Origin: Xestospongia bergquistia
Taxonomy: Eukaryota; Porifera; Demospongiae; Haplosclerida; Petrosiidae
Length of the DNA stretch: 64,000 nucleotides
Direction of reading: 5' to 3'
Assembly: GCA_963965975.1 (NCBI GenBank)
Contig: OZ014421.1
Coordinates: forward strand, 6,003,001 to 6,067,000
The notes under the pieces are model-generated. The model was not told where the DNA came from and searched no databases. It was given only the letters and a program-made list of their open reading frames with translations. How positions within the stretch are numbered: the first letter of the stretch is position 1; each line of letters begins with the position of its first letter. A program made the position numbers and the translations under genes. Of the stretch, positions 1-64,000 are shown one piece after another.

Positions 1-120
1 CACAATATTATGATATTATTACTAACATGATTGAATCTCCTGTTACTTTTGATAATACAGAAAGAGACTATGACTTATCAATATTAATAAAATTGGTGTG
101 TTTTTTTATAAAGTTTAATA
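1..120 (+). pseudogene. 3' end of a preceding kinase-less D-type receptor unit
   Basis: The first 120 bases match the end of the D-type juxtamembrane remnants seen again at 7.68-7.79, 13.77-13.90 and 26.84-26.95 kb. They read YDIITNMIESPVTFDNT followed by RDYDLS and a hydrophobic run. No kinase follows; the sequence passes into the AT-rich spacer that always precedes an A-type unit. It is the clipped left edge of the tandem array. The rest of the unit lies outside the window, so its integrity is unknown. Confidence 0.6.
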
Positions 121-426
121 TCTTTATTTTATTATTAGATGAATAACAAATAGAAGTTAATGTCATTACATGTGTCAAACTATAGATAAAGTTAAGTTAA
201 TATCGTTAATGATAATTAATACCATTCTCTATCGAAGGCCTATTTATCAAATACTAAAATAATAAAATACAACGTGAAAGAAATCAAAATTTAATACTAC
301 ATGAACTTCTTTAATTTCAATGTACATTAATCACAGTAAATTAAAATTTTATTTTAGAACTTGATTACTTTACTGAAGAGTTGACAAATTGCTTGTTTAT
401 TTAATATCAACACACACACTAACACC

Positions 427-470
427 CACATCATCCATTACTTTTACTTTTCTACAATCATAAAATATAA
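427..470 (+). promoter_or_regulatory. Conserved core-promoter block of A unit 1
   Basis: The block begins CACATCATCCATTACTTT and ends in a TATA-like TAAAATATAA about 57 bases before the exon 1 ATG. The same block, with the same spacing of about 55-70 bases to the ATG, stands before six other units in this window and, reversed, before the minus-strand gene starting at 57,248. Conservation in a flank that is otherwise drifting suggests a core promoter. Initiation at this site is inferred, not shown. Confidence 0.55.
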
Positions 471-526
471 ATTGCTACAGTAGTAAGTTCATATACTCTA
501 CTATCTCTATATTATATGAGGTCAAG

Positions 527-2690
527 ATGTTGACAGTCTTTACTGCTGTGTTCATACTATTTAGTAAAACTGTGTTGTGTCAAAATCAAATAAGTAAACA
601 GATCAATAATTTTCCTCATCATAGTTCTGATATCATCTCTTGTAGATCCAGTTCAATACAACATATTTTATGCTGTCTCCTTTGATGGTTCTAACCTCAC
701 TAACACTGTTCATTTGAAATGTTTAAATGGTACTGGTAAACTAGTTGATGGAGATATTGGTCCAATGAACTCAATATCTGGTAACCTGGAATAATTCTTT
801 GCTTTTAGTAGACACTCAGTACATGGTATTGGAAGAATTACCTTTATCTTTAAACCTGTTACTCCTGTATCAAAAGCAGTTATCTATTTCTTTAACTCAC
901 CTTATTATCTCCATTGGATTACCTATGTTCAGTCTTTATGGTATGGGTAGTCAACCTCTTAACTACACCTTTGACAACAATGATAATCTCAGACAAAGTG
1001 ACTCTCGACTGAGAAATGTCACTCTCAATATACAAGAATTAACTACTGTAGTTCAACTTGATTTTATCTTCAATACTAGTATAATTGACTGGTTATTAAT
1101 AAGTGAAGTAAAGTTTTATAATGGTAAGTTAATATATAAACTATTGCATGATATATCATTAATACATTATCATATACTAGACACTCCAAAACCTCTCTTA
1201 ATTGACATAATTGTCTTCCAGGGTCGTCCCTCACTAACTATGACCTTAGGACCAGACAACCTGCAGTCTTTAGTCATTCTCTTCTGTACAGTAATCAATA
1301 CTAGTTCCTTTGAGTAGCAGTGGCAATATAATGAGAATGTGTTAGATCTTCCTGGTCGTTCACAAATATTAATAGGAGATGCTACAAGAACCAGTATACT
1401 AACTATTAATAAACTCAGATATACTGATACTGGAAATTATTCATGTATTGTAAGACATGGAACATTGAACGATACAAGATTCATAAAATTAGAATTAACA
1501 GGTACTGATTATTAATAATATTAACTTTAATTATCACTAATTTTTTAGCTAACATTACTGCTATATCTAATAGCATGACCTCAGCTGATAATGGACATAA
1601 TGTCACTCTATCATGTGAAGTCTATGGATATCTACCACCTAATATTACTATAATATGGAACTATAATACTGGAGTGATTAATAATGGAGAACATTATAAG
1701 ATTACAACAAATACTGGATCATTAATGGCAAATGACTACAATGGCAATACCACTAATAGTATTGTCAGTAATCTTACAATATATAATGTAAATAGCAGTG
1801 GCAATGGAACACATATGTGTATGATATTAGAAACATCACTACAAACAACAATTAGTCTATACAGTAAGTTTATTTATAGTTAAAATAACATTATTATGTG
1901 TTTTTATGCCCACATTTATGCAAATGTCACTGACACTTTTTCATAGTCATCAGTGTTACTATATCCGTTACAACATCTAAAAACATTAATACACCCACTA
2001 GTGATGTAACTCCTATTACTTCTATTAGTGGTACTAGTTTAACTTCTTCAGCTGATGTAACTCCTACCACTAACATTATACCAAATTACCAATTAATCTT
2101 GAGATAATTATAGTAGCCATTGTGATATTTCTAATGCTCCTTGCTATAGTGACCATTGTACTTCTTTTTTGTTTAATAAAACAATACAAGAAGAAACAAA
2201 GACATGATACTCAAGTCTTACAGTCTTACTACCACCTACATATCTCTTGTCAGAAGACACCATTGATCACACTAAAAACACAAATCAACAAGAAGAATAT
2301 CACATTATAAACAATCCATTGTATGTAAAACAAGAAGAAAGACACTGAAATATATTCTCTTGCTCATCATATCTATGATGTAGCTTAAGGGGTAACTCAT
2401 GAAATGTCAGTAGTTTATGACAGTGTTGTTGATATGACTGAGTTTAATGTTATTACTGATGAAATGGAATATCATATACCAATTAACCTTCGGCATACCA
2501 AAATTAATGAAAAATATTTTAATAGCAGATGATACTGTTGAAATGGAATATGCTATACCTACTAAACTGTTATTGAACCATTATATGATCAAACACAAAA
2601 TATTAATATTTAAATATCACAATATTATGATATTATTACTAACATGATTGAATCTCCTGTTACTTTTGATAATACAGAAAGTAGACTATG
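527..2690 (+). pseudogene. A-type kinase-less RTK-like receptor, pseudogene (unit 1)
   Basis: Five exon equivalents are visible: leader 527-593, DS-like 646-1123, Ig1 1181-1501, Ig2 1549-1863, and stalk/membrane/juxtamembrane from 1947. Damage is extensive. Exon 2 has a 30-base in-frame deletion that removes the conserved Cys, a TAA created in the CTGGGAGAA motif, and a 1-base insertion near 904. Exon 3 has the core Trp changed to TAG near 1316. The stalk is frameshifted near 2080, and part of the juxtamembrane region after 2214 is deleted. After the juxtamembrane motif (DMTEFNV, near 2440) the sequence jumps to D-type tail sequence instead of a kinase. This is a dead copy. Ig2 (1549-1863) remains open. 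Confidence 0.85.
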
Positions 2691-3163
2691 ATTGTTGTTA
2701 ATAAAAATTGGTGTGGTCTTTTCTTCCTTAAATTTTATATCTTTATGTTTACTTCATTATTCGTTAAATAACAAGAAGAAAGTTAAATTCATTACATTTC
2801 TCATAGTTATAAATGCAGTTTTCAATTTAATACAACTAGTGATAATAAATATTATTCTAAAATATTAAATAATAATGAGAAAATTCTAAAATATTAAATA
2901 ATAAAAATACAAATCAAAAGAAATCAAACTATTGAACTGCTTGCTCATTATCACTGATAAAAACTATAGATGCAGTTAAGTTAATATTGTCTAATTATCT
3001 AATACTAATATAATAAAAATACCAATTAAAATAATCAAATTTTAACACTGTATGAACTTCAATGTACATTTGATTATAGCAATGTAAAATTTATTGATTA
3101 GTCAACTGAAGAAGTGACAAGTTGTAATGTTTATTTACTATTCATAAAGACACACTAAACTGC
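2691..3163 (+). other. Spacer between units 1 and 2, no gene seen
   Basis: AT-rich spacer that also follows the other A units (10.66-10.95 and 16.78-17.06 kb). A degraded hydrophobic reading frame near 2700-2880 is shared with those copies (LKIGVVFSSLNFIYLCLLHY in the better copies) and looks like decayed tail sequence rather than a gene. No RNA gene or open exon is evident. Confidence 0.5.
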
Positions 3164-3208
3164 CACATCATCCATTACTTTATTTTAACTATAGTTGTAA
3201 AATATAAA
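3164..3208 (+). promoter_or_regulatory. Core-promoter block of B unit 1
   Basis: Contains CACATCATCCATTACTTT and TATA-like AAAATATAAA, about 60 bases upstream of the ATG at 3266. B-type version: TTTTAACTATAG in place of TTTTCTTACAATC. Confidence 0.5.
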
Positions 3209-3265
3209 CTAGTGCAGTAGTAAGCTCTCATATACTCTAACATGTCTATATTATATGAGGTCAAG

Positions 3266-4110
3266 ATGTTGACTGCCTTTGCTGTATTCATACTATTCAG
3301 TAATATTGTGTTGTCTCAAGTACAGATTGGTAAGTGAGGCTATTTTGATAATTCTATTACCTTACTCTGTACAGATCCAGTTCAATACAACATATTTTAT
3401 GCTGTCTCATTTGATGGTTCTAACTTCACAAACACTAGTTCAGGATGTATAGTGATTGGATCTGGTGGTCGTTTGAGATGTTTAAATGATACTGGTAAAC
3501 TACTTAATGGAGACATTGGTCCAATGAACTCAATATCTGATAACCTGGGAGAATTCTTTACTATAACCTACCTTACTATAAGTCAAGTTTTATAATGGTA
3601 AGTTAATATATAATGGTAAGTTAATATATAACCTATTGATATGTCATTAATACATTATCATATACTAGACACTCCAAAACCTCTCTTAATTGACATAATT
3701 GTCTTCCAGGGTCGTCCCTCACTAACTATGACCTTAGGACCAGACAACCTTCAGTCTTCAGTCAATATCTCCTGTACAGTAATCAATGTTGGTTCCTTTG
3801 AATGGGAATGGCAATATAATGAGAATGTGTTAGATCTTCCTGATCGTTCACAAATATTAATAGGAGATGCTACAAGAACCAGTATACTAACTATTAATAA
3901 ACTCAGATATACTGATGCTGAGAATTATACTTGTATTGTAAAGTATTCACCAGGAACAGTGAACGATACACGAATCACAAACGTAGAATTTGAAGTCACA
4001 AAATTAGAATTAACGGGTAATGATTATTAATAATATTAAAATTAGTAACATTAATTCTTGTTTTAGTTAACATTATTGCTATACCTAACACCATGGTATC
4101 AGTTACTATC
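3266..4110 (+). pseudogene. B-type receptor, truncated by an inversion breakpoint (unit 2)
   Basis: Leader exon 3266-3329 (MLTAFAVFILFSNIVLSQVQ) splices with phase 1 to the DS-like exon from 3375. That exon has lost its second half: after the GAATTC motif near 3553 it jumps to the last bases before the donor at 3598. Ig1 (3669-4016) is open and carries a 21-base insertion near its end. Ig2 starts at 4067 and stops abruptly at 4110, where sequence continues with the reverse complement of D-type membrane-exon DNA. The unit lacks Ig2, membrane segment and kinase, so it is a pseudogene fragment. Confidence 0.85.
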
Positions 4111-4448
4111 TTTTGATGCATTATTATCAATAAAAGTGTGATGACTATTAAAATGAGTAGTATTATCACAACTATTATAATTTCAAGTCTTATGGCCTCA
4201 CTAGCTGTAGATATAATGGCAGAAGTTATAGCAATGGACAGTGTACTCTGTATTGTATTATTTGATACCAATATTGTACTTCGTACTTTGTTGTGTATTA
4301 AACTGATCCCCACCCCCTAATTATTAACCAATGCAGCCAGACCTATAGGTACATCCTTTAAAAATACATTAACAAATTTAAAAAAATGAATTCAGCATAT
4401 GTAAAAATAGTTATTACTTTATTTGTTTTATACTTTTGTTTGATCCAA

Positions 4449-6198
4449 TCAGATCTTATCTGGTATTTGATGAGTTATACCTTGAGCTTCATCATAGATA
4501 TGATGAGCAAGAGAATATACTTCAGTGACTTCATCTTGTTTTACATACAATGGATTGTTTAAATTGTGATATTCTTCTTGTTGATTTGTGTTTTTAGTGT
4601 GATCAATGGTGTCTTCTGATAAGAGATATGTAGGTGGTAGTTCAGGAACTTTGTCTTTCATAACAACTGTGTACACCTGATCAATATCAGTAATGTCTGC
4701 AGCTTGTTTGTTTTTGTTTGTCTCTGTTTCCTGTAAGACATGAGTATCATGTCTTTGTTTCTTCTTATATTGTTTTATTAAACAACAAAGAAGTACAATG
4801 GTCACTACAGCAAGGAGCATTAGAAATATCACAATGGCTACTATAATTATCTCAAGATTAATTGGTATATTGTTAGCGGTAGTAGTTACATCATCTGAAG
4901 GAGTTAAACTAGTACCACTAATAGAAGTAATAGGAGTTACATCACTAGTGGGTGTATTAATGTTTGTAGGTGTTGTACCAATTGACAGTGTGCTAATGGA
5001 TGTAGTAACACTGATGACTATGAAAAGGTGTCAGTGACATTTGCATAAATGTGGGCATAAAAAACACATGATAATGTTATTTTAGCTATAAATAAACTTA
5101 CCATTTAAACTGATTGTTGCTGGTAGCAATGTTACTAACATCACACAAGTATATGTCCCATTATCACTGCTATTTACATTATATATTGTAAGATTACTGA
5201 CGATACTATTGGTAATATTGCCATTGAAGTCAATTGCTATTAATGATCCAGTATTTGTTGTAATCTTATAATGTTCTCCATTATTAATCACTCCAGTATT
5301 ATAGTTCCATATTATAGTAACATTAGGTGGTAGATATCCATAGACTTCACATGATAGAGTGACATTATGTCCAATATTAGCTGAGGTAATGCTATTAGAT
5401 ATAGCAGTAATGGTAGCTAAAAATTAGTGATAATTAAAGTTAATATTATTAATAATCAGTACCTGTTAATTCTAATTTTAGGAGTCTTATGTAGTTTACT
5501 GTTTTCTGTAGATGTCTTACAATACATGAATAATTTCCAGTATCACTATATCTGAGTTTATTAATAGTTAGTATACTGGTTCTTGTAGCATCTCCTATTA
5601 ATATTTGTGAACGATCAGGAAGATCCAAGATACTCTCATTATATTGCCATTGCCACTCAAAGGAACCATAATTGACTACTGTACAGGAGATATTGACTGA
5701 AGACTGAAGTTTGTCTGGTCCTAAGGTCACATTTAGTGAGGAACCATCTTGGAAGACAATGGTGTCAAATGAGGGAGATATTAGAGTGTCTAGTATATGA
5801 TAATGTATTAATGATATATCAATAGTTTATATATTAACTTACTATTATAAAACTTGACTTCACTTATTAATAACCAGTCAATTATACTAGTATTAAAGAT
5901 AAAATCAAGTTGAAATACAGTAGTTAATTGTTGTATATTAAGAGTGACATTTCTTAGTTGAGAGTCGCTTTGTCTCAGATCATCATTGTTGTCAAAGACA
6001 TAGCTAAGAGGTTGACTACTCACAGCAGAAAGACTGATCATAGGTAGTCCAATGGAGTTATCAGGTGAGTTAAAGAAATAGATAACTGCTCTTGATACAT
6101 TAGTAGAATTAGGAAAGTTAAAGGTAATTCTTCCAATACCATGTACTGAGTATCTACTAAAAGCAAAGAATTCTCCCAGGTTATCAGATATTGAGTAT
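4449..6198 (-). pseudogene. Inverted B-type receptor fragment lacking its leader and first half of the DS-like exon
   Basis: Read on the minus strand: partial DS-like exon about 6198-5843, Ig1 5789-5463, Ig2 5416-5102 and stalk/membrane/juxtamembrane exon 5017-4449. All splice sites are phase 1 and every retained exon is open. The fragment starts at the SISDNLGEF motif, so there is no leader, no promoter and no start. The cytoplasmic part has NNPLY and LPPTYLLSE and ends IPDKI, the B-type end produced by kinase loss; TAG has become AAG, adding two residues before a TGA. It is fragmentary because of the rearrangement, not because of point decay. Confidence 0.8.
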
Positions 6199-6202
6199 TG
6201 AT

Positions 6203-6989
6203 AATAGCAATTGACTTCAATGGCAATATTACCAATAGTATCGTCAGTAATCTTACAATATATAATGTAAATAGCAGTGATAATGGGACATATACTTGTG
6301 TGATGTTAGTAACATTGCTACAAGCAACAATCAGTTTAAATGGTAAGTTTATTTATAGCTAAAATAACATTATCATGTGTTTTTTATGCCCACATTTATG
6401 CAAATGTCACTGACACCTTTTCATAGTCATCAGTGTTACTACATCCATTAGCACACTGTCAATTGGTACAACACCTACAAACATTAATACACCCACTAGT
6501 GATGTAACTCCTATTACTTCTATTAGTGGTACTAGTTTAACTCCTTCAGATGATGTAACTACTACCGCTAACAATATACCAATTAATCTTGAGATAATTA
6601 TAGTAGCCGTTGTGATATTCCTAATGCTCCTTGCTGTAGTGACCATTGTACTTCTTTGTTGTTTAATAAAACAATATAAGAAGAAACAAAGACATGATAC
6701 TTATGTCTTACAGGAAACAGAGACAAACAAAAACAAACAAGCTGAAGATATTACTGATATTGATCAGGTGTACACAGTTGTTATGAAAGAGAAAGCTCCT
6801 GAACTACCACCTACATATCTCTTATCAGAAGACACCATTGATCACACTAAAAACACAAATCAACAAGAAGAATATCACATTTTAAACAATCCATTGTATG
6901 TAAAACAAGATGAAGTCACTGAAGTATATTCTCTTGCTCATCATATCTATGATGAAGCTAAAGAGCTAACTAATCAAATACCAGATTAG
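6203..6989 (+). pseudogene. Receptor 3' fragment: half Ig2 plus stalk, membrane and juxtamembrane exon
   Basis: The right arm of the palindrome begins inside Ig2 (6203-6342), has a normal GTAAGT donor, then exon 6427-6989. The exon encodes a Thr/Ser stalk, a membrane helix (IVIFLMLLAVVTIVLLCCLI), a basic stop-transfer QYKKKQRH, and a cytoplasmic tail with NNPLY ending NQIPD-stop. The stop is the native kinase-exon stop brought forward by the shared kinase deletion. No leader or first Ig exon precedes it on this strand. Confidence 0.8.
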
Positions 6990-7189
6990 ATCTGATTGGA
7001 TCAAACAAAAGTATAAAACAAATAAAGTGATAACTATTTTTACATATGCTGAATTCATTTTTTTAAATTTGTTAATGTATTTTTAAAGAATGTGCCTATA
7101 GGTCTGGCTGCATTGCTGTGTATGGTTAATAATTAGGGGGTGGGGATCAGTTTAATATGCAACAAAGTACAAAGTACAGTATTGGTGTC

Positions 7190-7745
7190 AATTAATACAA
7201 TACAGAGTACACTGTCCATTGCTATAACTTCTGCCATTATACCTACAGCTAGTGTGCCCATAATACTTTAAATTGTAATAGGAACAACTATAGCCATACT
7301 AGTTGTGATAATACTACTCATGATACTTGGATTGAAGAAGAATCAGAACATGATGTTGCTTAGCTACTATTAATGAAGATACAGTGTACTCCATCCATTA
7401 TCAACAGAGACAAAGATGTACCACCTGAAGTACCACCTCAATTATTTGATGATATTGATGAATATGATAGTACTAGTGACTTGTACCAATTGAATTATCA
7501 TTCATATGATTATGTTATAGCTAATAATCAAGAAGTGTTTGACATATTGGATAAACCTAGTAATAATGATAACTCTACAACTGTGTATTCTCTTCCTCAT
7601 TATGACTCTGTTAGTAATGTTATTGAACTATTATATGATCAAACATAAGATATTAATCCTCAAATATCACAATATTAATTATTACTAACATGATTGAATC
7701 TCCTGTTACTTTTGATAATACAGAAAGAGACTATGACTTATCAAT
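7190..7745 (+). pseudogene. D-type membrane/juxtamembrane remnant
   Basis: Decayed copy of the D-type exon best preserved at 26.0-26.9 kb. The membrane-coding part is broken (TTTAAATTG near 7268, then a deletion after the CTACTCA near 7319). The juxtamembrane reading frame 7373-7648 is open: VPPEVPPQLFDDIDEYDS, then repeated Tyr motifs and IELLYDQT. It is out of frame with the membrane segment, as in the other D copies. A stop follows LLYDQT and no kinase follows. Confidence 0.7.
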
Positions 7746-8089
7746 ATTAATAAAATTGGTGTGTTTTTTTATAAAGTTTAATATCTTTATTTTATTATTA
7801 GATGAATAACAAGTAGAAGTTAATGTCATTACATGTGTCAAACTATAGATAAAGTTAAGTTAATATCGTTAATGATAATTAATACCATTCTCTATCGAAG
7901 GCCTATTTATCAAATACTAAAATAATAAAATACAACGAGAAAGAAATCAAAATTTAATACTACATGAACTTCATTAATTTCAATGTACATTAATCACAGT
8001 AAATTAAAATTTTATTTTAGAACTTGATTACTTTACTGAAGAGTTAACAAATTGCTTGTTTATTTATTATCAACACACACACTAACACC
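7746..8089 (+). other. Spacer before unit 5, no gene seen
   Basis: AT-rich spacer nearly identical to 66-426, 13,865-14,205 and 26,920-27,260. This repeated intergenic block marks the start of each A-type repeat. No exon is evident. Confidence 0.5.
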
Positions 8090-8134
8090 CACATCATCCA
8101 TTACTTTTACTTTTCTTACAATCATAAAATATAA
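8090..8134 (+). promoter_or_regulatory. Core-promoter block of A unit 2
   Basis: CACATCATCC start and AAAATATAAA end, about 60 bases before the leader ATG at 8193. The gene it serves is a pseudogene, so the block is likely a relic here. Confidence 0.5.
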
Positions 8135-8192
8135 ACTAGTGCAGTACTAAGCTCTCATATACTCTACTATCTCTATATTATATGAGGTCAAG

Positions 8193-10662
8193 ATGTTGAC
8201 AGTCTTTACTGCTGTGTTCATACTATTTAGTAACACTGTGTTGTGCCAAAATCAAATAAGTAAGCAGATCAATAATTTTCCTCATCATAATTCTGATATC
8301 ATCTCTTGTACATGTAGATCCAGTTCTATACAGCATACTTAATGCTGTCCCCTTTGATGGTTCTAACCTCACTAACACTAGTTCAGGATAAACGGTACGA
8401 TCTGATATTCGCTTACAATGTATGAATGGTAAATTAAATGATGGAGACATTGGTCCATTGAACTCAATATCTGATAGCCTGGGAGAATTCTTCGCTTTTA
8501 GTAGATACTCAGTAGATGGTATTGGAAGAATTACCTTTAACTTTCCAGTTGTTAATCCTGTGTCAAGAGTAGTCATCTATTTCTTTAACTCACCTTATAA
8601 CTCCATTGGACTACCTATCATCAGTCTTTATGGTGAGGGTAGTCAAACTCTTAACTACACCTTTGACAACAATGAAAATCTCAAACAAAGTGACTCTCAA
8701 CTGAGAAATGTCACTCTCAATATACAACAATTAACTACTTTAGTTTAACTTGATTTTATCTTCAATACTGGTATAATTGACTAGTTATTAATAAGTGAAG
8801 TCAAGTTTTATAATGGTAAGTTAATATATAAACTATTGATATATCATTAATACATTATCCTATACTAGGCACTCCAATATCTCCCCAAATGGATGCCATT
8901 GTCTTCCAGGGTGGTCCCTCATTAACTGTGACCTTTGGACCAGACAACCTTCAGTCTTCAGTCAATCTCTCCTGTACAGTAATCAATGCTAGTTCCTTTG
9001 AGTGGCAGTGGCAATATAATGGGAATGTGTTAGATCTTCCTGGTCATTCACAAATATTAATAAAAGATGCTACAACAACCAGTATACTAACTATTAATAA
9101 ACTCAGATATACTGATACTGGAAATTATTCATGTATTGTAAGACATCTACAGGGAACAGTAAACTACATAAGACTCCTAAAATTAGAATTAACAGGTACT
9201 GATTATTAATAATATTAACTTTAATTATCACTAATTTTTTAGCTAACATTACTGCTATATCTAATAACATGACCTCAGCTAATATTGGAGATAATGTCAC
9301 TCTATCATGTGAAGTCTATGGATATCTACCACCTAATGTTACTATAATATGGAACTATGATACTGTAGTGATTATTAATGGAGAACATTATAAGATTACA
9401 ACAAATACTGGATCATTAATGGCAATTGATTTCAATGGCAATATTACCAATAGTATTGTCAGTAATCTTACAATATATAATGTAAATAGCAGTGATAATG
9501 GAACATATATGTGTACGATATTAGAAACATCACTACAAACAACAATTAGTCTATATGGTAAGTTTATTTATAGTTAAAATAACATTATTATGTATTTTTT
9601 ATGCCCACGTTTATGCAAATGTCACTGACACCTTTTCACAGTCATCAGTGTTACTACATCCATTAGCACACTGTCAATTGATACAACACCTACAAACATT
9701 AATACACCCACTAGTGATGTAATTCCTACTACGTCAATTAGTGGTACTAGTTTAGCTCCTTCAGCTGATGTAACTCCTATACTGCTAACAATAGACCAAT
9801 TAATCTTGAGATAATAATAGTAGCCATTGTGATATTCCTAATGCTCCTTACTGTAGTGACCATTGTACTTCTTTGTTGTTTAATAAAACAATACAAGAAG
9901 AAACAAAGACATGATACTTCATGTCTTACAGGAAACAGAGACAAACAAAAACAAACAAGCTGGAGATATTACTGATATTTATCAGGTGTACACAGTTGTT
10001 ATGAAAGACAAAGCTCCTGAACTACCACCTACATATCTCTTGTCAGAAGACAACATTGATCACACTAAAAACACAAATCAACAAGAAGAATATCACATTT
10101 TAAACAATCCATTGTATGTAAAACAAGATGAAGTCACAGAAGTATATTCTCTTGCTCATCATATCTACGATGAAGCTCAAGGGGTAACACATGAAATGTC
10201 AGTAGTTTATGACAGTGTTGTTGATATGACTGAGTTTAATGTTATTACTGATAAAATGGAATATCATGTACCAATTAAGCTTCGTCATAACAAAATGAAT
10301 GAAGATATTTTTATAACAGATGATACTGTTGAAATGGAGATGCTATACCTACTAAACTATATAAACCATTATATGATCAAACACAAAATATTAATCTTTA
10401 AATATCACAATATTATGATATTATTACTAACATGATTGAATCTCCTGTTACTTTTGATAATACAGAAAGTAGACTATGATTGTTGTTGCTAAAAATTGGT
10501 GTGGTCTTTTCTTCCTTAAATTTTATATATTTATGTTTACTTCATTATTCGTTAAATAACAAGAAGAAAGTTAATGTTGTTACATTTCTCACAGTTATAG
10601 ATGCAGTTTTCAATTTAATACAACTAGTGATAATAAATATTATTCTTATGAGAAAATTCTAA
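8193..10662 (+). pseudogene. A-type kinase-less receptor, pseudogene (unit 5)
   Basis: Exons: leader 8193-8259, DS-like 8318-8815, Ig1 8869-9195, Ig2 9243-9557, stalk/membrane from 9642. The DS-like exon has three nonsense changes: the conserved Cys codon region is GGATAA near 8388, a Gln is TAA near 8746, and the Trp of the DWLLISEV motif is TAG near 8782. The stalk has a 2-base insertion near 9779 and the juxtamembrane part a 1-base insertion near 9918. After VEME the reading passes into a D-type tail (NHYMIKHKI) and a hydrophobic remnant to 10,662. Both Ig exons remain open with Cys/Trp/Cys intact. The same lesions occur in unit 7. Confidence 0.87.
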
Positions 10663-10946
10663 AATATTAAAATAATAAAAATACAAATCAAAAGAAATCA
10701 AACTATTGAACTGCTTGCTCATTATCACTGATAAAAACTATAGATGCAGTTAACTTAATATTGTCTAATTATCTAATACTAATATAATAAAAATACCAAT
10801 TAAAATAATCAAATTTTAACACTGCATAAACTTCAATGTATATTTGATTATAGCAATGTAAAATTTATTTTCCAACTTGATTAGTTAACTGAAGAAGTGA
10901 CAAGTTGTAATGTTTATTTACTATTCATAAAGACACACTAAACTGC
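10663..10946 (+). other. Spacer, no gene seen
   Basis: AT-rich; near-identical to 2.9-3.16 and 16.78-17.06 kb. It is part of the repeated intergenic block that precedes each B unit. Confidence 0.45.
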
Positions 10947-10990
10947 CACATCATCCATTACTTTATTTTAATTATAGCTGTAAAATATAA
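10947..10990 (+). promoter_or_regulatory. Core-promoter block of B unit 2
   Basis: CACATCATCC to TAAAATATAA, 58 bases before the ATG at 11,049. Confidence 0.5.
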
Positions 10991-11048
10991 ACTAGTGCAG
11001 TACTAAGCTCTCATATACTCTACTATGTCTATATTATATGAGGTCAAG

Positions 11049-13048
11049 ATGTTGACTGCCTTTGCTGTGTTCATACTATTCAGTAATATTGTGTTGTCTC
11101 AAGTACAGATTGGTAAGTGAGCCTATGTTTATAATTCTATTACCTTACTCTGTACAGATCCACATGAATACGACATATTTTATGCTGTCTCATTTGGTGG
11201 TTCTAACCTCACTAACACTAGTTCAGGATGTATAGTGATTGGATCTGGTGTTCATTTGAGATGTTTAAATACTAATGGTAAACTAGTTGATGGAGACATT
11301 GGTCCAATGAACTCAATATCTGATAACCTGGGAGAATTCTTTGCTTTTAGTAGATACTCAGTAGATCGTATTGGAAGAATAACATTCACATTTCAACCTG
11401 ATACTCCTGTATCAAGTGTGGTTATCTATTTCTTTAACTCACCTAATAACTCCATTGGACCCTACCTATGATCAGTCTTTCTGCTGTGAGTAGTCAACCT
11501 CTTAGCTATGTCTTTGACAACAATAAAAATCTCACACAAAATGACTCTCAACTGAGAAATGTCACTCTCAACATAACAAAATCAACAAGTACAGTTCAAC
11601 TTGATTTTATCTTCAATACTAGTATAATTGACTGGTTATTAATAAGTGAAGTCAAGTTTTATAATAGTAAGTTAATATATAAACTATTGATATATCATTA
11701 TACATTATCATATACTAGACACTCCAATAACCTCAATGGACAACATTGTCTTCCACGGTGGTCGCACACTAAATGTGATCATAGGACCAAACAACCTTCA
11801 GTCTTCAGTCAATATCTCCTGTACAGTAGTCAATGATGGTTCCTTTGAGTGGCAATGGCAATATAATGAGAGTATTCCTGATCGTTCACAAATATTAATA
11901 GGAGACGCTACAAGAACCAGTATACTAACTATTAATAAACTCAGATATAGTGATGCTGGGAATTATACTTGTATTGCAAAGCATTCACTAGGAACAGTGA
12001 ACGATACAAGACTCACAAAATTAGAATTAATGGGTAATGATTATTAATAATATTTAAATTAGTAACACTAATTCTTGTTTTAGTTGACATTATTGCTATA
12101 CCTAACAAAATGGTATCAGTTACTATTGGAGACGATGTCACTCTATCATGTGAAGTCTATGGATATCTACCACCTAATGTTACTATAATATGGAACTATA
12201 ATACTGGAGTGATTAATAATGGAGAACGATATAAAATTGCAACAAATACTGGATCATTAATGGCAATTGATTTCAATGGCAATACTACCAATAGTATTGT
12301 CAGTAATCTTACAATATATAATGTAAATAGCAGTGATAATGGGACATATACTTGTATGATGTTAGGAACATTGCTACAAGCAACAATCAGTTTAAATGGT
12401 AAGTTTATTTATAGTTAAAATAACATTATTATGTGCTTTTTCTGCCCACATTTATGCAAATGTCACTGACACCTTTTCATAGTCATCAGTGTTACTACAT
12501 CCATTAGCACACTGTCAATTTGTACAATATCTACAAACATTAATACACCCACTAGTGATGTAACTCCTATTACTTCTATTAGTGGTACTAGTTTAACTCC
12601 TTCAGATGATGTAACTCCTACTGCTAACAATATACCAATTAATCTTGAGATAATTATAGTAGCCATTGTGATATTTCTAATGCTCCTTGCTGTAGTGACC
12701 ATTGTACTTCTTTGTTGTTTAATAAAACAATACAAGAAGAAACAAAGACATGATACTTATCATGTCTTACAGGAAACAGAGACAAACAAAAACAAACAAG
12801 CTGCAGACATTGATGACATTGATCAGGTGTACACAGTTGTTATGAAAGACAAAGCTCCTGAACTACCACCTACATATCTCTTGTCAGAAGACACCATTGA
12901 TCACACTAAAAACACAAATCAACAAGAAGAATATCACATTTTAAACAATCCATTGTATGTAAAACAAGATGAAGTCACTGAAGTATATTCTCTTGCTCAT
13001 CATATCAATGATGAAGCTAAAGAGCTAACTCATCAAATACCAGATTAG
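11049..13048 (+). pseudogene. B-type kinase-less receptor, one frameshift from intact (unit 6)
   Basis: Exons: leader 11049-11112, DS-like 11158-11666, Ig1 11719-12033, Ig2 12084-12398, stalk/membrane/tail 12483-13048. All are phase 1. The only lesion I find is a 2-base insertion in the DS-like exon (GGACCCTACC near 11,458, where paralogs have GGACTACC), making that exon 509 instead of 507 bases. Ig1 has a 9-base in-frame deletion in its C-D region. The tail holds NNPLY and ends HQIPD-stop, the B-type kinase-deletion end. If the two extra bases were a sequencing or assembly error, this would be an intact kinase-less receptor like the one at 23,159. As given, it is a pseudogene. Confidence 0.75.
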
Positions 13049-13189
13049 ATCTGATTGGATTTAACAAAAGTATAAAACAAATAAAGTGATAACTATCTTT
13101 ACATATGCTGAATTCATTTCTTTAAATTTGTTAATGTATTTTTAAAGGATGTGCCTATATGTCTGGCTGCATTGCTGTGTATGGTTAAT

Positions 13190-13898
13190 AATTAGGGGGT
13201 GGGGATCAGTTTAATATGCAACAAAGTACAAAGTACAATATTGGTATCAATTAATACAATACAGAGTACACTGTTCATTGCTGTAACTTCCACCATTATA
13301 CCTACAGCTAGTGAGTCCATAAGACTTGAAATTATAATAGGAACAACTATAGCCATACTAGTTGTGATAATACTACTTATTTTAATAGTCATCGCACTTT
13401 TATTGATAATAATGCATCAAAAGAAGAAAGAAAAAAATGATACTTGGATTGAAGAAGAATCAGAACATGATGTTGCTACTATTAATGAAGATACAATGTA
13501 CTCCATCCATTATCAACAGAGACAAAGATGTACCACCTGAAGTACCACCTCAATTATTTGATGATATTGATGAATATAATAGTACTAGTGACTTGTACCA
13601 ATTGAATGATCATTCATATGATTATGTTATAGCTAATAATCAAGTAGTGTTTGACATATTGGATAAACCTAGTAATAATGATAACTCTACAACTGTGTAT
13701 TGTCTTCCTCATTATGACTCTGTTAGTAATGTTATTGAACTATTATATGATCAAACACAAAATATTAATCCTCAAATATCACAATATTATGATATTATTA
13801 CTAACATGATTGAATCTCCTGTTACTTTTGATAATACAGAAAGAGACTATGACTTATCAATATTAATAAAATTAGTCTGTTTTTTTTATAAAGTTTAA
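13190..13898 (+). pseudogene. D-type membrane/juxtamembrane remnant
   Basis: An open frame from about 13,199 encodes stalk, a long membrane helix (TIAILVVIILLILIVIALLL) and IIMHQKKKEKNDTWIEEE, then stops at 13,540. The D juxtamembrane (VPPEVPPQLFDDIDEYNS, two Tyr-rich stretches, ending LVCFFYKV) is open in the next frame, 13,473-13,898. The frame change near 13,500-13,515 is shared with the copies at 7.38 and 26.55 kb. No kinase follows. No leader or Ig exons belong to it here. Confidence 0.7.
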
Positions 13899-14205
13899 TA
13901 TCTTTATTTTATTATTAGATGAATAACAAGTAGAAGTAAATATCATTACATGTGTCAAACTATAGATAAAGTTAAGTTAATATCATTAATGATAATTAAT
14001 ACCATTCTCTATCAAAGGCCTATTTATCAAATACTAAAATAATAAAATACAACGTGAAAGAAATCAAAATCAATACTACATGAACTTCATTAATTTCAAT
14101 GTACATTAATCACAGTAAATTAAAATTTTATTTTAGAACTTGATTACTTTACTGAAGAGTTAACAAATTGCTTGTTTATTTATTATCAACACACACACTA
14201 ACACC
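13899..14205 (+). other. Spacer before unit 7, no gene seen
   Basis: Copy of the repeated AT-rich spacer found before units 1, 5 and RTK1. Nothing coding seen. Confidence 0.45.
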
Positions 14206-14250
14206 CACATCATCCATTACTTTTACTTTTCTTACAATCATAAAATATAA
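14206..14250 (+). promoter_or_regulatory. Core-promoter block of A unit 3
   Basis: CACATCATCC to TAAAATATAA, 57 bases before the ATG at 14,307; the associated gene is dead. Confidence 0.5.
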
Positions 14251-14306
14251 ATTGCTACAGTAGTAAGTTCATATACTCTACTATCTCTATATTATATGAG
14301 GTCAAG

Positions 14307-16775
14307 ATGTTGACAGTCTTTACTGCTGTGTTCATACTATTTAGTAACACTGTGTTGTATCAAAATCAAATAAGTAAGCAGATCAATAAATTTCCTCATC
14401 ATAATTCTGATATCATCTCTTGTACATGTAGATCCAGTTCTATACAGCAACTTAATGCTGTCCCCTTTGATGGTTCTAACCTCACTAACACTAGTTCAGG
14501 ATAAACGGTACGATCTGATATTCGCTTACAATGTATGAATGGTAAATTAAATGATGGAGACATTGGTCCAATGAACTCAATATCTGATAACCTGGGAGAA
14601 TTCTTTGCTTTTAGTAGAGACTCAGTACATGGTATTGGAAGAATTACCATTAACTTTCGTCCTGATACTCCTGTATCAAAAGCAGTTATCTATTTCTTTA
14701 ACTCACCTAATGACTCCATTGGACTACCTATCATCAGTCTTTATGGTGAGGGTAGTCAACCTCTTAACTACACCTTTGACAACAATGAAAATCTCAGACA
14801 AAGTGACTCTCAACTGAGAAATGTCACTCTCAATATACAACAATTCACTACTGTAGTTCAAATTGATTTTATCTTCAATACTGGTATAATTGACTAGTTA
14901 TTAATAAGTGAAGTCAAGTTTTATAATGGTAAGTTAATATATAAACTATTGATATATCATTAATACATTATCATATACTAGGCACTCCAATATCTCCCCA
15001 AATGGATGCCATTGTCTTCCAGGGTGGTCCCTCACTAACTGTGACCTTTGGACCAGACAACCTTCAGTCTTCAGTCAATATCTCCTGTACAGTAATCAAT
15101 ACTAGTTCCTTTGAGTGGCAGTGGCAATATAATGGGAATGTGTTAGATCTTCCTGGTCATTCACAAATATTAATAAAAGATGCTACAACAACCAGTATAC
15201 TAACTATTAATAAACTCAGATATACTGATACTGGAAATTATTCATGTATTGTAAGACATCTACAGGGAACAGTAAACTACATAAGACTCCTAAAATTAGA
15301 ATTAACAGGTACTGATTATTAATAATATTAACTTTAATTATCACTAATTTTTTAGCTAACATTACTGCTATATCTAATAACATGACCTCAGCTAATATTG
15401 GAGATAATGTCACTCTATCATGTGAAGTCTATGGATATCTACCACCTAATGTTACTATAATATGGAACTATGATACTGTAGTGATTATTAATGGAGAACA
15501 TTATAAGATTGCAACAAATACTGGATCATTAATGGCAATTGACTTCAATGGCAATACTACCAATAGTATTGTCAGTAATCTTACAATATATAATGTAAAT
15601 AGCAGTGATAATGGGACATATACTTGTATGATGTTAGGAACATTGCTACAAGCAACAATTAGTCTATATGGTAAGTTTATTTATAGTTAAAATAACATTA
15701 TTATGTATTTTTTATGCCCATGTTTATGCAAATGTCACTGACACCTTTTCACAGTCATCAGTGTTACTACATCCATTAGCACACTGTCAATTGATACAAC
15801 ACCTACAAACATTAATACACCCACTAGTGATGTAATTCCTATTACGTCAATTAGTGGTACTAGTTTAACTCCTTCAGCTGATGTAACTCCTATACTGCTA
15901 ACAATATACCAATTAATCTTGAGATAGATATAGTAGCCATTGTGATATTCCTAATGCTCCTTGCTGTAGTGACCATTGTACTTCTTTGTTGTTTAATAAA
16001 ACAATATAAGAAGAAACAAAGACATGATACTTCATGTCTTACAGGAAACAGAGACAAACAAAAACAAACAAGCTGGAGATATTACTGATATTTATCAGGT
16101 GTACACAGTTGTTATGAAAGACAAAGCTCCTGAACTACCACCTACATATCTCTTGTCAGAAGACAACATTGATCACACTAAAAACACAAATCAACAAGAA
16201 GAATATCACATTTTAAACAATCCATTGTATGTAAAACAAGATGAAGTCACAGAAGTATATTCTCTTACTCATCATATCTATGATGAAGCTCAAGGGGTAA
16301 CACATGAAATGTCAGTAGTTTATGACAGTGTTGTTGATATGACTGAGTTTAATGTTATTACTGATAAAATGGAATATCATGTACCAATTAAGCTTCGTCA
16401 TAACAAAATGAATGAAGATATTTTTATAACAGATGATACTGTTGAAATGGAGATGCTATACCTACTAAACTATATAAACCATTATATGAATAAACACAAA
16501 ATATTAATCTTTAAATATCACAATATTATGATATTATTACTAACATGATTGAATCTCCTGTTACTTTTGATAATACAGAAAGTAGACTATGATTGTTGTT
16601 GCTAAAAATTGGTGTGGTCTTTTCTTCCTTAAATTTTATATATTTATGTTTACTTCATTATTTGTTAAATAACAAGAAGAAAGTTAATGTCGTTACATTT
16701 CTCATAGTTATAGATGCAGTTTTCAATTTAATACAACTAGTGATAATAAATATTATTCCTATGAGAAAATTCTAA
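14307..16775 (+). pseudogene. A-type kinase-less receptor, pseudogene (unit 7)
   Basis: Near-copy of unit 5, displaced 6,114 bases: leader 14307-14373, DS-like 14432-14928, Ig1 14982-15308, Ig2 15356-15670, stalk from 15755. It shares with unit 5 the GGATAA nonsense, the DWL-to-TAG nonsense, the 2-base stalk insertion and the 1-base juxtamembrane insertion. It has its own 1-base deletion near 14,448, making exon 2 497 bases. Unit 5's Gln-to-TAA is absent here (GTTCAAATTG). The lesions shared with unit 5 mean duplication happened after inactivation. Ig exons are open. Confidence 0.87.
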
Positions 16776-17060
16776 AATATTAAAATAATAAAAATACAAA
16801 TCAAAAGAAATCAAACTATTGAACTGCTTGCTCATTATTACTGATAAAAACTATAGATGCAGTTAAGTTAATATTGTCTAATTATCTAATACTAATATAA
16901 TAAAAATACCAATTAAAATAATCAAATTTTAACACTGTATGAACTTCAAGGTACATTTGATTATAGCAATGTAAAATTTATTTTCGAACTTGATTAGTTA
17001 ACTGAAGAATGTGACAAGTTGTAATGTTTATTTACTATTCATAAAGACACACTAAACTGC

Positions 17061-17104
17061 CACATCATCCATTACTTTATTTTAATTATGATTGTAAAAT
17101 ATAA
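17061..17104 (+). promoter_or_regulatory. Core-promoter block of B unit 3, cut off from its gene by a transposon
   Basis: CACATCATCC to AAAATATAAA in its usual B-type context. The usual downstream stretch (CTACTATCTCTAT) follows, but the transposon starts at 17,157. The remaining few 5' flank bases and the leader ATG resume at 23,139-23,159. The block that normally lies about 60 bases from the start codon is therefore about 6 kb away. Confidence 0.55.
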
Positions 17105-17445
17105 ACTATATCAGTACTAAGCTCTCATATACTCTACTATCTACTATCTCTATACACAGGGGTAGGAACTGGGGGGTCAGGGGGGGCAATTGCCCCACCA
17201 CTTTTTTCACGTCATGGTATACAATTCATCATGACAAGTATTTGTACTGTGTCAAATGCTTGTGAAAAATCAAATTGACATCAAATGGTAATGCCATAAT
17301 TATACAAAAAGGTACACCTTGATATACACCAAATTTGAAAAAAGTTGTGCTTTCAAGTTTGTGCATTGAAGTTAGTGGGATTATTATTAACCCATTATAT
17401 TATTTGCCATGCGCATGCAACATACTAGCTGGTAAACTATATGCC

Positions 17446-17703
17446 TATAACGTGGGTAAATATGCCAGTTAAAGTTCAAGTCTTAGTACAACAATGGTAT
17501 ATTTCAACAACAAAAACTCTGAATATATACACAGTTAGGAAATTTTACACACAATCACATAATGTTCTAGATATATATTGATTACATAATTAACAATATT
17601 AACACTTATAATTATGATCACATAATTAACATATTAACACTTATCGTTATGTACACAGAAATGAGTCAACTTAGAGATACAGTAATATAGTACACACACT
17701 ACA
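17446..17703 (-). repeat. 3' LTR of the gypsy-type element
   Basis: 258 bases, alignable along its length with 20,606-20,845, both starting TATAACGTGGGTAAAT on the plus strand and ending CACACACTACA. Several substitutions and an indel of about 18 bases separate the two LTRs, so the insertion is not very recent. Confidence 0.8.
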
Positions 17704-17924
17704 CTATTCCCCCTCTAGTTATTGTGTCCTCACAAAATCAGTAGGAAAGTAACAAAGTCAATGAGTAATATAATCTTCATAACGCACTGGGGGTTGGCGA
17801 TTATGTTGTGTTCTTCCTGTCCCAATTGGTAGTTCGTCTGATGAGGTTGTATATCCTCCAAATGATCAAGTTTCTTGTTGATTCGCAATGACTTCCACAT
17901 ACGTTGGCTTTGGCGCTGGGGTGG

Positions 17925-19660
17925 CTAGTGGAGAAGTTGGGTTAGGGTAAGCTGCTTCACTTCCTCTCTTTCGTGGGGCAGGTGCTTCTTGCTGGCTTTG
18001 ACCTGTGGCTCACCATAGCAGAGCTTTAGTCTGTTCCTATGCACTACCAATGTCTTCGGAGATCCAATCAACTGTATCCAGTAGGTCACAGCACCAACCC
18101 TGTCAATTACAGTGTAAGGGCCACGCCACAACGAAGACAGTTTCCTAGTTCTTCCCTGCTTCACAGCAGGGACATAGAGCCAAACTCTGTCCCCTACAGT
18201 GAGGTTGCTGCCAGTGACTTTGTCATCATATTTTGATTTGTTCTTTTGGTTTACTTCGTTCAATTTCCATCTCACATCATCATACACTCCTTTTAGTGAA
18301 CGGTTCACATCTTCCACAAACTCAGGAATTCCTTTCTCCTCTCCTTCTCCTGGTAAGGGAACCCTGCCTAGCATTACATCTACTGGAAGGTTTGGTGATC
18401 GCCCAAAATTAACTCAATAAGGAGAATAACCCATAGACTCATGGAGGGCGGTTCTGTATGCGAATAACACCTTGGGGATATGCAAATACCAATCTTTTTG
18501 GTTCTCCTTCACTAACTTGGCTAGCATTGCCTCCAAAATACGATTGAAGCGTTCTACTTGTTAATTTCCTTGTGGGTGATATGCTGTTGTTTGTGTACGC
18601 TCAATTCCTAGATGTTTGCAGAGAGATGAAACAACTTGACTTGTTAAGTTAGCTCCTTGGTCACTATGGAAGCTTGAAGGTACTTCATATCGACAAACAA
18701 TTTCATTAACCAGCACTGTAGCCAATGTTTCTGTATCTGTTGACTGAAGGGCTTCAACCCACTTGCTGAAAATATCAGTCACAATTAAGATGTACCTCTT
18801 TCCTTTTGAAGAGGTAGGTAAAGGTCCCATAATATCCAAGATATCTTTTCAAATGGACGAGTGGCCTTAATAGTTCCAAGTGGTGCTTGTGGTTTAGGTT
18901 GTGGAGCATTACGTTGCTGACATTGCTGGCATTCACGTACCCATTTCTCAATATCCAGCTCATATCCTGGCCAGTAGAATTGCTCTTTCATACTCTCAGT
19001 TGTTTTACGCAAGCCAAGATGGCCTGTGTTATCATGGAGCTGTTGTAGGACTGTTGCTTTCATATCACTGGGGATGACTAGTTGTGTTTTTGCTATTGAG
19101 GTGCAGGAGGAGGTTTTAAATTTCCGGCACAAAACTCCATTTTGGATGAAGGTTCTACATAGTCCAGGAGCTGAACCCACAGGTAGTGGCTTCCCTTCCT
19201 CAAGTGCTTTAATCACTGGTGCAAGCTGCCTCCTTCTCATATTGTTTGGATCTATATCCAATTGATGTATTGCGGCAACTACGTTCTCTGTAGAGGGTCG
19301 TCTGGACATGGTATCAGCATTACCATGACTCCTCCCTGGTTTGTACTCGAGCTGAAAATTGAATTGTTGCAGGAAAATTTTCCACCTTGAGAGACTTCCT
19401 CTGGTATCTTTCAGACCATTCAGAGATGCCAGAGGGTTATAGTCCGTAACCAGCTTAAATTCAAAGCCATACAAGTAGGGGTAGAACTCCTTGATAGCTG
19501 CCACTGCAGCGAGTGCTTCCTTCTCAATTATAGAGTAGTTTCGTTCAGCCTTTTTCAGTTGTCTGCTCTAGTACGCTATCACTCGTTCTTTGCTGTCCTG
19601 ATTCTGGCTCAGGACTCCCCCTATAGCTGAATCCGATGTATCAGTATATAATACAAATTG
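17925..19660 (-). pseudogene. pol remnant: RNase H and integrase, with stops and frameshifts
   Basis: Minus-strand order: RNase H (TDTSDSAIGGVLSQNQ near 19,640; KEALAAVAAIKEFYPYL near 19,500; ending GNADTMSRRP), integrase zinc-binding region (TGHLGLRKT with ECQQCQQRN), integrase catalytic core (DIMGPLPTSS, VTDIFSKWVE, SDQGANLTS), then the C-terminal region (GDRVWLYVP, LSSLWRGPYTV) ending near 17,925. A TAG interrupts RNase H near 19,570, a frame change occurs near 18,840, and there is an apparent stop between the core and the C-terminal part near 18,560. These catalytic regions are standard for gypsy-type pol. The upstream reverse transcriptase core is absent. Confidence 0.85.
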
Positions 19661-20588
19661 CTAGCTGAAATCTGGGAATGCAAGGATGGGTGGGCTCACT
19701 AGTCTGTGTTTGAGCTGATCGAAAGCATTTTGGCATTTGGAATCCCAGTGGAAGCCATTTTGATGCGGAAGGCATCCTTGTGACTTCCGCATCAACCACA
19801 CCCTTGAGTGCCTCAGGAATCCTTCGTAATGGTTGCAGCACAGGTGGTCCTTCAGTTGGGATGGAGTGCTTGACAGCCGGTGTTCGACCAATTGGTCCTC
19901 CTTTAGGCGCAAATAAATCGGCAAATTGGGTCAAAAGATTTAGGAGCTGTGTCTCTTCTGAAAATGTCAAGTCAGAACGGTCAAAGCTAAAATCCGGGGC
20001 TTGTGATCGATCTGTTTGTATAGCCATCACATCGTTTCTGTTATCATCCACCAGCATCACATTGTGTCTGGGGGTTGCCTCTCCAAGCTTCATACCTTTG
20101 TAGATGGTTATTAGCGCATATTCTACCTCCTTCGCGTTCTGAACTGCTTGCTCGAAGGTCGTAGGCTGCCCGCACAACAATATTTGCTGGCTTACGGGGG
20201 CACCAATCCTGTTAGGAAACGTTGCAGCAAAATACCAGAGGCCAAATCCTCGTCTGTAAGCCTGTTTGAATAACTTCTTCAAATGATCTACAGCTTTTTC
20301 ACCTGAGCGCTGGCAACAAGAGATGAACAGCTTCCCCGCTGTTAGTGGGTCTTGAGTCAGGCCAGCTTTCTTCATAAGCGCCGCCTTCAGTAGATTCAGG
20401 TCAGCTTTGGTGGTTGCGTCCAGGTCGACATAGTAGTCTACTAGTTTCCCTCGCAATAGTGTCGGCAAGATCAATGCTTGTTTCTCAGCATTCCATTCCT
20501 TTGCAGCAGATAAAAGTTCGAATCGAGTCCATACCTTGGGGAACTCTTCAACAGTAATCTCTGGAAGGGGTAAGTCGAAAGTAGCCAT
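19641..20588 (-). pseudogene. gag-like start fused to pre-RT linker by internal deletion
   Basis: A 315-codon frame starts at 20,588 just inside the 5' LTR. Its first 150 or so residues look like a retrotransposon Gag (ITVEEFPKVWTRFELLSAAK, then QDPLTAGKLFISCCQ). It then runs, without a zinc knuckle or protease DTG motif, into the segment that normally precedes reverse transcriptase (TFSEETQLLNLLTQFADLFA, VLQPLRRIP). After that it jumps towards RNase H, skipping the RT core. Two internal deletions are inferred. Gag assignment is by position and general character only. Confidence 0.65.
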
Positions 20589-20605
20589 CCCACTTCTGAC
20601 ACCAA

Positions 20606-20845
20606 TATAACGTGGGTAAATCCGCTAGTTAAAGTTCAAGTCTTAGTTCAACAATGGTATATTTCAACAACAAGAACTCTTTGAATATATACACAGTTAG
20701 GAAAATTTACACACAATCACAGATTGTTCTTGATATATTGATCACATATTAACACTTATAATTATAATTAACACATTAACACTTATGGTAATGTACACAC
20801 AGATGAGTCAACTTAGAGATACAGCAATATATTACACACACTACA
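20606..20845 (-). repeat. 5' LTR of the gypsy-type element
   Basis: 240 bases, partner of 17,446-17,703. Its plus-strand right end (CACACACTACA) abuts hAT transposase sequence directly, showing the element landed inside the transposase region. Confidence 0.8.
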
Positions 20846-23018
20846 TGTCTACTAGTGAACCTCACCAACCACAATCATTTTCATTCCCAAAGCTACAGTT
20901 TGGAAAAGCCAAGAGGAGTTGTCAAGCTTCTTGGTTTAAAAGGTGGCCATGGCTTCATTATTTAGAGGATCAAGATGCTGTGTTATGTTTTACTTGTGCG
21001 AAAGCTAGTTCTGAGAAGAAACTGAACTGGTCAAATAATGCTGAAGCTGCATTCACTTCTGAAGGTTTTTCTAATTGGAAAAATGCCACAATCAAATTTT
21101 CTTCTCATGAAGGAAGCAGATCCCACAAAGAAGCTGTATTGAAACTTATATTGTTGCCATCAACAACGAAAGATATAGGGGAGTCCTTATCACAGCAACA
21201 TATTAAGGAGAAAATGGAAAGGTGACAGTCCTTTTTAAAAGTTTTATCGAACTCAAGGTTTCTTGCTCGACAGGGTCTTACATTTAGAGGATGTCAAGGA
21301 GATGAATCTAATTCCAATTTCATTCAACTGTTAAAACTCAGAGGTGAAGATGACAGGAGAATTTTGGACCAATGAAGAGGAAAACAGACAAGTATACAGC
21401 ACCAGATGTGCAAAATGAAATTTTAAAAGTTATGTCACATTCAGTTTTGCGACAAATTAGCAGTACACTTAGATCTGCTAAGTTTTTAGCAGTAATGATT
21501 GATGAAACCACAGATATTTCTAATAAAGAACAAGTAGTAATTTGGTTCAGGCATGTAGATGAAAAACTTGATGATCCATGAAGAATTTGTTGGATTACAT
21601 GTTGTGGAATCCACAGAAGCTGCTAGTTTGTATGGAGTGTTAAATGACATATTATTATGATTGAACCTCTCAACAAAAAAGTTAAGAGCCTAATGCTCTA
21701 TGATGGTGCTTCTGCAATGGCTGGAAAGTGTGGTGGACTAGCCAAGATGATAACAGATGATGAACCTAGAGCGGTTTATATTCATTGCTATGGACATGCC
21801 TTAAATTTAGCATGCTCCGATGCTGTGAAGAACTCCCAAACAATCAAGAATTGTTTGGATACTGCTTATGAAATAGTAAAACTAGTGAAGAAATCACCTT
21901 GAAGGGAAGCCATCTTTCAGCATTTAAAACAGAGCATTCCAGCTTTTGATGATTGTCCAGGAATAAGAGTTCTTTGTCCAACTCGGTGGACAGTGCACAC
22001 ACAAGCACTTCAAAGTATCATCTCGAATTACAATACACTTCATGAGCTTTGGCAGGAGTCATTACTGGTGGTCAAGGATATCGAGATGAAGTGTAGAATC
22101 CAAGGTGTTGCTTCTATCATGGACTCTTTTGATTTTTTTTTTGGGTTAATATTAGGCCAACTTTTGCTACAGCATAGTGATAACTTGAGCATGGCCTTGC
22201 AAAGCCAAAGTATGTCAGCACTTGAGGGTCAGAAAATTGCTCGTATGACTGTTTGCACAATTGAATCCATGCGATCTGATGAAAGTTTCAAGCTGTTTTG
22301 GAAAAAAGTAACTGACTTAGCAGAAAGTCTTTATGTAAGTAACCCAACACTACCACGACAGAGAAAACGTCCATCCAGATATGAAACAGGTTTATCAGAC
22401 AGCAGTTTTCCTCAAACTGTTGAAGAATTATATTGAATTGCATATTTTGAAGCATTAGATCTCCTTGTGAGTGCTATCAAATCTCGTTTTGATCAGCCTG
22501 GTTACCATGTATATTCCAAGCTAGAAGAGTTAGTTCTTAAAGCTGCAAACAAAGAAAGTTTTGAAGAGGAACTGAAGTTCCTGATTGATTTTTACAAGGA
22601 TGACTTTAATGAAGGCCAGTTGAGAGTGCAGTTAGATATTCTAGGAAGTAATATTCCAGCAGAAGCAAAACCACACGATCTTTCATCTATTCTGAAGTAT
22701 GTTTGAGGCCTAAGCTGTTCACAGAAGGCTCTAATGTCTGAAGTATGTGTACTTGTATCGTTAATTATTGTGATACCAGCAACCAACGCCACTAGTGAAA
22801 GAAGTTTCAGTGCTCAACGCACAGTAAAATCGTACTTGAAATCAACAATGACACAAACAAGGCTCAACAGCATAATGATATTGTCAACACATAAGCACCT
22901 GACTTCACATAAGCACCTCACTGATAAGCTAGACTTGATAGAAATTGCAAATGAATTTGTTAGAGGATCTGAACACAGAATGACAATTTTTGGTACATTT
23001 AGTCAATCAGATTGTTAA
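20846..23018 (+). pseudogene. hAT-family transposase (TTF zinc finger / ZMYM-like group), broken
   Basis: Consecutive open blocks in different frames: 20,860-21,225 encodes a TTF-type zinc-finger region (WPWLHYLEDQDAVLCFTC, then SHKEAVLKL); 21,372-21,581 and 21,657-21,902 encode the RNase-H-like core start (VMIDETTDISNKEQ; MLYDGASAMAGKCGGLAKM; HCYGHALNLA); 21,993-22,436 and 22,467-23,018 carry the rest, ending with the hAT dimerisation motif (ATNATSERSFSAQRTVKSYL). Stops and frame changes near 21,225, 21,580, 21,900, 22,436 and 22,705 make it inactive. The N-terminus is disrupted by the LTR insertion. Confidence 0.85.
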
Positions 23019-23158
23019 ATATTAAAAACCATTATTAATATCAATTAGTGAACTGAGAGATATATGCATACATACATACATAACTACAGTCAATTAGAAA
23101 ACTGCCCACCCACTTTAAATTTGCTTCCAACACCCCTGCTATATTATATGAGGTCAAG

Positions 23159-25048
23159 ATGTTGACTGCCTTTGCTGTGTTCATACTATTCAGTAATATT
23201 GTGTTGTCTCAAGTACAGATTGGTAAGTGAGTCTATGTTTATAATTCTATTACCTTACTCTGTACAGATCCACATCAATATGACATATTTTATGCTGTCT
23301 CATTTGGTGGTTCTAACCTCACTAACACTAGTTCAGGATGTATAGTGATTGGATCAGGTGTTCGTTTGAGATGTTTAAATAATAATGGTAAACTAGTTGA
23401 TGGAGACATTGGTCCAATGAATTCAATATCTGATAACCTGGGAGAATTCTTTGCTTTTAGTAGATACTCAGTAGATGGTATTGGAAGTATTACCTTTAAC
23501 TTTCAACCTGCTACTCCTGTATCAAGAGCAGTTATCTATTTCTTTAACTCACCTAATAACTCCATTGGACTACCTATGATCAGTCTTTATGGTGTGGGTA
23601 GTCAACCTCTTAACTATGTCTTTGACAACAATAAAAATCTCAGTCAAAATGACTCTCAACTGAGAAATGTCACTCTCAATATAAAACAATTAACTAGTAC
23701 AGTTCAACTTGATTTTATCTTTAATACTAGTATAATTGACTGGTTATTAATAAGTGAAGTCAACTTTTATAATAGTAAGTTATTATATAAACTATTGATA
23801 TATCATTAATACATTATCATATACTAGGCAATCCAATATCTCCCTCATTGGACACCATTGTCTTTCAGGATAGTCCCCCAGTAAATGTGACCTTAGGACC
23901 AGACACCCTTCAATCTTCAGTCAATCTCTCCTGTACAGTAGTCAATGATGGTTCCTTTGAATGGGAATGGCAATATAATGAGAATATGTTAGATCTTCCT
24001 GATCATTCACAAATATTAATAGGAGATGCTACAAGAACCAGTTTACTAACTATTAATAAACTCAGATATAGTGATACTGGGAATTATACTTGTATTACAA
24101 AGTATTCACTAGGAACAGTGAACTATACAAGAGTCACAAAATTAGAATTAACGGGTAATGATTAATAATAATATTAAAATTAGTAACACTAATTCTTGTT
24201 TTAGTTAACATTATTGCTATACCTAACAACATGGTATCAGTTACTATTGGAGATAATGTCACTCTATCATGTGAAGTCTACGGATATCTACCACCTAATG
24301 TTACTATAATATGGAACTATGATACTGGAGTGATTAATAATGGAGAACAATATAATATTGCAACAAATACTGGATCATTAATGGCAATTGACTTCAATGG
24401 CAATACTACCAATAGTATTGTCAGTAATCTTACAATATATAATGTAAATAGCAGTGATAATGGGACATATACTTGTATGATGTTAGGAACATTGCTACAA
24501 GCAACAATCAGTTTAAATGGTAAGTTTATTTATAGCTAAAATAACATTATTATGTGTTTTTCTGCCCACATTTATGCAAATATCACTGACACCTTTTCAT
24601 AGTCATCAGTGTTACTACATCCATTAGCACACTGTCAATTGGTACAACACCTACAAACATTAATACACGCAATATTCATGTAACTCGTACTACTTCTATT
24701 AGTAGTACTAGTTTAACTCCTTCAGCTGATGTAACTCCTCCCACTAACAATATACCAATTAATCTTGAGATAATTATAGTAGCCATTGTGATATTCCTAA
24801 TGCTCCTTGTTATAGTGACCATTGTACTTCTTTGTTGTTTAATAAAACAATACAAAAAGAAACAAAGACATGATACTTATGTCTTACAGGAAACAGAGAC
24901 AAACAAAAACAAACAAGCTGGAGATGTTACTGATATTGATCAGGTGTACACAGTTGTTATGAAAGACAAAGCTCCTGAACTACCACCTACATTTCTCTTG
25001 TCAGAAAACACCATTGATCACGCATCTATGATGAAGCTCAAGGTATAA
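23159..25048 (+). CDS. B-type kinase-less Ig receptor, intact 552-aa model (unit 8)
   Basis: Exons 23159-23222, 23268-23774, 23828-24154, 24205-24519 and 24603-25048 join at GT/AG sites, all phase 1, giving 1,659 bases with no internal stop. Residues 1-21 are a signal peptide; 22-190 the DS-like domain; 191-299 Ig1 (LSCTV...EWEWQY...YTCI); 300-404 Ig2 (LSCEVYGYLPP...IIWNY...YTCMM); 405-458 a Ser/Thr stalk; about 459-483 a membrane helix; then a cytoplasmic tail of about 70 residues with VYTVVMKDK and LPPTFLLSE. In addition to the B-type kinase loss, a local deletion after IDH shifts the frame to end ASMMKLKV-stop and removes NNPLY. Ectodomain closely matches RTK1, so a decoy or co-receptor role is possible but inferred. 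A transposon separates its core promoter from the ATG, so expression is uncertain. Confidence 0.7.
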
Positions 25049-25440
25049 CTCATCAAATACTAGATTGGATCTGATTGGATCAAACAACAGTATAAAACAA
25101 ATAAAATTATAACTATTTTTACATATGCTGAGTTCATCATTTTTTTAAATTTGTTAATGTATTTTTAAAGGATGTGCCTATAGGTCTGGCTGAAAGTAAT
25201 ACATTGCTGTGTATGGTTAATAATTAGGGGGTGGGGATCAGTTTAATACGCAACAAAGTACAAATTTCCAGCTGGACTTTACACTGTCTATTTTAAATTT
25301 ACACTGTCTATTTTAAATCTGCTTAATTAGAATTTTTGTTTTTGTTTTTATTAGTATATTAATTATTACATCATGTTATTCAATTGTTGATAGTTTTTGT
25401 GTAAGAATGTGTTTTGTGATCAATTTAAAGTATAGATATC
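25049..25440 (+). other. 3' flank and spacer of unit 8
   Basis: Begins with the conserved kinase-exon 3' flank (ends of RTK1 and RTK2 have the same run) and includes AATAAA near 25,100, a candidate poly(A) signal. The rest is AT-rich with a short tandem TTTACACTGTCTATTTTAAA pair near 25,275-25,315. No exon seen. Confidence 0.5.
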
Positions 25441-26955
25441 CTCTTGGAACTCTAGTATTATATTTAATGCTGTCCCAATAGACAACATTGGAAGAATTAT
25501 GTTCATTTTGTAGTTCAAGAGCAGTTATCTCTTTCTTTAACTCACCTAATGACTCCATTGGACTACCTATGATCAGTCTTTATGGTATGGGTAGTCAACC
25601 TCTTAGCTATGTCTTTGACAACAATGATGATCTGAGACAAAATGATTCTCAACTGAGAAATGTCACTCTCAATATACAACAATTAACTAGTACAGTTCAA
25701 CCTATGCTTATGTTGGAGATAATGTTGTTCTGACCTGTCACTTTGAGCTACATGGCTGTATAACTCATTACACTTCTGTACAATGGAATCATACAAGTAG
25801 TGAATAATGAAAAAAATATGACATTGCAACTAACCACACTAACTCAACTTTTATCATCAGTCAATTGACAATTAGGAATGTCAGCAACAGTGATATGGTG
25901 AATTGTGTGCTTCTTAGAATATATTTAGGAAAGAAAATTTCCTTGAACAGTAAGTTATTATAGTTATTCTGTTTATATGCAAATGTTTATAAATAAACTA
26001 TTTTACTGTAGCATCTTTTCCCACATTATCATTGATGTCAATTAACATTATTCTTCTAACAGTCCTCAGTATCACAACATATACTAATACAAGACACACA
26101 ACTAACGTACTGTCAACCGTATCAAGTATAACAATACCTACTAATGCATTTTCACTTATTACCATATTTACAAATATACAGCCAACATCTAGTATGAAGT
26201 CAATGGGTACACTGTCTATTGATCCAGTATTCACTAGTAGGCCATCAATTGGTACAACATCTTCAATAATGTCATTTAACAAAGCTTCTACTAATACAAT
26301 ATTGGTATCAATTAATACAGTACAGAGTACACTGTCCATTGCTATAACTTCTGCCATTATGCCTACAGCTAGTGAGGCCATAAGACTTGACATTATAATA
26401 GGAACAACTATAGCCATACTAGTTGTAATAATACTACTCATTTTAATAGTCATCACACTTTTATTGATAATAATGCATCAAAAGAAGAAACAAAAAAATG
26501 ACACTTGGATTGAAGAAGAATCAGAACATGATGTTGCTACTATATGAAGATACAGTGTACTCCATCCATTATCAACAGAGACAAAGATGTACCACCTGAA
26601 GTACCACCTCAATTATTTGATGATATTGATGAATATGATAGTACTAGTGACTTGTACCAATTGAATTATCATTCATATGATTATGTTATAGCTAATAATC
26701 AAGAAGTGTTTGACATATTGGATAAACCTAGTAATAATGATAACTCTACAACTGTGTATTGTCTTCCTCATTATGACTCTGTTAGTAATGTTATTGAACT
26801 ATTATATGATCAAACATAAGATATTAATCCTCAAATATCACAATATTAATTATTACTAACATGATTGAATCTCCTGTTACTTTTGATAATACAGAAAGAG
26901 ACTATGACTTATCAATATTAATAAAATTGGTGTGTTTTTTTATAAAGTTTCATAT
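25441..26955 (+). pseudogene. D-type receptor, most complete copy, pseudogene (unit 9)
   Basis: A DS-like exon fragment (about 25,460-25,705, starting within TTTAATGCTGTCCC) is fused directly to a diverged Ig domain (25,706-25,949: AYVGDNVVLTCHFELHGC, then VQWNHTSSE and a TGA, later FIISQLTIRNVSNSD). A normal donor follows. The stalk/membrane exon from 26,012 encodes a long Thr/Ser stalk, LDIIIGTTIAILVVIILLIL and a basic MHQKKKQKN; it stops after HDVATI near 26,545. The D juxtamembrane continues in another frame (26,544-26,819), then a stop and tail remnant. No leader, no first Ig and no kinase. This copy best shows that D units came from a separate paralog with its own stalk. Confidence 0.75.
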
Positions 26956-27260
26956 CTTTATTTTATTATTAGATGAATAACAAGTAGAAGTTAATGTCAT
27001 TACATGTGTCAAACTATAGATAAAGTTAAGTTAATATCGTTAATGATAATTAATACCACTCTCTATCGAAGGCCTATTTATCAAATACTAAAATAATAAA
27101 ATACAACGCGAAAGAAATCAAAATTTAATACTATATGAACTTCATTAATTTCAATGTACATTAATCACAGTAAATTAAAATTTTATTTTAGAACTTGATT
27201 ACTTTACTAAAGAGTTGACAAATTGCTTGTTTATTTATTATCAACACACACACTAACACC
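26956..27260 (+). other. Spacer before RTK1, no gene seen
   Basis: Another copy of the AT-rich block preceding A units; nothing coding seen. Confidence 0.45.
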
Positions 27261-27305
27261 CACATCATCCATTACTTTTACTTTTCTTACAATCATAAAA
27301 TATAA
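27261..27305 (+). promoter_or_regulatory. Core-promoter block of RTK1
   Basis: CACATCATCC to AAAATATAAA, 57 bases upstream of the RTK1 ATG at 27,362. This is the one plus-strand copy that sits directly in front of an intact kinase gene. Confidence 0.6.
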
Positions 27306-27361
27306 ATTGCTACAGTAGTAAGTTCATATACTCTACTATCTCTATATTATATGAGGTCAAG

Positions 27362-30300
27362 ATGTTGACAGTCTTTACTGCTGTGTTCATACTATTCAGT
27401 AACACCGTGTTGTGTCAAAATCAAATAAGTAAGTAGATCAATGATTTTCCTTGCCATAGTTCTGATATCATCTCTTGTTCATGTAGATCCAGTTCAATAC
27501 AACATATTTTATGCTGTCTCATTTGATGGTTCTAACCTCACTAATACTAGTTCAGGATGTATAGTGATTGGATCTGGTGTTCGTTTGAGATGTTTAAATA
27601 CTAATGGTAAACTAGTTGATGGAGACATTGGTCCAATGAACTCAATATCTGATAACCTGGGAGAATTCTTTGCTTTTAGTAGATACTCAGTAGATGGTAT
27701 TGGAAGAATTACCTTTAACTTTCTTCCAGCTACTCCTGTACTAAGAGCAGTTATCTATTTCTTTAACTCACCTAATAACTCCATTGGACTACCTATGATT
27801 AGTCTTTATGGTGTGGGTAGTCAACCTCTTAGCTATGTCTTTGACAACAACGATGATCTCAGACAAAGTGACTCTCAACTGAGAAATGTCACTCTCAATA
27901 TACAACAATTAACTAGTACAGTTCAACTTGATTTTAACTTTAATACTAGTATAGTTGACTGGTTATTAATAAGTGAAGTCAAGTTTTATAATAGTAAGTT
28001 AATATATAAACTATTGATATATCATTAATACATTATCATATACTAGATACTCCAAAATCTCCCCCAATGGATGCCATTGTCTTCCAGGATGGTCCCTCAC
28101 TAACTGTGATCATAGGACCAAACAACCTTCAATCTTCAGTCAATCTCTCCTGTACAGTAATCAATGCTAGTTCCTTTGAGTGGCAGTGGCAATATAATGA
28201 GAATATGTTAGATCTTCCTGATCGTTCACAAGTATTAATAGGAGATGCTACAAGAACCAGTATACTAACTATTAATAAACTCAGATATACTGATACTGGA
28301 AATTATTCTTGTATTATAAGACATGGAACATTGAACGACACAAGACTCATAAAATTAGAATTAACAGGTACTGATTATTAATAATATTAACTTTAATTAT
28401 CACTAATTTTTTAGCTACCATTACTGCTATATCTAATAACATGACCTCAGCTAATATTGGACATAATGTCACTCTATCATGTGAAGTCTATGGATATCTA
28501 CCACCTAATGTTACTATAATATGGAACTATATTACTGAAGAGATTAATAATGGAGAACATTATAAGATTACAACAAATACTGGATCATTAATAGCAATTG
28601 ACTTCAATGGCAATACTACCAATAGTATTGTCAGTAATCTTACAATATATAATGTAAATAGCAGTGATAATGGAACATATAGCTGTATGATATTAGAAAC
28701 ATCACTACAAACAACAATTAGTCTATATGGTAAGTTTATTTAAAGCTAACATAACATTATTATGTGTTTTTATGCCCACATTTATGTAAACATCACTGAC
28801 ACTTTTTCACAGTCATCAGTGTTACTACATCCATTAGCGCACTGTCAATTGGCACAACACCTACAAGCATTAATACACCCACTAGTGATGTAACTCCTAT
28901 TACTTCTATTAGTGGTACTAGTTTAACTCCTTCAGCTGATGTAACTCATACCGCTAACAATATACCAATTAATCTGGAGATAATTATAGTAGCCATTGTG
29001 ATATTTCTAATGCTCCTTGCTGTAGTGACCATTGTACTTATTTGTTGTTTAATAAAACAATACAAGAAGAAACAAAGACATGATACTCATGTCTTACAGG
29101 AAACAGAGCACAAAACCAAACAAGCTGGAGATATTACTGATATTGATCAGGTGTACACAGTTGTTATGAAAGACAAAGTTCCTGGACTACCACCTACATA
29201 TCTCTTGTCAGAAGACAACATTGATCACACTAAAAACACAAATCAACAAGAAGAATATCACATTTTAAACAATCCATTGTATGTAAAACAAGATGAAGTC
29301 ACTGAAGTATATTCTCTTGCTCATCATATCTATGATGAAGCTCAAGGTATAACTCATCAAATACCAGTTTATGACAGTGTCGTTGATATGACTGAGTTTA
29401 ATGTTATTAATGATGAAATGGAATATCATATACCAATTAAGCTTCGTCATACCAAAATGAATGAAGATATTTTTATAACAGATGATACTGTTGAAATGGA
29501 ATATGCTGTACCTAATAAACTTCAACATATCACTCTAGAAAACTTTAAAGAAATAAAACAACTTGGTATTGGTCAGTTTGGAGAGGTCATCTTAGCTGAG
29601 ACTGTAGGTCTTAGTCTTAAAGACTTAAGAATGAGTCCTTCAGATGATGATAAGTCAGTATCAATTCAAGTTGCTGTCAAGAAGATGAAAGAAGACAGTA
29701 ACCCAAAGTCATTGGAGGCCTTTGACAAAGAAGTTAAATTTATGTCTCAGCTAAATCATGTCAATGTCATTCGTCTTTTAGCTGTTAGTCACTCTAGTTG
29801 TACAGAACATTTCATAGTAATGGAATACATGGAGAATGGAGATCTTAACCAGTTCCTGATAAATCGTTATTTTTGTAAGCAACACCCTCCACCTTCATCT
29901 GATCAACTGTCACCTCAAATCCTTCTCTCTATGTGTATTCAAATTGCCAATGGAATGACTTACCTTGCCTCTAATAACTACATTCATAGAGATCTTGCTA
30001 GTCGTAATTGTCTGGTAGGTCAGAACTATGTAATTAAAATTGGTGATTTTGGACTAAGTCGTGATCTCTATGATTCTGCCTACTATTGTACTAAGGGTAA
30101 AGCTAAGTTGCCAATACGATGGATGTCAACAGAATGTTATTATGGTAAATTCTCAGAGAAATCAGATGTGTGGGCATATGGTGTGACAGTATGGGAAATT
30201 TACACAATGGGACTAGAGCAACCATATGTAACACTCCAAGATCAAGATGTCATTGAAGATGCTCTGAAGGGTCCTCATCGTACACTATTGTCCAAGCCAA

Positions 30301-30422
30301 GTTATTGTCCTCAGGAGGTTTATAATATAATCCATCGACATTGTTGGTCAAGTAACCCCAAGGAGAGAGCACCTTTTGTTAAGCTATATCAACTGTTGGT
30401 TGAAATTCAAGATAAAGATTAG
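27362..30422 (+). CDS. RTK1: DS-like + 2 Ig receptor tyrosine kinase, 939 aa
   Basis: Exons 27362-27428, 27487-27993, 28047-28367, 28415-28729 and 28813-30422, all phase 1, total 2,820 bases with no stop. Signal peptide 1-22; DS-like domain 23-191, ending LNFNTSIVDWLLISEV-type strand; Ig1 192-298; Ig2 299-403; Ser/Thr stalk; membrane helix about 458-486; juxtamembrane with NNPLY (Tyr about 560) and other tyrosines; kinase about 645-939. Catalytic elements are complete: GIGQFGEV (655-662), Lys 693 in VAVKK, Glu about 710, HRDLASRN (Asp 797), DFG (815), activation-loop YDSAYY, PIRWM. The kinase resembles DDR kinases (EYMENGDLNQFL, NCLVG). It should phosphorylate tyrosines after ligand binding at the plasma membrane; the ligand is unknown. 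It is the full-length relative of the A and B units upstream. Confidence 0.88.
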
Positions 30423-30880
30423 ATCTGATTAGATAAAACAATAGCATAAAACAAATAAGGTGATAAGTATTTTTACATAAACTGAATTCTTTTTTTAAAT
30501 TTGTTAATGTATTTTTAAAGGATGTGCCTATAAAGTACTATATTGCTGTGTATGGTTAATAATTAGGGGTTGTGATCAGTTTAATAAACAACTAAGTACG
30601 AATTTCCAGCTGGACTTTTATGCACTACCTATTTTAAATCTGCTTGATTATAATTTTTGTTGTTGTTTTTATTAGTATATTCATTATTACATCATGTTAT
30701 TGTTGATAGTTTTTGTATAAGTATGTGTTTTTTGTAATTAATTTAAACTATAGAGAAACTATATTAAGCAATATATTTAATGCTGTCCCAGTAGGCAACA
30801 TTGGAAGTATTATGTTCATTTTGTAGTTCAAGAGCAGGTATCCATTTCTTTAACTCACCTAATGACTCCATTGGACTACC
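30423..30880 (+). repeat. Duplicated RTK 3' flank plus DS-like exon scrap
   Basis: Near-identical to 35,717-36,168. It contains the 3' flank after the kinase stop, GTGCCTATA, a TTTTTGTTGTTG run, and ends in a scrap of DS-like exon (TTTAATGCTGTCCC...TTCTTTAACTCACC). The two copies show that a block of about 5.3 kb was duplicated in tandem. Confidence 0.75.
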
Positions 30881-31795
30881 TATGATTAGTTTTTATGGTG
30901 TGGGTAGTCAACCTCTCAGCTGTGTCTTTGACAACGATCATGATCTCAGACAAAGTGACTCTCAACTGAAAATGTCACTCTCAATATACAACAATTAACT
31001 ACTGTAGTTCAACTTGATTTTATTTTCAATACTAGTATAATTGACTGGTTATTACTAAGTGAAGTCAACTTTTATAATAGTAAGTTAATATATAAACTAT
31101 TGATATATCATTAATACATTATCGTATACTAGACACTCCAGTACCTCCCTCATCGAACACCATTAACTTCCAGGGCGGTCCCCCATTAACTATGACCATA
31201 GGACCAGACAACCTTCAGTCTTCAGTCAATCTCTCCTATACAGTAGTCAATGTTGGTTCCTTTGAGTGGCAATGGCAATATAATAGGGATGTTGTAGATC
31301 TTTCAGGTCGTTCACAAATATTAGTAGGAGATGCTACAAGAACAGTATACTAACTATTAATATAGTATAATTGACTGGTTATTAGTAAGTGAAGTCAAAT
31401 TTTATAATGGTAAGTTAATGTATAAACTATTATTGATATATCATTAATACATTATCCTATACTAGACGTTTCGATATATCTCTCATTGGATGCCATTGAC
31501 TTCCTCCCCTAACTATGACCATAGGACCAGACAACCTTCAGTCTTCAGTTAATCTCTCCTATACAGTAGTCAATGTTGGTTCCCTTAAGTGGCAATGGCA
31601 ATATAATAGGAATGTGGTAGATCTTTCTGGTCATTCACAAATATTAATAGGAGATGCTACAAAAAGCAGTATACTAACTATTAATAAATTCAGATATATA
31701 TACTGATGCTGGAAATTAACTTGTCAAGCAAAACATTCAACTAGCAGTGTTAATAATATTGGAAAGATTGAATTACATTTAACAGGTATTTTAAA
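30775..31795 (+). pseudogene. Scrambled receptor fragments: DS-like, Ig1, DS-like scrap, Ig1
   Basis: Order: second half of a DS-like exon (30,775-31,080) with a frameshift near 30,968; Ig1 fragment 31,137-31,365, where LSCT has become LSYT; a 50-base repeat of the DS-like end (31,367-31,410); a second Ig1 from about 31,465 to 31,784, again with Cys to Tyr. The Ig1 copies end in the same AAACATTCAAC motif as the RTK2/RTK3 type. No leader or membrane exon. Clearly decayed, with an internal duplication. Confidence 0.8.
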
Positions 31796-32519
31796 CAAAT
31801 GTGCATAATATTGTTGTCAAGTGCAAATTGATTATATCTAAGCTATCAAAAATTATAGTTGTATCAACAGATTGTAGTGATATATATTACTATTATATTA
31901 TATAACTGTTTTTATTACATGTTTACTCTCAGACTGTGAACATTCCTTAATAGTTATATTTCTAGTACAGTATACAGTTCTATGACTGTATTTGATATAG
32001 AAATTCAATAGACCATTACTATGACAAAATGTATGTCTATAAAGTACATAAAAATTTAGCAATTTTTCTAAGTAATACTAATTTAACTTAATTTTATTTG
32101 TGAAATAAAAACATTAATTAGGTGCTAATTTTAGCAATTATTACAGTACTTCACTAAAATAAGTGCACTCAATTATAATAATATTAACATGCAATACATT
32201 TTAAAGTGTACTGCAAACTAGAATGATCTTGTGTATGTGTTACATTGCATTGTGTGGAATCAAAGGTGCATTGCATACATGAACAGGAAGAGAAGTCATA
32301 TATTAGTCAAAATTAAGCCTTTGAACATTGAGTTGTTTTGTTTACAACAGTTGCTCTATTGGAAGATTTGACTACACAACAACTATTTGAGACTATAATT
32401 ATAGATTAGGATATCCAGCTGGTAGGTAATATGTATAAATCTTGATTATCAATAGCTTTGTGCCTTTGTAGACTAAATTTTGTTGTTGTTATAACTGATC
32501 ATACATTATACAGGTCAAG
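31796..32519 (+). repeat. 5' flank shared by RTK2 and RTK3
   Basis: 32,037-32,519 is closely repeated at 36,170-36,666, directly before the RTK3 leader. It differs from the A/B core-promoter block and lacks its CACATCATCC motif. Shared runs include GTGTATGTGTTACATTGCAT and GGATATCCAGCTGG. It probably carries the promoter for this sub-branch; no TATA-like element is clear. Confidence 0.6.
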
Positions 32520-35500
32520 ATGTTGACAGTCTTTACTGCTGTGTTCATACTATTTAGTAACACTGTGTTGTGTCAAAATCAAATAAGTAAGCAGATTAAT
32601 ATTTTCCTCATCATAATTCTGATATCATCTCTTGTAGATCCAGTTCAATACAACATATTTTATGCTGTCTCCTTTGATGGTTCTAACCTCACTAACACTA
32701 GTTCAGGATGTATAGTGATTGGATCTGGTGGTCGTTTGAGATGTTTAAACACTAATGGTAAACTAGTTGATGGAGATATTGGTCCAATGAACTCAATATC
32801 TGATAACCTGGGAGAATTCTTTGTTTTAGTAGATACTCAGTAGATGGTATTGGAAGAATAACATTCACATTTCAAACTGATACTCCTGTATCAAGTGCAG
32901 TTATCTATTTCTTTAACTCACCTAATGACTCCATTGGACTACCTATGATTAGTCTTTATGGTGTGGGTAGTCAACCTCTTAACTACACCTTTGACAACAA
33001 TGATGATCTCAGACAAAGTGACTCTCAACTGAGAAATGTCTTTCTCAGTATACAACAATTAACTACTGTAGTTCAACTTGATTTTATCTTCAATACTAGT
33101 ATAATTGACTGGTTATTAGTAAGTGAAGTCAAGTTTTATAATGGTAAGTTAATATATAAACTATTGCATGATATATCATTAATACATTATCATATACTAG
33201 ACACTCCAATATCTCCCCAAATGGACGCTATTGTCTTCCAGGGTGGTCCCTCACTAACTGTAACCATGGGACCAAACAACCTTCAATCTTCAATCAATCT
33301 CACCTGTACAGTAGTAAATAATGGTTCTTTTGAGTGGCAATGGCAATATAATGAGAATGTATTAGATCTTCCTGGTCATTCAGAAATATTAATTGGAGAT
33401 GCTACAAGAACCAGTATACTGACTATTAATAAACTCAGATATAATGATACTGGAAATTATACTTGTCAAGCAAAACATTCAACTAGAAGTGTTAGTAAAA
33501 CTAGAAAGATTGAATTACATTTAGCAGGTATTTTAAACAAATGTTCATGATATTGTTGTCAAGTATGAATTGAGATATTCTTGATTTATATCTAAGCTAT
33601 CAAAAATTATAGTTGCATCAACAGATTGTAGTGATACATTACTATTATATTATATAACTTTTCCATTACATGTTTACTCTCAGATTGTGAACATTCCTTA
33701 ATAGTTGTATTTCTAGTACAGCATTAAGTTCTTTGATGATATTTACATATACTACATGTATACAGATAACAAGAATACTAAATATTAGTTAACTTATTTA
33801 AATTTGTACTACATGAATGGATCATTAATGACAATTGATTTCAATGGAAATGCTACTAATAGTATTGTCAGTGAACTTGCTATGTATAATATAAACAGCA
33901 GTGATATTAGTTTATGATATCAGAAACATCACTACAAAGAACTATTAGTTTATACAGTAAGTTTATTCTTAGCCAAAATAAACTCAACATATGTTTTTAT
34001 GCACACAATAATATTTCATTAAAATTTTTTCACAGTAAATATCAATGTTACTGTATCTATTAGTACACAGTCAATAACATCTACAGACATTAATACATCT
34101 ACCACTATTGTACCTCCTAATACTTTTCTTACAGGTACTGGTGTAACTCCTCCTACTGGTGTAACTCCTAATACTTCTATTACTGGTACTGGTGTAACTC
34201 CTCCTACTGGTGTAACTCCTAATACTTCTATTACCAGCACTGTTATAACCTCTCCTACAAATGGTGAACTGGTTAGTCATGAGATAATTAAAGTAACAGC
34301 AGTAGCCATCGTGGCAACACTATTACTTCTCACTTTAGTTGTTGTCATACTTCATTTATTTAAAAAGTTATATAAGAAAAAACAAAAAGCCAATTTTATG
34401 AAAGAAGCAGAACACAAGGACACAGAAAATATAAACAACCATGTCCTTGATGATGAGGGGGTGTATGCTGTTGTTAAAAAAGACAGAGCTCCTGAACTAC
34501 CACCAGTATATCTCTTGTCAGAAGACACCATTGATCTCACTAAAGGTACAAATCAACATGAAGAAGATTGCATATTAAACAATCCATTGTATGAAAAGAA
34601 TGAAGTCACTAAAGTATATTCGCCTGTTTATGATGACATAATTCTTCAAATACCAGTAGTTTATGACAGTATTGTTGATATGACTGAGTTTAATGTTACT
34701 ACTCATAAAATGGCAGATCCTGTACCCGCTAAACTTCAGTATGTCAACTTGACTGAATTCACTTTTATAACAGATGATGATGTATATGATGATATATGTT
34801 CTGTACCTGCTAAACTTCAGCATATCACTCAAGAAAACCTTAAAATAATTAAATTACTTGGTTTTGGACAGTTTGGAGAAGTCATCTTAGCTGAGACAAT
34901 AGGTCTCAGTCTTAAAGACTTATGAATGAGTCCTTCAGACAATGATAAGTCAATATCTGTTCAAGTTGCTGTCAAGAAGATGAAAAAGACAGTGACCCAA
35001 AGTCATGGGAGGCTTTTAATAAAGAAGTTAAATTTATGTCTCAGCTAAATCATCCCAATGTCATTCATCTTTTAGCTGTTAGTCACTCTAGTTGTACAGA
35101 ACATTTCATAGTAATGGAATACATGGAGAATGGAGATCTTAACCAGTTTCTGCTGAATCATTGCTTTTGTAGCCAACACCCTCCACCTTCATCTAATCAA
35201 CTGTCATCTCAAATTCTTCTCTCTATTTATATTCAAATTGCCAATGGTATGACTTACCTTGCCTCTAATAACTACATTCATAGAGATCTTGCTAGTCGTA
35301 ATTGTCTAGTAGGTCAGAATTATGTGATTAAAATTGGTGATTTTGGTCTAAGTCATGATCTCTATGATTCTGCCTACTATTGTACTAAGGGTAAAGCTAA
35401 GTTGCCAATACGATGGATGTCAACAGAATGTTATTATGGTAAATTCTCAGAGAAATCAGATGTGTGGGCATATGGTGTGACAGTATGGGAAATTTACACA

Positions 35501-35716
35501 ATGGGACGAGAGGAACCATATGTAACACTCCAAGATCAAGATGTCATTGAAGATGCTCTGAAGGGTCCTCATCGTACACTATTGTCCAAGCCAAGTTATT
35601 GTCCTCAGGAGGTTTATAATATAATCCATCAATATTGTTGGTCAAGTAACCCCAAGGAGAGAGCACCTTTTGTTAAGCTATATCAACTGTTGGTTGAAGT
35701 TCAGGATAAAGATTAG
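32520..35716 (+). pseudogene. RTK2: receptor tyrosine kinase pseudogene
   Basis: Leader 32520-32586; DS-like 32638-33143 with a 1-base deletion (TTTGTTTTAG near 32,825) that truncates the protein; Ig1 33201-33527 open; Ig2 reduced to its second half near 33,800-33,955 with an early stop; stalk/membrane/kinase exon from 34,036. The stalk has two tandem VTPPTGVTPNTSI units. The kinase has an Arg-to-TGA change at 34,923 (after GLSLKDL) and a 1-base deletion in the VKKM region near 34,983. The remaining kinase, open 35,036-35,716, has HRDLASRN and DFG, but DFGLSHD in place of DFGLSRD. Several independent lesions make it dead. Confidence 0.9.
34132..34235 (+). repeat. Stalk minisatellite, 2 units
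   Basis: Two 51-base units coding for TGTGVTPPTGVTPNTSI in the RTK2 pseudogene stalk. They are related to the 33-base units of RTK3. Confidence 0.8.
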
Positions 35717-36666
35717 ATCTGATTAGATAAAACAATAGCATAAAACGAATAAGGTGATAAGTATTTTTACATAAGCTGAATTCTTTTCTTTAAATTTGTT
35801 AATGTATTTTTAAAGGATGTGCCTATAAAGTACTACATTGCTGTGTATGGTTAATAATTAGGGGTTGTGATCAGTTTAATAAACAACTAAGTACGAATTT
35901 CAAGCTGGACTTATATGCACAACCTATTTTAAATCTGCTTGATTATAATTTTTGTTGTTGTTTTTATTAGTATATTCATTATTACATCATGTTATTGTTG
36001 ATAGTTTTTGTATAAGTATGTGTTTTTTGTAATTAATTTAAACTATAGAGAAACTATATTAAGCAATATATTTAATGCTGTCCCAGTAGGCAACATTGGA
36101 AGTATTATGTTCATTTTGTAGTTCAAGAGCAGGTATCCATTTCTTTAACTCACCTAATGACTCCATTGGTATAAAGTACATAAAAATTTAGCAATTTTTC
36201 TAAGGAACACTAATTTAACTTAATTAACCTATTTGTGAAATAAAAACTTTAGTCGGTACTGATTTTAGCAATTATTACAATACTTCCCTAAAATAAGTGC
36301 ACTCAATTATAATGTTAACATGCAACATATTTTAAAGTGTACGTGTACTGCAAACTAGAATGATCTTGTGTATGTGTTACATTGCATTGTGTGGAATCAA
36401 AGGTGCATTGCATACATGAACAGGAAGAGAAGTCATATATTAGTCAAAATTAAGCCTTTGAACATTGAGTTGTTTTGTTTACAACAGCTGCTCTATTGGA
36501 AGATTTGACTACACAACAACTATTTGAGACTATAATTATAGATTAGGATATCCAGCTGGTAGGTAATATGTATAAATCTTGATTATCAATAGCTTTGTGC
36601 CTTTGTAGACTAAATTTTGTTGTTGTTGTAGCTGCTCATACATTTCTGATCTATATACAGGTCAAG
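35717..36666 (+). other. Duplicated intergenic block between RTK2 and RTK3
   Basis: 35,717-36,168 repeats 30,423-30,880, including the DS-like scrap. At about 36,169 it joins directly to a copy of 32,037-32,519. The whole fragment region 30,881-32,036 is therefore missing from this second copy. No open exon. Confidence 0.7.
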
Positions 36667-39600
36667 ATGTTGACAGTCTTTACTGCTGTGTTCATACTAT
36701 TTGTTAAGACTGTGTTGTGCCAAATTCAAATAAGTAATTAAGCAGATCAATAATTTTCCTTGCCATAGTTCTGATATCATCTCTTATTTGTGTAGATCCA
36801 GTTCAATACAACATATTTTATGCTGTCTCTTTTGATGGTTCTAACCTCACTAACACTAGTTCAGGATGTATAGTGATTGGATCTGGTGGTCGTTTGAGAT
36901 GTTTAAATTGTACTGGTAAACTAGTTGATGGAGACATTGGCCCAATGAACTCAATATCTGATAACCTGGGAGAATTCTTTGCTTTTAGTAGATACTCAGT
37001 AGATGGTATTGGAAGAATTACCTATAACTTTCAACCTGTTACTCCTGTATCAAGAGCAGTTATCTATTTCTTTAACTCACCTAATGACTCCATTGGACTA
37101 CCTATGATCAGTCTTTATGGTGTGAGTAGTCAACCTCTTAACTATGTCTTTGACAACAATGATGATCTCAGACAAAATGACTCTCAATTGAGAAACGTCA
37201 CTCTCAATATACAACAATTAACTACTGTAGTTCAACTTGACATTATCTTCAATACTAGTATAATTGACTGGTTACTAGTAAGTGAAGTCGAGTTTTATAA
37301 TGGTAAGTTAATATATAGACTATTGATATATCATTAATACATTATCCCATACTAGGCACTGTAATGCCTCCCTCAATGGACACCATTCTCAGATATACTG
37401 ATGCTGGAAATTATACATGTCAAGCAAAACATTCAACCAACAGTGTTAATGAAACTAGGAACATTCAACTATATTTAACAGGTATTTTAAACAGATGTTC
37501 ATGATATTGTGTGAATTGAGACATTCTTGATTTATATCTAAGCTTTCAAAAATTATAGTTACATCAACAGATTGTAGTGATATATATTACTATTATATTA
37601 TATTATATTATATAACTGTTTTTATTACATGTTTACTCTCATATTGCGAACATTCTTTAACATTTGTATTTCTAGTAGAGCAAATAGTTCTTTGATGATA
37701 TTTACATATACTACATGTATACAGATAACAGTAATAATAAATATTAGTTAACTTATTTAAATTTGTACTACATGAATGGATCATTACTGGCAATTGATTT
37801 CAATGGAAATACTACTAATGGTATTGTCAGTGAACTTGCTATGTATAATATAAACAGCAGTGATGTTAGGTTATATACTTGTATGATATCAGGAACATCA
37901 CTACAAAGAACGATTAGTTTATACAGTAAGTTTATTCTTAGCTAAAATAAACTCTACATATGTTTTTATGCTCACAATAATATTTCATTAACATTTTTTC
38001 ACAGAAAATACTGCATCTATTAGTACACAGTCAATAACATCTACAGACATTAATACATCTACCACTATTGTACCTGCTAATACTTATCTTACAGGCACTG
38101 GTGTAACTCCTAATACTTCTCTTACAGGCACTGGTGTAACTCCTAATACGTCTCTTATTGGCACTGGTGTAACTCCTAATACTTCTCTTACAGGCACTGG
38201 TGTAACTCCTAATACTTCTCTTACAGGCACTGGTGTAACTCCACCTACAGGTGTAATTCCTAATACTTCTATTACTAGTACTGGTATAATCCCTCCTACA
38301 AATGGCATTCTGGTTAGTCATGAGATAATTAAAGTAACAGCAGCAGCCATTGTGGCTACGATATTACTTCTCGTTTTACTGGCTGTCATGTTTCATTTAT
38401 TTAAAAAGTTATATAAGAAAAAACAAAAAGCCAATTTTATGAAAGAAGCAGGACACAAGGACACAGAAAATGTAAACAACCATGTCCTTGATGATGAGGG
38501 GATGTATGCTGTTGTTAAAAAAGACAAACCTCCTGATGTACCACCAGCATATCTCTTGTCAGAAGGTACAAATCAACAAGAAGAAGATTGCATATTAAAC
38601 AATCCATTGTATGAAAAGAATGAAGTCACTAAAGTATATTCTCCTGTGTATGATGACATAATTCTTCAAATACCAGTAGTTTATGACAGTATTGTTGATA
38701 CGACTAAGTTTAATGTTACTACTCATAATATAGCAGATCCTGTACCTGCTAAACTTCAGCATGTCAACTTGACTGAGTTCACTTTTATAACAGATGATGA
38801 TGTATATGATGATATATGTTCTGTATCTGCTAAACTTCAGCATATCACTCAAGAAAACCTTAAAATAATTAAATTACTCAGTTTTGGTCAGTTTGGAGAG
38901 GTTGTCTTAGCTGAGACAATAGGTCTCAGTCTTAAAGATTTAAGAATGAGTCCTTCAGACAATGATAAGTCAATATCTGTTCAAGTTGTTGTCAAGAAGA
39001 TGAAAGAAGAGAGTGACCCAAAGTCATGGGAGGCTTTTAATAAAGAAGTTAAATTTATGTCTCAGCTAAATCATGTCAATGTCATTCATCTTTTAGCTGT
39101 TAGTCATTCTTGTTGTACAGAACATTTCATTGTAATGGAATACATGGAGAATGGAGATCTTAACCAGTTCCTGTTGAATCGTTATTTTAGTAAGCAACAC
39201 CCTCCACCTTCATCTAATCAACTATCACCTCAAATTCTTCTCTCTATGTGTATTCAAATTGCCAATGGTATGACTTACCTTGCCTCTAATAACTACATTC
39301 ATAGAGATCTTGCTAGTCGTAATTGTCTAGTAGGTCAGAATTTTGCAATTAAAATTGGAGATTTTGGTCTAAGTCGTGATCTCTATGACTCTGCCTATTA
39401 TTGTACTAAGGGCAAAGCTAAGTTGCCAATACGATGGATGTCAACAGAATGTTATTATGGTAAATTCTCAGAGAAATCAGATGTGTGGGCATATGGTGTG
39501 ACAGTATGGGAGATCTACACAATGGGACGAGAGCAACCATATTCACTCCTTTCAGATCAAGATCTCATTGAAGATGCTCTGAAGGGTCCTCATCGTACAC

Positions 39601-39743
39601 TACTGTCCAAGCCAAATTATTGTCCTCAGGAGGTTTACAATATAATACATCGATATTGTTGGTCAAGTAACCCCAAGGAGAGAGCACCTTTTAAGAAGCT
39701 ATATCAATTGTTGATTGAAGTTAAAGAGAAGCTCTATATCTGA
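36667..39743 (+). CDS. RTK3: receptor tyrosine kinase with reduced ectodomain
   Basis: Leader 36667-36733 (donor GTAATT, weaker than the GTAAGC of its relatives), DS-like 36796-37302 open, Ig1 37356-37481 cut by an in-frame deletion that removes the first Cys and the Trp, and stalk/membrane/kinase exon 38005-39743, open throughout. The Ig2 region keeps only its second half (37,763-37,925, YTCMISGTSLQ) and I find no acceptor that joins in frame. Skipping it preserves frame because neighbouring exons are all phase 1, giving about 812 aa. Kinase: SFGQFGEV replaces GFGQFGEV, VVVKK replaces VAVKK; HRDLASRN, DFG and PIRWM are intact. NNPLY is present. It may be a live receptor with one damaged domain or an early pseudogene. 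Confidence 0.6.
38092..38240 (+). repeat. Stalk minisatellite of RTK3, 33-base units
   Basis: Four to five tandem 33-base units coding for TGTGVTPNTSL, in frame within the extracellular stalk. Thr-rich, so probably O-glycosylated and length-variable. Confidence 0.85.
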
Positions 39744-40005
39744 TTGGATCAAACAATATTATAAAAACAAGTGTATTTTTACACGGACTGAGTTCAATTT
39801 TAATTTTTATTGGTAACGTATATTTTGAATTTATTTAATTATAAGTATTTTTGTGCTTGTTGTTATTAGTGAATCTATTATTACGTCATGTTATTGCTGA
39901 TAATTACTTTTATATTAATACATGTTTTTGTTTATTAAGTAATCAATTTAGAATTTTAGACTATCGACGCTCTCTTAAAATTATAACGATTATAGTAAGG
40001 AGAAA

Positions 40006-42920
40006 ATGATGCCATTTCTTCACTTTATTGTATTGATTTTGTTCTCTGGATCATCTACTACCGAAATAGGTGAGGACAATACCAGTTCAATATTAACATA
40101 AATATTACATCGATAGATCCAACTCAATACACCATATTTTATGCTGTCTCTTTTGATGGTTCTAACCTCACTAATACTAGTTCAGGATGTATAGTGATTG
40201 GATCAGGTGTTCGTTTGAGATGTTTAAATGATACTGGTAAACTAGTTGATGGAGACATTGGTCCAATGAACTCAATATCTGGTAACCTGGGAGAATTCTT
40301 TGGTTTTAATAAATACTCAGGAGATGGTATTGGAAGAATTACCTTTAACTTTCAACCTGATACTCCTGTATCAAGTGCAGTTATCTATTTCTTTAACTCA
40401 CCTAATGACTCCATTGGACTACCTATGATCAGTCTTTATGGTGTGGGTAGTCAACCTCTTAACTACACCTTTGACAACAATGATGATCTCAGACAAAGTG
40501 ACTCTCAACTGAGAAATATCTTTCTCAATATACAACAATTAACTACTGTAGTTCAACTTGATTTTATCTTCAATACTAGTATAATTGACTGGTTATTAAT
40601 AAGTGAAGTCAAGTTTTATAATAGTAAGTTAATATATAAACTATTGATATATCATTAATACATTATCATATACTAGACACTCCAATATCTCCCCCAATGG
40701 ACACCATTGTCTTCCAGGATGATCCCTCACTAACTGTGACCATAGGACCAGACAACCTTCAGTCTTCAGTCAATCTCTCTTGTACAGTAGTCAATGATGG
40801 TTCCTTTGAGTGGCAATGGTTATTTAACAACAACAAATTAGATCTTCCTGGTCATTCACAAATATTAATAAGAAATACTACAAGAACCAGTATACTAACT
40901 ATTAATAAACTCAGATATAATGATTTTGGAAATTATTCATGTATTGTAAGACATCTACATGGAACAATGAACTACATAAGACTCATAAAATTAGAATTAT
41001 CAGGTACTAATTATTAATAATATTAAAATTAGTAACACTAATTCTTTTTTAGTTAACATTACTGCTGTATCTAAGAACATGGTGTTGGTTACTATTGGAG
41101 ATAATGTCACTCTATCATGTGAATTCCATGGATATCTACCACCTAATATTACTATAATTTGGAGCTATATGACTGGAGTGATTAATAATGGAGAACGATA
41201 TAATATTACAACAAATACTAGATCATTAATGGCAATTGACTTCAATGGCAATACTACCAATAGTATTGTCAGTAATCTTACAATATATAATGTAAACAAC
41301 AATGATGCTGGGACATATACTTGTAAGATTTTTGGAACATCTAAACAAGCAACAATTAGATTATATGGTAAGTTAATTATGCTCATATCTAAAGTAATCA
41401 CAAGAGCAGATGTATTTGTTTTTATATTATTATTCTTTAATAACATATCTCTTCTTTGTTTAGTCAATACAATTACCACCAGCAGTACTACTAGTAATAC
41501 AATGATAAGATTTACAATTACCACTAGCACTACTACTACTAGTACAGTGATAAGATTTGAAATAATAGGAACAGTTATAGCTGTAGTGGTCATAATTGTT
41601 ATACTCATTTCAGTGGTCATCATACTTCTATTAATAAGAAAGCTCAAAAAGAAAAAATACACCATCAATGTTACAAAGCATGAAGATATAAAAGATACAA
41701 ATCTAACAGTCAATGATGATATGGAGTATGCTGTTGTTAAAAAAGATAAACCTGCTGAAGTACCATCACCCATACCTCCTCAATATTCGTTGTTGGAAGA
41801 CCCCATTGATCAGAAAGAATCAGATTGTACATTGAACAATCCTTTGTATCAAAAGAAAGATGATATTATCGCTGAATATGACTTTGCTCATCATATGTAT
41901 GATAAAGTTAAGGATGTAACTCATCAGATATTACAATTTAATGACACTGTTCTTGATATAACTGATTATGATGTTTCAAAAGATTATGTTGATGATATAG
42001 TATATGCTGTGCCTACTAAACTTCAGCATATCACTCAAGAAAACTTTAAAAAAATTAAATCACTTGGTTTCGGACAGTTTGGGGAAGTCATCTTAGCTGA
42101 GACTGTAGGTCTTAGTCTTAAAGACTTAAGAATGAGTCCTGATGATGTTGATAAGTCAGTGTCTGTACAAGTTGCTGTCAAGAAGATGAAAGAAGACAGT
42201 GACCCAAAGTCATGGGAGGCTTTTAATAAAGAAGTTAAATTTATGTCTCAGCTAAATCATGTCAATGTCATTCATCTTTTAGCTGTTAGTCACTCTAGTT
42301 GTACAGAACATTTCATAGTTATGGAATACATGGAGAATGGAGATCTTAACCAGTTCCTGTTGAATCGTTATTTTAGTAAGCAACACCCTCCACCTTCATC
42401 TAATCAACTATCACCTCAAATTCTTCTCTCTATGTGTATTCAAATTGCCAATGGAATGACTTACCTTGCCTCTAATAACTACATTCATAGAGATCTTGCT
42501 AGTCGTAATTGTCTAGTAGGTCAGAACTATGTGATTAAAATTGGTGATTTTGGACTAAGTCGTGATCTCTATGATTCTGCCTACTATCTTGTGAAGGGCA
42601 AAGCTAAAGTGCCAATACGATGGATGTCAACAGAATGTTATTATGGTAAATTCTCAGAGAAATCAGATGTGTGGGCATATGGTGTGACAGTATGGGAGAT
42701 TTACACAATGGGACGAGAGGAACCGTATGCTTTCCTTTCGAATCAAGATCTTGTCGATGATGCATTGAAAGGTCCTCATCGTACACTATTGTCCAAGCCA
42801 AGTTATTGTCCTCAAGAAGTTTATGATATAATATGTCAACATTGTTGGTTAAGTATACCAGAAGAGAGAGCACATTTTGATAAGCTACATAGTATGTTGC
42901 TTAAACTGTATACATCTTGA
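40006..42920 (+). CDS. RTK4: DS-like + 2 Ig receptor tyrosine kinase, 889 aa
   Basis: Exons 40006-40069, 40117-40623, 40677-41003, 41053-41367 and 41464-42920, all phase 1, 2,670 bases. The leader (MMPFLHFIVLILFSGSSTT) differs from the A/B leaders; a second ATG three bases on is equally possible. DS-like and both Ig domains are complete. The stalk is short and Thr/Ser-rich, the membrane helix is IIGTVIAVVVIIVILISVVI, and the juxtamembrane part has EYAVVKKDKP and NNPLY. Kinase elements GFGQFGEV, VAVKK, HRDLASRN, DFGLSRD, YDSAYY and PIRWM are all present; the activation loop reads YYLVKGKAKVP, unlike YYCTKGKAKLP in RTK1-3. The last intron is 96 bases and stop-free in frame, so a retained-intron form would add 32 residues. 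Confidence 0.9.
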
Positions 42921-43280
42921 TTGATTTCATCAAAATTTTTGACTAGATTTTCATTGTTTACAAAACTGTTTCTTTTTCTGTTAAAGTAGACAGTCCAAGA
43001 TATTTATGTAGATTGTACTTTGCTCTAATAATGTAGAGTGACTATGTCACTCCTCTCTTTTATTATTACATATAGCAATATAATTATTAAGAATGAATTT
43101 TTGAGACTTTATCAACTGGATTTTTACATGTTAGTTTCAAGTCCACATGCTGGCTGCCAGTTGATGGTAGGATTAATACTAGTATGTCAATGCATCAAAA
43201 TGTCATCAAGTATATGCTTAGAACATTTGTTTATGAACTATGATAAATTGTAGTCTTGGATAGCCAGACTTATGAGTATG

Positions 43281-43331
<51 letters not shown>

Positions 43332-43942
43332 ATATGTATTATAGTATAGCTACCACAATATGCCCTCAAGACTAATGACCTCCCTTTCTAGTGTTTCTAT
43401 TATAAAGAATTCATTAACCAATTTTCTAGACTTAGTCTACATAAACCCTTCCTCTACCTCTCATAAAGTGTATATTCACTTAAACAAACAATAGTTACAT
43501 AATTACATAATCATAATTACATAGTCATAATACACAATTATATAGTAATAAAATTTTTTGGTCCCAGTAAAAATTTGATCTCCATTTTTGTACATGTTGA
43601 CATTTTGATATATATACAGAGGTTTTAGGAGTTGACATTTTCACAGATGACATTTTGGGAATGGTCATTACAGGAGTTGATATTGCAGACTGAACTCTCT
43701 ATACTATAGACAGAATAAATAATTTTTTTCTGTGAGACTCACCTCCCAACTACAGGCCAACATATAAGCCGGCACCACTTCAAAAGTACAAAGTGTTCCT
43801 CAAATAACCATAATATTATGGTAAGTTATAATTATGTTATTTTGTGTGCACGTGCTAGTAAATGTTTGTATATCTTTGTGTTACATTATCAAAAATGCAG
43901 CTATATAGCAGTATATTGCAATTGCTGTCTTTATTAGACAAA
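42921..43942 (+). other. Intergenic region RTK4-RTK5 with a (TG)n tract
   Basis: A dinucleotide TG tract runs 43,279-43,327. The rest is AT-rich with short imperfect repeats around 43,620-43,690 (GACATTTT motifs). No gene seen. Promoter elements for RTK5 should lie at the right end; the A/B core block is not recognisable. Confidence 0.5.
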
Positions 43943-46925
43943 ATGTTGATATTTCTTAATTTTTTTATTATAACCTGTCTGTTATTATCTGGATCTTCTT
44001 CTACTAGCGAGATATGTAAGTAGACTGAATGAAAATTATATGTATCATATAGAATGTACTTTGATAATAGATCCAACTCAATACAACATATTTAATGCTG
44101 TCTCTTTTGATGGTTCTAACCTCACTAATACTAGTTCAGGATGTATAATGATTGGATCTGGTGTTCGTTTGAGATGTTTTAGTACTAATGGTAAACTAGT
44201 TGATGGAGACATTGGTCCAATGAATTCAATATCTGATAACCTGGGAGAATTCTTTGCTTTTAGTAGATACTTGTCAGGAGACAGTACCAGCAGAATTACT
44301 TTCACATTTGCTGCTGATGTGTCAAGTGCAGTTCTCTATTTCTTTAATTCACCTAACAATTCAATTGGATTACCTATGATAAATGTTTATGGTGAGAGCA
44401 GTCAACTTCTTAACTATGTCTTTGACAACAATGATGACCTCAGACAAAGTGATTCTCAATTGAGAAATGTTACTCTCAATATACAATTAACTGATGTAGT
44501 TCAACTTGATTTTATCTTCAATACTAGTATAATTGACTGGTTATTAATAAGTGAAGTCAAGTTTTATAATAGTAAGTTAATATATAAACTATTAATATGT
44601 CATTAATACATTATCCTATATACTAGACATTTCAATATCTCCCTTATTCGACCCCATTGTCTTCCAGGATGGTCTCTCACTAAGTGTGACCTTAGGACCA
44701 GACAACCTTCAGTCTTCAGTCAATCTCTCCTGTACAGTAGTCAATGTTGGTTCCTTTGAATGGGAATGGCAATATAATGAGAATGTGTTAGATCTTCCTC
44801 GTCGTTCACAAATATTAATAGGAGATGCTACAAGAACCAGTATACTAACTATTAATAAACTCAGATATACTGATACTGGAAATTATACATGTATTGTAAA
44901 GTATTTACAAGGAGTGCTACTCTTTAAAAGATTCGTAATATTGAAAGTGACAGGTAACATGATTCTAATATTAATAATAAATTTATACTATTCTAATGTT
45001 TTTATAGTTATTGCTGTGCTTAACAACATGGTATCCGTTACTATTGGAGATAATGTCACTCTATCATGTGAAGTCTATGGATATCTACCACCTAATGTTA
45101 CTATAATATGGAACTATATGACTGGAGAGATTAATAATGGAGAACATTATAATATTACAACAAATACTGGATCATTAATGGCAATTGACTTCAATGGCAA
45201 TACTACTAATAGTATTGTTAGTAATCTTGTGATATATAATGTAAACAACAATGATAATGGAACATATACATGTAATGTCGGAATGCTACAAAAGAGAATC
45301 ACATTAAACGGTAAGTTGATGTAACAAAATACACAAATTATTTTGTTTGTTTAATAGTGTTTGCTTATACCCACTATACCAGTTTACATATTCAATCAAC
45401 AGTTATGCTCAATAGTAAACCCACCAACACACACTCCTCCATACAAAGTTCACCTTCTGCAACTCCTAAGCCAATACAATCCAAAACTCTAATATCTATC
45501 AGTATATCAGTTGCGTTGGTCCTCGTTATCTTGTTTATTTCAGTTCTTCTCCTTTGTTTTGTGTTAATAAAAAGCTATAGAAACAAACTTATCAAAGAAA
45601 CTTTTGTAGGAAGGCAAATCAGGTATAATATCAGCAATGTTACTGTGAATAACGATTTGACAATTAAAAATGATCAAAAATCACTTCTTTTTTCTGATGC
45701 CATTGAGATGCAGACAATACATAATAACGGTAGATTGAAGTCTCATTCGTTTGATCTCGTACAAGTCAGCGAATTAGGAAGTGAACTATTAGCTAATCCA
45801 CTATATCAACAACAAGATGAAGCAATAGCTGATTATAATAGAGAACAATCATATGATGTTAGTTTATTTGACCCACAATATGATTATATAGGAGGAATGT
45901 ACACGTATGCATCATTAACTGATGCTTTAGTTGATATGACAGATATCAATACAAATATGCCATTAACGACTCCAACAGATGATGGAGAAGATGCAATATA
46001 TGCAATACCTTTGAAGCCATTGTATATAACTCAAGAAAGCTTTAATGAAATAAAACCACTTGGTACTGGGCAGTTTGGAGATGTTATCTTAGCTGAGACA
46101 GTAGGTCTTAGTCTTAAAGATCTACGAATGAGTCCTGATGATGATGATAAGTCGGTGTCTGTACAAGTTGCTGTCAAGAAGATGAAAGAAGACAGTGACC
46201 CAAAGTCATGGGAGGCCTTTGACAAAGAAGTCAAATTTATGTCTCAACTAAATCATGTCAATCTCATTCATCTTTTAGCTGTTAGTCACTCTAGTTGTAC
46301 AGAACATTTTATTGTAATGGAATACATGGAGAATGGAGATCTTAACCAGTTCCTGTTGAATCGTTATTATAAAAAGAAACACCCTCCGTCTTCGCCTAAT
46401 CAAATATCACCTCAAGTCCTTCTCTCTATGTGTATTCAAATTGCCAATGGTATGACTTACCTTGCCTCTAATAACTACATTCATAGAGATCTTGCTAGTC
46501 GTAATTGTCTAGTAGGTCAGAACTATGAAGTCAAAATTGGAGATTTTGGTCTAAGTCGTGATCTCTATGATTCTGCTTACTATCGTGTGAAGGGCAAAGC
46601 AAAAATGCCAATACGATGGATGTCAACAGAGTGTTATTATGGTAAATTCTCAGAGAAATCAGATGTGTGGGCATATGGTGTGACAGTATGGGAGATTTAC
46701 ACAATGGGACGAGAGCAACCATATGTAACACTCCTAGATCAAGATGTTGTTGAAGATGCTCTGAAGGGTCCTCATCGTACACTATTGTCCAAGCCAAGTT
46801 ATTGTCCTCAAGAGGTTTACGATATAATACGTGAACATTGTTGGTCAAGTGATCCTGGAGAGAGAGCACATTTTAAAGAAGTACATCGTCTGCTGGTTGA
46901 AGTTGAAAATAAGTTATATTATTAG
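43943..46925 (+). CDS. RTK5: DS-like + 2 Ig receptor tyrosine kinase, 923 aa
   Basis: Exons 43943-44015, 44071-44571, 44627-44953, 45008-45310 and 45358-46925; all phase 1, 2,772 bases. Leader MLIFLNFFIITCLLLSGSSS. The DS-like domain is six bases shorter than in the A/B group; Ig1 and Ig2 have the Cys/Trp/Cys core. The stalk (VFAYTHYTSLHIQ..., Pro/Ser-rich) and membrane helix (ISVALVLVILFISVLLLCFV) are unlike those of the other RTKs, and the juxtamembrane region is longer, with ANPLYQQQD in place of NNPLY. Kinase: GTGQFGDV, VAVKK, HRDLASRN, DFGLSRD, YYRVKGKAKMP, PIRWM: complete. The 54-base third intron is also open in frame. Most diverged of RTK1-5 outside the kinase. Confidence 0.9.
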
Positions 46926-47825
46926 ATTATATTGAACTAGCTTTAGTATACATGTAAATTATCACAACAACATTGCTTTTTTATTAACATGTAAATGCCC
47001 ACAATTTGGTCTTAGTTATTAGAACAATAATATTGAATATTTTGTGTTTTTTTGAGAAAGAAATATCTTTCGACAAAGTTCCTAATCAAGATGTTAATCA
47101 TATTTTATAAGTTTTAACTGGGAAAGAAACACTATAAGAGCATTGAAAGCAAAATTAGAACAAGAACTATCATTTCAGCGCGTAAATGTCATCAGATAAA
47201 TAATTTACTGGAAAAGGCCTCATCATAAATTGGAGAGCTTCCTTCAAGGAAGTTGAGCATGGTAATATTTATGTGGCTTCAATTAATACGTGTCAACTTT
47301 GTTATATAATGTAGTCTGAGATAAATTAACTGTTATTAGCTGAACCAGTCTCTTGAAGTAATTGATGTTCTTTTGTTTTTTGAGTATATTCATCTTTTGA
47401 AGTTGTTTGAACGAAAGAAACAAAATGTGAGTTAAATAACAGGGATATATACAATGAATTTATTTTTACAACAATACCTAAACAATTATGATATCAGCAA
47501 AGTTTGTTGGCCTTATAAAAATAAAGAAAACAATTAAAAGCAATCAATATGAAATGCTTCATTCTTACAACAAATAAAAAAGCCTGTCACAGGACAAAGC
47601 AATTATATACAATACTATTACTAGGTAAATAGAGAGAGACCATGCCATGTTGGTCCTCTGATATTGTATTTAACCATTATGATATAAGTAACAACAACCA
47701 AGGCTATTTGTTTGTTTGCTAATGATAGCACTGAACTGAAATAGACTATCAATACATGAGCTGTCTTTTTTTAAAAAAACTTTGTCTACTTGTTATGATA
47801 TTCTTTAAGAATATTTACTATAGTA

Positions 47826-47827
<2 letters not shown>

Positions 47828-47888
<61 letters not shown>

Positions 47889-47902
47889 TATATATATATA
47901 TA
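47828..47902. repeat. (TA)n microsatellite
   Basis: About 75 bases of TA dinucleotides with two small interruptions near 47,881-47,890. Confidence 0.9.
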
Positions 47903-49787
47903 GAAATTTTTATTATCCATTAGTACAATATTAGAAGGCATCCTATAATAAAAAATGTGGGCAGGCTAACAAACCACCCAACAATTCCCAATTGTTTTTA
48001 TAGCACTTTAGATCAATTTAATGCAAAGCATAGTGTTTATATTGTAGCCTACAAACAGACAAAAAGAGACAAAACTATTCTTTCATTGTTATCCTCATCT
48101 TTAATGTTAACATCATCAAACAAGCTAATATTGCTATCAGCCATATTATCAATCACTGTAATTGATTAAATATTCCTACAGTACAATATTTCTATTGTTT
48201 TATTGAAGCTATTAAGTTAAGTAAATACCCTATCGATCAGCTAAACATATTGGAATTATTTATTGATCTCATTTTTAAAATAGTTGTTTGCAAGCTTGTT
48301 CAAAGTTAGTTCTTTTGTCTTTGATCAATATTAAAGTATTGAGATTATAAAATACCAATGACATCATGACACTGTGTTGTCTGCGTGTGTGTTCCCCTTT
48401 GTCTGTTCATTCATTATAACTAAGTAGAGCTAAAAATGTGAATGTTCTGTTTAGTCCTTCTATAATTCTTGTTTTTTTCATTTTGTTACAGTTGTTAATT
48501 AGTATTTGCTTTATTACTATATTGCATATAAAGAGATTTTATAAGTTTATAATGGTAATATATTACTATAGAGATCTTGTATGTAATGAACTATGTGAGG
48601 GATATCTTTTGAAGCAATATAATTGTCCTGTGTACTAAAAGATCAAAGATACTAATGAATATCTGTAAGATATTACATGGTCCTTTGCGTCTATATCGTA
48701 CTAGGAATGATCTTTTATTTCTCCAGAACAAAGCTATACTGTAGTATTTAGTGAGCTATCAAATAACAACATGCTCATAATGATATCATGACCTCTCTTG
48801 GGTTTACTAAGAATTCTTTAAACACAACATCTGTTAATGGTTTCTATGATGATGTTGTTGCCATAGCAATGATGTGGTTAGTAGTATTATCCATAAAGAT
48901 AATGATCAAGTGGTCAAGGACTGTTTTCTATATCCTTTATTGACTCGACATTAATTACTTGTGTCTCCTTATAGTTAATTGTAAGATTACAACTTCCCTT
49001 TTGTGGTAAGAACTATACTGTATAATAGATCATTTGAGAACTTATAGAGAGAAAGCTATAGACATAGAGCCTTGAACTTTCCATGAGGGCACTTAGGAAA
49101 GGATGCATCACTGCAAATAACTTTAATTAAGGAATTTTTTAGAGCAAAACCTTTAATTAGAACCAATATTAAGTGAAACAATACCAACTGTATTTAGATA
49201 TATGGACTATAATGATTGAATAATTTGTCTACTAGACAAACAGACCAAGAACATAGGAGAAGCTATATAGTTATGTTTAAGCTATTGATAAACACACACT
49301 CCTTGTAAGCTAACAGGAACCCATAGAATAGACTAAACTCTTTGTATTTACTCACTTAGCTTGGGAACTACACAGTTTATCTCTACTCTCTAAGGCTTCA
49401 AAATTGTAATAGTCAGTTTCGTCACACTCTTACTGTTTTTATTAAGTGAGAACAAACACTTATGGTGGATTTTTTAAAAGAACAATAACTACAGCATTAA
49501 GCAAATTAATAAAATACTACAGTCTATACTTAGAATAACCATTAATGCCTTTATCTTGAGCTTGTTATTATATAGACTGGCTCTTATATGTTGTTGCAAT
49601 ATCTGCTATTGCCAGTCATTAATATAACAAACATTGACTATTATAAATTGTATCGTCTCTGTGTTGTCATTGACTCCTAAACAACTACCATATTTAAAAC
49701 AGAAATGAATGAATTTAGACGTCAACTCCAGTAAACACAAGAGACTTCAGTCTCATTGAAAAATAGCAATGTATCAATAACATTACC

Positions 49788-49849
49788 AGACACAGAGACC
49801 AATCTCTTCTATATTACTAGACACAGAGACCAATCTCTTCTATATTACT
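49788..49849. repeat. 31-base tandem duplication
   Basis: Two identical 31-base units beginning AGACACAGAGACCAATCTC, at 49,788-49,818 and 49,819-49,849. Confidence 0.9.
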
Positions 49850-51994
49850 TGCTACAATGCTGGGACTTAGAAATAATCCCAAAATTCTATTATTGTCTGG
49901 CTTTCCTAGTATGTAAAACCATGTATATGTTGTGTTTGTGCGTTTTCCTTATGGAAAGAATGTTTCCTCCCATTAACTATAATTTGGCTTCTATGTATAA
50001 CACATTGACTGTATAATAAGGTAACTAGATGATCATATAGTGTCAAATATACTAACTGTATTTGACTGGTAAGTTAAAACTGGATTGGTTGACCTATCTC
50101 ATTTAATGAATTTAATTTACTTGTGAGAGATACTTGAGCTTCACAATTTGTTGTGATTTGCATTTCTAAGCTGTTTATATAAAGTTTTATAAGTCATGTT
50201 TATTTAAAATTCTTGTTTATTTTCAGTATGGCATCTTTCCATATTTTATTCATAATTGTTTACATAGAATTATTAATCTTTAATTTATATTCAATTAGAT
50301 TTAGTACCACTTAATTCTCAATCTTAATATTCCTATTCCTCAATTCTTACTTAATTACTATACTGGTTGTTTTTGTATAAACAATATCTGCTTTGGTCAG
50401 CTAATTTGTGTAAAGATGGGCTATATATTAAATTTTTTTTGGTATAAAGGTGCATAGTTCAAATACGCCTCCATGCTGCATTCACATACATACATGTGGA
50501 ATCATGGCAATAACATATTACTGTATAACTCTAAAGTCAATTTGTTGTTGTTCTAATATTCCCAACTGCAATAACAGACTGGGTTAGTTCATTAACTTGA
50601 GATATCACTATACATCTGGTTACAAATGTACACATGTTTGTCTTATGGTATTAGATTAATGGACCAGTGTTTGTTATATAGATACATAACATTACTAATA
50701 TCCATACTTAAATATATCAGTTATCGAGTAATTTAAATTACCAAGAGACAAACAAAATTAATATAGTAAGTACATGAATACTCATTTACTATCAGTTGTA
50801 ATGTACTAAAATTTGGCTAACATCGAGATCGTATACTTTCTTGAATTATAATCATACGACTGCTGTCTTACTATAAAAGAATGTTTTGTGTCAGCATAAG
50901 CCACTACCTTATGACTGTACTTCACAAGCCATACACGCCTAGTGTATACCACCCACTCATTTTCTGTTCTAATGGTCATAATAAGACACCAGTCCCAAAC
51001 ATCCCACAGATGTACTTTACTTATATGGTGCATGTCTAACCACAATTAACGAAGTACTGAATAACATTGTATATTATTATTATAGCTAATATCATATATG
51101 GTACCACTGCTTAATCAGATTAAGCCAATTCCAGTCACATGTAGGAAACAATTTGCTTGTTGTGTGATCCATAAAGGTTATGAGGGTCGGTATGTGATGT
51201 TCACACTTAGATAGTAGTCAATATACTAGGACATCTTCCCATTTATCTATAGTCACTTCGTGTCATTTAATTTACTCTATTTAAAGCCACTTCCTTTTTG
51301 TCTAACACTAGGATTTATTGTTGTTAATGTTTTAATGTTAAGGTCCAGTTAAGACAACAAACAAGTTTGGTTTGTGCTAGACAAATCTGTAGACAGGAAT
51401 GGACTGAACAAGAATAATTATTTAATGCAAGAGTCTAATTAATGTGTGAATTGAAAGTATTAATTGACACGCTATTATATGTAGCTATTATTAGTTAGAA
51501 TGTTAATTGTTTTTTAATTAAATTGCCATGGTACTATTACCTGAAGCGATTTCCTCTGTATAATTGTAATACAATATTTGTGAGGATGCACTTACCACAT
51601 ATAGAGACGGGCTTGTTCTTTTAAACTCTTGATATGTCTAAGTTAATCAGACATTACTTAATATCTAATTAGTATGAAGGACATAATTTATTAATAAAAT
51701 TTAATACTACCATTGCTATGATAATACATACTAACTAAATAGAAACATTACTTGTGACTAAATTAGTCTAATCAATACATGAGCAACCACAAAATGAAAT
51801 AATATTCATGGCTCACTTTTTGGCTGCTACAGAATGATATCAGAAATGTCATGTATAGTTTGTGTATACAACAAATTAGTGTGTAATCGCTATCATTTGT
51901 TTGGCTTTTGCCCAAGTAGTCATATCTCAGTCACAATGTCGCCATTCTTTGTGTAGTATTAATTAATTTAATTAATACCATTTAGTAATCCATT

Positions 51995-53755
51995 ATGAAG
52001 TGTGAATTCTTTTATTTAGATATCATGCCAACAACTGGTCTACCAACTTCGTCCGATACCAATGTGCTAAATATTGATAATAGTATCTTGGCAGCTGCCA
52101 TAACTGTTAGCTTCTTAGTTTTTTTAATTACCATTCTTATGATAGTTCTCTTGTTCCTTTGTATACGATACCGGCGAAGAACTAACATTATTCATTCCCC
52201 TACAGCTTTAAAGATGACTCTTTCACCTGATGAGGCTTCTAAGTTCTATATTGTGGAATCTGGTATCACTCCCGAAGACATACAAACTAAAAACACACCT
52301 ATTAAAAGGGGTCATAAATTAAGCGTCCAATTACCAGTGGCCGTTATCTCAAAAAACCCAAGTGGTTCAAATTTACAGACCATTTCTCATCAGATGGTGA
52401 AAGACATGGAAACCAATCCAAATTATCATCAACTAAGAATGAAGGAAAATAGTGACATGAGTTACTCATCAGTTAATCCACCTGCTCCTTCAATAGATCA
52501 ATTCCCATCAAACACATCACCACTTCCAAATTCATCATCAAAAGAAAACAATGAACAAATAAATTTTTTTACCAATCAGTATGTAATATATCAACCATCA
52601 ACAGGAGACACTAATACTCTTTCCAGTGACTGCTCAGATGAAAGTACTAACAGCGTCTCTCCTATACCACCATTTCGAAACGAAAGTCTTTTTAGTTCCT
52701 TACAAGTTAATCCTAGTGTCAGTATGTCCATAATAAATGACAACACTCAAGATATTGTAACTAGAACACAGTCTGATACTCAGATTGCACGGTCCAAAGA
52801 TGACTCTAGTCTCTATGGACCTATATACAGTGAAGTTAGCTATCGAGCCAGTCAAGTCATTAAGACATTGGAAATTGCTAGTTCTAATATTAACATGATT
52901 CATGCTCTAGGTATGGGACAGTTTGGCCAAGTACATTTAGCTGAGACAATTGGACTAAGCGAGAGGGATCTAGGACTTGGAGAGGATGAGAACAAATCAG
53001 TAACGATAGAAGTTGCTGTTAAACTTTTACGCAAAAATGCAGAACAGGGTGATTTGAAAGCTTTCCAAAAGGAAGTGAAATACATGTCTCAATTGAGGCA
53101 CAAAAATGTTGTGCAACTATTGGCAGTTTGTTCAAAAGGGGAGAGGCAATTTATTGTACTAGAATATATGAGGAATGGAGACCTACACAGCTTTCTGAAA
53201 CGCTACAACTCAGTTAACATGGGACATGAGACGTATAATACTACATTATCATATGATGTTCTCCTCAATATTTCCATACAGATAGCAGATGCTATGAAAT
53301 ATCTGGCCTCGTGTAACTTCATCCATCGTGATTTGGCAACTCGAAACTGTCTTGTTGGTGAGAACTTTATTGTGAAAGTAGCAGATTTTGGTTTAAGTAG
53401 AAACCTGTATGATTCTTGTTATTACCGATTTCGTGGATCTGCTATGTTGCCTATTCGTTGGATGGCAACTGAATGTTTTTTTGGACGATTCTCTGAGAAG
53501 ACAGATGTTTGGGCTTTTGGTGTAACAATGTGGGAGATCTTTACTCTATGTAAAAGAAGTCCCTACAGTAATATGAAAGATCAGGAGATAATCCAGGAAG
53601 CATTACGTGGAACAAGACGGCCACTTGAAAAACCTGAGTGTTGTAAGATGGACGTTTATGAGATTATGAAAAAGTGTTTGAGAAAGAACTCTAATGAAAG
53701 AGCTAACTTCGAAGATGTACATTTAGATTTATTAAACTTAACAAAATGTCACTAG
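51995..53755 (+). CDS. RTK6: divergent transmembrane tyrosine kinase exon
   Basis: One long frame of 586 codons from an ATG at 51,995. A phase-1 acceptor (TTATTTAG at 52,019, then ATATCATG) matches the exon 5 acceptors of the other RTKs, so the true start may be a spliced exon from 52,020. Residues 1-29 are extracellular, membrane helix about 30-57, then a long juxtamembrane region (to about 300) with TNPNYHQL, many Ser/Pro and YGPIYSEVSY. Kinase about 300-582: GMGQFGQV, VAVKLL (Lys about 343), HRDLATRN, DFGLSRNLYDSCYY, PIRWMATECFFGRFSEKTDVWAFGV. It is closer to canonical DDR kinases than RTK1-5 are. No leader or Ig exon is visible upstream, so either the ectodomain lies far away or the gene encodes a receptor without one. 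Confidence 0.8.
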   Translation: MKCEFFYLDIMPTTGLPTSSDTNVLNIDNSILAAAITVSFLVFLITILMIVLLFLCIRYRRRTNIIHSPTALKMTLSPDEASKFYIVESGITPEDIQTKNTPIKRGHKLSVQLPVAVISKNPSGSNLQTISHQMVKDMETNPNYHQLRMKENSDMSYSSVNPPAPSIDQFPSNTSPLPNSSSKENNEQINFFTNQYVIYQPSTGDTNTLSSDCSDESTNSVSPIPPFRNESLFSSLQVNPSVSMSIINDNTQDIVTRTQSDTQIARSKDDSSLYGPIYSEVSYRASQVIKTLEIASSNINMIHALGMGQFGQVHLAETIGLSERDLGLGEDENKSVTIEVAVKLLRKNAEQGDLKAFQKEVKYMSQLRHKNVVQLLAVCSKGERQFIVLEYMRNGDLHSFLKRYNSVNMGHETYNTTLSYDVLLNISIQIADAMKYLASCNFIHRDLATRNCLVGENFIVKVADFGLSRNLYDSCYYRFRGSAMLPIRWMATECFFGRFSEKTDVWAFGVTMWEIFTLCKRSPYSNMKDQEIIQEALRGTRRPLEKPECCKMDVYEIMKKCLRKNSNERANFEDVHLDLLNLTKCH

Positions 53756-53977
53756 AATATTGTACTTTCTAATTGTTCAATGATCGCTTTATTTCAATAT
53801 TTAACAATGTTTTTTGTACTGATAAATATATAATATATTTTATTACACATTCTGTTTGTTCAACTGATACTACTTTTAATATTACTTTTTCATTATGTAA
53901 ATTGAATAACAATTATCTAATTACTACTTTTAATATTAATTTTTCAGAATGTAAATTGAACAACAATTATATAATTA

Positions 53978-53983
53978 AATAAA
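53978..53983 (+). terminator. Candidate poly(A) signal of RTK6
   Basis: AATAAA 223 bases after the RTK6 stop, followed by a T/C-rich stretch (GTTATGTTCTTCC). Confidence 0.5.
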
Positions 53984-55369
53984 GTTATGTTCTTCCTCCA
54001 CTTCAAAAGTTTATTCCAAAAATGAGAAAAAACATTCAAATTTATACTGTTCATTTAACATGTGAGTATGTAGGTGTCTAGGTATGGGGGTGTTGTGTGA
54101 TGTGTGAGCATGTGATATGTGTGTGTGTTTGTTGTGCATGAGTGTGTGTGTGTGATATGTTATTATGCTTTTCACAAGTATCGTAGGTATCGGCAACCAA
54201 GCCTAAGACTGGCAAGCAATGTCTAATCAAGATGGATTGTGAAGGCAACAAATATGGATCTTACTATTCATTTATTTAATACAATTATTCTAACCCTATC
54301 AAATTCAAACCTGTAGCTTTTGTTTTAATGATGTTTTGAGATTAATGATTGACAACAATGATATATAGGGTGATTGATGAGTATATAAAGCAAATATATT
54401 ATACACCTCTCTCTCTGTATAATAGATTAATTCAGTTGCAGAAAATATAATTATGTATAGTTTAAGGAAACAACAAGCTTTGTCGTTACTTTTACTATAA
54501 TATATATACTGAAAAAAAATTGATAAGTTGACTAAACCAATCAATTTTGCAAGATTTATTTTCAAGTAAAAATTTATACTAATTCTCATGATATATGATA
54601 TTTCTCAAATGGACAATCAACATTTGAAATGAATGTATACAACAAACAAGTTATGTTGTTCACATGAATGTTAAGTTTGTAATTGTATATAATTCCATGT
54701 GACAGGTTCTTTGATATTCTTATTGATTCCTTCTACAGAGTTTTATATGAAATTAATAAAACCATATACCATAATACATTGACTGTTAGAACAAGTACTA
54801 TCACACCAAGAATAACTTCAAGAACCGTTTTTGTCTCTCATCAGACTTGTGATGGCTTCTTCGTTTGTACAAGCTTCAACTTTATCTAAAGAGATTTATT
54901 ATCAGATTATTGATCTATTAGTATTACATTATCCCTCCCTGTAATCACACCAATCAATCAATTATTTAGTGTGTATGTATTAAGTTCTATTAACTACAGT
55001 TTATACTGTCCCTGACTGCATGTGATAGTCATACACATGAACTTTAATGGAATATGATGTATTTATGTTATTTTTGTACACAAACCATTACTCTGTTTAT
55101 TTATGGATTAATGTGTAAACAGAAATATCTTATTAACAGTTTGTAATGTTTCTACAAACTTAAAAATTAACATTACGTATAATATATGTACATGACAAAG
55201 ATATTGTATATACAAAGAACAAAGAAAAACTGCAAAACAAATAAAAGCAACAATAATACTACAATAATGACAAATATCTAGATCTATAACTAAAAGTGTT
55301 TTATAATATCATGTTTTGTAGTATTCAGAGATCTTCATATTTGTGATCAAGAGGCTATAGACTGTCCAA
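53984..55369. other. Intergenic region between convergent RTK6 and the minus-strand receptor
   Basis: AT-rich, with a TG-rich stretch at about 54,060-54,160. Short open frames on both strands lack family features. RTK6 (plus) and the 55,370-57,248 gene (minus) converge here. Confidence 0.5.
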
Positions 55370-57248
55370 TTACTCACACACAATAACTTGTTCTTGACAC
55401 ATGGACACACCATAAGCTGAATTGTCACTAACACTAAACTCTGTATACTTTGTATCATGATACATAGTTATATCATAGGCAGAATTTTCAATAACATTAA
55501 ATTCTGTAATACTCATCTCCTCTGTGTCTTGTATATACCTGTGTTTCTTGTTTATTATATAGTGTCCTAATATACAGTTTAGAACAGATATAAGTGTTAT
55601 TAAAATTATAACTATAATACTACTTAATGTAACGATTGTACTATTAATAGAAGATGTGCCATCATGATCAGGAGACAGGGTAGGCCTGGGAGTAGTTGAC
55701 AGAGTTACAGGAGAACCTAAGTTTTGTGTACATAAAGTATATCAATAACAGTATGTATATATGTCTAGTTATTGTTGTCAATATAACAATACAACTTAAT
55801 AGATGAAAGACATACATCTAAGTATAATTGTGATGTTTTAATAAAGTGTAAACCTACTTATTGTCACAGTAATGGTCTGTTGTATTCCTATACCAGGTAC
55901 AGTACATATGTAAGATCCACTGTCTGATTGATTGAGGTTTGAGATAGTAAGTTGACTAATAATACTCTGTGTCATCATACCACTGCTATTAATAGCATTA
56001 CCACTGCCTAATTTGTTAGTGATCATATATTTACTGCCAATATTAGTTAGTATAGTTTTGTCTCTTATCCATTGTATATCTGATGACATAGTCAGGTAAC
56101 CAGTTAACTCACACCTCAAACTAACAGCCTCATTGATAGTACTACTGATAGATGATGATAAAGGTGTTAGACCAACTATACAGGAGAAAGAAAAATAGCA
56201 AAAATTAAACAAACATGTAAAATAAAAATGAATAATTAATAATTAGTACCTGTTAGCTCTAATTTTATGAGTCTTGTATTTTTTACTGCTCCTTGCAGAT
56301 ATCTTACAATACATGAATAATTTCCAGCATCACTATATCTGAGTTTATTAATAGTTAGTATACTGGTTCTTGTAGCATCTCCTATTAATATTTGTGAACG
56401 ACCAGAAAGATCTAACACATTCTCATTATATTGCCATTGCCACTCAAAGGAACTAGCATTGACTACTGTACAGGAGAGATTGACTGAAGACTGAAGGTTG
56501 TCTGATCCTAAGGTCACATTTACTGGGGGACTATCCTGAAAGACAATGGTGTCCAATGAGGGAGATATTGGATTGCCTAGTATAGGATAATGTATTAATA
56601 ATATATATTAATAGTTTATATATTAACTTACTATTATAAAACTTGACTTCACTTATTAATAACCAGTCAATTATGCTAGTATTGAAGATAAAATCAAGTT
56701 GAGCTGTATTAGTTAACTGTTGTATATTGAGAGTAACATTTCTCAGTTGAGAGTCATTTTGTCTGAGATCATCATTTTTGTCAAAGACATAGCTAAGAGG
56801 TTGACTACCCACACCATAAAGACTGATCATAGGTAGTCCAATGGAGTCATTAGGTGAGTTAAAGAAATAGATAACTGCTCTTGACACAGGAGTAACAGGT
56901 TGAAAGTTAAAGGTAATTCTTCCAATACCATCTACTGAGTATCTACTAATAGCAAAGAATTCTCCCAGGTTATCAGATATTGAGTTTATTGGACCAATGT
57001 CTCCATCAACTAGTTTACCAGTACCATTTAAACATCTCAAACGACCACCAGATCCAATCACTATACATCCTGAACTAGTATTAGTGAGGTTAGAACCATC
57101 AAAGGAGACAGCATAAAATATGTTGTATTGAACTGGATCTATGCAGAGTAAGATACTAGTACTATGACAAGATAAAATTTGCCTGTTTACCAATTTGTAT
57201 TTCACATAATGCAGTATTACTGAATAGTATGAATACAAAAAAGAACAT
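55370..57248 (-). CDS. Kinase-less DS-like + 2 Ig receptor with Tyr-motif tail, 518 aa
   Basis: Minus-strand exons 57248-57191, 57138-56632, 56576-56250, 56175-55858 and 55716-55370; all junctions GT/AG and phase 1, total 1,557 bases, no internal stop. Leader MFFFVFILFSNTALCEIQI; DS-like domain and Ig1 nearly identical to the plus-strand array; Ig2 (VSLRCELTGYLTMSSDIQWI ... YICTVPGIG) belongs to a different branch. Exon 5 gives a short stalk, a membrane helix about 431-455 (TLSSIIVIILITLISVL) and a tail of about 60 residues. The tail has two related copies of TEFNVIENSAYDITMYHD / TEFSVSDNSAYGVSMCQE and ends VIVCE-stop. TEFNV also occurs in the RTK juxtamembrane regions, so the tail looks like a juxtamembrane region without its kinase. 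Possibly a signalling adaptor or decoy; inferred. Confidence 0.75.
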
Positions 57249-57300
57249 CTTGACCTGATAAAGATAGAGATAGTAGAGAAAACGAAAACTTCTTACTTTT

Positions 57301-57530
57301 ATGCACTAGGTTATATTTTATGATTGTAAGAAAAAAGTAATAGATGATGTGGGAGTTTGGTGTGTTTATGAGTAATAAATAAACATATAACTTGTCACTT
57401 CAACTAAGTAAACAAATGCACTAGGTTATATTTTATGATTGTAAGAAAAAAGTAATGGATGATGTGGGAGTTTGGTGTGTTTATGAGTAATAAATAAACA
57501 TATAACTTGTCACTTCAGCTAAGTAAACAA
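57301..57530 (-). promoter_or_regulatory. Core-promoter block in two tandem 115-base copies
   Basis: 57,301-57,415 and 57,416-57,530 are direct repeats differing at only two positions. Read on the minus strand, each has the CACATCATC...TTACTTTTTTCTTACAATCA block and a TATA-like AAAATATAA. The nearer copy is about 60 bases from the ATG at 57,248. The plus-strand units carry a single copy. Confidence 0.7.
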
Positions 57531-58773
57531 ATAATGTAGTTTTAAAGTAAGATCACAAGTTATTATAATCAAATGAAAATATGGAATTAGTGATAATAAG
57601 TTAACAGTTCAATAGTAAGCAATCAACTAAGCAACAACTTAAGAGAAGCTTGTTTTGATGTTTTGTCATAATCTAATAAACCATAGGACTCCTCCCACTT
57701 TAAGTAGGTATTAAAACTTCAGAGAAATTTTAATCACTGTGCATATTTGTATTTAGCTTGATGAAAATTATTATTATAATTATTATGAAATTTTACTGAT
57801 AGACTGAAAGTAAATGATCACACTGAAGATCAGAGTCTATGTACCAAGTAAAAAGAGGAAAGGAGTTATTGATTGGGTGTCAATACTTATTAAGCTGTGA
57901 ACCATTGACGTAAAACATAACATGAAAAATGAATGTATTCATTGCATACCAAGTAATTGCATATTTTCTGATAAAATGATCTGACAATATTTGGTAATAA
58001 TATTGTACTACATTATATTTATTATTAATGATCATTACATTTTATTTATAGAATCTAGTAATGGCAAGTTATCTACTGCCTAGTGTCATCTTATACCTAT
58101 TTGTTCAGATTAAAAACTGTCACAGCCTGACAGTATATATTGCATTTGGTAACTCTTTCATTGTTTGAAGAGATATGTTCATTCTCTTTTGATAACACAA
58201 TCGTTCTGTATACAATAGTAGAATAAACTAAAACTAAAACACAGTTTCTGTTAATGGTTGAAATATTCATATTAAAAATTTTTTCACCAAACAAAAAGAT
58301 AAATGTTAACGCCAAACGTTTCAATAGTCATACAACTATCTTCATCAGTGGCTTAAATATAGAGAATAAAAGTGCAAAAATCAGTCCTATTTATACTAAG
58401 CTACAATTAAAACAATAATACTAAAATTAATAACTGGTTCATAATCTTTTACCAGTTTCTTGTTTGATCCACAAAATATGAACTTTATACTCTCAAATAT
58501 TGGTAACAAATATTTATATATTGTTACATGATGTAATTCATTAGTATCTTACGCTATTATGAAAAAAACATTAAATAATAAATATAAGCAACAATATATA
58601 ACAAATACAAAATACCATGAGTTCCATATATGGTTAATTTAACAAATGAACAAACAAGAATAAAGAAAATTATTATACACTAATTTACAAATTCAAATAA
58701 ATTTATCCATGATAATTAAGACACATGAGGAATCACACATGTTGCGTGATATCAAGAGAAGGTAAGTGTGCTT
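57531..58773. other. Intergenic region, no gene seen
   Basis: AT-rich sequence between two minus-strand receptors. No receptor exon, RNA gene or clear repeat recognised. Confidence 0.45.
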
Positions 58774-60707
58774 TTATACTATTTGGCTATCAGATGATTT
58801 TATTATAATAACACAGTATACTAACATGCATATAACTATGACTATTATTAGAACAAATAATATTATTGAAATGGAAACTGTAATAGCTATTATAGTTATA
58901 CTGTTTCCAGATGTTCTCATTGTAGTCATGGTACCAGTTGAAGTCATTGTAGCAGTTGACGTCATTGTAGTAGTGATATCAGTAGTTGTAGTAGCTATAA
59001 GAAAGTAATTAAAAACAAATTCACTTCCTTACCACATGTTAGGCTATTAGATTTTCATATTATGTAATATCAGTTTAAGTAGGTTATTATAATTGTGCAT
59101 TAAAATATGCAACATTGTTGATAATCAGTATAAAAGAGTATAATATAGTCAATAGAGTTTAGAACACATAATTGGTAATAATCAGTAATAATAATATAAT
59201 TCATACCTGTTACAAATAGTTGTACTGTTCCTATTAGAGTGCTGCCATTTATACTACAAGTATAGACACCCTCATCATCAGTAGTTGTTGATATAATAGT
59301 CAGTTCACTGAGAATACTGCTCTCCAGACTATTTCCTCCTCTCTGAGATTGACCTGGACCTTCACGTTCATCAATATCATACTGATCAAGGGAGTCATTA
59401 ATTGGAGATCCTGTCATATTATTTGTCCATATTATCTCATAGTAGGTGGGTAAGTAACCAGTAAATATACACTGTAGTCTAGCATTATTTGATGACTGTA
59501 TAGTCACTGGACTATTAGTAGATACCATACCTGTATAAAGTAATGAGTGAACTTATATGAATGAAGACTACATTATTGGTAAGTTATTACATTCAAATGA
59601 TTACTGTAGAAACAACTTATATGTAACTAATAATGAATTTATGGAAAGGGTCTGTGTTTTACACATACTAATATGGATAACTAATAATTCTTACCATCTA
59701 ATGTTAGAGAGATGGTAGTAGAAGTCCTATGTTTAGTAAACTCTGAGTTACTATACTCAGCAGTACAAGTATAGGTTCCATTATCATCAGAGCTCAGTCT
59801 ATTAATAGATAGGATACTAGTACGAGTTGTATCAGCATAAAAGGCTTTTGTTTTGCCACTAGTTACTGCTGGTCCAGTCCAAGATGACCAACTAAATGAT
59901 CCATTATTAGCTATTGTACAGTTCAGTTGTATTGAAGACTGTAGAGTGGATGGACCATATTGTAAGGACTGATATGGTACTGTAAACTCAATAGGACTAT
60001 TATCAACATTAGTACCTAGAGAGAGTAAAGTATTATATTTGTCATTAGTATAATGAGGTATTACTTACTTGTACCAGAGAAGAAAGTAAGTTCACTTAAA
60101 AAGGTTTGGGTGATTTGATATGAAGTGAAATCAAAATGGAGACGAAAGAATTGGTATCCACTTAAAGTGACAGGACTTGTTGTTATAATTAATGGTATAA
60201 CTAGAACTTGATCATCAGTTTGTGAAAACTCTGAATTATCAGTAAATGAGTATTCTATTGGATTAAAATTTCGGCCATCAAAAGACACACTGGTACTAAT
60301 GGCAGGTAGTCCATATCCAGCACTGGGATTGCTACAGAAATAAATATTTGCTTGAGTGAAGGTAAATTCACCTGTCCCAAAATTAAATTCCAAATTAAAG
60401 CTATTATTCCATCCCATAAAGTTAGCAACATCAAATGTCACTCCTTCATTAGTGACATTATTAGTTAGTCTGACATTTGATGGACATCTTCTGAGATTAC
60501 TACTGTCTCCTAGGTTACAGTCACGAGTAAATATACCACATTCATAAGTAGTTGGTGGAGTGACCAGATAAGTAATTGGTATACCTGTAGTAAAAGTGAA
60601 GTCTTGCATGTCGTAACAATTGTATTTTACAACTCACATTCTTTAGCAGAACAGAAGGTATAAAAGCAAAGTAAGGTAAAGAAAACCACTAAAACCATCC
60701 TTTCCAT
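58774..60707 (-). CDS. Kinase-less divergent DS-like + 2 Ig receptor, 483 aa
   Basis: Minus-strand exons 60707-60638, 60584-60069, 60015-59695, 59530-59207 and 58994-58774; all phase 1, 1,452 bases, no internal stop. Leader MERMVLVVFFTLLCFYTFCS. The exon 2 domain (172 residues) ends FRLHFDFTSYQITQTFLSEL, the same closing strand as the DS-like domains, but has extra cysteines (YECGIFTRDCNL, RRCPSNV). Ig1 has LNCTI ... FSWSSW ... YTCTA; Ig2 has LQCIFTGYLPT ... EIIWTN ... YTCSI. The stalk is short with repeated TMTST, then a membrane helix and only about 10 cytoplasmic residues (IIIKSSDSQIV). A GTATAA near the stop could be a weak donor, but no kinase exon lies downstream before the next gene. 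Likely a distant paralog of the same family. Confidence 0.7.
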
Positions 60708-62162
60708 TGTAAGATACTAGAGTCATCACCACCTCTCTAATTAATTAAAAGCACATTTATTGGAAAAAACTGTCAGTATAACTATGAATAGTGTCAAAGT
60801 GTTACTATAAATAGTGCCATGGTACATTCTAATTTTAGATTTTAATAAAGTCTGACCTTTGTTTAGAGACTATCAATGTTGTGATAGCATAGCACATGAA
60901 GGGATTCTTGATCTAATGTTTGTAAACTTTTTTGAGTTTAGTACTTGTATAAGCACTAGTTTCAAAACCAAAGTACTCTTCTTTACAAAACCTCTTGTCA
61001 AATGTAAAAGATTGAGTACATGTACTAAAATTAACATCACAATCTCTACAATTAATGTAGACCCCTTGAGAGCTGCATTAGAGGCCCTGAAAATTGAAAA
61101 TCACCTGGTATGGGGTCCTTTTTGTTTCTGTATATATACAACACAACACAACAAACATTAAAATTAAGTATAGTTACATATTATAACGAACTTTAATCAT
61201 TGCAGTCATTCCCTCCCCCTCTCAACAGCCTTGTTCATGTGTTTCCAATGAAGTTATACTATCCGAATTTTGTATGGTGTAGAATATGTCAGAATAAAAA
61301 AATGGAAAATATTTGTAGGCTTGCATCCCAGAACGATAGGTTGTATAATGAATATTCCTGGAGTGTGATTTTCTGGGAACAATAGAAAGCACACTTTCTA
61401 TTCCTTGATCAACTTGATACTTGAAGCATGTGGCCATGAATCTATATAAGAAAAATAGGCAATTTGAAAGAATAATGAAGATTAAACTTATTGGAATAAA
61501 AGTATAAATAATTGTAGTACAATAACAAATATGCTACTTTAAAATAATGAGATTCATAGCTGTGGTTGAGTTGTCAATTACCATACTCCACCCATGTGGG
61601 ATAATAGTGCTAATTGTATTACTGCTAGCAGACTCTAGTTAAGAAGATTGATTCTCCTTGTTGAGGTAAGTTTCTTTTATTCTTTTCTAGCTTCTATTTA
61701 ATTCATTAGATTAGAATCTAGTTGCATCTAGTATAGATTATAAATAGTGATAACATTTAGCTCTTAATATAAACAATAGTGTTTTGTTATTGAATGATTT
61801 CAGGGCTTTTAATATTATTTAATAACTAACTCGACGATCTCCTTTAAAAATTGCTATCTGTTATCAAAATTATCCATTAAAGGAATACAATGGCATCTGT
61901 AGTCTCTCATTCCTTTGGGACTAATTCAGTATCACCTATTTATTCTTTCAGTCTTGTAGTCAACAAAAAACTGAATATAATTATAAATATAAATATATAA
62001 TTATATATATATATATATTATTACATTTAAATGTTATAATAACTTCTTTTAATTCATTATTACATCTAAATATATCAAGTTCTTTCCTGCTATAGCAATA
62101 GATACATCTTCAGATTGTTTAACTACTTCTGTTATATTTTTTACATATCTACTTTAGGAATC
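60708..62162. other. Divergent intergenic region, no gene seen
   Basis: Between the minus-strand receptor starting at 60,707 and the plus-strand gene starting at 62,163, so it should contain both promoters. Open frames at 60,859-61,161 and 61,200-61,437 have no family signature. A short TA-rich tract lies near 61,990-62,020. Confidence 0.45.
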
Positions 62163-62361
62163 ATGAGACATCTCACAGGATGTAGTAACTTGATACTAGT
62201 GTTAGTTCTATGGATTGAGTTGTTATCACTTGGTAAGTATTAGTATTGAACATTATACATTAACAAACAAAGTAACAAACATTAACAAAGTAAATAATAT
62301 CAGTACATGTGTGAATATTTTATTAGAAATTAGCACAATTTTGTTGGTTTGTTCCAGGTAA

Positions 62362-62403
<42 letters not shown>

Positions 62404-63755
62404 CTAGTTTTCTTAATGTAAGTAGTGTTACTTAAGCAAAATGTCACACATGTAACATTACTAGGAAAAGAATATGATTTTAATGCCTCTATTAACATAA
62501 TTGAACAGTTGCTATTTATATCCATTCATTTACTAGGTGATTCAGGCATTAGTGTACCAAGGTCCTCAGTATTAAGGGGTAACAATCCTAATTCTATACA
62601 ATCTTTTGTGTCTGTTGTTTGTACCATTGATGGACCACTGGATAACTTGAACATAAGATGGCGATTTAAAGATCAGATATATAATAGTTCTACTCAAGGA
62701 CGAGTAACAATTTTAAATGGGACTACCCCTGATAATGGCAATAATTTTACAACAATTTTTATTAATCCTGCTTCTTATCAAGACAATGGTACATATTATT
62801 GTGAAATTAGAGACATGACCGATCAAGGAACAAATTGGATGTCGGCCAGAGTTGATTTAACTCTTTTAGGTAAATCTATAATGTATGACTCAATGTAGTG
62901 ACTATTACTGTGTATATTATATAATGTATGCCAAATGTTATGATTTGTAAGAGAGAGAGAGACAATTAGTAAACTCTTGTTCTCTCTCGCTGATCTCTCT
63001 CAAAACTTATTAACATTGCAATAACCTACTAATAGTTAAGCTGACACAATATCAGTTCTTGTCTAATCATAGCCCTATAGATAATTATGTCACTACTATT
63101 GTTGTCATATTATACTAACATTAGTACTACTGATACATTATATATACATATATATACATATTAATATTAATACATATAATACTATATTATTATAAGCCAA
63201 ATCATTTTCCCAGTAATAAATATTATTATCTTACTATTCCATAGTAGTATGGGACTCACTCTAATCTCTGCTTATTAGATGAGTAAACAAAATTAAAAAC
63301 AAGACTAAATTTCACACTATATTATAATGGTGTATTGTATAAAAAAACTAATAGTATATTTCTCTACCAGTTTGGTATCTTAGCTGTAAAGAACAAAGTG
63401 TCTACTTAATACAGACTCCAAATTTCTATTAACCTTTATCTTATAGAAGTGTCTTGTAACTAATGGTTGTCATGGATACCCCAACAGTTAGACTATTACA
63501 TTAACACTCTCTAACATGTGATACTAGATAAACCAATTATATTTGTAGTCATAATATAAAACAATAACTGAATAGACCAGAAGTTGTTTTCTGTTTTGAA
63601 GACTTTTGTGTTGAATTGATGTGTATAGACTGAATAGACTATGATATAGACATAATACTGACCTTATATACATAGTGTTAATTAATGCAGAACAATGTGT
63701 GAACAGAAAACACTGTCAGTAATTGTGCATTGACTGTGTTTGTTTTTGAGTAATG

Positions 63756-63835
<80 letters not shown>

Positions 63836-64000
63836 ACATCTTGAACCAGGCACTGATAGAACTGTACATGATACTATGACTTCAACAGAGCTTACATGTG
63901 ACATGGCTGGATATGTTCCTCCCAATACCTCGCTTCGTTGGTATCGTAACAACCAGTTAATTGAAAATAATACCAAATATACCACTATCTATAGATCAGG
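62163..64000 (+). CDS. Ig-domain receptor or adhesion gene, 5' part, cut by the window end
   Basis: Exons 62163-62232 (signal peptide MRHLTGCSNLILVLVLWIEL), 62537-62869 (Ig domain: VSVVCTIDGPLDN, IRWRFKD, NGTYYCEIRD) and 63835 to the window end (second Ig domain: TELTCDMAGYVPPNTSLRWY). All junctions are phase 1, like the RTK genes. There is no DS-like exon between leader and first Ig, so the plan differs from its neighbours. The second Ig resembles the RTK Ig2 (GYVPPN versus GYLPPN). Whether a kinase follows cannot be seen. Introns are longer here (304 and 965 bases). Confidence 0.7.
62365..62399. repeat. (TA)n microsatellite in intron 1
   Basis: About 35 bases of TA repeat inside the first intron of the Ig gene. 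Confidence 0.85.
63758..63832 (+). repeat. (CT)n microsatellite forming the polypyrimidine tract of a 3' splice site
   Basis: About 75 bases of uninterrupted CT, followed immediately by the AG acceptor at 63,833-63,834 and the second Ig exon. The tract replaces the usual short T-rich acceptor. Confidence 0.85.

Follow-up and report, generated by a model that had tools for sequence, protein, structure and literature searches.

The paired receptors of vertebrates (SIRP, LILR, Siglec and others) carry similar ectodomains on signalling ends that differ, and exchange sequence by gene conversion. The Alr complex of Hydractinia is a cluster of Ig-receptor genes and pseudogenes with variable Ig domains, and we know of no kinase in the Alr proteins. 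In Geodia, the adhesion molecules are presumably kinase-less proteins that resemble the ectodomain of the receptor tyrosine kinase (RTK) there. Published accounts describe an Ig-RTK of Geodia cydonium in which introns are confined to the outside of the kinase region (PMC5793068), treat sponge adhesion molecules as a second class of Ig receptor beside the Ig-RTKs and, in a review, record an increase in both after grafting (PMC2248247). Kinase-less Ig receptors beside Ig-RTKs are already known in sponges.

The array that we describe here occupies a window of 64,000 nucleotides (the whole stretch of DNA analysed) and extends beyond it. Compared with the Geodia receptors, for which we relied on literature descriptions and not on a sequence match, it likewise has Ig-like domains, a transmembrane (TM) segment, a kinase without introns and kinase-less relatives; it differs in being a mapped genomic cluster in which a kinase deletion is visible, tails are of several types, the ectodomain has undergone gene conversion and a putative DS-like domain of the type found in discoidin domain receptors (DDRs) is present. 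Like the vertebrate paired receptors, it shares an ectodomain across different signalling ends, with ectodomain gene conversion between both kinds, but its active end is a receptor tyrosine kinase rather than an ITAM adaptor partner. Like the Alr complex, it holds Ig-receptor genes and pseudogenes close together and has variable Ig domains; unlike that complex, its receptors include kinases, and it is known from a single genome. We did not meet an array of this kind in the literature searched, which left subscription papers mostly outside, and we do not claim its absence from print.

Array layout and kinase-bearing receptors

In window coordinates, the array runs from about -87.8 kb to +71.3 kb (~160 kb), with the window inside it. 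The 200 kb examined contain 14 kinase, 45 DS and 38 Ig1 stretches, two further relatives lie on contig C1, and the matches exceed chance expectation by far (tblastn E-values as low as 0). The gene plan comprises a signal peptide, a putative DDR-type DS-like domain (DS), Ig1, Ig2, and a stalk/TM exon with or without an intronless DDR-like kinase. A sequence-only reading of the window had proposed a common five-exon plan, and this is borne out, with introns in phase 1 (RTK1 model 27362-30422, 939 aa); because the signal-peptide, DS, Ig1 and Ig2 exons are all phase 1, they are exchangeable between kinase and kinase-less receptors. Five-exon genes free of internal stops could be assembled in 15 cases: ten kinase-less genes with a juxtamembrane tail, one of a second tail type, and four RTKs. 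Numerous broken units lie among the open genes, in keeping with the many dead copies reported by that reading; among stretches starting in the window, exons readable as open with GT/AG borders number 7/17 for DS, 13/17 for Ig1, 11/14 for Ig2 and 1/1 for a divergent Ig2. The occurrence of the same ectodomains on kinase and on kinase-less anchors was also correctly recognized, but 'near-identical' was too strong a wording for them: amino-acid identity to RTK1 is mostly 76-93% for DS exons and 56-90% for Ig1 exons, and just 29-37% in the -87.5k and 60.4k genes. DNA identity to the nearest neighbour is 92-97% in 21 of 23 aligned units (89% and 69% in the remaining two). Tandem turnover is supported, as are variable stalks, which contain repeats (51-bp units at 34.1k and 33-bp units at 38.1k). 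The window also contains a segmental duplicate:

17000..25000 (unstranded): counterpart at -46.6 to -38.0 kb; three blocks, together at least 8 kb, are 91-96% identical

This duplicate contains a receptor together with remnants of hAT and Ty3/gypsy-like elements; unlike it, the copy at -46.6 to -38.0 kb runs on into a kinase exon.

Four RTKs had been read as largely intact. Three are complete and of the same subfamily (27.4k, 40.1k, 44.0k), whereas the fourth, at 36.8k, lacks most of Ig1 and half of Ig2. The kinase-bearing features of the window are:

27362..30422 (+): RTK1, five-exon receptor tyrosine kinase, 939 aa; gene model, Pfam matches and kinase motifs present
32520..35716 (+): RTK copy (32.6k) broken by frameshifts in both DS and kinase; Ig2 partial
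36667..39743 (+): RTK copy whose DS and kinase exons are open; Ig1 mostly deleted, Ig2 without its first half
40006..42920 (+): RTK, five exons all open, 908 aa; last-exon start uncertain, motifs checked
43943..46925 (+): RTK, five exons all open, 923 aa; motifs checked
51989..53755 (+): open exon running from TM to kinase; more divergent RTK

The exons of RTK1 are 27362-27428, 27487-27993, 28047-28367, 28415-28729 and 28813-30422. The first exon of the 43943..46925 gene depends on the limit applied (a wider limit picks another). The 36.8k copy retains only residues 78-106 of Ig1 and 56-104 of Ig2, and has Ser in place of the first glycine of the glycine loop. We looked for an ectodomain belonging to the 51989..53755 exon and found none.

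Resemblance to solved structures supports the earlier description of the kinase as DDR-like: the best PDB match is named EGFR (9p9u, 3.8e-69), and among the best 60 of 2,233 matches the next 11 are DDR1 or DDR2, from 5.2e-69. On these comparisons the kinase would count as DDR-type, by resemblance only. Profile PF21114 matches 20 of 22 DS exons at E up to 1 (best 5.8e-5), with the DS of RTK1 at 18.7 bits, below the cut-off of 27, and a predicted DS model (mean pLDDT 50.5) has DDR1 4ag4 as its top Foldseek match (2e-4). A DS profile search of PDB sequences returned no DDR and nothing better than 0.062; a PF21114 search of the genome gave no match anywhere, but the controls were silent as well, and it is hence uninformative. 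The N-terminal, collagen-binding discoidin domain is absent: in all 15 assembled models the signal-peptide exon lies at most 110 bp from the DS-like exon, and Pfam identifies no other discoidin domain in RTK1. We therefore reject membership of the DDRs. The array receptors share with DDR1/DDR2 a kinase closest to DDR among solved structures and a putative DS-like domain, and presumably share a juxtamembrane NPxY with DDR1; they differ in having two Ig domains and no N-terminal discoidin domain. Kinase-deficient forms of one receptor are also known as DDR1d/e (PMC4789497), but the kinase-less forms of the array are separate genes and not splice forms. Furthermore, one study assigns the DDR kinase family itself to Bilateria (PMC8662651), which makes orthology doubtful if the host is a sponge. 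The host is an animal and probably a sponge; one silicatein-type motif gave 0 matches, a result still compatible with a sponge.

Kinase-less receptors and loss of the kinase

Three kinase-less genes had been called intact, and all three are open; broken units accompany them:

642..16562 (unstranded): broken kinase-less units in a run, with DS at 0.6k, 3.4k, 6.3k (minus), 8.3k, 11.2k and 14.5k
10500..13899 (+): example of an amplified kinase-less unit with DS broken; DS, Ig1, Ig2, juxtamembrane tail, second-tail-type remnant
23159..25048 (+): open kinase-less receptor, 552 aa; signal peptide, DS, Ig1, Ig2, stalk, TM and a shortened RTK juxtamembrane tail
55370..57248 (-): kinase-less receptor, open, whose TM and Tyr-containing tail exon (from 55716) are its own
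58774..60707 (-): kinase-less receptor with a very short cytoplasmic tail; last-exon start not fixed
29368..30417 (+): RTK1 counterpart of the 1,050 bp absent from common-junction copies, from a reading of the two flanks

Nine further open genes of the main type, in which the tail is juxtamembrane, lie upstream of the window. A common junction is found in 15 copies (12 exact, three variants), where 1,050 bp are deleted in frame: the kinase is gone, and the stop region and 3'UTR of the RTK are still in place. The main kinase-less type is best read as the product of this single deletion in the last exon of an RTK, which would then have been amplified. Among the ten main-type tails, NPLY and other juxtamembrane tyrosines are kept in seven; of the rest, one has lost NPLY and two have it deleted, and there is variation at other tyrosines of the tail. 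The remaining kinase-less types have other TM/tail exons. In a second line of kinase loss, the juxtamembrane region is joined to the end of the second tail; all five units of this line are DS-broken, so dead units have been amplified as well. In the 10500..13899 unit the juxtamembrane tail ends HQIPD-stop at 13048 and the second-tail-type remnant follows; we rejected alternative splicing between these two tails, since a candidate acceptor at the start of the remnant in this 11-kb unit reads as out of frame.

Ectodomain exchange between kinase and kinase-less genes

Globally significant shared tracts were found in 14 of 171 pairs, three of which join a kinase with a kinase-less gene, and the best of these mixed tracts is 386 bp long (0/300 permutations). 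Synonymous divergence is lower in DS (0.03-0.20) than in the kinase (0.19-0.38) in 10/10 pairs of five RTKs. Kinase-less genes of the window reach 97.8% DNA identity in Ig2 and 99% protein identity in Ig1 to RTKs 137-147 kb distant. The 57.2k gene has an Ig2 98.4% identical in DNA to that of RTK B at -82.8k and a DS closest to RTK C at -72.2k (94.9%); in the 60.7k gene, 59204-60588 aligns over 1,392 bp with the ectodomain of RTK A (-87.8k), at 94% identity. These tracts show that gene conversion moved ectodomain segments between members of the array, kinase and kinase-less genes included.

We give an even chance to the reading that the array is a paired-receptor-like family of kinase and kinase-less receptors, putative in function. 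The products of the open kinase-less genes would be membrane proteins that share their ligand or partner with the kinases, and they may modulate the kinases as titrating or dominant-negative dimer partners; alternatively, their tails, with NPLY and other tyrosines mostly kept, might serve as kinase-free substrates or scaffolds.

Selection, variability and competing readings

The main competitor, which we consider a serious possibility though somewhat improbable, is that the kinase-less copies are by-products of unequal crossing-over in an RTK array, decaying or neutral: only the RTKs would matter, and gene conversion from functional RTKs would keep some copies open. The numerous broken copies, the amplification of dead units and the many-state sites of broken copies (see below) are all consistent with this. 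So are the selection tests: the sequence-only reading had named neutral dN/dS in the kinase-less ectodomains as counting against its functional interpretation, and the observed means do cut against it (0.89 for DS, 1.08 for Ig1 and 1.22 for Ig2, with 1 inside all three intervals). With values of about 1, selection on the kinase-less genes is not established, and no excess of invariant sites was seen in their Ig1 and Ig2. On the other hand, RTK ectodomains behave much like the kinase-less ones (dN/dS near 1), while the kinase stands at 0.27; the value does not single out kinase-less genes as dead, and we reject neutral dN/dS by itself as a verdict. Also against by-products are the several kinase-less tail types and the fact that 10 of the 15 common-junction copies are open, at 94-97% nearest-neighbour identity. 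These ten genes carry 112 private coding changes, with 5.1 stops expected and none observed (P 0.006, indicative only), an absence that is true by construction, the genes having been picked for being open; the count took in only units in which DS and juxtamembrane hits were complete, and left out four of 23 units (two rearranged, two RTK copies). Their private coding indels (9, 51 and 6 bp) are all multiples of three, which argues in the same direction but is implied by openness. Private changes per site are not rarer in coding (0.0094) than in noncoding (0.0077) sequence.

Individual comparisons are mixed. RTK A and the 60.7k gene give pN/pS of 0.50 in DS (P 0.019) and 0.62 over the whole ectodomain (P 0.073). 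The tail of the 57.2k type gives 0.52 against L032, a relative on contig C1 (P 0.0013), and the 57.2k tail gives 0.96 against L031; DS and Ig1 of the 57.2k gene against RTKs give 0.77-0.88, not significant, and a hydrophobic versus polar partition revealed no clear difference.

It is unlikely, in our judgement, that the array is a polymorphic complex for self/non-self or microbe recognition, in which Ig1 would be the variable module and the kinase and kinase-less tails the outputs. Four or more residues occur in 24 of 109 aligned Ig1 columns. The last 20 columns hold 15 of these (Fisher P 1.2e-8), which fall near the F-G turn and G strand in a predicted model (mean pLDDT 67.9) that served for secondary structure only; one site has 9 residues, a number reached in 0/200 neutral simulations. 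The gene conversion described above, and the rise of sponge Ig-RTKs and Ig adhesion molecules on grafting noted in the review (PMC2248247), also favor recognition. However, the Ig1 exons of eight broken copies, used as a control, show the many-state excess too, and gene conversion can produce it; moreover, tyrosine-kinase exons of the wider family are scattered on other contigs. The many-state sites had pointed to diversifying selection on the kinase-less genes; the same control weakens that reading, and we set it aside. Quite unlikely, too, is a more specific proposal: that a sponge recognition complex works as a paired-receptor system, with a pool of variable Ig1/DS exons that gene conversion would deal onto kinase ends (to signal) and kinase-less ends (to damp or mark), each individual having its own balance. 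Finally, tandem arrays are hard to assemble and this one contains a repeated block of at least 8 kb, but an artefact in which alternative haplotypes or collapsed copies were joined into one contig is very improbable, given that most units differ by 3-8% from their nearest neighbour, with private indels and different tails, that a kinase exon distinguishes the two copies of the repeated block, and that related genes lie on another contig.

To our knowledge, the genes for sponge self/non-self recognition are largely unsettled, and the array provides defined candidates: genes, boundaries, an Ig1 variable region and a kinase-deletion junction that can be typed. It displays several routes by which RTKs lose kinase output (in-frame deletion of the kinase, altered catalytic motifs and exchange of the tail), and, as a mapped locus, it unites Ig-RTKs and kinase-less receptors through one pool of ectodomains.

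Extent and gene plan of the receptor array

We analysed 200 kb of contig C11 (5905001-6105000), which includes the window (C11:6003001-6067000, base for base identical), and searched a genome of 146 Mb in 21 contigs. Searches with exon queries place the limits of the array at about -87.8 kb and +71.3 kb in window coordinates; genes are named by these positions, negative values lying upstream of the window. The 200 kb hold 45 stretches of the DDR-type DS-like domain (DS; DDR, discoidin domain receptor), 38 of Ig1, 35+2 of Ig2, 29 juxtamembrane, 22 of a second-tail exon and 14 of kinase. Queried against the whole genome, the DS of RTK1 gives 48 matches, 46 within the array on C11 and two on contig C1; this query misses the divergent DS of RTK A (a kinase receptor at -87.8k) and of the 60.7k gene.

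27362-30422, plus strand: RTK1 (27.4k), 939 aa; five exons encoding signal peptide, DS-like domain, Ig1, Ig2, and stalk+TM+juxtamembrane+kinase

RTK1 bears out the five-exon plan proposed in the sequence-only reading, and its introns are in phase 1 throughout. In Pfam, the kinase scores 5.6e-79 and the Ig domains score 8.6e-19, with a weak 0.036 for the DS-like domain; across the family the latter reaches E ≤1 in 20 of 22 members (best, 5.8e-5), and a Foldseek search with a low-confidence model (mean pLDDT 50.5) has the DDR1 ectodomain 4ag4 as its top match (2e-4). The best 12 of 2,233 PDB matches to the RTK1 kinase comprise one EGFR-named entry (3.8e-69) and then 11 DDR entries (from 5.2e-69). 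By resemblance, the array kinase is DDR-like; a kinome study assigns the DDR family to Bilateria (PMC8662651). The Geodia RTK gene has introns confined to outside the kinase region (PMC5793068), and the array RTKs are alike in having none there. The window is probably of sponge origin; a search for one silicatein-type motif gave 0 matches, an outcome that is compatible with a sponge.

Three additional, more divergent RTK kinase exons lie at 51989-53755, +66.0k and +70.4k: a search for an ectodomain belonging to the first found none, and divergent Ig domains lie upstream of the second. Thr-rich stalk repeats, which vary among copies, are encoded by minisatellites at 34109-34234 and 38069-38300 (units of 51 and 33 bp). 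A second dense cluster of tyrosine-kinase exons occupies C6:1621395-1696864, with at least 10 among the strongest PF07714 matches listed.

Open receptors with and without a kinase

A gene was called open if all five exons could be assembled with GT/AG borders and without internal stops. Fifteen such genes were assembled in the 200 kb (10 main-type kinase-less, one second-tail kinase-less and four RTKs), and two further kinase-less genes lie on the minus strand.

Open main-type kinase-less genes (RTK juxtamembrane tail): -63.4k, -60.1k, -57.7k, -54.3k, -34.4k, -28.4k, -11.3k, -7.1k, -3.8k, 23.2k (23159-25048, plus strand)
Open second-tail kinase-less gene: -31.2k
Open RTKs: -39.7k, 27.4k, 40.1k, 44.0k
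57248-55370, minus strand: 57.2k, kinase-less, own TM and tail
60707-58774, minus strand: 60.7k, kinase-less, very short tail

The window contains the three open kinase-less genes previously recognised there (23.2k, 57.2k minus and 60.7k minus); the RTK3 that had been read as intact, provided that it corresponds to the 36.8k copy, is not complete. Two kinase-less relatives of the 57.2k type, with DS 89% identical to RTK1, lie on C1: L031 (C1:1343722-1344219), in which an open Ig2 exon was sought and a disrupted one found, and its neighbour L032 (C1:1355413-1355913), an open kinase-less gene. DDR1d and DDR1e are described as forms of DDR1 deficient in kinase (PMC4789497).

NFG replaces DFG in kinases at -37.7k (in the open RTK -39.7k), -24.7k (with a stop) and -21.6k (C11 about 5965.3k, 5978.3k and 5981.4k). 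The glycine loop of RTK -39.7k is also altered, its frame remaining open, and the two open NFG kinases have a mutual pN/pS of 0.62, versus 0.19-0.36 for the five other kinase pairs compared.

Origins of the kinase-less ends

A joint of CAAATACCA to GATTAG is identical in 12 copies and recurs with small changes in three others (4.5k minus, -9.5k and 25.0k); 10 of these 15 copies are open genes. Relative to RTK1, the common joint lacks 29368-30417, an in-frame loss of 1,050 bp, so that in the 12 exact-joint copies the shortened protein terminates at the RTK stop codon; the 3'UTR remains of RTK type. An extra deletion in -11.3k and 23.2k shifts the frame, and the tail terminates sooner. Sequence of 8 kb or more preceding 25.0k duplicates -46.6 to -38.0 kb (91-96% identical), but the copy at -46.6 to -38.0 kb, unlike that before 25.0k, continues into a kinase exon. 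A Ty3/gypsy-like element, represented by integrase and RNase H domains, and a hAT transposase have left remnants at 17925-20624 (minus) and 20734-23018 (plus); GC in this block (17925-23018) rises to 0.44, versus ~0.30 in its surroundings, and a second copy lies at -46.6 to -40.4 kb.

A second, separate fusion joins the juxtamembrane region to the second-tail end in five units (-65.7k, -49.2k, 0.6k, 8.3k and 14.5k), all with a disrupted DS. Unit -14.0k also has a disrupted DS and a juxtamembrane end matching these units; a second-tail piece is not among its matches listed. Over 1,392 bp, 60.7k carries a copy of the RTK A ectodomain (94% identical; Ig1, 99%); in 57.2k, Ig2 matches its counterpart in RTK B (-82.8k) at 97.8% identity, and DS is closest to that of RTK C (-72.2k). 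Together, the common joint, the second fusion and the two RTK-like ectodomains show that kinase output was lost more than once.

Exchange, selection and proposed working

Shared tracts were sought over DS-Ig1 in 19 units (171 pairs, 300 permutations, significance across all pairs). Fourteen pairs were significant, three of them combining a kinase with a kinase-less gene; the best such tract links kinase-less -7.1k with RTK C (386 columns, 133 polymorphic sites). Among five RTKs, synonymous divergence is 0.19-0.38 in the kinase and 0.03-0.20 in DS, lower in DS in 10/10 pairs and most extremely so between 40.1k and RTK C (DS 0.027, kinase 0.365), which fits replacement of DS exons out of a common pool.

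Kinase dN/dS is 0.27 (0.20-0.35; seven open copies, two with NFG). In the 10 main-type kinase-less genes, values are 0.89 for DS, 1.08 for Ig1 and 1.22 for Ig2, every interval spanning 1; the departure from neutrality that the sequence-only reading expected of their ectodomains does not appear. Across 19 genes of both kinds with open ectodomain exons, invariant sites and sites with at least four states both exceed neutral simulations in DS and Ig1; for Ig2 (14 genes) only the latter do (5 vs 1.3, P 0.010). Variable Ig1 sites concentrate C-terminally, 15 in the last 20 columns. Because many-state sites are likewise above expectation in Ig1 exons of eight disrupted copies (6 vs 1.3, P 0.003), and an excess of invariant sites, looked for in kinase-less genes alone, is absent, part of the many-state excess may stem from gene conversion or inherited variation.

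Private coding changes in the 10 main-type kinase-less genes include no stops (0 of 112; 5.1 expected, P 0.006), but these genes were preselected as open, and private change rates are similar in coding and noncoding sequence. Between RTK A and 60.7k, pN/pS is 0.50 for DS (P 0.019) and 0.62 for the whole ectodomain (P 0.073); for the 57.2k tail the value, which is alignment-dependent, is 0.52 against L032 (P 0.0013) and 0.96 against L031. With dN/dS near 1, preselection of open genes and signs of constraint in single comparisons, these mixed signals at most suggest constraint on the kinase-less genes.

We propose that phase-1 exons and repeated unequal exchange would allow one ectodomain pool to supply both kinase and kinase-less ends. 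Receptors of the RTK class function as dimers or clusters, and a kinase-less member with a matching ectodomain would therefore be expected, from general RTK knowledge, to enter RTK complexes and reduce or redirect their output. NPLY is retained in 7 of the 10 main-type kinase-less tails, which, by the same general reasoning, could be phosphorylation targets of a partner.
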